A stretch of DNA of 64,000 nucleotides from Chondrosia reniformis (lineage: Eukaryota; Porifera; Demospongiae; Chondrillida; Chondrillidae). Position 1 is the stretch's first letter. Every line of letters begins with the position of its first letter. Shown piece by piece: positions 1 to 64,000 of this stretch. The position numbers were made by a program, and so were the translations under genes. The notes beneath the pieces are model-generated. The model was given only the letters and a program-made list of their open reading frames with translations, did not search any database and was not told where the DNA came from. The stretch spans positions 5,780,501 to 5,844,500 of the forward strand of contig OX359189.1 of NCBI GenBank assembly GCA_947172415.1, read 5' to 3'.

Positions 1-197
1 TAGATGCTCCCTCTATATTTCTGTAGTACTCTCTAATACTTAGTTTTGACCTTTCATGTTTGGTTTTTAGTAATTACATATCTACACTTTTCTCCCCCAA
101 TTTATTTCTGTAGTATCTGGTATTCTCTACTGATTGTTTCTCAAGGTCTTTTAATTCACCTAAATATTTGTTTACTGCATGCTGTTCTAAGTTTTTC

Positions 198-826
198 TTA
201 ACCCTTTATGCGCGAGTGACGCATATTTGCGTCAATTAATTAGGTATCTTCAATAGCGAGTGCCGCATATTTGTGTCAAAGATACCATGGACGTTTTGTA
301 GTAAGATTTACAGAGCTACATAACACTGCTGCAGCCGAAATGTTGGCGATACAAAGACTAAAGACGGTGGTTTATTTGTGCGCCTTATTCTGCTTGCCAC
401 CCTTCACTTGACGGTTTGGTAAACAATTTGTTTGAGGCTACGACGCTTCTCCAATGTTCTAGGGCTTTGAAAAGACTACATAAAGATATACCGTTACAAA
501 AGGATAACCAGGGCTCTTCCTGACCGAATTTGCTTCCGTAGATAGTCAGAGAAAGCTTCTTACCCGAAGGGAACTTAGAAAACATAGCCGTGCTTACTTT
601 CTTCACTAAAAGAGGTAATATCTCGAAAATTAGAGCATCTTAGAAGCCAATAGAGCAACAAAATATGGCTAAAAATCGGCATCAAAGTTTTACCGTCATA
701 AAGAGTTACCACATTCCTATCGAGGTGACGAATTTTAATTCCTGCCTCATGGTGTCCTCGTGACAATTAAATATCGCTTCTGGTGATTATTACGCCCACG
801 TAATTATCTCGCGCATAAAGGGTTAA
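198..826. mobile_element. piggyBac-type element, probably non-autonomous
   Basis: TTAA at 198-201 and 823-826 flanks a perfect 15-bp inverted repeat, CCCTTTATGCGCGAG at 202-216 and its complement at 808-822. A TTAA target duplication next to CCC/GGG ends is the hallmark of piggyBac transposons. A 24-bp subterminal motif is repeated in direct orientation (212-235 and 256-279). At 629 bp it is too short for a complete transposase, and no catalytic motif was recognised inside. The terminal structure is seen directly; the family call is inference from the ends. Confidence 0.75.
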
Positions 827-2144
827 ATTATATCCTCTGCTAAACCTTTATATTGACTATGTTTGATTTGACTCTTATTAGAAGTATGTTTTTTCTTTTC
901 CTTACCCCACCAACTTTAGAGATAACTTGACATTTGTTAACCCATTCTTGGGTTCTTAGGTTGTTGGCTTCCCTATAGAAAGGATTCTATTTTCCATGGT
1001 TATATGGGAGGTCAGGATCCTCTATTTCTGGTTCTACAGTGGTAAGGATAGGCATCCTAGCTTCAACTATTTAATATTCTTCCCCTTGGTCCTCATTTGC
1101 TGTCACTATGGGCATTAACTTCTTAGCTGTGTCAGGTGGGGTCAGCAAGTCAGCAGGTATAGCCATATTAGGATTTGGGTCATTTTCAAAAAGTCTCCTG
1201 ACCACAAGGAATCATTTTTTATGTTGCCTTCTTTTTCTGGTTAGGTGCTTATACCTTTGCTATGGGACTGAATATGGTTGATGGAATTTTAGCATCTGCA
1301 ATGAAAAAAGTGAGTTAGTAATATGTATATGCATGTATGGTCGTCCACTCAAAACTGCAGAATGTATGACCTATAGTGGATAGGTACCACCTGAATCAGG
1401 CACTCCACATCCACTGACAATACTGTTTACCTATACTAATGCACCTACAGTGGATAGGTACCACCTGAATCAAGCACTCCACATCCACTTTATTATTTTA
1501 TGTATATCTACAACCTATTTATTCAGTGCATGCAGGCTCTGGTCACCTTCAGTTTTTTTAGGGCTGAACCTTTTTAAAATGCTATAGCTGTTATTCTTCA
1601 TATATAAGGATATAAGTCACTAAATGTCAGATACATGTCATGTGATTTTGTCCAAAAATAGGTGATTTGACATTCTGATTCCTTATTTGTACATAGGCAC
1701 AATCAAGGCTATAAATAGTACATGGAATCAGTCTATACTTAGAAGTCAACTTCTGAGCATGCTCAACTCCACATTACTTTTACATATAGTTTATAATGCA
1801 ATAATTTGTATAAACAGTAATGTATAAAGAAACATTGAAATGGTCTTAATAAACAGGTTTTACTGTATATAAAAAGTGCATGGATGTGTATGACCTTCCT
1901 ATCCTGGATGGACCATGTGCTTGCAAACATGGAGCTTTTTCATTGGTTATCTATTTTAGGAAAGAGTATATTTAGTATCCACCTACAACAATTATCTGGA
2001 TTGACGTAAACAGTCATATGACACATAAGCCCACTTTCACTACTTATATGGAATTATAGTTATGAATATGATTAAGTTTTGGAGGGAACTATCTTGCTTT
2101 GAATCCTTTGAAAGTCTATTGAGTTGACTATTTGTTTGTGCATA
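827..2144. other. Gene-poor stretch with a short direct repeat
   Basis: No gene could be supported. A minus-strand stretch around 900-1250 has some coding character and could be a decayed retroelement polyprotein, but this is a guess. The only clear structure is the direct repeat listed separately. Confidence 0.4.
1375..1489. repeat. Direct repeat of a 41-bp unit with inverted ends
   Basis: A 41-bp unit at 1375-1415 recurs almost unchanged at 1449-1489, 74 bp downstream. Each unit starts AGTGGAT and ends ATCCACT, so its ends are complementary and it could fold into a small hairpin. Confidence 0.7.
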
Positions 2145-2774
2145 ATGGATGACATGTATACTTTGGGACAAACTTTAAATCCCACTGATGCATTAAGGCA
2201 AATTCATCATGGTCAGGAGTCTCAAGGTCTGTATATAGCTATGCATATAACAAACTGAATAAATTCATCATGGAAATTTTGTTGTGTATTTAAACTACAT
2301 GCAGGTAGTTCAGATTTTGAAGATGGTGAATTACTAAGGCATAATGATCTTCCAAGTACCAGCAGGAGTTACATTCCAGAAAGAGAAATATCCATAAATT
2401 TGAATAGTGGTATGTTAGCTCATGCATGAATATATACTAATCATAATGCTTCATGTTATTTACAGAACTTAGTTCATATATTCCTCGCAGCTTTGTTAAT
2501 CTTACTTCATGCAGATCAAATGAAGCAAGTATGCATGTATAGCAATACATATAATTCCCCTGACTGTCAAACATATTTTGCCAAAGCCATTCATTTTGTT
2601 GTTGAATATTACGGTATTGTTTAGCATGAGTCTTTGGAGTTGAGTGAGATAATACCCGGTTATGGAGAACTTTCCCATGCATACCAGCAGCTTCAAATGC
2701 AGGAACAAGCTTTTCAAGCCATGGAGAACAGGCTGAGCAGCTCGTTTTGCTCCTTTTATGTTGGTTTGGTGTAG
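2145..2774 (+). CDS. Unassigned multi-exon gene, 5' part
   Basis: Four exon-like blocks are bounded by splice signals: 2145-2226 (starts ATG, MDDMYTLGQT), 2305-2409, 2466-2528 and 2625-2774. The first three join in consistent phase and give a polar, Ser/Asn-rich sequence. The last block contains a Gln/Glu-rich likely coiled coil (AYQQLQMQEQAFQAMENRL) and reads to a TAG at 2772. The phase between blocks three and four fits only if a weaker donor near 2542 is used. The family was not recognised. It may be the 5' half of a gene whose later exons are at 4343-4634 and 5895-6382, or a host-like gene carried by a repeat. The donor and acceptor sites are seen; the joint gene is inference. Confidence 0.4.
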
Positions 2775-3773
2775 TACTAATAGGTGAATACTCTATTCAC
2801 CTAAGTCATACTTTTTTAGGCTACATTTGCCTTCCCAGAAAGGTACCTTTCTGTCCTCTTTTGGTTGCAGGAGTACTCTTCGTTAACAGATTGTTGTCTA
2901 CAGGTAAGCTAGACTCTGGAGAACAACTCTCTAAGCTGTTAATAGTCGAAGATCGATCCAAAAAGTCCATTTTCGAAGGGTGGATTAAATTGCCAAAATC
3001 ATAGACAAATCTTCCGTGAATCTATAATTTCCCGCCTTAATCTTCCCGCCTAAGCTTTGAAAGATCATATAAAATCGATTTTAGCTTCATACGACGTTTA
3101 ATGAAGAAGAAACAGCACTTTTTAGAACCAAAACGTTTTCGGCCATTTTCTTAAAAAATCGTAGGTGGACATTTTCTGCGATTTCTACTGGCGGTGCTCA
3201 CAAGTACCTTTTTTCAGTTCTATATGAACGGACGCCTTTGCGCTAATATTTCAACGTGATAAACTAAAATATTCGACACTTTTCGGGAAAATTAAAATAA
3301 CACCTCATTAATTCGTGGTGTGAAGTGAAGTTTGTATATAAGGTGACCATTGTTTTAGACATGTGACTAATATATTGCACCTTTGAATAAAGCAATAAAG
3401 AGAAGCAATGATCAGTTAGTTATCTGTTTCCTTTTTTTGTCTACGCTACACACTTTGACTCATAATCCATTTCACATGACACTGGTATCAATTCCAAATG
3501 TATAACTTGCATATATAAGCCATCATGAACACTAAAGAAGTAAGCCTATGTAGATATTTATTATTTGTAAGATTAACTTTATTGTCTAATTATATAGCAA
3601 TAGGACAGCTGTTTAAACTTACATGAAATGTCGAAAAACATTTAAGCCTACCTTAGAAACGTACCGTATTCTTTCTTAAAATTTGTCACTCAAAATTTTT
3701 CGTAATCCGCTGGAAACCTGTGCAAACACATTCTAATTGGTGAGGAATTACCAGTTTTCTAATATTCGTCACA
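2775..3773. other. Region without a supported gene
   Basis: Contains a short palindrome near 2780-2806 and one copy of the CTGCGATTTCTACTGGCGG repeat (3170-3201). An 85-codon open stretch at 2747-3004 has no recognisable domain. Confidence 0.4.
3170..3201. repeat. Solo copy of the CTACTGGCGGTGCTCAC repeat
   Basis: This 32-bp segment matches the inner ends of the foldback element at 26766-27122 and a solo copy at 27187-27219. It is a fragment of a dispersed inverted-repeat element. Confidence 0.6.
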
Positions 3774-3983
3774 TCACTCTAATAACTCGCCATCTCCAAC
3801 TCCGTACAAAGCCACAGCGTGCCTGTCATGTTCATTGGCCAGGTCTTGGTAGTAGATGAATTCTTCCCAGACTGTCGGCGCCCAGGAGTCTTTGTAAATG
3901 TGATACCCTCGAACTGCTGTCCATTCAGTGAGTTCAAAACCCGCCATTTCGTCTTGAGAAACGCCCCTAACAAAGTGCTCCAA
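3774..3983 (-). pseudogene. HIRAN-like domain fragment
   Basis: The minus-strand reading contains VRGYHIYKDSWAPTVWEEF followed by LANEHDRHAVALYG. This matches the pattern of HIRAN-type domains: a Gly-Tyr-His core, then an N-x-HD(R)-x-A-V-A block. HIRAN is a DNA-end/ssDNA-binding module of HLTF/Rad5-type helicases that also occurs alone in animal repeat-borne genes. Only about 60 residues are present and no helicase part lies nearby. It reads to a stop at the low-coordinate end, and no confident start is visible. Domain assignment is by motif memory only. Confidence 0.45.
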
Positions 3984-4342
3984 GGTTTCGCCATCCGCTC
4001 TAATGTTTTGTCAAGATAATCTATCACCCTTGGCCAGCTTCTTCATTCCAATTCTATTTGCAACCAAGTGACGAATTTTCCTGGACACAGTTAGTGACAA
4101 ATTTTTAGAGAGAATACGGTATATCATTTTTTGTTTAATTCTTTGTGTGTAAGTACTCAAAATGGTACAGCATGAAAAGTAAGTGTTTATATATCCTAGA
4201 TAAAATATCTTGTTCACAATTATTTCTTTCGTCCTTAGGATAAACCAAAAAGGGCAACTTAAAGTACAACTGATCAAAACGGACAATTTGAAGATTTAAG
4301 AATAAATCACTTCATTGAAGTTCATTTATATCCTCATTCCAG

Positions 4343-4634
4343 TTCAGGAGAACTGGTTACATCACAGTTCAGTGATTTCAAGGCTGTGGATCCATTGCCT
4401 TCATGCAGCCTGACAACTATTGTCACCTCTGAGGCTATATTGCGAAAAGTATATTTGCATGCATGCATATACAATTAACCTATTATATGAACCATGCATG
4501 CATGTCATTACGTATATATTATATCCATTATTTAGGTGATGCTATACCCTTATTCTACAAATGACCCAAATACAAGCTTCTTGGTAGTAATTGAAATTAA
4601 CAGAGACGAGAGGCCTCTGATATCTCAGCAACAG
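4343..4634 (+). CDS. Two linked coding exons, unassigned
   Basis: Exon 4343-4448 (acceptor AG before it, GTATAT after it) and exon 4536-4634 (TTTAG before, GTGCTA after) splice in frame. They encode about 68 residues including CSLTTIVTSEAILRK and SFLVVIEINRDERPL. Codon use and splice borders look like a real gene. A following stretch at 4685-4815 may hold another, damaged exon. It could belong to the same gene as 2145-2774. No family was recognised. Confidence 0.4.
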
Positions 4635-5894
4635 GTGCTAATACCACAATATCCCAGGAAAATGATACACTAGGACACTTCTAAGTGAAAAAGATCGTGA
4701 AACTAGCGAGCAGTTTGATGAAATCTGTAAAAAAACTTCGACAAGGAGAAAAAAATTTCAGCTGCTGCCATTACTAGACAATTCAACAAAACACAGATGC
4801 CAGTCACAAAAATAAGCTTATGGCTGTAGGCCTTAAGGCTAATATACCTGATTAAAATATCACTAGTAAACTTAAAAGTACTTTAAATAGGTAAAAAACT
4901 CAAAAGTGACTACGTCAGCACCCCCGAGTTATAAAAAAACAGGAAAAAGAATTGTATAGGATTGCCTTGCTGTTCACTACCTGTTATATTCAGACAAAAT
5001 CAATCAATCAGACAAAAGTTACTACTAGTGTACACTGAAAATGAAATTAATAAATTGAATAAGGAAGACATATTAAACTTAGTGTCAAAAATTGCCCAGC
5101 TGCAGTTGGTAACTTTGAAAACTGTGGCTTAGAAAACAATGCAAAAAACTTAAGCCATTTGCGAAACCGGGCACAATGGGTTTGGTCAGACCACTCAGTC
5201 CTTCAAGGCTATGGTCTGGTACTAATTGTAGTGGGGGTAATTTTTGACCCCCTTGTGTTCTATATACACAGACTTGGAACCAGTGGAGTCCCACAAAGCT
5301 AAACTGACTTTAAAGGAATTGGTAGAACAGGGTGAAATATACATTATGACCCATTGCTCATCATCATCTGCTGATTAAGCTGGTTTAACACCGGAATGGG
5401 TGATGATTATGCCTAGACAGCTTAAGAGATCCTGTTACAACTGAAATGGCATTGTGACAGTGTATAGATGACAAGCAATATGATTGGTTTGAAGCAGCCA
5501 TTCAGAGAGGTGGTCACTACTGTTGCAATGCATGTGACTGCCACACCGATAGTTTTACCAACTTCACAAAAACACACCACAGTAAATTAAGGAGCTTTAT
5601 AGACATTCAGGAAAAAGCTACTAGTGGTAAGATTCCAAATAAGGTGATCTTTTTGAATCAATTCATAGTAAAAAATTGAAAAAGGAATAATTGCCCAGAG
5701 GTGTATTCAATTTCCATCTACCAAAAAGGGGATGGTGAAGGAACTCAAAGCCACCTACGTGGTGTGCTGGGAGTTCCTGTATAGTTGTTGTTGAATCCCT
5801 GTGCCCCCTTAGAGAATATGAATCTCTTTACCTATGAAGTGGTTTTTTGTAGACTTTCCGCTGCAGTCTTTCTCATGCATGTGTTTTAATATAG
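4635..5894. other. Region without a clear gene
   Basis: Short open stretches only, several interrupted. A minus-strand 69-codon frame at 5085-5294 and plus-strand pieces near 5280-5340 show no domain. Probably old repeat material. Confidence 0.35.
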
Positions 5895-6382
5895 AATCTC
5901 AGCTTCCAAAAGCAAAAAGAAATTCACCAAAAAAAGTTGTTGATTTAGCCCTACACACTGGTAAGTACTTCGTTCATCAAAGTCTGCATGTACGTTTGTG
6001 TTTTCAAGAATATTTTCATGCAAATTACACTAAAAATACTTTTTATTTCACAGAAACAAAATACTACAGCCATAAAGACGTTCTGTCTGACTTAAAAAAA
6101 TCTCAAGATTTAGACCTAAGAGGCTCTTCAATTGTAGTAAGTGAAGGCCTGCAAGAAGTAGAACGTAGAAGCATATCTATGTACCAACTGCGAAGAATAG
6201 TAAAACATTTCCAACTGGAAAAAAAGTTTAATCTGGACCTGAAAGATATCAGTGTTGAAGACCTTTTAAAGTTTGCAGCCTATGCTTTCCTGAAGCATAG
6301 AATTGTTACCATCAAAGGAGACTGGTCTAGGTACCTAACTTACATAAGTAGAGACAAAGTTAGTAAAACAGGAACCTATTAA
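5895..6382 (+). CDS. 3' terminal exons of an unassigned gene
   Basis: Exon 5895-5960 (acceptor ATATAG, donor GTAAGT) splices in phase 1 to exon 6054-6382 (acceptor TTTCACAG), which ends at TAA. The joined reading gives about 131 residues: a Lys-rich lead, then ETKYYSHKDVLSDLKKSQDL and a helical C-terminus containing SVEDLLKFAAYAFLKHR. No known domain was recognised; the helix-rich, Leu-rich C-terminus could be a small adaptor-like domain. The final exon and about 1.5 kb after it are duplicated at 11313. It may be the last part of the gene starting at 2145. Confidence 0.45.
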
Positions 6383-6897
6383 AATAGTACTGTATATTTG
6401 AGTTTTGTATATCTTAAAATTATAGTTATAACTACAATTATTATTGAGCTTTTTTGAAGCTAAGCCTACTGTATACCCATGGTATATCAGCAAATTAATT
6501 AGTGGACTTTAGTATAGTTGGATGTAGTAACTTCAAGTCCTCAGCACACATGTATAACTACATGTATACTACACATAACTTCATGGGTTATAATGATTTC
6601 AAATTCATCAAGTTGTCGTAGGTGGTCCTTTAGGTTTTCATTCAGTTCCCTTTGAAGTTTAGTTGGTGGTTCCATGTTGACAGAGCAACATTTCCAACAG
6701 CCTGAAACATTACTTTACCCTATGTTAGATTTCAGTGTAACAGTTATAGTAAGGCCTATTGCTCTTCTCATTCATATTGTACAGTCAAAGTAACAGGCTA
6801 CATCAGCAAGATATATACAACACATTTGTCAATAGAACCAGTTTCACAAAGAGACAATAGTATAGGATTCAAAAAACATCAAGAACACAAGTAACTA

Positions 6898-7664
6898 CAG
6901 TAGGCGCAAAAAATATGTTACCACTTCGAAGCGAACTTCGCTAGAAAACTTCCGGTTAACTTCGTACCAACTACGGACCAACTTCGTACGAACTTCGGGT
7001 AAACTTTGTACGAACTTAGGGCTCATTTCGTGCCAACTTTGTGTGAACTTCAGGCCAACTTCGTGCGAACTTCGGGCCAACTTTGTGAGAACTTCTTCCC
7101 CTTAGGACCGACTTCATACAAAGACATAAGTTTGAACAAACCGTTCGCAGACGAACTTTGAGTAAACATGCATTGTAGTGTGCTTGTGCTTATCTTTGAC
7201 CTTCGACCTGCACCTTCTCGTCTACCAAAAGTACCACACTCTTTATACTTATTTAGAAATTTATGGACTCCTTGTCTTGTGGCTGGAAGATTCTCTCTTG
7301 CCAGAATCTTTGCAATTGATGGTGCCTTGTACCCATCTTGCCAAAGACTAACAAATCTCTGCCGTTTGTACTCACTGAATGAAGCCATAACTCGCAATAG
7401 ACCGACTCTCCTCTTGCAACTTGAAGTGACATGCGCATACAACACATTCACTCCCTAGTAACGCTGGTGTTAACGATCGGTCGAACTTCAAACGAATCGG
7501 GCGAACTTCGAACGAATTTCGGGCAAACTTCGAACGAACTTCGTACAAACTTAGGGCTCACTTCATACACACTTTGAGCCCACTTCGGGCGAACTTCGTA
7601 CGAACTACAGGCGAAGTTCGCAAAGAACGAACTTCGCATGGTAACATAAATTTTGCGGCTACCG
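6898..7664 (-). mobile_element. Tc1/mariner-type element, non-autonomous, filled with minisatellite
   Basis: TA at 6896-6897 and 7665-7666 flanks inverted ends beginning CAGTAGGCGCAAA and CGGTAGCCGCAAA, each followed by TATGTTACCA and a GAAGCGAA-like block. The duplicate locus at 12165 shows the empty TA site. The minus strand, from ATG at 7388, encodes about 70 residues of a Tc1-type paired helix-turn-helix DNA-binding domain (EYKRQRFVSLWQDGY through GRREGAGRRSK). The catalytic DDE domain is missing. Both sides of this fragment are runs of a CGAACTTCG-rich repeat (about 6930-7165 and 7480-7640) that resemble the end sequence. Confidence 0.85.
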
Positions 7665-7798
7665 TATATTCTCATCATAGTTGGTGGATACATTAAGGAT
7701 GAATTCATAATAATTAACCAACGAAATATCGAAATTACTATAAGCCTTTAATGCATTTTACTATTTTGCAATTGATGAAAAGTGTTAAGTAACTCATT

Positions 7799-7990
7799 GG
7801 ACAGCCGTTTTATACAAATTAAATGGCTGACTATCACTCTTAAACTCTTGCAATTTCTTAAGCTTCGATTTGCAAAAAAACTTTGTAACCAACGTTTTTA
7901 TAGATTTAAGGATAAACACACTTTTATTATTATTATTATTATTGAAACACATCAGTGAAGGTCCAAAAAAGAACAAAGACAAATGCAAAA
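7799..7990. repeat. Hairpin repeat unit (GACAGCC...AAATGGCTG)
   Basis: Contains a short inverted repeat, CAGCC(G/A)TTT and AAATGGCTG, then a conserved tail and an (ATT)n tract. Related copies start at 12302, 15793, 18996, 21725 and 23250. In the 7.8, 12.3 and 21.7 kb copies it lies just downstream (minus strand) of a PGBD4-like transposase remnant, so it may be part of that element's 3' region. Confidence 0.6.
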
Positions 7991-8938
7991 TGATTAAAGT
8001 GAATACATAGATGATGCTGAAGACATAATAATGTCTAATTCATGTTGACTTAAGTGAGGAATGACAGTGTGAGTGACTATATACACTTACTTATGCACAT
8101 GGTAGTGATCTTACAATAAAAATCAAGTTGTGAGTTTTAAACAAACCATGTACTAGCCACTAATTGACCAGGGTGTGCCTGATCCTTCAATAGAGCCCTT
8201 CACAGTGCCATTAATTAGACATACTTACTTACACCGGCAGATTAACTGAATTAGGTAAGAAACAGGATATGGACCCTAACAAGGTAATTTCTTGGGAGTG
8301 TTCACCACTGTCACTTCAAAGTAACAGGCCACATGCAGCAAGATATATGCAACACATTTGTCAATGAAACCAGTTTCACGAAGAGTCAATGATTAGTATA
8401 GGGTTCTCAAACACCAAAGAACACCTCTTCTGTTAGTTCTCAATGTCCCAGTTGCACCAGTGTTACTCTCTGCAAAAGAAGCTAATAGACTAGGAGTAGT
8501 GTAAAAATTGTCGAAGAAGACAAGATACACTTGTTATTGGAAGAGCTTCATTAGTTCCATGACAATGTCATACCCTAATCCATGATTAGATATTGGAGAC
8601 TCTCGACGACAGCCACAGGTCAAAATCTAGAGTGTATCCAGTTGGATCAGCTATTTAAATTCCCATTTAGTCAGTTTGTTCAGGATATACTGTCTAAAAT
8701 GACTCCTTGCCTTTGATTTGACCATCCATCTATCTACTGATAGCTCTTGTAGTGGCTGATAGTACTGTAAACCCTATTTTTTAATAGTATCATGCATAGG
8801 GCAGACCTTTTTCAAAGGATCTTCTTTATTCTGCTCTTCTTCTTGGATAGTCACCACATTAAAGAAGGAACTAATGGCTTCAAATCTATGTCGTGTCATC
8901 AAATCAAGCTGCCTGTCAAGAATCTTAAGGATAGACAT
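7991..8938 (-). pseudogene. PGBD4-like piggyBac transposase remnant, copy 1
   Basis: The minus strand from ATG at 8938 reads MSILKILDRQLDLMTRHRFE, then SKARSHFRQYILNKLTKW and, after several stops, a segment matching the FDNFYT...GTLRTNRRG part of piggyBac transposases (about 8430-8560). This is the core of a piggyBac DDE transposase, whose role would be cut-and-paste transposition at TTAA. In-frame stops and small indels interrupt it, so it is inactive. Same family as 12440-13165 and 22000-22882. Confidence 0.7.
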
Positions 8939-9093
8939 GTTTACATACAGTGAATATATATAATATTAACTGAAATAGCTCTGCTAAGGGTTTAATTTTA
9001 CAAGGTAAGTGAGAATTGGCAGTTTTATATATAAAAGTGAGAAGGTGATCGACAAGGAACCAATGCTTTGCTTGCCTTAACTTTTCATTGCAG

Positions 9094-9308
9094 GAGGCAG
9101 TGGATAAATGATGAGGCTGATTCTATCCAAGCCATCCTTATAGTATTTCCACGCTTCAAAGATTATGATTATGTAAGTTGCACCTGCATATACAGCATGC
9201 ATGTATATAATTAAATGGCATTAATCTCTTGAATTGACAAAATGTTTCTTGGAATATATAGCTATTGCTGGAGTTTGAAAGATTGTGGGTGACAAATTTG
9301 AGGGAATG
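9094..9308 (+). CDS. Orphan coding exon pair, unassigned
   Basis: Exon 9094-9172 (acceptor TTGCAG, donor GTAAGT) joins in phase 0 to a segment from 9262 (acceptor ATATAG). It encodes RQWINDEADSIQAILIVFPR, FKDYDY, then LLLEFERLWVTNLRE before a stop at about 9307. A (V/M)FPRxxDY...EFERL pattern recurs in SAMD3-like invertebrate proteins, but this link is weak. Probably a fragment of a larger gene. Confidence 0.35.
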
Positions 9309-9479
9309 AAAGGGAGGCTGAAGTAAATATTCCAGAACACACTACCAACAATGGACATTAATTCCAAGAAATGGACAGAAAACTGGCAAGCTCTCTTTGA
9401 GATTTTTCAAAAAGAATTATTGAAAACCTAGGAGCCACTCTTGATTGTTCTTTCTGTAAGGAATTTTAAAGTTGTACAT

Positions 9480-9985
9480 TCATGTCTGTATTTGTCACTT
9501 TTTCCTGTAAAGTTTAATGCTTTCAGGGCATGTTACAGCTATTCTATATACACCCATCATGGCCTGTTCTTAGCACGTGTGTTGTACTTGTGGGATCTGT
9601 AATGGTGTTAATTAGGGCTACTACAGTCTTATCTTTCCAAACTGGGCCTTCTATGCCTTCCTAGTGTAGAACAACTGATTGGGATTCCCCTCTTTTTAGA
9701 CTTTTGTTTAAACTTTTTTTATCTTTATGTTAATTAGGCCATATTTTCCTGTTGAATCTGGCTGTGCCAATTGCCAAGGTGCCCGTTTGTTTCAGATCCC
9801 CAAAAAGTCCCACTAAGGAGAAGTTGTGTAAATTTGAAAATTTTGTATGCACCCATTAGTGGAATCACAAAGGCACCATATCTTATAGCCTCGCTTGACA
9901 GGCTTCAATGGCATATATTTTATGGAGCTTCGACCCTTGAATAATACCATTGCCTCATCAACTGATACTTGATGATGCAAGGTTT
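9480..9985 (-). pseudogene. piggyBac transposase, middle/C-terminal remnant
   Basis: The minus strand contains SVDEAMVLFKGRSSIKYMPL then KPVKRGYKIWCLCDSTNG, the diagnostic catalytic block of piggyBac transposases. Further on (about 9560-9670) is a WKDKTVV segment that matches the conserved WKDKK block. Stops and frameshifts separate these pieces. This is a different piggyBac subfamily from the PGBD4-like copies. The N-terminal half appears next to it on the opposite strand. Confidence 0.65.
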
Positions 9986-10360
9986 AGCATGAATGAAATT
10001 CAGAACCAATTTGAGGATGAGGATGACTGGGTTGATTCTGATGATGACACTTTCATGAAGGCACAACTGAGGACATTACATCTGAATTTCAACTGGACCC
10101 TTAGACACTGCATAGGCACAGGGAGATGACACTATTGTAATCAATACATCTGCAATAGAAGAGGCTCTTCAAACTGTACCTCAACAAATTTCCTCGCCAA
10201 ATTCTGTTAACATGTAGGCCCCGTCAATCCTCTTGGCAGTGAAGCCACACCTTTACACTACTTCCAACAGATATATGGTGACAACACCCTAGTAAAAGAA
10301 TTTATCGTCACAAGTGAAGCTGGCACCAGCCCAAAAGATACACACAACATGTAGTAACTA
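9986..10360 (+). pseudogene. piggyBac N-terminal remnant, inverted relative to its C-terminal half
   Basis: The plus strand reads an acidic stretch (MNEIQNQFEDEDDWVDSDDD) and later PLHYFQQIYGDNTLVKEFIV, which resembles the start of the piggyBac N-terminal domain. Stops interrupt it. It abuts the minus-strand catalytic remnant at about 9985, so an internal inversion of one element is the simplest explanation. Confidence 0.45.
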
Positions 10361-10917
10361 AACAGACAGCATTAAGCCTAAGCTACGCAACCTAACACAC
10401 AGCACATCCAGCCAATAATTACATAACATCTACAACAAGAAATAACACAACATCTTGATGACAATCTCAAGCCAAACATATGAATAAAAGGAACATTTCG
10501 CCGGTAAAAATGAGTCAGGCTTAACTGCAAACACCTACCCGAAAACTACATACAACTATATAATGAATTCTGACTTGACCGGTCTCAGAATTTCTTGCCG
10601 TGACTTCAATTCCAAATGAACCATTTCTTGAATGCTTCCTTTTCTTCTTCTGTTGTTTCTCACCTATGTAGCTGTTGTCTAGTTTAACTAGTGGCTTTCG
10701 CTCCATGAAATTATAACAATCCATCGCCTGTTACTACACACGTAAACCACTTCCAACTGAATGCGTATATCACACCTTGGAGAGCAATTACGTAACTATA
10801 CGATGAATGTAATTATTGTGCCCATGTTGTTTCTGTGAATACGATTATAAAATCATGAATATGATTTTTCAAACATTCTTCAAGGTTAACACCTCGTCGC
10901 AAATAAGCGCTACAAAT
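10361..10917. other. Region without a supported gene
   Basis: A Lys-rich minus-strand frame at 10521-10724 has no recognisable domain. Nothing else was seen. Confidence 0.35.
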
Positions 10918-11320
10918 TCATATGGCAGATGCTCTAGCCAGAATCCCCTGTCATCAGTGTGGACTTGAATCTCATGATTTTTCCACTGTTTCAGTGGTGC
11001 AGTCAGCTAGTCAGGATCCCTTCAAGATCTAGTGAAGGAGAAGTCAGTCAGTTTCAGCTTTCTGATGATACCGTGGGACCAGTACTTTCAGCCGAGAGGG
11101 AAGGAAGGAGACCAGCTTCAGATTTCATCAGAAGTCAGAGTAGACATTGCCGTCAACTTTTTGAGCAATGGGACCAACTACAGGTCAAGGGCAACTGTTT
11201 GTTTCGGCAGTTTGAGGACAATAACTGGAAACACTAATTTGTTGCAACTAGTTGTACCAGCAGTTATGCGTAATGATATCTTGAGGCAACTGCATGAAGG
11301 TGTCATGGGTGGTCACAGAA
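10918..11320 (+). mobile_element. Gypsy-type LTR retrotransposon fossil, integrase N-terminal region
   Basis: The plus strand shows the short linker after RNase H (ADALARIPC-like) and the start of an integrase zinc-finger region (the LHEGVMGGH block) typical of Gypsy/Ty3 polyproteins. It is a broken fragment with no LTRs visible. It ends abruptly where the duplicated block begins at 11313. Confidence 0.65.
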
Positions 11321-12475
11321 ACAAAATACTACAGCCATAAAGACTTTCTGTCTGACTTAAAAAAATCTCAAGATTTAGACCTAAGAGGCTCTTCAATTGT
11401 AGTAAGTGAAGGCCTGCAAGAAGTAGAACGTAGAAGCATATCTATGTACCAACTGCGAAGAATAGTAAAACATTTCCAACTGGAAAAAAAGTTTAATCTG
11501 GACCTGAAAGATATCAGTGTTGAAGACCTTTTAAAGTTTGCAGCCTATGCTTTCCTGAAGCATAGAATTGTTACCATCAAAGGAGACTGGTCTAGGTACC
11601 TAACTTACATAAGTAGAGACAAAGTTAGTAAAACAGGAACCTATTAAAATAGTACTGTATATTTGAGTTTTGTATATCTTAAAATTATAGTTATAACTAC
11701 AATTATTATTGAGCTTTTTTGAAGCTAAGCCTACTGTATACCCATGGTATATCAGCAAATTAATTAGTGGACTTTAGTATAGTTGGATGTAGTAACTTCA
11801 AGTCCTCATCACACATGTATAACTACATGTATACTACACATAACTTCATGGGTTATAATGATTTCAAATTCATCAAGTTGTCGTAGGTGGTCCTTTAGGT
11901 TTTCATTCAGTTCCCTGTGAAGTTTAGTTGGTGGTTCCATGTTGACAGAGCAACATTTCCAACAGCCTGAAGCATTACTTTACCCTATGTCAGATTTCAG
12001 TGTAATAGTCATAGTAAGGCCTATTGCTCTTCTCATTTATATTGTACAGTCAAAGTAACAGCCCACATGGAGCAAGATACAACACATTTGTCAATAGAAC
12101 CAGTTCCACGAAGAGACAATGAAATAATTAGTATAGGGTTAAAAAAAATCAAGAACACAAGTAACTATATTCTCATCATAGTTGGTGTAAACACTAAAGA
12201 TGAATTCATAATAATCAACCAATGAAATATCGAAATTACTATAAGACTTTATTGCATTTTATTATCTTGCCATTGATGAAAAGTGTTAAACGTAACTCAA
12301 TGGGCAGCCATTTTATACAAATTAAATGGCTGCCTGTCACTCTCAAACTCTTACAATTTAATACGCTTCGATTTGCAAAATACTTTTGTATCCGACTTTT
12401 TTATAGATTTAATGATAAACACACTATATACACTTACTTATGCACATGGTAGTGATCTTTGAATAAAAATCAAAT
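11313..12475. repeat. Segmental duplication, copy 2
   Basis: Nearly identical to 6048-6897 plus 7665-7930. It starts precisely at the CACAG acceptor of the last exon in copy 1, directly after Gypsy sequence. The upstream exon (5895-5960) is not present here. Confidence 0.8.
11316..11647 (+). pseudogene. Duplicate of the unassigned terminal exon
   Basis: Encodes the same C-terminal sequence as 6054-6382 with one visible difference (KDFLSD instead of KDVLSD) and the same TAA. It lacks the preceding exon and any start of its own. It is open for 117 codons only because Gypsy-derived sequence happens to stay in frame ahead of it. Probably not a functional gene. Confidence 0.6.
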
Positions 12476-13165
12476 TGTGAGTTTTAAACAAACCATGAAC
12501 TAGCCACTAGCTAATTGACCAAGTTGTGCCTGATCCTTTAATAGAGCCCTTCACAGTGCCATTAATTATACATACTTACACCAGCAGATTAACTGAATTA
12601 GGTAAGGAACAGGCTATCAAGACAGACCAATATCTATCAGGCTGCCTGGACACTAACAAGGTAATTTCTTGGGAGTGTTGACCACTAGCTACCACTTCAA
12701 AGTAACAGGCCACATGCAGCAAGATATATGCAACACATTTGTCAATAGAACCAGTTTCACGAAGAGTCAATGATTAGTAAAGGGTTCTCAAACACCAAAG
12801 AACACCTCTTCTGTTAGTTCTTAATGTCCCAGTTGCACCAGTATTACTCTCTACCAAAACTCTCTACCAAAGAAGCTAATAGACTAGGGTGTAAAAATTG
12901 TTGAAGACAAGATATACTTGTTATTGGAAGAGCTTCATTAATTCCATGACAACGTCATACCCTAATCCATGATTAGATATTGGAGACTCTTGATAACGGC
13001 CACAGGTCAAAATCTAGAGTGTATCCAGTTGGATCAGCTAAGACGCAGTATTTAAATCCCCATTTAGTCAGTTTGTTCTGGATATACTGTCTAAAATGAC
13101 TCCTTGCCTTTGATTTGACCATCCATTCTACTGATAGCTCCTGTAGTGGCTGATAGTACTGTAAA
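12440..13165 (-). pseudogene. PGBD4-like piggyBac transposase remnant, copy 2
   Basis: Very similar to 7991-8760 and 22000-22720 on the minus strand, including the ELSVEWMVKSKARSHFRQYI block (about 13075-13145). The N-terminal ~200 bp present in the other copies are missing, and the sequence diverges at about 13165. Stops interrupt it. Confidence 0.65.
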
Positions 13166-13549
13166 GCCCATTGCAGGTCATGGAGCTATGATTTGGAGCT
13201 CTATGATATTGAAGACTAAGGATAATCTGAAACCCTATATTCGCCGTGGGCTCCAGTATGTTCATGCAAACTGACCCCAGTGGCCATTTTTGTTGAGCAA
13301 TCACGACCAAAAAATAAAAAAACCTGAAGGAACAAAAACGAAACAAAACTAAAAAACATTATTTAATTGTGAAACACCGCCGATATGTATACAAATTCTT
13401 TTATAACCACAAAACTCTCCTTTTATGTGCGATTTGCAAATATTCTACCTGCGTCTGTAACCATTTTCAAGAAATATATGTAACTCGTAGATAATTATAA
13501 CCAGTTTTAAGTCATTCTGTAAACAGCACTTAACTTCAACCAAATCCAG
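13166..13549. other. Region without a supported gene
   Basis: A short minus-strand open stretch (13128-13346) is partly derived from the PGBD4 repeat. No other structure was seen. Confidence 0.35.
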
Positions 13550-15051
13550 ATTCAGCGAGGTTGGGAGCCTGGATGGTCAAGAAAGTGATATAGAAGATAT
13601 ATTGAGTGATATTATAACTGTAAGTGTGAAAGAACTGTACATTCTTTCAACCATAATAAGTGCATTACAGTGTTTTTTTAGGAAAAATTTGCTAAAGCTC
13701 AAATGTGTTTTTGTACTTTTATTGCCATAGATCACGATATAATCATGAATATCATCCTACAACCGGAGCCATCACCTTACCAAACAACTGGGGCCATCAT
13801 CCAACCAACCGGGACCATCATCCTATCAACCGGGGCCATCATCCAACCAACCAGGGCCATCATCCAACCAAATGGGGCCATCATCCTACCAACCAGGGCC
13901 ATCATCCAACCAAATGGGGCCATCATCCAATCAACCGGGGCCATCAGCCTATCAAACGGGGCCATCATCCTACCATCCAGGGCCATCATCCAACCAACCG
14001 GGGCCATCATCCTATCAACCAGGGCAAGATAGGTTACTGGAACAATCGATTTTTCTAGCAATCTCCAAGTAGACATGGCTTTCTTCGTATACAAATTGCA
14101 GTTCAGATTTCAAATAAATATTATACTTTTGCGATATATATGCTATCACGTTATCACTTGATTTGAAGTTTTGCCGAAGTATGAAGGTAATTGCTTCAAA
14201 GTTAAAATGTAGGTAGTATAGCGAAGTTCGAAGCTTCGAATGGAAATGAGTGTACCGTATACGTACGGTATATACATGATTAAAAGCGGGACCACTGTAT
14301 AATATATGTAGTCTATGAAAACCTGTTTATATAACGATCTCATTGTATCTAGGCTCCTGGTCAGGCAACATGGGATATGGCTTTATGTTACCTGAATTTG
14401 TTTCATTACTGCACTAAGCTTAACAAAGGCAGCAGTCACCCATTGTTTAGCCCCAAAACTTCTGTAGAAGGAGAGCTTGATTCATCCTTCACCCCTTCTC
14501 ATTTCCAGTTAGCTGTACATCATTTACGCAATTTGGAAAAGGAAAATCCATTGCATGCAATAGATTCAAAGCGTGAACAAAGAATACAGGCCGTGCTTTT
14601 TACTTTGCTTTTAGATTTGGCGCAATACCATGATGACAAATGCAAAAAAGGTGGCCATCACTTTACAGTCTCACTGGAGCCACTCATGGTAAATGAACCT
14701 GATCGTGACGCTTACTCTGATATAGCATTAGTGTCAGTATATGATGAAGAACAGCATTTAATCCTTTTAATGGAGGTTAAGCTGAATTTGCACGAGGCCA
14801 AAACATCCATTTATCAAGCCCCTGTTAAAGATCGAAATGCCTTTGGACAACTTCTGCATGCAGCTGTATTATCAAACTGGTGTACCAACCGAGAGAACCC
14901 AATTCTTCTAGTCCTGGCCAGTGATAAAGTTCACCATTGCATTAAAGTGAAAATTGGAACTGACTTTGTTACTATAGTCGAGTACAACATCTTCCAAGCT
15001 CACATCGGCAGTGATGATTTCAAGAAAGTGATTTGCAGAAAGAAGTGCTAG
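13550..15051 (+). CDS. PD-(D/E)XK nuclease-like protein with a repeat-rich N-terminal region
   Basis: Exon 13550-13619 (acceptor CCAG, donor GTAAGT) encodes an acidic stretch (FSEVGSLDGQESDIEDILSD). Exon 2 starts at 13682 after TTTTTTTAG and runs through a 21-bp tandem repeat. The last exon, 14353-15051 (acceptor TCTAG), encodes 233 residues to TAG. In that exon the pattern YSDIALVSVYD, then LLMEVKLNL (ExK), then a helix with Gln (AFGQLLHAAVLSN) and a final strand fits the D...ExK...Q core of the PD-(D/E)XK nuclease fold. Phase agrees across all three exons only if a GC donor (GGGCAAGA at 14024) ends exon 2. The true start is not seen. Function (DNA cleavage, or a dead binding version) is inference; no exact family was recognised. 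Confidence 0.55.
13790..14023. repeat. 21-bp coding minisatellite, about 11 units
   Basis: The unit GGGGCCATCATCCAACCAACC and variants repeat about 11 times. As 21 is divisible by three, all plus-strand frames stay open: one gives GPSSNQP heptads, one GHHPTNQ, one GAIIQPT. Inside the nuclease-like gene the splice phases favour the GAIIQPT frame, although GPSS(N/Y)QP would be a more usual disordered linker. Confidence 0.85.
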
Positions 15052-15281
15052 CATTATGTCCAAGCCATTAACAGGAACAATTCCAAATGTTAATATATAT
15101 AATTGTGTGTGTAATTCTAGATAGTTTACCAGAAACTTCCATTATATTGACAGAACATGCAGTTAACTGAATATTTTTGTATAATGAAATTGTGTTTCAT
15201 GCATTTATCCATGTAAATATTACCACTTTGCAGAATGTATAGGAGCGCATGTAGTAAAAGTGGAATAGTGTATGTGTATGT
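15052..15281. other. 3' flank of the nuclease-like gene
   Basis: AT-rich with no gene; presumably the 3' UTR and spacer. Confidence 0.4.
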
Positions 15282-15464
15282 AGTATCATACATAGAGCCG
15301 ACCTTTTTCAAAGGATCTTCTTTATTCTGCTTTTCTTCTTGGATTGTCACCACATGAAAGAAGGCACTAATGGCTTCAAATCTATTTCGTGCCATCAAAT
15401 CGAGCTGCCTGACAAGAATCTTAAGGATAGACATGTTTACACGCAGTGAATATAGATAACATCA

Positions 15465-15780
15465 GTGACTATTGAAAACATCGAATCATTCAGTATTATT
15501 TTACTGAGAACCTGTCATGGAAAAATTGCCAAGACTCTCGAAAAAGAAGGAATTACAGTTTTGAAGAAAACTATCTGGACGATTATCAAGAAGTATAAGG
15601 AGCATGGCACAATCCATCACTTACCAGGATCAGGTAGACTATCACAGGAATTAATTGCATAAACTTGCTGAAGATCAAATGAGAAGTAATGATGAGACAA
15701 CTTCAAACCAGATAGTAAAGACATTGAAGCAACAAGGATGTGATGTCTATAGAAGTACTGCGATTACAATGATAATATGG
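15465..15780 (+). pseudogene. Tc1-like transposase N-terminal remnant, copy 1
   Basis: Encodes GKIAKTLEKEGITVLKKTIW then TIIKKYKEHGTIHHLPGSGR, the bipartite helix-turn-helix and GRPR-type linker of Tc1 transposases. It is shorter than the 18665 copy around SLLSQEL and stops early; no catalytic domain follows. Confidence 0.7.
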
Positions 15781-16265
15781 CCTTTACTTAGTGGACAGCC
15801 ATTTTATACAAATTAAATGGCTGACTGTCACACTTAAACTATTGCAATTAATTATGCTCCAGTTTGCAGAAAACCTCTGATTCAAACATTTTTATACATT
15901 CAATGATAAACATATCTAATTGCATGGTAGAAAATTGAAATATCAGTGACTTTTAAGTAAAAATCAATTTATAAAAGTTGAAATGGAAACTGCTTAACTC
16001 TTTGTGGTTCGGGTTTCTAGCCTTTTGGGGTTTTTCGGTCAAAACATAGCTCAAATGTCAACATTAAAGAACCCCTTTCTTTCATAGAGTGACACATTGT
16101 TGTAAACATTTTCATTTTTATCGATACAATGAAGGCAAGAGTAAGTGGCATAACAATTGAATTTACAATATTAAGTCGACCTAATACAGAAATGCCTTAC
16201 TGTAGGCATGCATGCACATTGTTACAAAACCTATCCACCCTTCCATGACCATGTAAACTATACAT

Positions 16266-16520
16266 TTGGAAGGCAACACTTACTCGGGTTATCCTCTCAG
16301 GAGAGGTGGGATAACCAGATCCACCGCCAATAGTTCAACGGTGTCAATAGTTGTTATAGTGATAGTTAGAGTTAGAACAGTCAGTGAAGTGTTTTCTCAA
16401 TTTTTAGTTTTGTTTGCTGAAGATATGAACAAAGATAAAATGAGTTTACTTAATTGGTCTCTTGTAAGTAAAAGATGGGCAGAGCCGCTTGGAATAGAAC
16501 GGTCTGACTGCATCTACTAA
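16266..16520 (+). other. Open frame inside repeat unit U, unassigned
   Basis: An 84-codon frame, closely matched at 23719-23973 in copy 3. The shared sequence includes MNK(D/N)KMSLLNWSLV. Because it lies in a repeated unit and is cut short in copy 2, it is more likely repeat-borne than a host gene. No domain was recognised. Confidence 0.3.
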
Positions 16521-16760
16521 AGCAGGTGTTACAGCATCACACACTGCTGTCGCCTAACCTGTACAACATACTTTACAGTTGACAAAAGAACTACTAAATG
16601 TTAAAATGAATAAAGGATCCTTTATTTACTATCCATTTCTCATTTTTATGCACGGCACCACATGTACTGTATATACAGTCAAACTTGTTTAGTACGTACC
16701 TGGGATAATGCGTACTCTCGTTTAATACATACTGTATCTTAGGAACAAGGGTCACTTCCT

Positions 16761-18317
16761 ATTCTGTGATTAATAAATTTCATAATCAAAGGCTTTTACC
16801 AAACCGTGCAGGCACCACAAAAAGCACCATTTCAAAAAGGGAAAGTACGTAGTTTTGACCAATTTGGTAAACATTGATACACATTATGATTTGATTAGAT
16901 TTCTTGCCTCATACCTTGTGGCATCTACATTGTAAATGTAATGACATCATATATATATTTTTACAATGACCCTGTACAATATTACCTGAAATATATTCCA
17001 TTTTACTAAGTCACACAATTCAACAAATAAGAATAATTCGGTAACAGCTATCACAGCGCTGCACTTGAACTGACGGCTTAAACGCCTTGGTGATCGATCG
17101 ACCGCCAAATATCACAAGTTTCTATACAAGGTAAGCTGTCTTTACGAGTAAACTTATCATCGGAGACACAAAGGCTACCACACAATGTATAAATTTAACT
17201 CATCATATACCGTAACAAAGAATCATCAGGAAGAAATAGCCAAATACCTTAAAAGCCACAAAAGATCTACAAAAGACCATGACGAAGGGTGATTCAAAGT
17301 CTGTGCTTGTAGAGGGAGGTTCAATTGAGTGCCTTGTTTGGTAGGACAACTGTTGTGTACCAACCATAATTTGATTGGCTACTCTGTTACCGAGATATTT
17401 TAATTTAAAGTCGAAAAATGTCACCTCAAAAAGTGTCAAATAGCTCCACAAAAAAGCTATCTACTTCTGCATAAATGAGCTGAGAAGCACCAAATTTGGT
17501 ATATATAATCTACAAGCATGGGTTCACAGGACTACGGGAGCGAATCGCCATTCTCGCTTGTATTCTGGAATAATTCCTGTTTTCCAAAAAATCGCAATAT
17601 CTTCGTCAAAACTTCAAGTATTCCAATTCGCTCCCGTCAGTTTGTGCACGCTTTGGGTGCCTTTACAGGCAAGTTGTCCGCGTTCGAATCGGTTGCAACG
17701 TAACAGATTAGTTAGATTTGCAACACCTTCGTTAACACTGATTCTATACAAATTAACTACGGAAAAAACGGTCTTACCATATTTTCGCCTTAAACAAACA
17801 TCAAATCGTAGAATTATCCATACTGTATACAATAATCAGTTAGTTTAAAGGCCAGCGACTATAACGTTTATTCACAAGAGGAGAAAGTTAACTCGGTCGA
17901 ATTTGGGCCCCATTAATTGTTGATTTCACACCTAATTTATCTATCACCTCCGTAAGTGTTTCTGAATGAATCTGCTATGCCGAAAGTAAAGAAGAGAGTC
18001 ACTCAATATCAAGTAGGCAATTAACGCTTAAAATTTAACACAAGATAAAGCTTTTTTATTCCTTTAATAATTCAAGTTTAGAAGTAGAGACAGGTTTAAA
18101 AATCTAGATATGAAAAATAGACCACTAACCTAACCTCTGTACCAAAATTCGTGTCGTTTTGATTTAGACACGATAGCCCCCCCTACTACCTTAAAACATC
18201 TATATAAAAATTTGCTTAGAGGTACCAATAACAGTTGAAGCCCTATATACCCTTGAGGCAGAAGAGAGACATGATATTATTAAAGCAATGGGAGAAAGCT
18301 ACACAGTACAGATCAAA
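16761..18317. other. Region without a supported gene
   Basis: Open stretches at 17203-17451 (minus) and 17518-17848 (both strands) show no domain. Splice-like signals occur but no convincing coding chain. Probably intergenic or old repeat DNA. Confidence 0.35.
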
Positions 18318-18500
18318 AAGGTAACGGTAGAAGTTAAACGGTAAACGCTAAGGGCTAAAAGCTAACCGCTAAACTATAACCGTTAAAGGCTAACCGATAG
18401 GATTTTTTAATAAACGATAAAAGGTAGCAGTAAAGAAAAATCAACTAACGTTTAGGGTGATGTAACCGATAAACATTTTTCGCTAAAGAAGGGCTAAAGT
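18318..18500. repeat. Degenerate AACGGTAAACGCTAA-type repeat tract
   Basis: A run of loosely repeated CGCTAAA / CGGTAAA / CCGTTAAA motifs without a fixed period. It looks like an old simple repeat that has drifted. Confidence 0.5.
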
Positions 18501-18663
18501 GTTTACTGTTGAATCGAGCTAAGCAGTAATAAATGAGATATAAATGTTAAGCAAACGTTAACTGGTAACTTCGCAAACTGCCGAGAGGGCTGACCTTTCG
18601 AGGTGTAAAGTCAGTGTGAAGAAATTAAGACAATAATCTTGTTAATATTTATACATCAATCAA

Positions 18664-19576
18664 GATGCCTATCAGTGACTATTGGAAACAGCGAATCATT
18701 CAGTATTATTTTACTGAGAACCTGTTATATGGAAAAATTGCCAAGATTCTCGAAAAAGAAAGACTTACAGTATTGAAGAAAACTATCTGGGCAATTATCA
18801 AGAAGTATGAGGAGCATGGCACAATCCATCACTTACCAGGATCAGGTAGACCATCATTACTTTCACAGGAATTGCATAAACCTGTTGAAGATCATATGAG
18901 AAGTAATGATGAGACAACTTCAAACCAGATAGTACAGACATTAATTGCAGCAACAAGGATGTGGTGTCTCTAGAAGCACTGCGCCTTCACTTAGTGGACA
19001 GCCATTTTATACAAATTAAATGGCTGACTGTCACTCTTAAACTATTGCAATTACTTATGCTCCAGTTTGCAGAAAACCTCTGATTCAAACATTTTTATAC
19101 ATTCAATGATAAACATATCTAATTGCATGGTAGAAAATTGAAATATCAGTGACTTTTAAGTAAAAATCAATTTATAGAGTTGAAATGGAAACTGCTGAAC
19201 TCTGTGTTTCGGGTTTTTAAAAACTTTCACTAGCCTTTTGTGGTTTTTCTGCCAAAACGTAGCTCAAATGTCAACATTAAAGAAGAATCCCTTTCTTTCA
19301 TAGAGTGACACTTTGTTGTAAACATTTTCATCTTTATTGATACAATGAAGACAAAAGTAAGTGGCATAACAATTGAATTTACAATATTAAGTCAACTTGA
19401 TACAGAAATTTAACTTACTAAAGCAAGTGTTACAGCATCACACACTGCTGTCTCCTAACCTGTACAACATACTTTACAGTTGACAAAAGAACTACTAAAT
19501 GTTAAAATGAATAAAGAATCCTTTATTTACTATCCATTTCTCATTTTTATGCACGGCACCACATGTACTGTATATA
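18664..19576 (+). mobile_element. Composite repeat unit U, copy 2
   Basis: Holds the Tc1-like fragment, the hairpin repeat (18996) and a version of the 0.6-kb block that has lost most of its middle, ending at a pogo-type end at 19577. Unlike copies 1 and 3 it is not preceded by a PGBD4 fragment, so its left flank may be closer to the original Tc1 5' side. Confidence 0.7.
18665..18973 (+). pseudogene. Tc1-like transposase N-terminal remnant, copy 2
   Basis: This is the best-preserved copy: MPISDYWKQRIIQYYFTEN start, helix-turn-helix block, HHLPGSGRPSLLSQEL linker, then DETTSNQIVQTL before the frame runs out at 18973. About 100 of the usual ~340 residues are present and the DDE domain is absent. 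Confidence 0.75.
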
Positions 19577-20830
19577 CAGTTGAACTCATTTAGTATATAC
19601 CTGGGATAATGCGTACTCTCAGTTAATACACACTGTATCTTAGGAACAAGGGTCACTTCCTATTCTATGATTAATAAATTTCATTGCATATATTGTATAT
19701 TTTCGGTTAACACGTACTGTAAAATTCAATTAAATGTTTTTTCGATTAATGCGTACTTCTGCAGCTGAACGAAAGGAATGGCTACTTTTCAAAAAAGAAT
19801 TCGATTACATTGAAGGATAAAATACAGGTTATCTCGAGAATTGAAAAAGGAGAGAAACATATAGACATATGCCATAGTTTAGGTCTACCAAAGACAACAG
19901 TTAACACAATTTGGAAGAAAAGAGAAATATTTAAGTGTCAGTACGAATCCTTCGAAGTATGTGGAGACTCTAAGCGTTTATGAACATCCCCTAACAAGGA
20001 TGTAGATGTCGCCCTGCTTGAATGGTTCAAGCAGGCGCCAAGTAGAAATATTTCAATCAACGTGCCACTTCTGTTGGCCAAAGCTAATTCGCTGGCATCC
20101 ACAATGGGTGACATGACGTTTAAAGCAACGACAGGATTTATCGACAGGTGGAAGACATAGGATAGCTTCAAAAAAAGTTTGTGAAAGCAGTTTCCCCAGC
20201 GGATACGTAAATGTGGGTGGACGTCACTCTGCCAGAACGTTTGCATGAATTCCCACCAGAAAACATCTTTAATAAAGGCGAAACGGGTCTTTTTACAAGT
20301 TGCAGCCTGATAAAACCCTGGCATTTAAAGGGCAGAAGGGCAGTGGAGGTAAGAAGGCTAAAGACCGCCTTACTGTTCTTGTGGGTGCCAGTATGATGGG
20401 TGAGAAGCTACCACACTCATTATAATTGGGAAGCCGAAGTCACCATGCTGTTTGAAAGGCATTCGGTCTGTGCCTCTGGATTACACTGCCAACACCAAAG
20501 CATGGATGACTTGTGACCTATTAGAAGACATTGTGCAGAAATGGAATCATAAATTTAGGCAACATATTTTACTAATTTTTGATAACTGCCCTTCTCACCC
20601 AAGACACTTGTCGTTCTCCAATATCACCGTAAAGTTCTTGCCACCGAACACCACCTCAAAACTCCAACCATGCGATCAGGGAATAATTCAATGCCTAAAA
20701 GTTCACTACCAATATCAACTGGTGCAAAAGAAGCTATTCGCAATTGATGGGGAACAAGAATTGTTTTGGATGCAATGCAGTGGCATGGGATGAAGTAACC
20801 AGCACTACTGTAATATATAAATTGCTTCCC
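19577..20830 (+). pseudogene. pogo/Tigger-type transposase, broken but nearly full length
   Basis: Starts with a pogo-type end at 19577. From ATG at 19749 the pieces follow in order: a CENP-B-type N-terminal helix-turn-helix (about 19800-19920), a second DNA-binding domain (EWFKQAPSRNISINVPLLL, about 20018-20160), and the DDE domain. In the DDE domain the first block reads IFNKGETGLF where families have DETG, so the first catalytic Asp is Gly here. LLIFDNCPSHP and LPPNTTSKLQPCDQGII (20452-20793) carry the other conserved blocks. Stops and frameshifts separate the pieces. Relatives include the jerky/Tigger-derived proteins; this copy is dead. Confidence 0.8.
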
Positions 20831-20904
20831 TCATGTGGGCTTTAAAACAGACTCCACTCCTCGAGCTCTGCACGAACACAATTCTTCTTTCAATCTTGCT
20901 GGAG

Positions 20905-21720
20905 CCCTTAATGTTTTTTATTTACTTGTATTCCCCTTTTTCATCTTATTATTACTGTTTTAAATTGATTTGAAAGTTTTCTTGGTGAAAATCTCAATAT
21001 AACGTCTTAGACAAGAGAGATATGCCGAAAACCATGATCTCTTACCTAAAAATGGCGACCGAGAAGACCACAATTTTCGCTTTTCATAACTAACCTGTTT
21101 TCTGTAGAGTGCATTCAGATTTAGGGCTGTCTACTCCCTAGTTCGGAAACATTTATAATGATTTATAACTTATACCTGTCCGCATAAGTTCGCATATTAG
21201 CGCTAGTCCATTTGACAAAGAAGAAAAAATGAATTTCGGGAATGGGCCTATTCCTGGTTAACCGCTTTTTGAACGCTGTAGAGAGTCGAAAGACATTTTG
21301 GCATTTAGAAAAGAGTGCATAAATGGCTGCAAATAACCGAATATAACCGAAAATCGCTTTGTTGACGATTTATGATGTATTAATTGGAAATACATTAGAT
21401 AGGGTGGCCATCTTTTTTCGGCCAATCCTACTTAGAGAGTACTACTGTACTCTCTGATATAGATTTTGGTCATAGGAGAAGTGCAGCTATTGAACGAGCA
21501 CATATTTAGTGAATAATGGCTGATTCAGAAGAGCTTAGAGAAACTATTAGCAGAGCTGTTAGTGATGCTATAGCCAGATCTCTACCTCCTCAAAGTAAAT
21601 CTAGAGCAACATCAGGAACACAAGGCACTATGAGCACTAAAAGAAGGAGGCAAAGTGAAATACATACCTTCCAGATTTCTAAAGCTCAAACGTTTTACGA
21701 TTCCGCTGCATCTGAAAATT
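20905..21720 (+). repeat. Duplicated block B, copy 1
   Basis: Closely matches 25160-25950 over about 800 bp, including a 5' exon-like sequence. Both copies follow pogo/Tigger sequence, so the block probably travels as part of the same repeat. Confidence 0.8.
21516..21720 (+). CDS. First-exon-like open frame in block B, unassigned
   Basis: From ATG at 21516 it encodes a helical lead (MADSEELRETISRAVSDAIA), then a Ser/Arg/Lys-rich stretch with KRRRQSE. This could be a 5' exon of a repeat-borne or host gene. Its frame continues only into hairpin repeat sequence. The second copy at 25765 carries an early stop. Function unknown. Confidence 0.35.
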
Positions 21721-21999
21721 CAATGGACAGCCATTTTATTCAAATTAAATGGCTGATTGTCACTCTCAAACTCTTGCAATTTCTTACGCTTCGATTTGCA
21801 AAAAAACTTTGTATCCAACGTTTTTATAGATTTAATGATAAACACACTATTATTATTATTATTATTATTATTATTGAAACACACCAGTAAAGGTGCAAAA
21901 AAGAACAAAGACAAATGCAAAATGGATACATAGATGATGCTGAAGACATAATAATGTCTAATTCATGTTGACTGAAGTGAGGAATGACAGTGTGAGTGA

Positions 22000-22882
22000 C
22001 TATATACACTTACTTATACACATGGTAGTGATCTTTGAAGTTGTGAGTTTCAAACAAACCATGTACTAGCCACTAATTGACCAGGTTGTGCCTGATCCTT
22101 CAATAGAGCCCTTCACAGTGCCATTAATTATACATACTTACATACTTACACCAGCAGATTAACTGAATTAGGTGAGGAACAGGCTATCAAGACAGACCAA
22201 TATCTATCAGGCTGCCTGGACACTAACAAGGTAATTTCTTGGGAGTGTTGACCACTAGCTACCACTTCAAAGTAACAGGCCACATGCAGCAAGATATATG
22301 CAACACATTTGTCAAAAGAACCAGTTTCACGAAGAGTCAATGATTAGTAAAGGGTTCTCAAACACCAAAGAACACCTCTTCTGTTAGTTCTCAATGTCCC
22401 AGTTGCACCAGTGTTACTCTCTGCCAAAGAAGCTAATAGACTAGGGTGTAAAAATTGTCGAAGAAGACAAGATATACTTGTTATTGGAAGAGCTTCATTA
22501 ATTCCATGACAATGTCATACCCTAATCCATGATTAGATATTGGAGACTCTTGATAACGGCCACAGGTCAAAATCTAGAGTGTATCCAGTTGGATCAGCTA
22601 TTTAAATCCCCATTTAGTCAGTTTGTTCAGGATATACTGTCTAAAATGACTCCTTGCCTTTGATTTGACCATCCATTCTACTGATAGCTCCTGTAGTGGC
22701 CGAGAGTACTGCAAACCCTTTGTTTTAATAGTATCATGCATAGGGCCGACCTTTTTCAAAGGATCTTCTTTATTCTGCTCTTCTTCTTGGATTGTCACCA
22801 CATGAAAGAAGGCACTAATGGCTTCAAATCTATTTTGTGTCATCAAATCGAGCTGCCTGACAAGAATCCTAAGGATAGACAT
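22000..22882 (-). pseudogene. PGBD4-like piggyBac transposase remnant, copy 3 (best preserved)
   Basis: An open frame of 94 codons from ATG at 22882 runs MSILRILVRQLDLMT, FEAISAFFHVVTIQEEEQNK, then KSKARSHFRQYILNKLTKWG. This is the DPL(R/K)K...KSKAR block typical of PGBD4-like piggyBac proteins. Beyond 22598 more piggyBac sequence continues in broken frames to about 22000, including a FDNFYT...GTLRTNRRG-like region (about 22390-22480). Confidence 0.75.
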
Positions 22883-24480
22883 GTTTACATAGAGTGAATA
22901 AATAAAACATCAGTGAATATTGGAAACAGCAAATCATTCAGTATTATTTTACTGAGAACCTGTCATGGAAAAATTGCCAAGACTCTCAAAAAAGAAGGAA
23001 TTACAGTATTGAAGAAACCTATCTGGACGATTATCAAGAAGTATAAGGAGCATGGCACAATCCATCACTTACCAGGATCAGATAGACCATCATTGCTTTC
23101 ACAGGAATTAATTGCATAAACTTGTTGAAGATCAAATGAGAAGTAATGATGAGACAACTTCAAACCAGATAGTAAATACATTGTAGCAACAAGGATGTGA
23201 TGTCTCTAGAAGCACTGCGATTACAATGATAATATGGCCTTTACTTAGTGGACAGCCATTTTATACAAATTAAATGGCTGACTGTCACTCTTAAACTATT
23301 GCAATTAATTATGCTCCAGTTTGCAGAAAACTTCTGATTCAAACATTTTTATACATTTAATGATAAACATACTTATTTCATGGTAGAAAATTGAAATATC
23401 AGTGACTTTTAAGTAAAAATCAATTTATAAGAGTTGAAATGGAAACTGCTTAACTCTTTGTGGTTCGGGTTTCTAGCCTTTTGGGGTTTTTTGGTCAAAA
23501 CATTGCTCAAATGTCAACATTAAAGAACTCCTTTTTTCATAGAGTGACACATTGTTGTAAACATTTTATTTTTATCGATACAATGAAGGCAAGAGTAAGT
23601 GGCATAACAATTGAATTTACAATATTAAGTAGACCTAATACAGAAATGCCTTACTGTATGCATGCATGCACATTCTTGCAAACCTATCCACCCTTCCATG
23701 ACCATGTAAACTATATATTTGGAAGGCAACACTTACTCGGGTTTTTCTCTCAGGAGAGGCGGGATAACCAGATCTACTGCCAATAGTTCAACGGTGTCAA
23801 TAGTTGTTATAGTGACAGTTAGAGTTAGAACAGTCAGTGAAGTGTTTTCTCAATTTTTAGTTTTGTTTGCTGAAGCTATGAACAAAAATAAAATGAGTTT
23901 ACTTAATTGGTCTCTTGTAAATAAAAGATGGACAGAGCCGCTCGGAATAGAACAGTTAGACTGCGTCTCCTAAACTCATTTAAAAAGACACAGGCTATAG
24001 ATATGATGAATTATATATATTTAAAGCATTGGGATAAGTCTAATCGTAGAACAGATATCGCAAGTAAATCTGCTCTGTCAGGACGTAGCTGGCATATCTT
24101 TAGAGAGACTGTAGTTTCTGTTTGATTGGGTTTGTTGAGACTGTAGTTTTTAAACCAATCAACTATACGTACAAAGCCACAAACGATTCATGTAACTTAC
24201 TAAAGCAAGTGTTACAGCATCACACACTGCTGTCGCCTAACCTGTACAACATACTTTACAGTTGACAAAAGAACTACTAAATGTTAAAATGAATAAAGGA
24301 TCCTTTATTTACTATCCATTTCTCATTTTTATGCACGGCACCACATGTACTGTATATACAGTCAAACTCGTTTAGTACGTACCTGGGATAATGCGTACTC
24401 TCGTTTAATACATACTGTAACTTAGGAACAAGGGTCACTTCCTATTCTGTGATTAATAAACTTCATCACATAATGTGTAC
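22725..24480 (+). mobile_element. Composite repeat unit U, copy 3
   Basis: Near-identical to copy 1 from the PGBD4 fragment onward, but it keeps about 200 bp (23973-24190) that copies 1 and 2 have lost. Tc1-like remnant at 22913-23200, hairpin repeat at 23250, pogo-type end near 24360. Confidence 0.75.
22913..23200 (+). pseudogene. Tc1-like transposase N-terminal remnant, copy 3
   Basis: Same helix-turn-helix block as 15465 and 18665 (KIAKTLKKEGITVLKKPIW, HGTIHHLPGSDRPSLLSQEL), ending at a stop after LIA. No catalytic domain. Confidence 0.7.
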
Positions 24481-24542
24481 CCATATATTGTGTATTTTCG
24501 GTTAACAATTACTGTAAAATGCAATTAAATTTTTTTCGATTA

Positions 24543-24767
24543 ATGCGTACTTCTACAGCTGAACGAAAGGAATCGCTACTTTCAAAGAAAAATTCGATTA
24601 CATTGAAGGATAAAATACAGGTTATCTCGAGAATTGAAAAAGGAGAGAAACAAATAGACATATGCCATAGTTTACGTCTACCAAAGACAACAGTTAACAC
24701 AATTTGGAAGAAAAGAGAAATATTTAAGTGTCAGTACGAATCCTTCGAAGTATTCCACATACTTTGA
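24543..24767 (+). pseudogene. pogo/Tigger transposase N-terminal fragment
   Basis: From ATG at 24543 the frame is intact through the CENP-B-type domain: ITLKDKIQVISRIEKGEKQ, then LRLPKTTVNTIWKKREIF. It then runs into the foldback repeat and stops. Only the first DNA-binding domain remains. It corresponds to the first ~180 bp of the copy at 19749. Confidence 0.75.
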
Positions 24768-24961
24768 AGGATTCGTACTGACTGACTCTAAGCTAACGTA
24801 ACGTCATTTATAAGTGACTTAACCATACACTTCTGTGTTTGGGCGCACTAACCTGAAGTAGGAATGGGGTGCCCTAACACAGAAGTGTATGGTTAAGTCA
24901 CTTATAAATGACGTTACGTTAGCTTAGAGTCAGTCAGTACGAATCCTTCAAAGTATGTGGA
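24754..24961. repeat. Long near-perfect inverted repeat (hairpin)
   Basis: An arm of about 94 bp at 24754-24847 is mirrored at 24869-24961 with a spacer of about 20 bp. The arms differ at only a few positions. The inner part (ACTTCTGTGTTTGGGCGCAC and its partner) recurs right after, at 24963-25035, and in the element at 40593. This is a foldback MITE, apparently partly duplicated. Confidence 0.85.
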
Positions 24962-25035
24962 ATACTTCTGTGTTTGGGCGCACTAACCTGAAGTAGGAAT
25001 GGTGTGCCCTAACACAGAAGTGTATGGTTAAGTTA

Positions 25036-25159
25036 CTTAAATTTCAGTATACATGCAACTTCTGTATGATTAGCCTTATATAATCACTATCTTGTTTCGA
25101 TACTTTTTGCAGATGTATTAGTGAACACTGCCATTCCTACTTCTAACGTCATTTTTGTT
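25036..25159. repeat. Right arm of the foldback family at 40593
   Basis: Matches the right arm of the 40593-40814 element (AGTTACTTAAATTTCAGTAT and TAATCACTATCTTGTTTCGA). Its left-arm partner is missing here, replaced by the nested hairpin. Confidence 0.6.
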
Positions 25160-25960
25160 AAAGTTTTTTATTTACTTGTATTCTCCTTTTTCTTCTTAAT
25201 ATTACTTGTTTTAAATTGATTTGAAAGTTTTCTTGGGGAAAATCTCGATATAACGTCTTAGACAAGAGAAATATGCCGAAAACCATGATCTCTTATATAA
25301 AAATGGCGACCGAGAAGACCACAATTTTCGCTTTTCATAATTAACCCGTTTTCTGTAGGGCGCATTCAGATTTAGGGCTGTCTATTCCCTAGTTCGGAAA
25401 CATTTATAATGATTTATAACTTGTAAGTGCCCGCATAAGTTCGCATATTAGTGCTAGTCCATTTGACAAAAGAAGAAAAAATGAATTTCAGAAATGGGCC
25501 TATTCCTGGTTAACTACTTTTTGAACGCTGTAGAGTCGAAAGACATTTTGGCATTTAGAAAAAAGTGCATGAATGGCTGCAAATAACCGAATATAACCGA
25601 AAATCGCTTTGTTGACGATTTATGATGTATTTATTAGAAATACATTAGATAGGGTGGCCATCTTTTTTCGGCCAATCCTACTTAGGGAGTACTACCGTAC
25701 TCTCTGATATAGATTTTGGTCATAGGAGAAGTGCAGCTATTGAACGAGCACATGTTTAGTGAATAATGGCTGATCCAGTAGAGCTTAGAGAAACTATTAG
25801 CAGAGCTGTTAGTGATGCTATAGCCAGATCTCTGCCTCCTTAAAGTAAATCTAGAGCAACATCAGGAACACAGGACACTATGAGTACCAAAAGAAGGAGG
25901 CAAAGTGAAACGTTTTACGATTCCGTTGAATCTGAAAACATATCCTTAATTTCAGGAATC
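25160..25960 (+). repeat. Duplicated block B, copy 2
   Basis: About 800 bp closely matching 20905-21720, including the MAD(P)xELRETISRAVSDAIA exon-like frame, which here meets a stop after about 32 codons. Confidence 0.8.
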
Positions 25961-26197
25961 CTTTGATCTAGCCATTACAGGTTGCCAAGGTTTTGGGCAG
26001 CTTTAATTCAGTTATATGTATCATCACCTATAATATCATGAAGGTTACCCAATAGGCATACATATATAATTAGCACCTTCTACATTGGCATCTGTAATAA
26101 TAACTGGAACTGGAACTTTGTTACAATTGAAGTCAGTCCTGTAAGATTTTCTTAATTAGGTTTGTGCAGAATGTATAATTATAGCATTCTTAGAGTA
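25961..26197. other. No feature seen
   Basis: AT-rich spacer with no coding signal that can be supported. Confidence 0.35.
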
Positions 26198-26345
26198 TCA
26201 AGTTGGTGTAAATAATCCTGGGAAGATGGCTTCTGCACTCTGCTCTTTTCCATGGGATATATCCTCTGAGATGGCTGAGAGTGCCTCTTCAATGTAATCC
26301 AAGATAAGTCTACATGGCATTACAAATCTCCATCGAATTAGCTTG
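26198..26345 (-). pseudogene. Short minus-strand coding fragment with a KLIRWRFV motif
   Basis: A frame of about 48 codons reads KLIRWRFVMPCRLILDYIEE and continues to a stop at 26198-26200. The KLIRWRFV string is familiar from integrase-core proteins carried by repeats, but only this fragment is present. Treated as a relic; family uncertain. Confidence 0.3.
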
Positions 26346-26508
26346 GATTAATTTCTTTAAATCTATGAAAACATGATAATGTTATAGATTAGTTTGACAT
26401 TCAGCCATTTTCTTTCAATAAAATGGCCGTCCCGTGTTAAACTCTACTATCAAAAACCAAACATTAAGAATGTATTCAGTCTTATTGGTAACATAATTAA
26501 GAATTATA

Positions 26509-26765
26509 CTAAGCAGATGTGGAACAATGGGGGATGGTCAAAGGATCCTTGCAGTGAAGTAGAAGGAGTGGTATTGCAGAGACATCCAGTATAGAAGGGA
26601 GCAAAAATGCTTGTTCTGGAAATGTTGCCCAAACTGGAAAAGGGTTGAAAATTGGTGGAAACTGAGGCTCAACAACCTCTTCATCTTTATGAATGATTTC
26701 TTGAAACTCTTTAAGGTGATCTCTGGGTATTGCAAATCCTATATTGATATCAATTTCGCCAACTG
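26509..26765 (-). other. Minus-strand open frame, unassigned
   Basis: Encodes about 85 residues, hydrophobic and Pro-rich toward the end (PVGEIDINIGFAIP, FPPIFNPFPVWATFPEQAF). The upstream part of the same frame lies in the arm of the foldback repeat, so a start cannot be assigned. It could be an exon of a gene related to 26198-26345. No domain was recognised. Confidence 0.3.
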
Positions 26766-27122
26766 GAAGGATATTTTTAATCGGCCATATCTCCTTCGTA
26801 TAGAAAGAGATTTCATTCAAAGTTGGTACAAAACTTCTCTAAGACCCATATAGACGTTTGGTAGGAAAAAATCAATTTCCGTGGGGGTACCATTTTCTGC
26901 GATTTCTACTGGCGGTGCTCACTCATGTATATATCCGGATCCAGATCTTTGAAGTGTATACCTATATATATGTGAGCGCCGCCAGTAAAAATTGCAGAAA
27001 ATGGCCCCCAACAGAAACCGACTTTTTCTTAGCAAATGTCTTTATGGCCCTTTGAGAACGTTTATACCAAGTTTGAACGAAATCTTTTTTTTTACGGAAG
27101 GGATATGGTCGATTAAAATTAT
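26766..27122. repeat. Large foldback element with arms of about 150 bp
   Basis: The left arm (26766-26922) and right arm (26971-27122) are imperfect inverted copies. The inner ends are well conserved (ATTTCTACTGGCGGTGCTCAC versus GTGAGCGCCGCCAGTAAAAA) and the outer parts more diverged. The spacer is about 48 bp and TA-rich. Solo pieces of the same inner end occur at 3170 and 27187. Confidence 0.8.
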
Positions 27123-27186
27123 CGTACCGTATACCTTTTTACCGTATTAAAAAATATGACGGCCATTTTTCCATAAATACCTGAGG

Positions 27187-27219
27187 CCATTTTCTGCGAT
27201 TTCTACTGGCGGTGCTCAC
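27187..27219. repeat. Solo copy of the CTACTGGCGGTGCTCAC repeat
   Basis: The same 30-odd bases as the inner end of the neighbouring foldback, in direct orientation to its left arm, about 70 bp past its right arm. Confidence 0.6.
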
Positions 27220-27542
27220 ATATATATCTTAAACTGATTATAATTAAATTTCTAAGTATATTATCATTATAGTGTGTGTATGTATGTATGTATAACAGAA
27301 TCAAGGACAGCTGTAAGAGCTGTTTCGAGCTTCTTGGCTCTCATCAGTGTGGTGTACTGAAAATGTTAGCTCAGCATATAGGAGCAACCATGTCATACTT
27401 AAAGCATGCATATATGACAGTTACAGGCATGCTGTTAGACATTTGGTTACATGCATTCCTATATATTTAAATCATAGCTCAGATTCTAAAGTTAAAAGCA
27501 AGCTGATAGCATATGTAGATGTGTGGAAATTGAATTATATAA

Positions 27543-29937
27543 TTAGAGGGGGACTGGACTTATCACCAAAACTTTATCCAAGCCTTGCCTCCTTCCAAAG
27601 TCAATATTGTCTTCACACCACACCACCCGGGAGGTAATTTCCTGAATGGAAATAAAAGAAGAATGTACCTCCAAAGAGGTGCTCTAAACCTCACTAGGCT
27701 TCCCCAGCCACCATCTAAATTCATCAGCAATGTAGACATTTACATTGGCTACCCATGCATGCTCAGGTTTCCCATGCACTGACAGGGTAACTTTAATAAA
27801 GTAATTAATTCTACAAAATTTATCATTACTAACTTCATTCACAAGTGCATGGCTATATGTTAGCATGGAATCTGTCTTCAAAAGAACCAACGATGCTACC
27901 ATTTATTTTTAGAGCCTTACATTTAGAATACAACATTCCTACTATAGCATTACTTTGATCATCAATGATCCACTTCTAAGCAGGGATGCGAACACTTCTT
28001 GCATGCTGCTATTTAGTGATGATTCAACTACTGGAGGAAAAGGCATCATCATTAATTCTTCAGCATTACTGGCCTTACAGCAGGCTGAGAGGGACCCTTT
28101 CAAAGAGGCAGGCTTCAAAAGAGTACTAAATTCCTTTGGCAAACTAGGGTCTACAGATATATCTAACATACAAAATTTCCTCATTAATTGGACTTCAATG
28201 CTCCTATTGTTAGTGGGGTAGCCCCCAAGTAGTCCATTTAACCTTTCAAAGGTAAACAACCAAAAGCTATATACAGGTCCAAAATCTTCAATACATTCCA
28301 GCAAGTGGAGATGAAAGTGTATATTTGGTGTCAAATACTTGGCAGAGTACAAAGATTCAGCTTCCATACAAAATGTTTTCAAAAAAATGAGCTTCTTCTG
28401 CTCTAGGAAGGCTAATACTTCTTGAACAAAGGATATTGCAGCCTTTACAAGATTTAACCAGCACTTAAAATCACATATTGGTAAGATAGATTTTAAGCAG
28501 GCAAGTGAATATAACACGGTCCAATGTTTCCACTGGTCTGCAGTAAAAGAAGAAAACCCAGAAGCCATTTTCAGTGGTATCCTACTAACATTAGAAGAAT
28601 CAATAAATTTATCAACCTTTTCTTACATTTCAACCATATGGGCTGGCAGCAGTTTACCAGTTTTAGTCCACACAGACATCATGTGTTTTGCAGTCCCCAA
28701 TAGCAAATTGTGCATGGGGTCTATTACCACCATGCGTGTAGGGTCAAAATAAGGCAATTCAAGCAATACCCAATATTTAACACCATACTGAGCCTGTAGT
28801 TTCCGTTGATCCACCTTACTGTTGCAGTGTTTCCATTTATTAGCAAAAGATACAACTGTTTTACAGTCCCTTTTAGGCCAGTTTTCGGAGTCAAAGCCAC
28901 CATAGTTTGGTTTATATATGTTCAGCATATATGGAAATGGCTTCAAGCATTTCAAACACCCCCTGTATGCATTGAAATTAACAAAGCCAGACACTTTTCT
29001 TGCTGCTGGAGAATCACAGGCAACACACAAAAGAGCAGCTCTAGAAAATATTTTGCCTGTATGGGTATGTAATTCAACACCTTTATTCCATAAAACAAGC
29101 AATTCATCTATTAAGGGCCTCAAAATAAAATTGAGTGTAGACTCTTCCTCTTCTTCCTCAACTTCAATAACATTTACTATATTTTCATCCTCTGACTCAT
29201 CATCTTCACTAGTCTAAATTAAAACAATTTTATATACACGTGGTCCATTAACAAGCACTCTTTTACCATACATTTTGTAGTTCCAAATCCAAATTCTGGT
29301 CTTGGTCAGCTTGTTCTTCAGACAGTACATACAGGAATTTTGTATTATATATAACATGTAACATTTCCTGACATACCATTTGCTGCTCAAGCTCTGACTG
29401 TTGCTTGCTTGCATTCAGTTCTTCCAAATCCTCTAGTTAAGAATTAGACAAAAATTAAACATTAGTTACAAACTATATAGCTCTTTCCATACCTCTTGCA
29501 GATCAAACTCTGCTGTAGCAGTTATATTGGCAGTTGGTAAATATGCAGCTGTTGTGTTTGATACTGCTTGTTCCTGCCTTCCCTTTCCTATGTATAAACA
29601 AAAGTTGAAACAGTTTTGAAAGCAATATAAGCTTGTAAATAGGGTTATATATAGGCAAAAAATTTTACCTACCTATTTTCTTTGTTTGCTTATTTGAATC
29701 ATATTTTTTTGTATCTCCGAAGTTTAAACTTGGAGAGCAATTTCTCACAATATTAGGACTAAAACCCTTGCTACATCATAGCCTAATATATAGGTGATAA
29801 ATAACTAACTTAGCAATTTCCTTCAACCAAGCCTGTTTACTTGGGTCATAGAAAAATCTACGGTGTCTCCAAAATGTAGTTTGGGAGACCAATCCTTGAC
29901 AATGGGGACAAAATTCAAGCTTACCATCAGATTCCAT
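27543..29937 (-). mobile_element. CACTA/EnSpm-type transposase gene, core intact
   Basis: Minus-strand gene from ATG at 29937. Exon 1 (about 29809-29937) encodes a CPHCQGLVSQTTFWRHRRFF zinc-binding lead typical of animal CACTA proteins. Small acidic or Gln-rich exons follow (about 29672-29748, 29493-29587, 29380-29440). A long exon to about 28626 holds the tnp2-type core (CDSPAARKVSGF, GCLKCLKPFPY, LPYFDPTRMVVIDPMHNLLL). A GTAAGA...TTAG intron (about 28577-28627) joins in frame to 28568-27942 (KMASGFSSFTADQWKHW, ECIEDFGPVYSFW, PTNNRSIEVQLMRKF). The C-terminal end (27543-27940) is recognisable but has about two frame changes and a TAG at 27684-27686. Role: cut-and-paste transposition. Inverted ends were not identified. 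Confidence 0.8.
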
Positions 29938-30273
29938 GTTCGTAAGGGACACGGGTTGGTTAGTCCTTCCAAGTGTAATGGTGACCCCTTGCCTGAAGGA
30001 GTCTGTCTTGGAGGCCTTAATTGTGATAAAGGCTTTTGTTGGATTGTCATGGGAGTCCAGGGCTATGTCGTTGAGGCAGTGGTGCCAGGTGGCGTCATGT
30101 GGGGGATGGTCAGCATACTTCCCCCAATCTTAGAAAACCTAAGAAGCAAACGTTCATAACAGTGCTTGCTCCTTCGAAGAGTGTGTACTGTTGTTATATA
30201 CATGTGGTTGAGGATACAGAGGCAGATGGAGTATACAATTCTATCGGCAGCTCGTCAGTGAGACTTGTATTCT
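29938..30273. other. Upstream flank of the CACTA gene
   Basis: May contain its 5' untranslated region and element end, but no CACTA-type inverted repeat was found by eye. An open frame at 29863-30159 on the plus strand overlaps the CACTA first exon and looks spurious. Confidence 0.35.
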
Positions 30274-30752
30274 TTACTTTTTTTCTGCTTGACCTGTTCT
30301 TTCTCCCTCCGATTGATCCAGGTAAGCATGATTGTAATCCCTACACTTCCTGATGAGGTCTACAGAAACTGATTTCAATGCTGTTGCAACCGTGTTACTC
30401 AATCCTGCCATGATGTAATCACAATTTGCTCTAGCAAATATTTTGCCATAACACTTCTCATTTGGATTGAGTTCAGGATGAAACTAAACCTATGTGTTAA
30501 CAAAATTCATATAAATTAAGCCTAAATATCATTTATTTGCAATTGTATGTATGGTACACATCAAAAGAAACGCCGTCTCAATCGAGATTTCGGAGTGATT
30601 CACACGACAAGAAAGACGAAAATTTGATTCAATCCTTGACTAAATCTTGACTGTTACATTTCCCAACGAGTGGTACGTAAATACCACAATAAATCGTCAT
30701 ATAATTGGTGATTATAAATCTTAACGCTTTACATAGAGTTCGAGTTTGTAGA

Positions 30753-31030
30753 ATGCCGAGGCTTTCGAAGTACGTAAGACAACGAATAATTGTTCTGTTA
30801 ACTGAAAAAAGTTCTTTCGAACATCGAAATCAAGGAGCTAGCAAACGAATTGATCGAAGTGTCAATATCGGCTATATATCGACTGATTAAGAAGTATAAG
30901 GAGACAAATTCACACCTAGATCAAGAAAGGACTGGAAGACCTGCCTTACTAAATGACGAGGATAAGAAAAAGATTGACAATTGGCTTAGAGAAGATGATG
31001 AATTATCTGCAGTGGAATTACAACAGCTTT
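30753..31030 (+). pseudogene. Tc1-like transposase N-terminal fragment
   Basis: ATG at 30753 starts MPRLSKYVRQRIIVLL; after one frame change it continues EVSISAIYRLIKKYKETN and RTGRPALLNDEDKKKIDNWL. These are the two helix-turn-helix halves and linker of a Tc1 transposase. It ends at 31030 where LINE sequence begins. Opposite in strand to the gene whose intron it occupies. Confidence 0.75.
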
Positions 31031-31600
31031 TATACATCATCATCATCCAAAAGGCTTTATCTCCTTGGCAGGAGGTAGCCCAAATTTAAAGTACAAATAA
31101 AAACATTTGTCATAATATTTTTTAAAGTTATTATGATTGGGAGTTAATTTAGAAAATTTTCCTGCCATCTTTTCCTGGGTCGTCCACGTGGTCTCCTACC
31201 TCTCGCTTCATCCATGTACACTTTCTTCACCAATCTGTCCTCACTCATTGCCTCCACTTTATCCTTCCACTTCCTTTGCTTCTCCTTCACTATGTCCATC
31301 ACTGCTTCTTGTCCAAGTGCCTTCCTCACCTCCTCATTTCTTACTCTATCCTTCCTCGTCACCCCTTCAACCCTTCTCAGACACATCATCTCGAAGGCTT
31401 GCAGCTTACTTTTATGTATTGTCCATGTTTCACACCCGTAGAGTAGTGTGGGCACCACCATAGCGTTAAAGACTCTCATTTTTGTTGTCTTCTGCAGTTC
31501 TCTTCTCTCTAGTACCTCCTTTCTCATTGCCCCAACAACACTTGCTGCTGCCCCAATTCTCTGCTCTATTTCATACAAGAATGAGAACAATGAAAAGTCG
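31031..31600 (-). mobile_element. 5'-truncated LINE fragment with (GAT)n tail
   Basis: The minus strand carries the C-terminal end of a non-LTR retrotransposon: RIGAAASVVGAMRKEVLERR, LLYGCETWTIHKSKLQAFEM, CLRRVEGVTRKDRVRNEEVR and GRRPRGRPRKRWQENF. The 3' end runs through a short UTR to a GATGATGATG tail at 31035-31048. 5' truncation plus a microsatellite tail is the usual outcome of target-primed reverse transcription. It lies within the Tc1 fragment or at its edge, inside the intron at 30484-31827. Confidence 0.8.
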
Positions 31601-32859
31601 ATTAGCAAGTCCACCATGCTAAGGACAATGAAGAATGAACTTTAATGGGTATGAAATTTTATCGCCTATTTATACCCATTTGTGCCTCTCAATTCCTGTC
31701 GACACAGTCGAGTTTTCCCTCCTTATAATCTGGACCTAAATACCACTCGGTATCACTCGTCTCGTCGTGTGCCACGCTCGAATTTCTCGGTTGAGTCGAT
31801 GTTTCTTTTGACACGTACCATACATACCTTAGGATTGAAAAGACGTTTATGATGTTTTTGCTCTATATAGGTCTGTACACTGCTCTTTTCATATTTTAAG
31901 TCGTGGAATTCTTGACCATATCGGACCGTGTGAGACCATCTGTGTTCACTCCCCATTCCTTGAGAACAACATCTAATCCTTTTGGAGTACCATCATGAAA
32001 TACCATTTCCTGGATGCATCCTTGGTTGCTTTCCTCCTTGTTTAACATTCATCCTGTTGGGAACCAAAGCATCCTCAGCAAATGCCATATGTCCACTGCT
32101 GTGATCAAATATCCATACTAATTCATATTTGTCTGTAGGATATTTAATTCAGCTATGCGTACAGCCTTTTTCACATTCTTCATAAACCTCTCAGCATCCC
32201 CGTAGCCATCCTTCTGGAACTCAAGAATTTCCCGGGCTTCTTTGGGGAATGCTACATTCTCCCTTCTAGCGTCTACCAATTCTTCATTTGAAAGACATAG
32301 GTAACCTCCTCAAACTCCTCAATGTAATCACTGACCATGAGCCCTTTTCCTTTAGGTCATGTAGCATCAGTAACCTGGGGATTCACCCATGCTGACGTCT
32401 GAACATCATGGGCATTGAAGACTGTCTCATCGTGAAAGATAAAGACAACATGGCGGATTTCATAGGATCACCTGAAAAAAAACATGAAATAACAATGGAA
32501 GCATTTGAATTAATTGCATACAGCTAGGCTTTCTATATTATCATTCATAAATATACTTGAATTCCAGGATGGTATACCATCGTCACACATAGGAGGGGGC
32601 AAGTGAGATGCTTCCAAAGACCTTATGCTATTTAGAAATTTCTTTCTGTATACCACTACATTAGGTCTTTCATGCCTATCAGCATAACCTTGGCAGTATG
32701 GTTGATGAGTGAAGCCTAACTTCTTCGTGTATCGATTACCTGTTGACTTTGATATTTCCTTTGGGAAATTAGCAGGCAAGTTAAGAGTCTTGATGTATTC
32801 ATTTAGCCAGGACTGAAACTTGGCACTGGTTAAGTAATATATTGGGTTATGAAATTTTG

Positions 32860-34200
32860 TACCTTTGGGTGGCGCACACCCACCCCAAAGAAGATTCTCA
32901 GGGCCCTTAACTGTAGCTGGTTCAACCCATCTAACTTCTGATGGCAACCCCAGATCTCTGCCCCATACAACAACACGGATTCCACCAGTGACTGCATCAA
33001 CTGCATAAACGACCTGCCGTTCACCTCCCCAACTGACTCCCGACACCTCCGCAGCCAAGCACCTAATGCCTGAGACCCCATTTCCACCTGATGCTCCACC
33101 ATACTTGAGCAGCCCAAACTGTCATCCACCATACAGCCCAAGTACTTGTAAGTAGACACCCATGGGAGCTCCTTCTCACCAATACTGAAATGATCAGCAC
33201 ACTTATTAACCCCTCTTTTCCTCATGTGCATTACCGCACTCTTTTCCACATTTATCTCAACGGACCATTCCTCACACCAACTTTCTAAGCACTGGAGACT
33301 CTTCCTCATATCATCTGCACTCTCAGCCAATAGAGCTGTGTCATCGGCAAACAGCAGACCAGGTACCATAATTTCGTCACACATCACCCCACAATCCTTA
33401 TCCTTTAATTCAGTTACCAACCCGTTGATATACAAGGAAAAAAGAACTGGAGATAACACACACCCCTGCCGTAAACCTTTTGTCACTTCAAACTCTTCAC
33501 CTAGGCATCCATCAATTGTCACTTGAGACACACTACCACCGTACAAACTCTTCAAGAAGGTGAGGAAGCACCCATTTACACCATAACCCTCTAAGCAACC
33601 CCACAGCTTCTTCCTGTTCACCCGATCATATGCCTTCTTAAAGTCAATAAAAGCTGTTAGCATCCCATCTGACTTCTTTGACAGCATTGACTGGCCAATC
33701 AACAGCAAAGACAGGATTTGATCCCTACAACTCCTACCACTGCAAAAACCACCCTGTTCGTCAACCAAGGTACCTTCTGTTTCTAAAAAGGTAGTCAGCC
33801 GCATGTTCAGAACCATGCACATGATCTTGCAAACCAAGGATGTCAAGGATATACCTCTAAAGTTTTTGGTGTCACATACTCCCCTCACCCTCTTCTTTGG
33901 GACTGGAACGATAATTGAATGTTTCCACAAAGAGGGCACCACCCCAAACTTCCAGCAGACATTAAACAACTTCACCCACACATCTGTTAAACACTCAGCA
34001 CTCATCATCTCAACAGAAATACCATCTTTGCCAACTGCCTTCCCTTTCTTTACTTTACCCAATGCCCACATCACTTCTTCTTGAGTGAGTTCATCCTCCA
34101 AAACCTTACTACTCCCACCAAGCCCTTTAGCCCTGCCATCACCATTCAACGCATGGCAACCAGTGGGAGACTCTTTACCGTATATATGTATATATGCCAA
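32860..34200 (-). mobile_element. LINE reverse transcriptase, long open frame
   Basis: An open frame of over 440 codons on the minus strand contains the non-LTR reverse transcriptase blocks in order: KAVGKDGISVEMMSAECL, RGVCDTKNFRGISLTS, DEQGGFCSGRSCRDQI, FIDFKKAYDRVNR, KGLRQGCVLSPVLFSLYIN, LLFADDTALLAES (catalytic FADD) and the thumb (YKYLGCMVDDSLG). The endonuclease domain is not present upstream of 34200, and the 3' part ends abruptly at about 32860 against the DDE transposase sequence. No stops were seen over the RT. A different LINE family from 31031-31600. Confidence 0.85.
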
Positions 34201-34274
34201 CGTTGGGCAGACTTGCCTCTTTTACAGATGTACGTATGTAATATGTGTACAATATATATGTTAAATGAAAACAG

Positions 34275-37107
34275 CTACAGGTGCCTATTGCAATACTGTC
34301 GATCCTCATTTGCTGAGATGAACTCCTTTGCTACTTCATGTAAATCTAATTTATCAGTGAGGGTTTTGTTGACATGTAGCAGCATACAGTTGTTGAGTCG
34401 CTGCTCTGTCATAGTCAATCTCAAATATGTCAGTAGGTGTCTAAGAGTGGAAAAGGCCCTTTCAGATGTAGCTGTTGTGATTGGCACAGTCAGGTATATG
34501 CGCAACAGTTTGTGAACCTCGAAAAGCATGTTTTTGTAGGCATGCTGTGTCATAGCTTTAGCGATGGTGCGAATGCTGGTAACTTTCTTTACTTCTGGTA
34601 GTGCCTCATGGATAACATCCACAAGAACTCCTAATTGTTTCTTCAATTTGACAAAATCAAAGTCAGCTTGATACACTGATTCTTGGACTGCCTGCAACTC
34701 TTCGTCAAAATCTTCTCCATTGGCAGATTTGAGTAAGAGTGACTCCAAAGCAACTACTGGCTGCATGAATTCTTTCTGGTCAAAACGGTCTGTTAGCTCT
34801 TGAATGAGAAGGTCACAGGCTGCAAAATATTGTTGACGGAAGAAGTCCTTTGGCTCACTGAATCGATGTGGCTGACTACCAGCATCTAATCTCCGTGGAG
34901 GTTTCCTGTACCTTGGCAATGTTGGGCTTCCAATCTGCAAGGCTTCAGCTAGTGCTACTGTGTTTTGATAGAATTTATCAAAGACGTCCTCTTGTCTTTG
35001 ACGCCTGTAGAATGCCTGGGTCACATTAACAGCTGCTTTTATATCCTGAAGAGATGTATCCTTGGCTTGCAAAACTCTTGACGTTTCTTCAGAAGCACTG
35101 AAAAGTAGGTGACACAGCTTCAAACCAAAAAGCATTTCAAACTTAATTCTCTAGGGCTGCAAGACCCCTCCAGCCTTCAGACCATACTCATCATGTGTGG
35201 TATTGTGAACATATTCCATGGTTTCCATAATCACTGTGTATTGCTTGATCACAGCATCTATTGCTTCTGTTCTTACTGTCCAACGAGTGGGACAGAGAGG
35301 TATGATACCACACTTAGGACCATCACCTGCAACAATTTCTCAGAAAAGAAATGTTTGCACTTGGGAGAGTAGTTAATTAACTTCACTATCTCCCTCACTA
35401 TGTCCATGCCATCCCTCAGTAGATGATTTTGCCTTCCAGTGTCTTGTAGGCAGAGATTCAGGAATGTGCTAGGCAGTGTACAGAAAGGGCTGCTGGGGCA
35501 TCGTTTTTTATGATAGTTGCTAGGCCCTTTCTCTTTCCTTGCATATTTGCTGCTCCATCATATGCTTGGCCGCGGCGGAGTGACAAAGGCAAGGCACAAC
35601 AAGTAAGTATATCCTTCACTACTATGGCTAGAGTTGCTGCAGCTATATTTGGAAGACTATACAAACCAATGGCATCTTCACTCACTACATAGTTGTCATC
35701 AACATGGCGGATAGACAGATTACATTGTTCCTTGCCAGAAACATCAGTTGCCTCGTCTACAATGATAGCATACCAAAATGGATCACAAGACTTAATTTTC
35801 ACCAAAAGCTGTCTCAAAACATTGAGCCCCATCAAAGTGATGAGCTCATTTACAATGTCGTGTGACATGTACTTCCACGCTTTAATCCAGTCTTTGACAA
35901 CAGCACTATCCCCTGACCAGAGAGCTAGCAGATGAGGTAAGTTTTCTTCTTCTTCAGAATGCCCTCGCAATGCTATGCCTTGTCGGAGGAGGAACTTCAT
36001 TGCTTCTAGCTGTTTCATAAGACCTGAACGTCGGGTAGCCTGAACTTGAGCAGCCTGACTACTCAGTTGTTCTAGTACAGACGGCTTACTGAAGGAAGCC
36101 CACTACATCTTTGCCTCCAGGTGGGAGTCGGATTTTTCATGGAATTGGAATTTCTGGATAGCCTTCTTGTAGTTGTCAAACCCATTTATGGTAAATGATT
36201 CGTCGCCTCTCTTGGAAAATGTCAGGAATTTGTGCTTAACAGCAAATCTGCAATACATGCAAAAGATCTTCTTCGTCATAGCACAGAGTGTGAGCCATTC
36301 ATATCCCTTGTACCAAGCTCGTAAAAACTAGCGATATTTCTTTACAAACTGTGATAGAATAGCACTTTCTTTAGGCTGAAAAGCTTTTCACTTATCATTG
36401 CAGCACACACCTGTGCAAAACCTACCATCAGTATCAGCTGTCATTCTAGATGTTTCACTTACAGATTGATCCTCTGAAGTAGGCAATAGCTCTTCCTGTT
36501 CAGTTCTTAGTCGAGATTCAGAGCAAATAACTGAAATAGTCAATGACCCATTTTCCTCACTGCTGAAATTCATTTCCTCCTGTTGATCCTGCTCCTTGCC
36601 TTCTGCTATTACTTCATGCTCTTCTTCAGAATCAATAGAATCATTTGCCTTCTTCTTTGATGACCACATGTCCGCTAAACTTCGTTGCCCTCTCTTCATC
36701 CTCTCGTGTACTGTACCATAGATTATGATTAATTTATCGACTAATTATCTTGACTGAAACAACGGAACAGTATGTGTACTTAATTAGTATAACGTCACGT
36801 TCGTGTTGCGACACGCAGTAAGATGGACGCTTACTTACAATTACTTGTGAGTGTTGCACAATACCAAAAAAACGTTAGTTCGAATCGTGTTGCGACACAC
36901 AGTAAGATGTTAGACAGACTGTGAAAGATAAGTCGTATCTTTCTAGCCAGAAAGTGTACTATGGTGGGTCCTTTTACTTCCCTCTACCGCCCCTTCCTTT
37001 CATCTGTCCTCAAAGTTGGGGGGGCAAGGCCCCCTGCTATCAAAGTTGGGGGGGGCAATTGTCCCCCCCTGCCCCCCTGCCTTCTCCTGCGATACAGTAG
37101 TCTGTTG
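34275..37107 (-). mobile_element. hAT transposon, ZMYM/TTF-finger type, broken
   Basis: Minus strand. The N-terminus (36388-36699, MKRGQRSLADMWSSKKK) is acidic. A TTF-type finger region lies at about 36040-36390 (CMYCRFAVKHKFL). The catalytic core is at 35458-36018 (WYAIIVDEATDVSGKEQ, GQAYDGAANMQGKRKG, VHCLAHS). The C-terminal half at 34275-35135 ends with the hAT dimerisation block (TATSERAFSTLRHLLTYLR). Frame changes and stops separate these parts, notably at 35135-35458 and 36018-36390. A G-rich/C-rich stretch at about 36990-37107 resembles the ends of this hAT group. Related to ZMYM1-like/52-kDa-repressor-like proteins. Confidence 0.8.
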
Positions 37108-38290
37108 CGCCTTTAAGAACATCCATCCTAGACAGAGAATCGGCATTACCATTCAAAGTCCCCTTCCTATAGGTTACCTAAAGTTGGTATGGCTGTAGGG
37201 CGAGGCTCCATCTGGCTGACTGGGGATTGGATTCCTTCAGGCGATCCAGCCAAGCTAATGAATAATGATCGGTCTGAACTTCAAAAATGGTCTTCCAAGG
37301 AGATATACTCTGAAGGCCTGGATTCCCAATTTCATGGCTAGGCACTCCTCCATGGTTGAGTAGTTCACCTCGTGTGGTAATAACTTCCTGCTAACGTACG
37401 CAATGGGATGCTCCTCACCCTGGCCACTTGTCTGACTGAGAACAGTGCCTACTCCACGGTTGGAGGCATCTGTCTGCAGGATCAAAGACTTGTCTAAACA
37501 TGGGCTATGAAGAACAGGTGAACTGCAGAGAATTTCTTTGAGTCGTTGGAAGGCCTTCTCGCTCACCTTGGACCACTGGGTCTTGGCAAGACTAAACTTA
37601 CAAGTTAGGTCTCCCAAGGCTGCTGCTATTGTGGCATAGTGGGGAATGAATTTCTGGTAGTATCCTGTTAATCCTACTAAAGCTCTCACTTGTTTCTTTG
37701 TCTGTGGCACAACCCACCTCCTGACTGCCTCCACCTTGCTCACTTCTGGACGGATGATCCCACCTCCCACAACATGACCTAGATAGATGCACTCCTTCAT
37801 AGCGAATTGACACTTGCTTGGCTTTGCTGTCAATCCAGCCTCTCTCAGCTGCTCAAGGATACTTTCCATCTGCTAAAGGTGATCTTCCCACCTCCTGCTG
37901 AAGATAATAACATCATCTAGATAGGCAGCTGCATAAGTCCCTCTGTTCCGAAGGAGGTGGTCCATCATGCGCTGGAACGTGGGAGTTGCCCCCTGCAACC
38001 CAAGTGGCATCCTGGTAAATTGATACTGACCTTTGTGGGTGATAGAAGCCGTGTTCTCCTTGCTTTCTGGAGCCATGGGTGTGTGCCAGTATCCTTTTGC
38101 CATGTTATAGCGTTGTGAGAAACCTAGCCAGGTCTAGCCTGTCCAATAGCTCATCTATTCTTGGCATGGGGTATGGGTCCACTCTTGATTGAGCATTCAG
38201 CTTCTGATAATCAACCCAAAATCGTAAGGTGCTATCTTTCTTTTTAACTAACACAATTGGAGTTGCCCATTCGCTTTGTTGTATACAATA
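37108..38290 (-). mobile_element. Gypsy-type LTR retrotransposon fossil, RT and RNase H region
   Basis: The minus strand shows Gypsy/Ty3 reverse transcriptase (the QFTRMPLGLQGATPTFQRMM and YLDDVIIFS blocks), the connection region (YLGHVVGGG) and RNase H (LQTDASNRGVGTVL). It is a broken partial copy with a few interruptions and no LTRs recognised. It is cut off at its 3' side by the hAT end near 37107. Confidence 0.85.
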
Positions 38291-39046
38291 TCTTTTGTTG
38301 AAGCTGTGCTGTATTGGTGTTCTTTTTGGCCTGTGTACACAAAATGCATATTACATATGCCCTTTACAGTTGATTTTCAGCTAGAGACCTGTTATGTTTT
38401 CTTCAAAACAGGGTAACAAATATTTGTGGAAAGAATTGGGGGTGCTGGTGGCCTGGAAGCTATGTGTGAAGATTACAGATTACAAAGCAATGGGATGGTC
38501 AGGGCTCACCTCCAGGGCAGTAAAGAAAAATAAAGAAAAAGTGGCACCCCCTATCATCAACATCTGCCCAAACTGATTACTGACTGATTACTAACTGATT
38601 TACAATTATATGTATGATGTTTGTATGACGTTTGTAATTACAGGACTCCCTGGTAGACCAGCTGTGAGCTGAAGGGACATTCCTGAGTAAAATAATAATA
38701 AATAAATAATAAAAATAATAAATTGTTAGTGGATGTTCAACAAAATCTTAAAATGCTAAATTAAATTGCTCACTGACATTACCACCTATTCAGTTTTACA
38801 TTTCACATTTTTACCTCATCTCTGCATGGGAAAATACACTTTTTCACATTAGAAAAGTACCATTTTCTTGGTAATTCACTGGTTTTTCAAAACTCTTTGT
38901 GGGTCTCGTCGCAGTCTGTTTCTAATGCTGGACAATCCATATCAGATATTTTCTTTTCTTTTAAAAAGGTACACAGGCATAACATGTGCAAATAGAAACC
39001 GAAAACTAAATGGCCACCATAAAATGATAATTAACCCCCCTTCCAA
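38291..39046. other. Region without a supported gene
   Basis: Contains an A/T simple repeat (about 38690-38725). No coding signal was seen. Confidence 0.35.
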
Positions 39047-39341
39047 GGGGTAGGTGGGTGTTCAGAAGAGGGGGTGCCACACAGGACTCAGGGTTCGGCC
39101 ACATTCACAATTGTGAGTTTACCCGCTGTTGGTGGGTGTAGAGGGCTTCGATTGTTCATCTCCTTGAGTAGTTGGTCTCCACTTGTTTAACTGTGGCTGC
39201 CTGCCAGTCCAACCTATGTAGCTTGGTCCACGCTTGTACTGCCCTATACACCCACCAACAGCGGGTAAACTCCAATCTCGACTGTGGCCAAACCACGAGT
39301 CCTGTGTGGCACCCCTCCTCTGAATACCCACCCACCCCTCT
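39047..39341. repeat. Foldback MITE with arms of about 95 bp
   Basis: GGTGGGTGTTCAGAAGAGG... at 39050 to about 39143 is mirrored by 39240-39341. The arms share GGGTGCCACACAGGACTC and TTTACCCGCTGTTGGTGGGT. The spacer is about 97 bp. No coding capacity. Confidence 0.8.
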
Positions 39342-40592
39342 CCCTCTCAATACATTCACTTGACACTAATTCACTAATTGTATTGTAATGTCATGTGTGT
39401 GTTTGTTATAATGTCACACCCACTTTTTCTAGTAAATGTTTTCTTCAGTCTTGTCAGTTTTTTTACCAGTTGAGAAAGACCTATGGATTGAAACCTTCTG
39501 AATATTGATTGTCTCTTAACTCCAATGGCTGCGCTATCGCTCAATAACTACTACCTTCATATGTATACATGCATTTGTAATATACGTATGTGCAGTCATG
39601 ACTGTTTAATCCAGCTTTATTGGTTTCACCAAAAATTGCTGGATTAAAGAGGCTGCTGGATTAAGATGGTCTATAAACTTTTGCCCCTGATACCAGTACT
39701 CATTCTTAGTACAAAGCATGCTGTAAAATGATACCTGAGTTGCAGTGGTTCATTAATAGAGGTCACTATAGAAGCCAAAATCATTAGCGATATCAGCTGG
39801 CAATTAGTGACAATTTTGTATACATAAATATACAAAAGGTGTTATTACTATCCCCTGGATCTGGAAACTGAGGGCCGTTATCATGTACAAAATGGTATTT
39901 ATATCCATTTCCTTGAAAAGTAGGCCGAATATCAAGGGAAACAGACTACTAAACAGTTGTGACTGTATTTATACTATATGTAAAGAGAAAGATAACACAT
40001 TTGAAAATGACAAGAGAAGTAGGGATGGCACTGGTGATCAAACCTCAAAAAAGGATCAATACAAGAAAGTGATCATGTGGTAAGTGATAATGTAGTTGGT
40101 TGTCAAGCAACAAGCATCATCTGAATTGAAGTGTCCCAAGCATATAGCTACGTAAATACATGACTTCTACAGCCAGCATCCCTTTTTTTCAAATATGTTT
40201 ATATATCTTGTGTTGCTTCTTTTTCAGCTAAAATACTTATAATCCTTTTGATGTGTAGGTTTGCTTTGCAAAAATTTGAAATACGTAGCCTCAATGCGAG
40301 AAGGAACATGTCCACTAGCAGTAATTCCTAATTGGGAAAATGGCGCCCTAAAATTATGGTTGACTGAAACAAACCAACCTCTACTAGAATGCCTTCAAAC
40401 TGCCTATTAGTTTGTATATATAATTTGATGACGATTTGTACCTCATATGTATCTACATAATCACTCATTTGGTCACGAGGTCTTCTCAAGTATAGAATAA
40501 AAAATTGGGGAAAACGGAGGTAGGCCTGAATGTGGTTTACCAACTTAAAGCCTTTTTGTTAATAAGTTAAGTAATATAGTTATCGGTTATAG
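39342..40592. other. Region without a supported gene
   Basis: A stretch at 39596-39670 with repeated GCTGGATTAA and a CAGTCATGACTG start may be a pogo-derived MITE scrap. An open frame at 39883-40083 has no domain. Confidence 0.35.
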
Positions 40593-40814
40593 AAAAAGTA
40601 TCAAAACAAGAGAGTGATCATGAGAGATACAGGTGACCATGCAGAAGTGGCATACTGTATTAACTTCTGTGTTTGGGTCCACCATCCCTACTTCAGTTAT
40701 CCATGGTGCACCCAAACATAGAAGTGATGTATGGATAAGTTACTTAAATTTCAGTATGCCAGTTCTGCATGGTTAGCTGTATCTCTCATTATCACTATCT
40801 GTTTTGATACTTTT
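40593..40814. repeat. Foldback MITE with arms of about 64 bp
   Basis: AAAAAGTATCAAAACA at the left end is complementary to the right end, and the match extends about 64 bp through GAGAGATACAG and CCATGCAGAA. In the centre is a second, smaller palindrome, ACTTCTGTGTTTGGG...AGAAGT, which also occurs in the hairpin at 24754-25035. No coding capacity. Confidence 0.8.
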
Positions 40815-41304
40815 CCATATGTGCTAATCATTTTTGCAACACTGGCTATCTCTACTTCTAGTTACATTTTTAGATGTTTTTATTTATTTATTTTTACTTC
40901 TATATCTTTGTGTTTACATATCCTGAGTGTATGTACCCTTGTATGTGTCAATATGTACATGTGATTTCATCCACTAATGGGGTTGAAGGAAACCTTCCTC
41001 ACAATGAAAGATATAAAAGAATAAATAGGCCTCCTCCCTCTCATGAAAAGAAATCAGAATTGATAACATTAGAATTGTCAAGTATATAGCTCCTAGTGAA
41101 TCAGTAGTGTGCTTAAAAGATTGAAACCAATCTGTATTATAAAAATCTGCTAATATATCATTTATACCTTTGGATAGAACAGAATATTTGGGAGCTAAAT
41201 ATCCTGTATACCAGAACAATCTCCAGTCTGCTCTAAGAACCACAATTCCTTAATAATATATATAAACAATTGTGTGAAAGCCGATTTCCATATTCTCAGT
41301 TACA
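40815..41304. other. Spacer before the receptor cluster
   Basis: No gene was seen. The receptor homology starts abruptly near 41305, marking a breakpoint. Confidence 0.4.
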
Positions 41305-43267
41305 TTTTTGAAGAGAGATGATACTGGAAATTATACTTGCACTGCTATGAATGTTGTAAGAAGTGTTACCATAGCAACCTATTTATTAGTTACAGGTAAG
41401 AAGCATTTTCGTTTTCCTCTACGTTTTATATATATATTTCCTCTCTATATATCTTATGCCTATTATATATACACATGTACATGATTCAGCTCAGAGAGCC
41501 AATATCAAGAAGAAGACAATTGCTAAGATTCCCTCGGTCACTGATTAAGTGTTGTATGCACAATTTAGCACAAGCCAAGGACTCACAAACAAGAAGACAA
41601 AGACTCCCAGGGTCACTGATGAAGGGTGGTGCAGTAGAGCAGAAGAATAAAGAGAAGACTCTTGTATCCTCATCCAAAGCTCTCATTAGGTTTAGTTCCA
41701 TATATATATACGTAGTTCATTTACTGTACAACAGTTTGTAGGAAATGGAAGTTTAGATTATAGTGTTTCTAATATAAGTTACATTCAAAAGTTCTAATTG
41801 ACTGTTGTAAACTTTAATTTCTCATCATAATTCTTTATAACTTTGTATTTCTACTAAATTTCATAGCTTCTCCAACTGTTCCACAAATGATCACATTTGA
41901 GGATGTTAGTCCATTCTCAGCTACTATCAGTTGGATCCCTCCATCCGATAATGGAGGAACTGATCAACCACTCAAGTACTCCATCACCATCACAAACAAC
42001 ACTGTCACTCTCTCCTTCACTACATCAGATGTGACTACTCTGTCACTGACTAACCTTCAACACAGCACTCAATATGGAGTGGAAATAGTAGCTGAGAATG
42101 AATATGGAGTGAGTCCTCCAGCAGCCAGTACCTTTACAACACCTGACTCAGGTATGTGAGATGTAGTTCCATGTAGTGTATAGTGAGATATATGAGTATT
42201 TGTCTGTTATGTAGTTCCTATTATTGAGAGTGTATCAGTTGAAGCACTCTCACTGACTATTCTATCAGTGGATGTTGTACTACTGACTGACGGAGGACAG
42301 AATGTGGATAATTATACTGTGGGTATTTAAACATATTTTGAATTAATACTTTTGTATACGTATAATTATTTATATTCTGTATAAAAATACATAGGTATTG
42401 ATTACATCAGCAGGCTACAGGAATGAGAATGTAGTTTCTACAGCTCAACTGATGTCTCATAATTTGACTGTGTAAACATTAAAACAAGGAGTGTATTATA
42501 TTGTAAATGTAAGTGCTGTGAACAGAGTTGGACCAAGTGAAACATTTCAGACTGGCTTTACTGTAAACAATTACATGTCAAGTGAGGGAACTGTATAAAA
42601 TTGAGACATGTTCTTTTTTGATGTACATTTATCTATATAGTTATAAATTTTAATTTCTGCATGCTTTAAACCATTCAACCAAATGTACATATATATATCA
42701 TTATATGTATAAGTTAATATACATTATAAGTTATTACATTTGTTTTCTGCACAGCTACAAGCGTGTTGGTAATTCAAGACTACACATCAGTCATAATTGG
42801 AAGTGTTATTGGAGTTATTCTTGTAATTCTACTACTCATCATATTCATACTATTTACAATCCTTTATTGGAGACATAAGACAAGATCTAAAGGTTTGTGA
42901 AACATTATTTAGAGCCAATAGTCATGCAACCAACCAATATTATAGTACATTTATGTTATTTAACTATAATTATAACTGCAAATTTCATGTAAAATATTTA
43001 TATTTTCATCTTTATATCCATATAGTTGTAGGTCACACAAAACAGACTAAAGAGGTGGTGTATGAAGATGTAGATTCTAAAGAGGTTGACCTCCTCCAGC
43101 CCAACCCCTCTTATGTAACTGTTTCCTCTCCCTTCTCCTCATCTGGTCTGTCTGGTCAGGTGCAGGGTCCAGTGAATGAAGAGTGTGAGATGAGGGACAG
43201 AGTGGTGATTGAGGAGAACCCTGCTTATGGTGCTCTGAACAAACCCACAGAGTACAGTAACCTGTAA
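41305..43267 (+). pseudogene. Ig-FN3 receptor, cluster member 1 (5'-truncated)
   Basis: Exons: the end of an Ig domain (about 41305-41395, DDTGNYTCTAMN), FN3-1 (41867-42151), FN3-2 in two parts (42215-42318 and 42395-42581), membrane exon (42755-42892, SVIIGSVIGVILVILLLIIF, then WRHKTRSK) and tail (43026-43267). All phases agree with the intact members. The signal peptide, outer Ig domains and part of the last Ig exon are missing, and a TAA lies in frame at 42473-42475 inside FN3-2. The tail matches member 4 (VYEDV, NPSYVTV, NPAYGAL, TEYSNL). Truncation plus stop make it a pseudogene, unless the upstream end is rebuilt elsewhere. Confidence 0.8.
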
Positions 43268-44000
43268 CACAACTTCAATACACTTTATCTTGAAGCCATT
43301 TTAATTCCGATTTTACTATATAATCTGTATCTATTATATAAGAGCATAACATTAGCTCTCATTTTTCTTAAGTTTTAAGTTATATGTACATACATACAGT
43401 ACGTAATACTAGTGTAATATGTAAATAGGAATATTTTGTGTGTTGTTATTGATTCTTAAGTGACTTCCTACTATATACTGTTAACTGTTAACTTCATTTT
43501 CTATCAGTGTGTTTTCATATATCTTTTGTTGCATGGTATTGTAACACTTCCTCCTTTTAATGCACATTCAGTTTAACATCTTTGAAACTAGTAACACAAC
43601 CACAAGTGTTTCAAAGTGGACTTACAATAACATATGAAACTGCTAGAGTGTATACTTAAAGATTCTAAAATTTCCATTTCATTCCATTCCAGTTTTAATG
43701 TGTTCAAATGGACAATATATATACCAAGCAAGTCTATCTGACTCTGTCTATATGAAGGCAGTTATGTAATAATGAGTATTGATAAAGACTGTCTCAGTCT
43801 AAACAGTGCATGTAGTGCGACTGTATGTAACTATGTACAATACAAATCAGGTAAAATATTTGACCAAAGAGATAAATTAAAATCAATCTCTACTGAATAT
43901 ATATCTTCAGTCCTGGTGAGGTATACATGTTCTGACTGTACATGCTACCAGCTGATAGCCATCATTATGGAAATTAAACATTTGTCTTGAGACAGTGTCA
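43268..44000. repeat. Duplicated 3' flank of receptor member 1
   Basis: Nearly identical to 63386-64000, the flank of member 4, for at least 610 bp, up to the window edge there. This shows that members 1 and 4 derive from a recent duplication that includes non-coding DNA. Confidence 0.85.
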
Positions 44001-44577
44001 ATTAATGTACCACCTGGTAGCAGCCCATTGGGGAGAGAGCAGATTTACATGAGCTCCCTACAAACCAATCCCCAGATTAATGGAATTATAGTGAAATACA
44101 TAAGACCCACATATTACTGCCAGATGGCGATCGACCACAGTACCAAACAAAGCCATTGTCAAATTTCAATCAAGACATAAGAGGATTTATGCCACTTTAT
44201 CTCACTGAAACTGTGCATCTAATTCAGATAATGAAGTTAAAAATGAAGAATGCAGACCTGTTCTAGCTACCAGTAGCTTCTCCATCACAGTCTACTGTGC
44301 ATGCCACCAAAGTATTAGATAGTATGTAGGAATAGATCTGAAGTGTTGATAGGCAATTCACCAATTACAACTATATTTCCACATATATATTATGGAACCA
44401 AGTGGTTTAGGTTTGATGAGACTTGCTGCTTTTGGGCATATTTGATCGATAGGTGGCTGCTTCAACTTCTGGAAATGAAATTCAAGTAAGTATATGACTT
44501 ATAGAGAACCAAATTCTACAAGACCATTACCATTGTTAGGATTACCTCTCCTTACTTCCTGTTTGTACTCCCCAAGT
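44001..44577. other. Spacer, no gene seen
   Basis: May continue the duplicated flank beyond what the window allows to compare. Confidence 0.35.
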
Positions 44578-44998
44578 CTCACCTTAAGAGTCCTCTTCAT
44601 CTCACCTTAAGAGTCCTCTTCATCTCACCTTAAGAGTCCTCTCCATCTCACCTTAAGAGTCCTCTTCATCTCACCTTAAGAGTCCTCATCATCTCACCCT
44701 AAGAGTCCTCTCCATCTCACCTTAAGAGTCCTCATCATCTCACCCTAAGAGTCCTCTTCATCTCACCTTAAGAGTCCTCTTCATCTCACCCTAAGAGTCC
44801 TCTTCATCTCACCCTAAGAGTCCTCTTCATCTCACCCTAAGAGTCCTCTTCATCTCACCTTAAGAGTCCTCTTCATCTCACCTTAAGAGTCCTCTTCATC
44901 TCACCTTAAGATTCTCTTCTTCTCACCTTAAGAGTCCCCTTCATCTCACTCTAAGAGTCCTCTTCATCTCACCTTAAGAGTCCTCTTCATCTCACCTA
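44578..44998. repeat. 23-bp minisatellite, about 18 units
   Basis: The unit TCACCTTAAGAGTCCTCTTCATC repeats with few substitutions (CTT/CCT, CTTCATC/CATCATC, CTCCATC variants). No open frame of note. Confidence 0.9.
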
Positions 44999-46747
44999 TA
45001 TATATAGGCTCTGTTGCAATCCTTGCAAGGGACTGGTACACTACCCCTCTCTTCTTATTCTCTGGAGTACACATGCATGATATCTTTTTTCCTTTTTTTG
45101 TTTTATTACTTTGAACCTATGCTTTGAAATCTTCATTTTTTCATTTTTCGTTTGTATACATGTGCATTATTCATTTTTCTTTTTTTCCTTTTTCGTCTTC
45201 CCTTGTATATGTCTGCTTACATAGATGTATGCGATGCGCTGAGTTATATACCTTCCTATTAAACCAATCTTATTATCATCATTATCGGAATTGGGTTTGT
45301 ATATAACACAATGATCACTTCTGTTTAACTTTTGAAATATCCATATACATGATTTTAACTTAAATAAAAATGCAGTTCTTGATCAAATTCTTCTTGCTGT
45401 TTCTTGTGTTACTGGAATAATCTTATAACTATGCAAGCATTTACAAGAGTATACTGAATGATTATAGATGGATGTGTTAGCTGTAGTATAAGATATAGAT
45501 TTTCGAATATATATGTTACCAATTGGGATTGTATATACGATCAATGATCATCTGCAATGTACATTAACACTTCAAATTAAAAAGAGAAAAATGTTTAAAC
45601 AATGATGAAAAATATAGTTTTAGTTCTTCAAACAATGTAGTTCTTAAAAACAAGTTCTTTATAGTGTTTCTTTTCCTTTTGAGTGGCATGGAATGGTTTG
45701 CTGTAGTACTTCTTTTCGCATCACTTTACTGAGTAAAATGAGTAAAAGTGATCCCAGGGCACACCACGTGGAGGTAGAAGTACTTTGTGCCCCAAAAGGC
45801 CTCCGGTTTCTCAACTCTGTTTGACACTTCCACTACTTGCGTCGTAAGAGAAGCTGCTCGGGAACGGTCCGGCGTACCTGACCGACCTGTGACCAGTTAC
45901 TAGTCTTGCTCTGCCTCACGCTACGGACAGAACAAGCCCGACCCTGGCGGACCACAAACTCCCACCAATGAGAATCATCATGTGCACACAACGCAGCTTG
46001 AGAGTACTGTACACAGACTTTAGCTCATTGGGATCGGCCAGGCGCTTTAGAGTAGGGACCCATCAGTTCATTGAACTGCAAGAGAAGAATTGAAAATACA
46101 TAATATAAAATACAAAGAAATACTGCTTTGAATACAAAATACAAATTCCTTCCAAACCAACCTGAAGCTGCAGCCTACAACAGGGGTTCCTGACCGACTA
46201 CGTAGTGGCACTGGACCACACCAACCTCCAGGTACGGGTCGTATAGCAAGAATCCCGCAAGTGCCAATTTAACACACAAGCAGGATTAATAGTGAGATAC
46301 ATCTCCAGGCACTAACCCATGATAGAGAGACCACCCCACTATACGAACACCGATGACCCTTCGGATAGGCATGTACCATTGCTCGTACTCCAAGAATGGT
46401 TTTCGCATCGATCCACACCAAAGTAGACCTCCAGAGTTGATAGCCCGGAAAGCAAAGACTGAAAATTTCCTTGCCTATTTATTAGAAATTGTCGGCGGGA
46501 AACATCGTGAACTTGGCGGAAAATTGCGGAACCAAATTGTTTTCGATGTCATGTTCGAGAACAATAGACAACATGTAGTACATGCCCTGACCTATTCAGC
46601 AATTTGTTATTTGCTATTTGTTATTGTTATTTCTATTGAGTTCAAACTCGAAAACATGTATGCATGGCTATCAAGCAAAGTTATAAGTGAATCATATAAC
46701 AATTGCAATGACCCCATGAATGGAAGTGCGTATACACAAGCTATTAA

Positions 46748-47105
46748 TATTTCAATGAACCTCAATTGTTCAGCAAAAATCACTAAAGATATGCAAAAAT
46801 CGTTAATCTTAATTAAACATACAAGCTCCTGCGATCGCATGAATTGACATACATTAGTCATGCGGTATGTTTCATGCTCAACACATTGAGAATCAAGGAT
46901 ACAGATGTATTTGTTAAACAGAATCACAGGGTTCTTAATATCCATATCCATAGGTATTATTGAATGAAGAAAGTTTGTGAGCGATTGCTTCGTGCATACG
47001 CTATGTTATTGCTCAATCAATATTTCAATGAACCTCAATTGTTTAGCAGAATCATATACATATTATTAAAACATACAAGCTCTTGCGAGCACATGAATTG
47101 ACATA
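46748..47105. repeat. Local direct duplication of about 100 bp
   Basis: TATTTCAATGAACCTCAATTG and ACATACAAGCTC...CATGAATTGACATAC occur in the same order at about 46748-46855 and 47021-47105. Confidence 0.7.
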
Positions 47106-47599
47106 CTTTTTAAGAATCAAGGATATGATGGGTACTCAAAGACTTTCTTCGTTACATATTACCTTTATAGATATCATAATTAGGAAAATAGATCAAAGAG
47201 GATTAACGAAAAAATCACTCATGAGTGATAGCTTGGTAAATCCTTTTGTTATTGCTCAATCAATTTGTGAATCCAAAATGGCCGTTGCAATGTGCTGAAG
47301 CCTAATTATTTTGAGGGACTTTGGCGTTGTACATGCCCTAAACTTCTCTGATTGGTATGTTGTTTAGGGAATCATACAAATTATATCCTCTTTTAAATGA
47401 TGTTTGTCTTTCTTTTAAGTTACAAGATTAGCATATTATTTCAGCACTTTATCACATGTAATAATACTAACTTGTGAGACTGCTTAAATTGTAATTTGTC
47501 ACTGTAGGTACTAGTTATGCAAAACAACATTTGATTACTCACGTATATGGCTTATTGTGCAGCCTATACTTTATTTGCTCTATTTGCAGAAGAATTGTC

Positions 47600-47880
47600 A
47601 TGGAAATCAAATGTCAGTTACCTAGCAACATGTCCAATTAAGTAGGAGATTATTAAAGTTATTGACTAAACCCACATCAGTGGAAAATATAGTGAAAGAA
47701 AGTGTTGTATCAAGGGAGACATTTCCATGGAATTAGCAACATGTTCAATTAAGTAAGCAGAAGGACTGAGTGGTAGGGGATCTTTAAATTATTGACTACA
47801 CCAATATCCAGGTTGGAAAGATAGTGAAAGAAGGTATTGGATCAAGGGGAAATTTGCTTGGAATCAGCAGTGAGTATAAC
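47600..47880. repeat. Local direct duplication of about 130 bp
   Basis: AGCAACATGT(C/T)CAATTAAGTA, ATTATTGACTA and ATAGTGAAAGAA...ATCAAGGG recur in order in two adjacent copies (about 47620-47720 and 47738-47860). Confidence 0.65.
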
Positions 47881-49169
47881 AACTGTAAAGGTTCTGGTTT
47901 ACATTTGTCCAATGGGACTACCTGATTTAGCATGTCTATCATTCCCTAAATAACTAGTAACTCCTAGCTACCATAGTTCAGTTGGGGGAGGTGTGTAGTA
48001 CATGCTTATCAGGTTCTCTGTATCCTATAGATCAGTTCACCTTGCATTTGGCTTTGAAACTTTACAATCTATTTGATCAAAATCTTTCTTGTTTCTGTAG
48101 CTACTTAGATAATCTACTTGTTTTTACTCTTTTTGAGTATCTATTGTAACTAGATATAGGAATACTCCATTATATTTGTCCCATTTGTTTGTTTAATTCT
48201 CTACCAATATTATTTCCAATTTTATATAGAAAAGTCTCCATTAACAACCAGGTGCAGTTCCCTGGCAACCATCAAGGAAATAAATATTCAAATGGCTCTC
48301 ACTTGTAGAACAACTTCACACATGTAAGTCAAGCAGTATCTTCACCTAGTCAGCTGATCCTGATTGAGACCAGGCAGTTTCTCCAAAGTCATTATTAATG
48401 GATGTACATGAAAAAACAAACATTAATTTGTTTTACAATATGTAAAGGTGATGTAATGTTTATATGTACTTCATGTCCTTTTCACAGGACCTATCTGTAA
48501 CTACTGTACTAGTATAGGTTTTGTAGATTATAATTATCATTGAAACTTTTCTGTCCAACTGCTTCTTTGTAACAGCACATGACAGTGGTTGATGCAATAA
48601 CATGTTTTGGAAAGATTTGTGTCTGAGCATGCACTAATTGTATAGCAACTTCTTTGGGGGTTACAATGTATTCTTGTTAAAAAGTTAATTTCATAATATT
48701 CCTTTAAGTTATAAGAATTACAATGCTCTATACTACATGTGAAGATAGGTATAGAAACCTTAACTTGCTGCACTATATACACACCTCTATTTGATTGATG
48801 TATACTTCTTAACTGGCATGTTGAGAGATACATTAGGCAAATGTTGGTATATATATATGCATCAAAATATCTAAAACTAATTGGACGTACTTTATGGATG
48901 TCTGTGAATTTGACTTGTATGTTTAATATTTAGCTATCAGATTAATTATATTAATCGATTATTTAGATTGTCACTGATCATGAACAATTATTTTCATTCA
49001 CATGCATAAATACAAGTCATAGAATGTTTAAACTATACAAATGTTAACTGTTTTGTTGTACAAAAGATAAAGAATGAGACAAAGACTCCCAGGTTCACTG
49101 ATCCTAGACCAAATTTGGGATGATATTCTCATTGTTGATCAACTTCTTTAATCTTCTTCTGGTCACTTT

Positions 49170-49975
49170 CACACCTTCACAAGAGTAGTAGAGAGAGGTG
49201 AACAAGAGTGGTGGAGAGAGGTGAATAAGAGTGGTAGAGAGAGAGGTGAACAAGAATGGTAGAGAGAGGTGAACAAGAGTGGTAGAGAGAGGTGAACAAG
49301 AGTGGTAGAGAGAGAGGTGAACAAGAGTGGTAGAGAGAGGTGAACAAGAGTGGTAGAGAGAGGTGAACAAGAGTGGTAGAGAAAGGTGAACAAGAGTGGC
49401 AGAGAGAGAGGTGAACAAGAGTGGCAGAGAGAGATGAACAAGAGTGGCAGAGAGAGGTGAACAAGAATGGCAGAGAGAGGTGAACAAGAGTGGTAGAGAG
49501 AGGTGAACAAGAGTGGTAGAGAGAGGTGAACAAGAGTGGTAGAGAGAGAGGTTAACAAGAGTGGTAGAGAGAGAGGTGAACAAGAGTGGTAGAGAGAGGT
49601 GAACAAGAGTGGCAGAGAGAGAGGTGAACAAGAGTGGCAGAGAGAGATGAACAAGAGTGGCAGAGAGAGGTGAACAAGAATGGCAGAGAGAGGTGAACAA
49701 GAGTGGTAGAGAGAGGTGAACAAGAGTGGTAGAGAGAGAGGTGAACAAGAGTGGTAGAGAGAGAGGTGAACAAGAATGGTAGAGAGAGGTGAACAAGAGT
49801 GGTAGAGAGAGAGAGGTGAACAAGAGTGGTAGAGAGAGAGGTGAACAAGAGTGGTAGAGAGAGGTGAACAAGAGTGGTAGAGAGAGGTGAACAAGAGTGG
49901 TAGAGAGAGAGGTGAACAAGAGCTGCAGAGAAAGATGACCAAGAGTGGTAGAGAGGTGAACGAGAGTGGCAGAGT
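49170..49975. repeat. 23-bp minisatellite (GAGTGGTAGAGAGAGGTGAACAA)
   Basis: About 34 units with 23- and 25-bp spacing (an extra GA) and substitutions GTGGTAG/GTGGCAG/ATGGTAG. A higher-order repeat is visible: the block near 49390-49560 recurs at about 49612-49790. Minus-strand frames up to 300 codons arise only from the repeat. Confidence 0.9.
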
Positions 49976-50193
49976 CATTGTGTAGACTAGTGTAACTGTT
50001 GTTCATGCCTTAATTTGGCTTCGGCTTAGAAGATACACCAGAAGCACTTTTAAACAGTTTAAAAATCAAGGAGCATGTGCCATTACCCAAAACCCTCATA
50101 GACCTTGCATTGTGTAATTGTTACCCGATTTCTTTAACGCACTTGCGCGATATGCATATATGCGACGAGACTCAATAATACTCTTTATACAGA
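49976..50193. promoter_or_regulatory. Likely 5' flank of receptor member 2
   Basis: The 218 bp between the minisatellite and the ATG must hold the promoter or a 5' UTR. No core motif could be assigned with confidence. Confidence 0.3.
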
Positions 50194-53011
50194 ATGTGGT
50201 ATCTACTCCTGAGTCTCCTTGGTAAGCAACAATCACTTATATACTAAGTAAATGCAAACACGGTATGGCTGTATTTTGAATCCTCCAGGTTTTCTTGGTG
50301 TAACTACTGCAGCTCCAACCATTTCTCCTAGTCTCCGAGTACAATTAGTTGAAGGATCAAGTTTGGAAATCACATGTTTTGCGGGTGAAGGAAATATCAA
50401 CCACAAAGGGTTGTTTCTTTATAGAAATGGTTCCGAGCTCCCTTTTGAAATGGGAATTAGGACTTTCAACGAAACTGCTCGTTCGGTGACCTATTCACTC
50501 GGTCCGGCTAACAGAAGCTATACTGGGTCAATATTAAGTTGCCTAGACAGTTTGCTGCCTATAAGTGACCCGAATGCGGTGTCAGAAGATTTGTTATTGA
50601 TCGTCTCCTGTAAGTGAGATAATTGCTTTGAGCATTGTGGTACGTAGCTTGGGGAGCTCTATGGGTAACTTTCTGCCCGTTGACAATGATTGCGCAGGGG
50701 CGAGAAAGTATTCGTTCACCCACTGCAGATGAATAAGCAGGGGTTAGCGAGAGGAAGTATTCTTACCTCCAGATACTCGATTGATGCCAGTCAATAATAT
50801 GTACATGTATGTATGCTTTTCAGATCCTCCTGTACTTGGTGATATTCAACAGAGTGTTACACTGAATGTTGGTGCTCCATTCACTTTGAACTGCACTCCA
50901 GTTGATGATGGCAATCCTCCAGCTAATGTCTCCTTGTCTTACAACAACACTGGAACAGCTGAGGAGAGTGTCACTATAACTGGTTATGTGTTGAGTGTAT
51001 CTTCAGTAGTTAGGAACCACAGAGGATACTACAGTTGTGAAGTGAGCAATGGAGTTGGGAGGGATTCAGTGACTGTACAGTTAATGGTTAAAGGTGAGTA
51101 ATTTACAAACATAGGTTTGTTTTGCCTTACGCTATACATATGAATGTATATCTTCTATAAATACAGCTCCTCCGACTGTTCCAAGACAACCAATGTTACT
51201 AGTCAATGGTCCATTCAGTATCACTCTAAGTTGGGAGGTACCATCTGATGATGGAGGAACTAGTCAACCTCTCTCCTACACTGTCAGAGTGATAAATGAC
51301 ACTGTCAACTTGTACTTCAGTACAACTTCAACTCAACTGACCTTAACTATGGATGATGGAATATGGCACAGTTCAATGTATAGTGTAAGAGTAGTAGCTG
51401 AGAATGAATATAAAGTGAGTCCTCCAGCAGCCAGTACCTTTACTACACCTGACTCAGGTATGTGAGATGTAGTTCCATGTAGTGTATAGTGAGGTATATG
51501 AGTATTTGTCTGATATGTAGTTCCTATTATTGAGAGTGTATCAGTTGAAGCACTCTCACTGACTATTCTATCAGTGGATGTTGTACTACTGACTGACGGA
51601 GGACAGAATGTGGATAATTATACAGTGAGTAGTAGTATTAACTGTAACACATTTTTTAGGGAATGTTTAATTATCTACAGGTCACAATTTTCAATAGTAA
51701 CATTACAATTTTAGCTCAGCCAAACAGAACCTCTTATAACTTGACAGTAAATGAGTTAACAGAAGGAACGAGTTACACAGTAACTGCTACAAATAGTATT
51801 GGTAGGAGTGTTCCAATTGAATCAAGATTATATGTACCAGGTAAGGAACTCGTTTAATTAAATATTGATATCACTATATTGGTATGATTTCATAAATGAT
51901 GAACAAACTAGTAAGATTTAGTATTATATTATACCAAGAGTATGTACACATAGGGGATATGCCCCCTTCAATCCCCATCAAACATCAAGTCCTTTGTGAT
52001 TGATGCTGTTATTACTTATATGCTTACAAGATTTATCCATAAAGTATATATAGATGAACAATTATACCTTAAATACTTTATTATCTTTGCAATTCATAAA
52101 TTCAAGTGTAATTGTCAGTGTGCTACATGTTAATTTTGCCTTTAACACATGCTATGGAAACTAATGGGAAAAATGGCTGCTCATTGTTGGAACTCTATGG
52201 TTCTCATGAGAATCCTTAATTACAAGCCAACTTAATGAATTTGAAAAGGAAGATATCTGATGATATATTTATTGGTTTTCTATAGTGTTAACATCACCAG
52301 GGACTTCCCCTTCATGTTCCTTCAGTCAACTGGTAGCTGGTTCAGTAGCTGGTTCGCTTGGAGGACTCATTCTTGGTCTGATAATGGGAGCAGTGATCAC
52401 TACAATCATATTCATCTGTTGTGGTAAACAGTGCAACAGAACTAGTGAGTGTTTTAGTGCATTCTAAACATTATTTAATCTATACATAGAGAATAATACA
52501 GTACTTTTTGGGTCAGTTGTCCAGACTGGACAGTGCAATCGATAATCTGAAAAGGTTATCGCTGCATGCACGGTGACGTCAATCTAGTGGGAAAAATTCA
52601 AATGGTAGTTGTGAGTTACCGATTGCAACATCCAGTCTGGACAATACAACATACGTACATACATATATAGGAGACATTATATATAAACATATCAGAGACA
52701 TTCAATTGCATGATATAGCTCAGTGCATTTACATTACATTGAAATTGTTGATTGATCTATGCATTAAACTTACTATTTTCACAGATGTCCCTTCCAAACC
52801 ACCTCCTCCTAAAAATCCCACATATGAAGACTGTGAGATGAAGAATGTTGTTGATATGCAACACAATCCTTCTTATGCTGTACCATCTCAAGTAACAGGA
52901 TCTACTGAGAAGAAAGAGACCATCACAATGAAAGGATTAGAAAGGAGAGGAAATGAAAACAAGATGGCTGACAAGGGAGGGGACATTGTTACATATGAAA
53001 CACCATCATAA
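50194..53011 (+). CDS. Ig-FN3 receptor, cluster member 2 (519 aa)
   Basis: Eight exons: 50194-50221, 50289-50609, 50824-51093, 51167-51457, 51521-51624, 51681-51840, 52286-52444 and 52785-53011, total 1560 nt. Residues 1-18 are a signal peptide (MWYLLLSLLGFLGVTTAA). Ig-1 has ITCF/LSCL cysteines. Ig-2 has LNCTP...YYSCEV but no core Trp. FN3-1 begins PPTVPRQP, and FN3-2 is split over two exons. The membrane helix (LVAGSVAGSLGGLILGLIMG then AVITTIIFICC) is Gly-rich. The tail has NPTYEDCEMK, HNPSYAV and VTYETPS. Introns between domains are phase 1; the one inside FN3-2 is phase 0. Probably a cell-surface recognition receptor whose tail tyrosines bind PTB/SH2 proteins; ligand unknown. The structure is read directly; the role is inference. 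Confidence 0.88.
52516..52646. repeat. Small MITE in intron 7 of receptor member 2
   Basis: Inverted ends of about 28 bp: TTGTCCAGACTGGACAGTGC and, on the other strand, TTGTCCAGACTGGATGTTGC, followed by AATCG(A/G)TAA. Total about 130 bp. Confidence 0.75.
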
Positions 53012-54659
53012 ATATACAAAAATGGAGTGTTGTGTGTGTTTAGTTCTTTTTGAGTTGCTATTTTAAACTAATTTTCTATATCTGTGTTCTCATATTTGTA
53101 AGAAGACTTTTTTGGCATAGAAAGAAACAATTGTGGTTTTATAATAAGAAACAGCTCTCTGTACTTCTCTATTGGTTTCCATCTTGGAACACGTATATTG
53201 GGAGGAAATCACTGGTTTCGGGGAGTACCATGAGTCCATATTGTAGGTTTTGTTCCTTCTGATATGGGACCCACTCATTAGAACATTTGTTTAATTAGTC
53301 AGATACACACTGTGCATGTTTTTTGCTTGTCACTAAATCCCACCCACGACTCGTTGCTTTCTATTGCTATCAATCATTACTTGTCAATTTTTTAAGTTGT
53401 AAAATCATTTGCCTGATGAAGCCCGAGAGGGGCAAAATGTCGCAATAATTTGAAGTTTCATTCACTGATGGTGTGCTACGTAGATCTTCCAATAAAAAAA
53501 CAGTACTGTATTTTTCAGACCAGATTGCAATTGCTTTACCACTCATCACTCTTCATGTTTTGGTCAAATACATATTATATACAGTATATACAGTATATAC
53601 ATATAAAAATTTCCTTGTATATATTACAGTATAGGTACCGGTACAATTGGAATGTTTTGTATTGCTATTTGATATAAATGACTTCCTATATACTATTAAC
53701 TGTTAACTTCATTTTCTATCAGTTTGTTTTTAAATGTCTTTTGTTATATGACATTGTCACACTTCCTCATTTATAAAGTGTAATCAGATTATGATAAACA
53801 GTCAATTTAGTTGTTTATATAGTGTATATGAAGAGGAAATAAGAGGAATGATATATACACACTTTACCTTATATGGACTGAAGTATACCTATATATATAT
53901 GACATGTTAAATATTCCAGTATGTATGTACGCATACATACATGTACTATATGTTATTCATGCATAAATAGAATTAAATTTAAATGAACCTCATAAACACA
54001 ATTTCTGCAATGGACTGTTTCAACCTTGAGATCTTCATCAGCAACAAATAAAGAAATAATATCTACCTACCTTACACAGTCATATATATCCAACACTTTA
54101 ATTAATTAAGATATTGCTCAATCTTACAATGTCATATATAAATGTATTATTCTTATTAAAGCTTTACTCTTCTCTTGCTTAACCTGATCAGTATATATAA
54201 AACTGCATACGTATACTTATAAGGAAGACATATCTGCAGACTCTGGCTTAGCTCAGGAGACATGAGAGGGTTAGGTAAAATCTGATTTTAATATTGAAGC
54301 TTTAAGATTGTCTTAGATCTATATATATATATATATATATAGGAAAGGAATTAAGGTTCCTGGTATATGTGGTTAGAAGAAACCTGAAAATGACCTTTGT
54401 ATTCTTTCTGGTTATCCTTTCAGTCTACTCTTTCTTTGGCTGATGATTATCGCATTCAAGTTTTGAATGGGAACTACCAATTGCATGGTAAATATGCCAA
54501 TAGTATATGGTAATGGCTTGTAATATACGTATGGCCAGTCCAATTCTATACTGGACATGTAGTCAAATAATACATGTGTGTATCCCCATACAGGACAGGA
54601 AGCGTGGGCGTCTGCTGTAGCTAGAAGCATATACCTGACTTGCACACTACCTGTCAACT
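53012..54659. other. Spacer after receptor member 2
   Basis: No gene was seen. A possible polyadenylation signal (AATAAA at about 53490) and a TA tract at 54319-54341. Several short open frames without domains. Confidence 0.35.
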
Positions 54660-54807
54660 AGTCCTTCAGTACAACTTCAACTGAACTTAACTATGGATGA
54701 TGGAATATGGCACAGTTCAATGTATAGTGTAAGAGTAGTAGCTGAGAATGAATGAATATGGAGTGAGTCCTCCAGCAGCCAGTACCTTTACTACACCTGA
54801 CTCAGGT
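54660..54807 (+). pseudogene. Orphan FN3 exon fragment
   Basis: Matches the second half of the FN3-1 exon of the receptors (MDDGIWHSSMYSVRVVAENE) and keeps the donor GTATGT after GACTCAG. An extra GAAT (GAATGAATGAATAT) shifts the frame, and the first half of the exon is absent. It is a relic of another receptor copy between members 2 and 3. Confidence 0.85.
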
Positions 54808-55333
54808 ATGTGAGATGTAGTTGTTTATGTGAGTATGTGAGTATTTGTCTCCTCCTATAGTATATATAACAACTGATGAGAGTGTTACAACAAGTAGTTA
54901 CCAAAGTACAAAGTCTAATTAATGTATTTAAGAAATTGTGTGTCACAAATGTTCCCAAACTTGTAAAGTATTGTTAAAATTGTGTATTAATTTTAATTTT
55001 TAATTTTGGTGTTTCGATTGTGGTCGGATAATTGTCATTTAAATTTAAATAATGATTGTTTATTATTGTGACATGCTATGCAAAACTGAAATCAGTAAAG
55101 ACAGCCCAACCACAAGGGATTAGAAGTCACACTAAAATTGATTCACCTATAGCCAGTAGGTTCGTGGATCCACGTATTAAATCCTACTATGTTGTGAATT
55201 TAAATGGCGGATGTGTACTACAGACTCCATCCAGCAATCATTGTGGACACAGACGCGCCGGTTAATTCCGGAAAAACTTTGTTAGGTTCAGGAACATAAT
55301 TAAATCTGCATGTTTGAGGTGGTTGGCCTAATA
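54808..55333. other. 5' flank of receptor member 3
   Basis: No coding exon supported. It contains the decayed intron of the orphan FN3 fragment at its left end. Confidence 0.35.
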
Positions 55334-58300
55334 ATGTGGCTGCACACTTTATTTTTCGTCTTGTTTGATTGTAAGTGTCTCCATTAGCTCATTCGAACAT
55401 ACGTAACTGTAGTATTAACATTACATCCTACTGATCTCGCAGTCTCCTTGAGTCAACAAGTGATATTCTACGAACTTCCCCAAAATCAAACCACATCAGA
55501 AGGAGGACATGTTCAGTTTAAATGTAACGCTTCTTTGTCGAACTATCGTTGGTTTTTGGAAATCCCAAAATACGACTCCCAAGTCCCTATACGCGGCAAC
55601 AGATCTGATATTAATGGTATAACGGGTGCTTATTACCTAATCGAACTGAACGCTGCCACGCTTGTACTGGAAGGTGTGAGCAGGTCCCATCATGGCTCTT
55701 TCGTTAAATGTGCAGTGGAAGATGATATGTTCAATCCAATTGAACAAGATCCTCCGTACGCCTATCTCCATATTGTTTGTAAGTATTATAAAGTATCTGC
55801 AAATGTGCCCTCAAAGTGTTACAAATGTAATGCGTTTCTTTTCCAGTTCCCCCAGTTTACACACTTGTTAACAAACATCAGACCACTTCTTCAATTGAAG
55901 GAGACACTTTTAGCTACAGTTTTGTTCTAGAGTTTGGTAACTCGCAACCAACCATTACTTGGACCAAAGATGGTAAAGTATTAACTGCAAGAGATGGACT
56001 TGACTTAAATGCTACCAGTATCAGTATAAATAAAGTGACTCGATTGGATGATGGAGAGTATACTGTAATGGCTTCAAACTTGGCTGGCTCACATTCAGCT
56101 AATTTCACCCTGGAGGTGTACTGTAAGTGTGAGCATATAAGTGGTAATTGGTAGTCTCTACGTATATATATTTTTTCTGATGCTATATGATGTTTGAATT
56201 ACTTGTGGTTTGATTATCGCTTCGATTATACATAGGAAGCTTAATTGTAGCTCATGTTACTCCCCCAAAAAGTTATATCTGTAAGCCAAGTTTGAAGTTT
56301 GAAGCTGGCAAGAATGCCAAGTATATACAGAATTAATATTTATTTGTTATTTTTGTTCTTAAAAAGGTTTCTGAGGCCTTCGTCACATTGCCCATGACAT
56401 TCCCCAAAAAAATTTGCACCTGTAGTTTAGAGCTGAGTAACTTGAAAGTGCATAGGGAAGAGAGTGAGAGAGATATATGTTCACATTGAAGATAGACAGT
56501 TGTTGGTGTCATTGACATTTCTTTGATCACATTAAATGCTAGCCTTCTTTACTATGTACGTATATTGAGAGTTTCGTATAAGTATGATTTATTAGCTTGC
56601 ACATTATTATTAAATGTATAAATATATTTCAGACTTTTAAGTTATTAAGTGTATTTTATTTTTATACGTACATATGTGTCCAGATCGCAGCTTGAATGCA
56701 CTTTATGTCAATATGTGCATTTTGCTACATATATATTCAGATCCTCCTGTACTTGGTGATATTCAACAAAATGTTACACTAAATGTTGGTTATCCATTCA
56801 CTTTGAACTGCACTCCAGTTGATGAGGGAAATCCTCCAGCTACTGTCTCCTTCTCTTACAACAACACTGGAGCAGCTGAGGAGAGTGTCACTACAACTGG
56901 TTATGTGTTGAGTGTATCTTCAGTAGTTAGGAACCACAGAGGATACTACAGTTGTGAAGTGAACAGTGGAGTTGGGAGGGATTCAGTGACTGTACAATTA
57001 ATAGTTGGAGGTGAGTATGTAGAAAAGTGGATAAAAGCTGTGGCTTTATGAACTTCATAAATCTCTACAGCTCCTCCGACTGTTCCAAGACTACTGATGT
57101 TACTAGTCAATGGTCCATTCAGTATCACTCTAAGTTGGGAGGTACCATCTGATGTTGGAGGAACTAGTCAACCTCTCTCCTACACTGTCAGAGTGATAAA
57201 TGACACTGTCAACTTGTCCTTCAGTACAACTTCAACTCAATTGACCTTAACTATGGATGATGGAATATGGCACAGTTCAATGTATAGTGTAAGAGTAGTA
57301 GCTGAGAATGAATATGGAGTGAGTCCTCCAGCAGCCAGTACCTTTACTACACCTGACTCAGGTATGTGAGATGTAGTTCCATGTAGTGTATAGTGAGGTA
57401 TATGAGTATTTGTCTGTTATGTAGTTCCTATTATTGAGAGTGTATCAGTTGAAGCACTCTCACTGACTATTCTATCAGTGGATGTTGTACTACTGACTGA
57501 TGGAGGACAAAATGTTGATAATTATATATATACAGTGAGTGTTTGGATATAATTGGTATCTTTATGTATACCGTATTATCTCTAATATAAGCTCAGATCT
57601 CTAATGCAAGCCCGTCTCCAATAGAAGCCCGCCTTTACGAGTCATTGAAAAATAGAAGCCCAGTCCCCAATATAAGCCAGCCAGAAAAAAAACTGAACGA
57701 TTTCCATAGCCGTATGTAAAAGGGCGCCTTTCACCCGTACGTAGTTTAGGTGTTAAAGCAAAGGTATGCGATTACAGTAGTGTAGCGAGTGTTAACCTAG
57801 TATCTGTTGAGCTGTTAATGAAGTCATCCTATTGATTATGCTAACGTTCCAACAAAGTTGATTTACCAATATGAATTGAAGGGTTGAAAAAATAAAAGCT
57901 TATATTAGAGATAATACGGTATGTGTATCTATACATACATTTACAGGTAGTACTTGTTGGAGGTAACTATAGTTTTGAGGAAACCATTCCTTTTTCTTCT
58001 GAACTGATGATTGAAAATCATAATCTTAGAATTGGACAGAAGTTTACAATTATAATAACTGCTACAAATAGTGTTGGAGAGAGTGATCCATTTCAATCAA
58101 ACTTTACTGTGCCCAATGTAATAGGTAAGGAAATTAAATTTGTGTATATATAAACATATATACGAATGTATGATTTGTATTTAACATTTACGTATATATA
58201 GATCAAATTGAAGTCGCCGAAAGTAAGTGTATGGTGTATGTATATATAGTACATGTTGTTGCAAAATAAAATCCTTAAACAGGTTACAATATACAGCATA

Positions 58301-58753
58301 TTTAATCATTCCAGCAGGCTCCTCTAACTACACATTGAGCACACTACTTGCTGGATCATTTGGGGGACTAGTACTTGGATTAATATTAGGAGCTGTGACC
58401 ACAGCTATAATATTCATCTGCTACATTCAATATCACTATGGCATTAAAAGTGAGCTACAGATCTGAAAATGACTATTACAATACATACATTCATATTAAA
58501 GGGAAACAGAAGGAATGTATGTAATTTTGACAGTACATACATATTTAACTTGTATATAGATCTCCCTTCTGATAAGCCAGCTCATCCGGAACAGGTTACA
58601 TATGAAATCTGTGAGATGAAGGATGCTGTTGAGTTACAGCGAAATCCTTCTTATGCTGTACCATCTCAAGTAACTGGATCTCAAAAGAAGGGAAAAGCAG
58701 AGAAGATGGTTGACATAGAAGGAGATGTTGTTACGTATGAAATGCCTTCTTAA
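55334..58753 (+). CDS. Ig-FN3 receptor, cluster member 3 (608 aa)
   Basis: Nine exons: 55334-55370, 55443-55778, 55847-56122, 56741-57010, 57071-57361, 57425-57534, 57947-58124, 58315-58449 and 58560-58753, total 1827 nt in frame. Signal peptide MWLHTLFFVLFDF. Ig-1 has FKCN...FVKCAV and a Trp core (YRWFL). Ig-2 lacks both cysteines (TFSYSF and EYTVMASN) but keeps the Trp and the DDGEY turn. Ig-3 (PPVLGDIQQNVTLN) is close to Ig-2 of member 2. FN3-1 and FN3-2 follow, then a Gly-rich membrane helix (LLAGSFGGLVLGLILGAVTT). The tail has QVTYEICEMK, RNPSYAV and VTYEMPS. FN3-2 is two residues longer at NYIYT than in other members. A MITE sits in intron 6. Role inferred as for member 2. Confidence 0.88.
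57571..57919. mobile_element. TA-flanked MITE in intron 6 of receptor member 3
   Basis: A perfect inverted end (CCGTATTATCTCTAATATAAGCT at 57571, complement ending at 57919) is flanked by TA at 57569-57570 and 57920-57921. The same intron in member 4 is uninterrupted at the matching site. The size of 349 bp and TA duplication indicate a Tc1/mariner-derived MITE. Confidence 0.85.
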
Positions 58754-59629
58754 AATTACACCACTATTTTGTATTCTTAGGTGTTTTCAGAATGAGTTCC
58801 TAAACCTGCTTTTCAGTATTTGTGTTATTTATTATATTTCTAACCACATGGGTTTTGATTTGTGAGAGTTTATATTTCTATATTTGAGTTACAACTTTCC
58901 AAGCATGTTTCATGACTAATGTATGACATTAATGTGATAAAATTCTAGAGCACACATATATATATAAAACAATTGCATCAAATATATTAATTAGCTATGT
59001 ACAGTATTTCTGTAAGTTAATCTAATCTCTAATCTTAAGAAAGTGTTTCACATGTAACGGATCCCCTTCTATATCAGCCATTTTTTCTTCCTGCTCTTTC
59101 TTCTCATGCAGCTCATTGGTACAGGCCTATAGGTATAGCTATAGGTTGTGCTGCATCAGGATAATACTAAAGTCATTTCTACTCTGTCACTTTGTCTCTT
59201 TGCACCGACTCTATACCCAACACTCACTGTCACATCTCCTCTGGTACCATATGTGTAATCTATAACACCACTTTATATATAATGAAGCCAATTTTAACAT
59301 CTGTATCTTATACACAAGTGTAAGTGTACATATGTACGTAAGTGTACATTTGCTCTCGTTAATTTCATATCCTCCATATTTTGGTCATATTCCTCATGTA
59401 AATAGAAATGTTGTGCATTGTTATTGAGTGTATACTTCTGTACTGTCTTTTTTTATTATTCTCATTCATAGTAACTTTATGCTGCATGTATATCTTCTGT
59501 GATTAGTTTTCCAATAGAATTAGCCATATATATATAATAAATGCCACCACTGAATTAAATGCTTCTACTCTATGATTCATATGCTTTTATATAGGACAAT
59601 TTTTCTTTTGTATTCATACTATTATGTAG
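58754..59629. other. Spacer after receptor member 3
   Basis: AT-rich, no gene seen. Confidence 0.35.
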
Positions 59630-60330
59630 TAATTTCTTGAACTTGTCACCTCCTCACTCAAGCTTTTCCATTGCATGCATGAGGGTGCCTCCTTGAATAG
59701 AAATGATTGTCTCCCATACATGGTCCTTACAAGGGGAAGTTTACATCCTCTGGTTCGATTGTTCCCCATGGATTAGTACAAAAGAAATTATTAAAGTAGC
59801 ATGGAGCCTGATTATGTAAACATCTATGCACAAGCGTAGTCCAGTATACACTTCCCTTCTCCTGGTTAATGGTACCCCACTCTAGTTTTCAGCGCAGCTC
59901 TTCACTTGTTGTCCTGGGTAGCTTTGATAGAAGATAGAATCAGCCTCATACAATATAGTTCTGCTCTCATTCATATATTCTGCTGGTCCAGGAGTTCATC
60001 ATCATCATCATTATCATAACTTTAACCAGGGAAGCCCATCAAAGTGAGGTAGTATATATACACCAGAGCAATGTATATATAGCATCTTCTTGATGTTTAC
60101 AGGTAACTAGAAACTCCCTTAGCCTCAGGGTGGACATCTGGACACAAGATTGACAGGTGACACAAAATATATGGATGACACAAGATTGCTTATCCAAGCT
60201 ATACTGTCATGTGCTTAGCTATTCCACTTCAACTCACCATCAATCCATTGCCCCCAAGTACTTGACCTTCTTACTCATTGAAACTTCACCTCTTCAACTT
60301 CTGCTGCTTGCTTAACACATCTCTAAGTCA
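59630..60330 (-). mobile_element. Degraded LINE fragment
   Basis: The minus strand shows a KKVKYLG block near 60260-60290, similar to the thumb of LINE reverse transcriptases. Near 59640-59760 is a NRTRG...PCMGDNHFYSR-like stretch as at LINE C-termini. Many stops. A (TCA)n tract at about 59997-60017 lies in between. Weak but consistent in strand and order. Confidence 0.4.
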
Positions 60331-60475
60331 GCATTTAGTACTTGAAGTTTGACCAAAATTCATTTACAGAAAACGAAAAATATAGACTTGAAGATTTACG
60401 GTATACGTATATACGTAGCTCTAATATTGGGACCCATTTCATAATATGGAGATCTAGGGATATCGAAAGTAATTG

Positions 60476-63385
60476 ATGTCTATACTCTCAGAGTTACAGA
60501 TCGTCTTTCTCGCGTACATATTCACCTTAAGTGAGTCACTCCTCCAGAATCTATTCTTATTAAAATGGTGTCTTCAAATTCGTCAGTTGCAGGTCAGTCA
60601 GTCGATAACTTTCCAACAGAAGATGTGACTGTTGTTTTAGGAGGAACTGCTCAACTCTCTTGTACTCCAACTGTCAATGGAGCGAGGACTACTGTCGCCT
60701 GGTCTATATCACCTCCAAATGGTGTAGGCGATATTACGATAATCAATGACCAAACCGTTCTAGGTACACCTGTGTTTGTTGGCAGTGAATATCGTTCTCC
60801 TCTTGTATTCACTAACGCTTCTAGAGAGCTAGATGGAGCTATAGTTGGTTGTCGATATGATGATGGAGTGAACATTATTCTCCAACCACAACAGAGCAGA
60901 CCTACTGTAACAGTTTTGTGTGAGATAGTTTTGAAACTACATATTTTGCAAACCACGCAATACTTCTATCTTTTGTGTATCTCTAGCTCCTCCAAAAATC
61001 ACATCTGCCGTAACTACTAGCAGTTCAGTAGAAGGAAAAACGTTCACTTTCTCATTCAGTGTTGATGGAGTCAGTGATCCAGACTTTGCTAACTTTATTG
61101 TGTCCAAGGATGGAGAGGCTGTCTCGTTAACTGGAGGAAGATTTAGTGTAGACTTGACAAGTTTGACAATCAGTAATGTGAATCGTACTGACAGAGGAAA
61201 CTACACCATCACAGTGACTACATTAGCTGGGAGTGACTCTGTCTCATTCTATCTAAATGTGTACTGTGAGTTGATGGAGAAGTGACCTTTAATGTAACAT
61301 GTAACAATATCCTTCTCTCTCTGACACATCAGATGTTGCAGAGTTCACTGAAGTGAAGAGAATGGAGGAGATTGAAGAAGGGAACACATTCACATTCAAC
61401 TGTACTCCATCTGCTGCCAACCCTCCACCTAGTAGTTATGTGTTTGAGAGAGATGGAGTGGACGTCACAGAAGGAGTGAGTGGATCCATCTTAACTATCT
61501 CTTCTCTGAAGAGAAGTGAAGATAGTGGAAACTACACTTGTGTGGTGACTAATGAAGCAGGAAGTGTTACCATAGCAACATGCCTGAATGTGTTGGGTAT
61601 GTGTTTTGTATGTATAGTAATTCTTCCTTTTAGTTCTGTCTGTTCTGTCTCAATCTCAATTAGGTCCTCCAAGTGTTCCACAAGACATCACATCTGATGA
61701 TGTTGGTCCATTCAGTGTCACTCTAAGTTGGGAGGTACCATCTGATGATGGAGGAACTAGTCAACCTCTCTCCTACACTGTCAGAGTGATAAATGACACT
61801 GTCAACTTGTCCTTCAATACAAATTCAACTCAATTGACCTTAACTATGGATGATGGAATATGGCACAGTTCAATGTATACTGTAACTGTAGTAGCTGAGA
61901 ATGAATATGGAGTAAGTCCTCCAGCAGCCAGTACCTTTACTACACCTGACTCAGGTATGTGAGATGTAGTTCCATGTAGTGTATAGTGAGGTATATGAGT
62001 ATTTATCTGTTATGTAGTTCCTATTATTGAGAGTGTATCAGTTGAAGCACTCTCACTGACTATTCTATCAGTGGATGTTGTACTACTGACTGATGGAGGA
62101 CAGAATGTGGATAATTATACTGTGAATGTTTGATATAATGGGTATCTTTATGTATATATCTGTATATACATACATTTACAGGTAATACTTGTTGGAGGTA
62201 ACTATAGATTTGAGGAAGCCATTCCTTCATCTTCTGAACTGAGGATTGAAAATCTTATGCTTAGGATTGGACAGAAGTTTACAATTAAAGTAACTGCTAC
62301 AAACATTGTTGGAGAGAGTGATCCTTTTCAATCAAACTTTACTGTGCACAACATAATAGGTAATTAAGTGATTCAAAATGTAAATAACAGGTACATATAT
62401 GGTTTTAAGTCACTGTTTTATGTTTTATAACTGAAAATGTGATCGTGGTAGAAAGTGATAAATTAATAGTATATATAATAATAATACTGTTCTACTGTAT
62501 GTTGTATTTGCAGTGTATGTGTAGTACTAATCATATATTATATATTATAAAGCATTAATTTATATAACTGTCTTTTTACTTGAATAACATGTCTAATAAG
62601 GAACCACAGGATCTCTTGTATGAAAGTTGTACATCCATTTCCATTTTAGTTTCTGCTGTTGTATTTATATAGCCAATACTATTAAGCCAAACATGCATTT
62701 CTTTGTTCTCATGCATGTAATTATAATTATAAGTCATGTCCAATTTTGCTGTATAGCTATACCTGCAACTGAAGGCTACATACCAGCTGTAGTTGCTGTA
62801 GTTGGAGGAGTTATAGGAACTATTCTTTTAATTATATTCACTACCACATTCATACTGCTTATTGGACTGTATTGGAGACATAAGACTAGATCTCAAGGTT
62901 TGTGATACTTTAAAGGAAAGACATTTTCTTAACCAATACAGTATACATACTTACATGTTAATTTATGTACTGTATTTGTAAAATTATGTTCATACGTATA
63001 TACTATATTCATCGCATTTATTATCATTTACCATATATTATATATTATATTTATATTATTATTATATCTAATTTTGCAATGAAGTATAGTACAAATTCAT
63101 AAATGCATACAGTAATTTTCACTATCATATATTTACTGTACTCCAATAGTTCACACAAAACAGACTAAAGAGGTGGTATATGAAGATGTAGATTCTAAAG
63201 AAGTTGACCTCCTCCAGCCCAACCCCTCTTATGTAACTGTTTCCTCTCCCTTCTCCTCATCTGGTCTGTCTGGTCAGGTGCAGGGTCCAGTGAATGAAGA
63301 GTGTGAGATGAGGGACAGAGTGGTGACTGAGGAGAACCCTGCTTATGGTGCTCTGACCAAACCCACAGAGTACAGTAACCTTTGA
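60476..63385 (+). CDS. Ig-FN3 receptor, cluster member 4 (624 aa)
   Basis: Nine exons: 60476-60530, 60593-60919, 60987-61265, 61333-61596, 61664-61954, 62018-62121, 62182-62359, 62757-62897 and 63150-63385, total 1875 nt in frame. Signal peptide MSILSELQIVFLAYIFTL. Ig-1 has LSCTP...VAW...GCRYDD. Ig-2 has no cysteines (FTFSFSV, NYTITVT). Ig-3 has FNCTP and NYTCVVTN. Two FN3 domains, then the membrane helix (AVVAVVGGVIGTILLIIFTT) and WRHKTRSQ stop-transfer. The tail has four tyrosines: VVYEDV, NPSYVTV, NPAYGAL and TEYSNL. The last two form YxxL-x5-YxxL, one residue short of a usual ITAM, and YSN fits a Grb2-type SH2 site. Membrane-proximal exons and tail nearly match member 1. Likely an activating or adaptor-recruiting surface receptor; role inferred. 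Confidence 0.88.
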
Positions 63386-64000
63386 CACAACTTCAAACTT
63401 TATCATGAAGCCATTCTAATGCAGATTTTACTATATAATCTGTATCTATTATATAAGAGCATAACATTAGCTCTCATTTTTCTTAAGTTTTAAGTTATAC
63501 GTACATATGTACAGTACTTAGTATAATATGTAAATAGGAATAATATTTTGTGTATTGTTATTGATTCTTAAGTGACTTCCTACTATATACTGTTAACTGT
63601 TAACTTCATTTTCTATCAGTGTGTTTTCATATATCTTTTGTTGCATGGTATTGTAACACTACCTCCTTTTAATGCACATTCAGTTTAACATCTTTGAAAC
63701 TAGTAACACAACCACAAGTGTTTCAAAGTGGACTTACAATAACATATGAAACTGCTAGAGTGTATACTTAAAGATTCTAAAATTTCCATTTCATTCCATT
63801 CCAGTTTTAATGTGTTCAAATGGACAATATATATACCAAGCAAGTCTATCTGACTCTGTCTATATGAAGGCAGTTATGTAATAATGAGTATTGATAAAGA
63901 CTGTCTCAGTCTAAACAGTGCATGTAGTGGGACTGTATGTAACTATGTACAATACAAATCAGGTAAAATATTTGACGAAAGAGATAAATTAAAATCAATC
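63386..64000. repeat. Duplicated 3' flank of receptor member 4
   Basis: Nearly identical to 43268-43890 with small indels. The match runs to the window edge, so the duplication end is not seen. Confidence 0.85.

Follow-up and report, generated by a model that had tools for sequence, protein, structure and literature searches.

A tandem cluster of mosaic Ig-FN3 receptor genes with two tail types in the sponge Chondrosia reniformis: a candidate recognition family

Introduction

What kind of receptors does a run of similar Ig-FN3 genes encode in a sponge, and how have its members come to differ? The question is raised by a 64,000-nucleotide stretch of Chondrosia reniformis DNA (hereafter the window), in which a first-pass annotation had proposed a tandem cluster of four Ig-FN3 transmembrane receptors resembling immune or allorecognition receptors. 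Excerpts of a 2025 review (PMC12065747) describe the proteins proposed to act in allorecognition in sponges, cnidarians and ascidians as not conserved and the mechanisms of invertebrate allorecognition as a mystery. The main text of a sponge grafting transcriptome study (PMC5450542) contains none of the terms immunoglobulin, Ig domain, IgSF, fibronectin, FN3 and receptor. Among the literature matches listed (titles and abstract beginnings), no publication on such a tandem Ig-FN3 family was found.

Results

Cluster layout and gene models

Analysis of the window with splice models and tblastn revealed four receptor copies in tandem on the same strand, three of them intact, in agreement with the first-pass annotation (Table 1). 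Genes B, C and D splice cleanly as it had claimed, with GT-AG introns and no internal stops (lengths in Table 1 exclude the stop), and the pseudogene (A) and the orphan exon that it had placed on the same strand were both recovered. Within B, C and D, only the intron that interrupts FN3-2 is in phase 0; the others are all in phase 1. Pseudogene A carries a single in-frame stop, in its FN3-2 3' exon; open frames are retained in its FN3-1, FN3-2 5', membrane and tail exons. A search with B, C and D (tblastn, E <= 1e-3) found no further copy in positions 1-41000 of the window and no match on the minus strand.

Table 1. Features of the Ig-FN3 cluster, in positions of the window.
Feature	Position	Strand	Description
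Pseudogene A, 5'-truncated	41304-43267	+	
A, membrane-proximal Ig exon remnant, D-Ig3-like	41304..41395	+	5' part and upstream exons missing
A, FN3-1 exon, open	41867..42151	+	from 42086 homogenised with B, C and D; breakpoint at alignment column 229
A, homogenised core	42086..42318	+	FN3-1 exon end, 63-nt intron, FN3-2 start
A, FN3-2 3' exon	42395..42577	+	in-frame stop by translation; 3' border approximate
A, membrane exon (42755-42892) and type I tail exon (43026-43267)	42755..43267	+	
Gene B	50194..53011	+	519 aa, 8 exons: signal peptide, Ig1, proximal Ig, FN3-1, FN3-2 (2 exons), membrane exon, type II tail
B, homogenised core	51392..51624	+	
Orphan FN3-1 fragment and part of core intron	54651..54850	+	reading frame disrupted; 86-90% identity with B, C and D
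Gene C	55334..58753	+	608 aa, 9 exons: signal peptide, Ig1, cysteine-free Ig2, B-like proximal Ig, FN3-1, FN3-2 (3' exon D-like), membrane exon, B-like type II tail
C, homogenised core	57296..57534	+	
C, D-like FN3-2 3' exon	57947..58124	+	nt identity 90% to D, 54% to B; clearest discordant module
Gene D	60476..63385	+	624 aa, 9 exons: signal peptide, Ig1 (V-like model), cysteine-free Ig2, Ig3, FN3-1, FN3-2, membrane exon, A-like type I tail
D, homogenised core	61889..62121	+	

Domain composition

By Pfam cut-offs, a membrane helix and a signal peptide (assigned by eye, without a predictor), B, C and D are Ig-superfamily, Ig-FN3 type I membrane proteins; an N-terminal 19-mer above hydropathy 1.6 occurs in B and D and not in C. 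The ectodomain consists of two (B) or three (C and D) Ig domains followed by an FN3-1/FN3-2 stalk. Whole-protein scans gave best Ig E-values of 9.9e-12 (B), 1.3e-22 (C) and 1.7e-21 (D), and FN3 E-values of 2.8e-08 to 4.3e-07. The architecture proposed at first, two to three Ig and two FN3 domains, needs a correction for the second FN3: FN3-2 by itself falls under the Pfam cut-off (B, E 6.6e-05 and 23.5 bits against a cut-off of 25; D, E 0.17; C, no FN3 match when scanned alone). Residues 258-493 of D were aligned with titin in a PDB search (whole-sequence E 1.4e-36). One strongly hydrophobic membrane stretch is present in each protein, followed by a tail of 73-98 aa, and a second, weaker stretch (hydropathy up to 1.87) lies inside FN3-2. 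The Pfam scan of B, C and D found no phosphatase or kinase catalytic domain in the tails and, at E <= 1, no sushi domain, no EMI or EGF ectodomain and no Calx-beta repeats, the last being the mark of sponge aggregation factors.

Divergent tip Ig domains

The tip Ig domains of B, C and D share 24-28% amino acid identity over aligned positions. A GxxxxC pattern is common to all distal Igs, and their Cys-Cys spacings are 55, 62 and 63. The middle Igs match I-set in Pfam, the first Ig exons of C and D gave sub-threshold matches only, and that of B gave no Pfam match at E <= 1. An Ig fold for Ig1 of B and D is suggested with modest confidence by predicted models (mean pLDDT 72 and 64, respectively). 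The D model appears V-like by its PDB matches: all of the 50 listed matches are antibody, Fab or T-cell-receptor structures by title, one of them titled only 'Immune receptor', and 11 of all matches reach E <= 0.001. Matches of the B model were mostly V-type; 8 of the 50 listed are other Ig proteins, with CRLF1 the best of these.

Two types of tyrosine-motif tail

Analysis of the tails revealed two types, type I in A and D and type II in B and C. The tails had been described as combining NPxY with YxxL/V; NPxY was confirmed in B, C and D, and YxxL/V is confined to A and D. Of the tyrosines that follow the best 19-residue membrane stretch, four of five are in YxxL/V context in D, as in A, against none of three in B and none of six in C; B and C carry NPxY and two YxxP each. 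The motifs in D are NPSY, NPAY, YGAL and YSNL. In shuffles run after NPxY and YxxL/V had already been named in the first-pass annotation, two NPxY were reached in 0 of 20000 for D and 2 of 20000 for B, one NPxY in 288 of 20000 for C, and the four YxxPhi of D in 260 of 20000.

The ITIM consensus is [VILS]xYxx[VIL] and that of the ITAM is YxxL/I-x6-12-YxxL/I. One ITIM-like site (VVYEDV) occurs in D and none in B or C, and this number is at chance level (5719 of 20000 shuffles). The nearest ITAM-like pair in D, YGAL/YSNL, is separated by 5 residues, and the usual ITAM spacing is longer. No membership of the ITIM/ITAM immunoreceptors is claimed.

Mosaic genes and a homogenised core

Comparison of modules between the copies revealed neighbouring exons of discordant ancestry, which identifies the genes as mosaics at the sequence level. 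In the proximal Ig, B and C share 94% nucleotide identity and B and D 46%; in the tail, B and C share 77% and C and D 46%. With the FN3-2 3' exon (Table 1), these identities group C as B-like, then D-like, then B-like along the gene: Ig/FN3-1 goes with B, one exon with D and the tail with B again. The copies appear, from their sequences, to have exchanged pieces with one another.

A core of about 233 nt, spanning the end of FN3-1, a 63-nt intron and the start of FN3-2, is near-identical in A, B, C and D and has sharp breakpoints. Core identity is 96.2-97.9% in all six pairs, and every pair agrees at 61-62 of the 63 intron sites. The window has four occurrences of the first 25 nt of this intron, one per copy, where 0.00 are expected (100 shuffles). 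On the left of the break, A differs from the other three copies at 78-90 of 216 sites; on its right the count falls to 5-9 of 233-235. The observed value of the breakpoint test was reached by 0 of 300 permutations in five of the six pairs and by 27 of 300 in B-C. The longest-run test gave 0 of 2000 permutations for B-D, 1 for C-D, 28 for A-B, 85 for A-D, 246 for A-C and 454 for B-C; for A the breakpoint test is preferred because A is distant from the other copies outside the core. Constraint as the sole cause of the core likeness was judged less likely, since the core intron is as alike as the exons. Some of the likeness may come from constraint, as in three pairs the FN3-2 5' exon is free of non-synonymous changes (bootstrap P 0.048-0.132).

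Values of w were 0.18 for the membrane exon (B-C), 0.33 for the middle Ig (C-D) and 0.51 for the tail (B-C), and this selective constraint argues for working genes. Among the younger modules, dN and dS are nearly equal (FN3-1, 0.93-1.03; proximal Ig B-C, 1.04; FN3-2 3' exon C-D, 0.85), which could reflect relaxed constraint as well as diversification.

Discussion

Overall, our analysis favours, at somewhat better than even confidence, a tandem family of surface receptors with a putative recognition function, evolving by duplication and exon-level exchange; the family is probably lineage-specific. The immune or allorecognition-like family proposed at first is supported in part, as a tandem set of Ig-FN3 type I proteins with tyrosine-motif tails; the tips prove strongly divergent, and signs of exchange between copies are now added. 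Exchange between copies is a pattern of recognition-receptor clusters. The likeliest candidate role is recognition of cells or microbes, with adhesion, engulfment or an immune response as its outcome; a role in adhesion or engulfment fits almost as well, and allorecognition is, by analogy, only a possibility.

In the proposed mechanism, the tip Ig, presented by the FN3 stalk, would bind a varying ligand on another cell or microbe. Src-type kinases would phosphorylate the tail tyrosines, and the phosphorylated tails could recruit PTB adaptors at NPxY and SH2 proteins at YxxPhi in type I or YxxP in type II, so that different heads may report to different outputs. Exchange at the near-identical core and at phase-1 exon borders would reshuffle heads, stalks and tails among the copies, and duplicates would also die, as A and the orphan exon suggest. 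A bolder form, in which the cluster would be part of a histocompatibility-type receptor complex in an early-branching animal, with the homogenised FN3 core and same-phase exons as a swap point at which varied heads were re-coupled in evolution to PTB plus SH2-YxxPhi or PTB plus Crk-type YxxP tails, is very doubtful.

By analogy, the best reading likens the cluster to those of Hydractinia Alr or Botryllus fester co-receptors (FcoR), with no membership claimed. Excerpts of PMC11999971 and PMC12065747 describe Alr as a cluster of Ig-superfamily genes that encode V-set and I-set domains and tail tyrosine motifs; compared by description only, the sponge genes share the cluster of several Ig members and the tyrosine-motif tails but have an FN3 stalk, and NPxY/YxxP instead of clear ITIM/ITAM. 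The FcoRs, in the excerpts of PMC12065747, are type I proteins of 520-610 aa from one locus, with tyrosine motifs in their tails and a V-type tip. The sponge proteins, at 519-624 aa, are likewise type I products of one cluster with an Ig tip and tail tyrosine motifs. FcoR has a sushi domain between Ig domains, which was not found here, and canonical ITIM/hemITAM, where D shows one ITIM-like site at chance level. These analogies, the modular exchange and the ITIM-like VVYEDV of D would all suit an allorecognition locus whose polymorphic heads and activating or inhibitory-like tails set fusion against rejection; with the single ITIM match at chance level and no ITAM, we regard that reading as decidedly unlikely.

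Ordinary lineage-specific adhesion molecules, locally duplicated, are a serious though somewhat unlikely alternative. Such molecules would act homophilically in tissue organisation, with no self/non-self or immune role, and exchange would be a by-product of tandem copies. The Ig-then-FN3 order is that of LAR-type RPTPs, contactins and DSCAM, the best 60 of the 102 PDB sequence matches of D include titin, DSCAM, RPTP-sigma and -delta, Robo, contactin and NCAM, and NPxY is also found in adhesion proteins. The sponge genes differ in lacking a phosphatase domain, in having fewer domains and in being tandem mosaic copies, and saturated tip Igs beside a near-identical stalk core, two tail types and a pseudogene speak against this alternative, as signs of a faster turnover than is usual for structural adhesion genes. 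An engulfment receptor, with Ig1 as a variable binder of particles or corpses and a type I tail offering NPxY to CED-6/GULP and YxxL to Syk-type kinases, is unlikely. The NPxY and YxxL motifs of D and A do resemble the Megf10/Draper/CED-1 tails, which join NPxY to YxxL or an ITAM (excerpts of PMC8092387). The EMI/EGF ectodomain of those receptors is replaced here by Ig-FN3, and B and C are without YxxL. The short YGAL-YSNL gap also counts against it. That alleles of one or two genes were set end to end in the assembly is extremely improbable: the tail plus 3' flank of A and D are 96% identical over 863 columns, within the allelic divergence of some marine invertebrates, but A and D differ at 78 of 216 FN3-1 sites left of the break, B has two Igs against three in C and D, the tips are saturated, and the spacers that follow B and C have nothing, or only a short 3' element, in common with other parts of the window. 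On these grounds allelic duplicates were rejected.

For the favoured recognition family, the intact members, the typed tails and the mapped points of exchange provide concrete exons for comparing individuals. Should the Ig1 exons be polymorphic, the cluster would add a new and independent case of clustered Ig receptors; exons that are not polymorphic would make it a case of rapid adhesion-gene turnover.

Window context

Relatives sought as host contamination gave 61 pattern matches in genome contigs and 8 in viral contigs, none of them confirmed, and the 25-nt core-intron pattern had no match in either set. The window holds no Rfam match at gathering scores and no tRNA. Among 10 upstream frames scanned with Pfam, four had no match at E <= 0.01 and six match transposon-related families, including DUF4371, which we take to be hAT-associated.

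Gene models and domain organisation

Reconstruction of gene models from the DNA, with every splice site inspected, revealed three intact Ig-FN3 receptor genes (B, C and D), a pseudogene (A) and one exon fragment on the plus strand within 41.3-63.4 kb. This content, as well as clean splicing of the three members into proteins of 519 (B), 608 (C) and 624 aa (D) with GT-AG introns throughout, bears out the first-pass annotation. Introns of B, C and D are in phase 1 everywhere except inside FN3-2, so most ectodomain exons can be exchanged with the reading frame preserved. Pseudogene A is truncated at its 5' end and carries a stop in FN3-2; what remains runs from the last part of an Ig exon through both FN3 domains and the membrane exon to the tail. 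Self-tblastn with B, C and D as queries found no further copies in the window at E <= 1e-3. Start codons lie 5140 nt (B to C) and 5142 nt (C to D) apart; the intergenic DNA is dissimilar and the near-equal spacing is probably a coincidence.

Positions of features in the window
Feature	Position	Strand	Description
Mobile-element belt	1-41000		remains of mobile elements
Recurring frames in belt (examples)	5822-6379; 11285-11644
Open frame	14353-15048	+	232 codons; no Pfam match
A	41304-43267	+	5'-truncated pseudogene
B	50194-53011	+	intact gene; start codon 50194
C	55334-58753	+	intact gene; start codon 55334
D	60476-63385	+	intact gene; start codon 60476
Orphan exon	54651-54850	+	FN3-1 fragment
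MITE-like insert	57569-57921		short; terminal inverted repeats of ~26 nt; in FN3-2 intron of C
3' flanking element	43424-43557; 53645-53772; 63545-63669		~130 nt; common to A, B and D
Minisatellite	44577-44997		23 bp, 18 copies; between A and B
Minisatellite	49179-49974		23 bp, 34 copies; between A and B

The proposed layout of two to three Ig and two FN3 domains held, with some corrections. Pfam matches covered Ig domains (best E 9.9e-12 for B, 1.3e-22 for C and 1.7e-21 for D) and FN3-1 (E 2.8e-08 to 4.3e-07) in all three genes, whereas FN3-2 is degenerate and, searched alone, fell under the Pfam cut-off, that of C giving no FN3 match. Pfam assigns the middle Ig domains of C and D to I-set, yet they are cysteine-free. 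Cys-Cys spacing is 46-48 in the proximal Igs and 55, 62 and 63 in the three tip Igs, which share a GxxxxC strand where proximal Igs have GxYxC. The tip exon of B had no Pfam match, and those of C and D only sub-threshold matches.

The tip exons of B and D, each modelled with AlphaFold2 on an alignment of eight Ig exons of the window, gave mean pLDDT of 72 and 64, respectively. For D, all 50 PDB matches listed were antibody, Fab or T-cell-receptor by title, one being 'Immune receptor' (best E 2.5e-04; E <= 0.001 for 11 of all matches). For B, the 50 listed were mostly antibody, nanobody, shark NAR or TCR; the eight others were CRLF1 (the best match, E 7.3e-06), LAIR1 (four rows), Tyro3, LAR and a Dpr-DIP complex. 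A V-type tip is only a lead from these models, since PDB is antibody-rich and the comparison had no I-set control model.

Exchange between copies and selection

Comparison of exons revealed that the relatedness of copies disagrees between neighbouring exons. Tip Ig pairs share 24-28% aa identity over 67-99 aligned positions (16-17% against D in the multiple alignment). In the proximal Ig, B-C identity is 94% (nt) and D stands apart at 46%; in FN3-1 the values are 97% and 89-90%. The FN3-2 5' exon is 97-98% identical in the three pairs of B, C and D, with zero amino-acid changes in 34 codons, while in the FN3-2 3' exon C-D reach 90% and B is apart (51-54%). The membrane exon gives 55% for B-C and 78% over 115 columns for A-D; the tail gives 77% for B-C and 96% for A-D, including ~620 nt of 3' flank up to the window end. 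The 3' flanking element is 81-82% identical in A-B and B-D and lies inside a 96% stretch in A-D; at E <= 1e-3 no copy was detected downstream of C.

A core of ~233 nt begins at alignment column 229 and closes with the FN3-2 5' exon; all six pairs of A-D are 96.2-97.9% identical across it, and its 63-nt intron matches at 61-62 of 63 sites in each. Aligned over FN3-1, the intron and the FN3-2 5' exon, A has a breakpoint at column 229 (78-90/216 differences before, 5-9/233-235 after) and D against B and C at column 41 (21/40 before, 13-15/418 after), values reached by none of 300 permutations. The B-C value was reached by 27/300, B and C being alike throughout; the longest-run test for exchange was weak in four of six pairs. 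Gene conversion or recombination between copies would be the simplest account, because protein selection alone would not keep the intron as alike as the core. The insert in C interrupts C-D similarity that otherwise continues on both sides.

Estimates of dN/dS, which rest on small counts, were close to unity for the youngest modules (FN3-1 0.93-1.03; proximal Ig B-C 1.04; FN3-2 3' exon C-D 0.85; bootstrap P(dN>=dS) 0.386-0.557). Older comparisons fell below 1: membrane exon B-C 0.18 (P 0.002) and middle Ig C-D 0.33 (P 0.001), where saturated silent sites left 438/1000 and 238/1000 replicates unusable, and tail B-C 0.51 (P 0.036). The FN3-2 5' exon, with zero non-synonymous changes, gave P 0.048-0.132. 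From the older comparisons it seems that the proteins were retained; the younger modules may reflect either diversification or slack.

Cytoplasmic tails

A CEM[KR]-x7-NP[SA]Y block, seen by reading the sequences, is common to all tails. The D and A tails carry NPSY, NPAY, YEDV, YVTV, YGAL and YSNL; that of B carries NPTY, NPSY, YAVP and YETP, and that of C NPSY, YAVP and YEMP. Thus, of the tyrosine motifs first noted, NPxY occurs in all four and YxxL/V in D and A, B and C having YxxP instead. With the best 19-residue membrane stretch as reference point, tail lengths were 82, 73 and 98, and D's true tail is therefore shorter. NPxY was over-represented, being reached in 0 (D), 2 (B) and 288 (C) of 20000 shuffled tails, YxxPhi in D moderately (260/20000) and YxxP weakly (B 600/20000, C 1406/20000); the ITIM-like site in D showed no excess (5719/20000). 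YxxP suits Crk-type SH2 domains. NPxY goes with PTB adaptors, according to an excerpt of PMC8092387.

Proposed role

A surface recognition family is probably the most economical reading. Its head would change quickly, its conserved stalk would double as a swap point between copies, and its tails would offer two alternative signalling types. General recognition is ranked first; engulfment (with a tail like that of the engulfment receptor CED-1), microbe sensing, adhesion and allorecognition are also possible roles.

Excerpts of reviews describe Alr, the Hydractinia allorecognition family, as 41 V-set/I-set genes (PMC11999971), and the Botryllus fester co-receptors as receptors of 520-610 aa with tails that can carry ITIM, hemITAM or core YxxI/L/V motifs (PMC12065747). 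For sponges, the excerpt of PMC11999971 names aggregation factors, glyconectins and one Ig adhesion molecule, and no tandem Ig-FN3 cluster. Sponge surveys, as excerpted, emphasise SRCR, NLR and Ig-TIR genes and also give SRCR proteins that include FN3 and Ig domains, as well as putative cytokine receptors in which kinase, Ig and FN3 domains occur together (PMC4772301, PMC8242945); hence receptors of the Ig and FN3 kind are in themselves nothing new in sponges. In open-licence literature, mostly titles and abstract beginnings, no described counterpart of the tandem cluster was found.

Surroundings of the cluster

The mobile-element belt includes tnp2-type transposase, reverse transcriptase, hAT, DUF4371, a reverse transcriptase/RNase H fragment and DDE_1 transposase, and some frames recur within it. 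The 232-codon open frame is the longest of the listed upstream frames without a transposon-family match. The two minisatellites gave no mutual blastn match at E <= 1e-3, and the 34-copy array ends 219 nt upstream of the B start codon.
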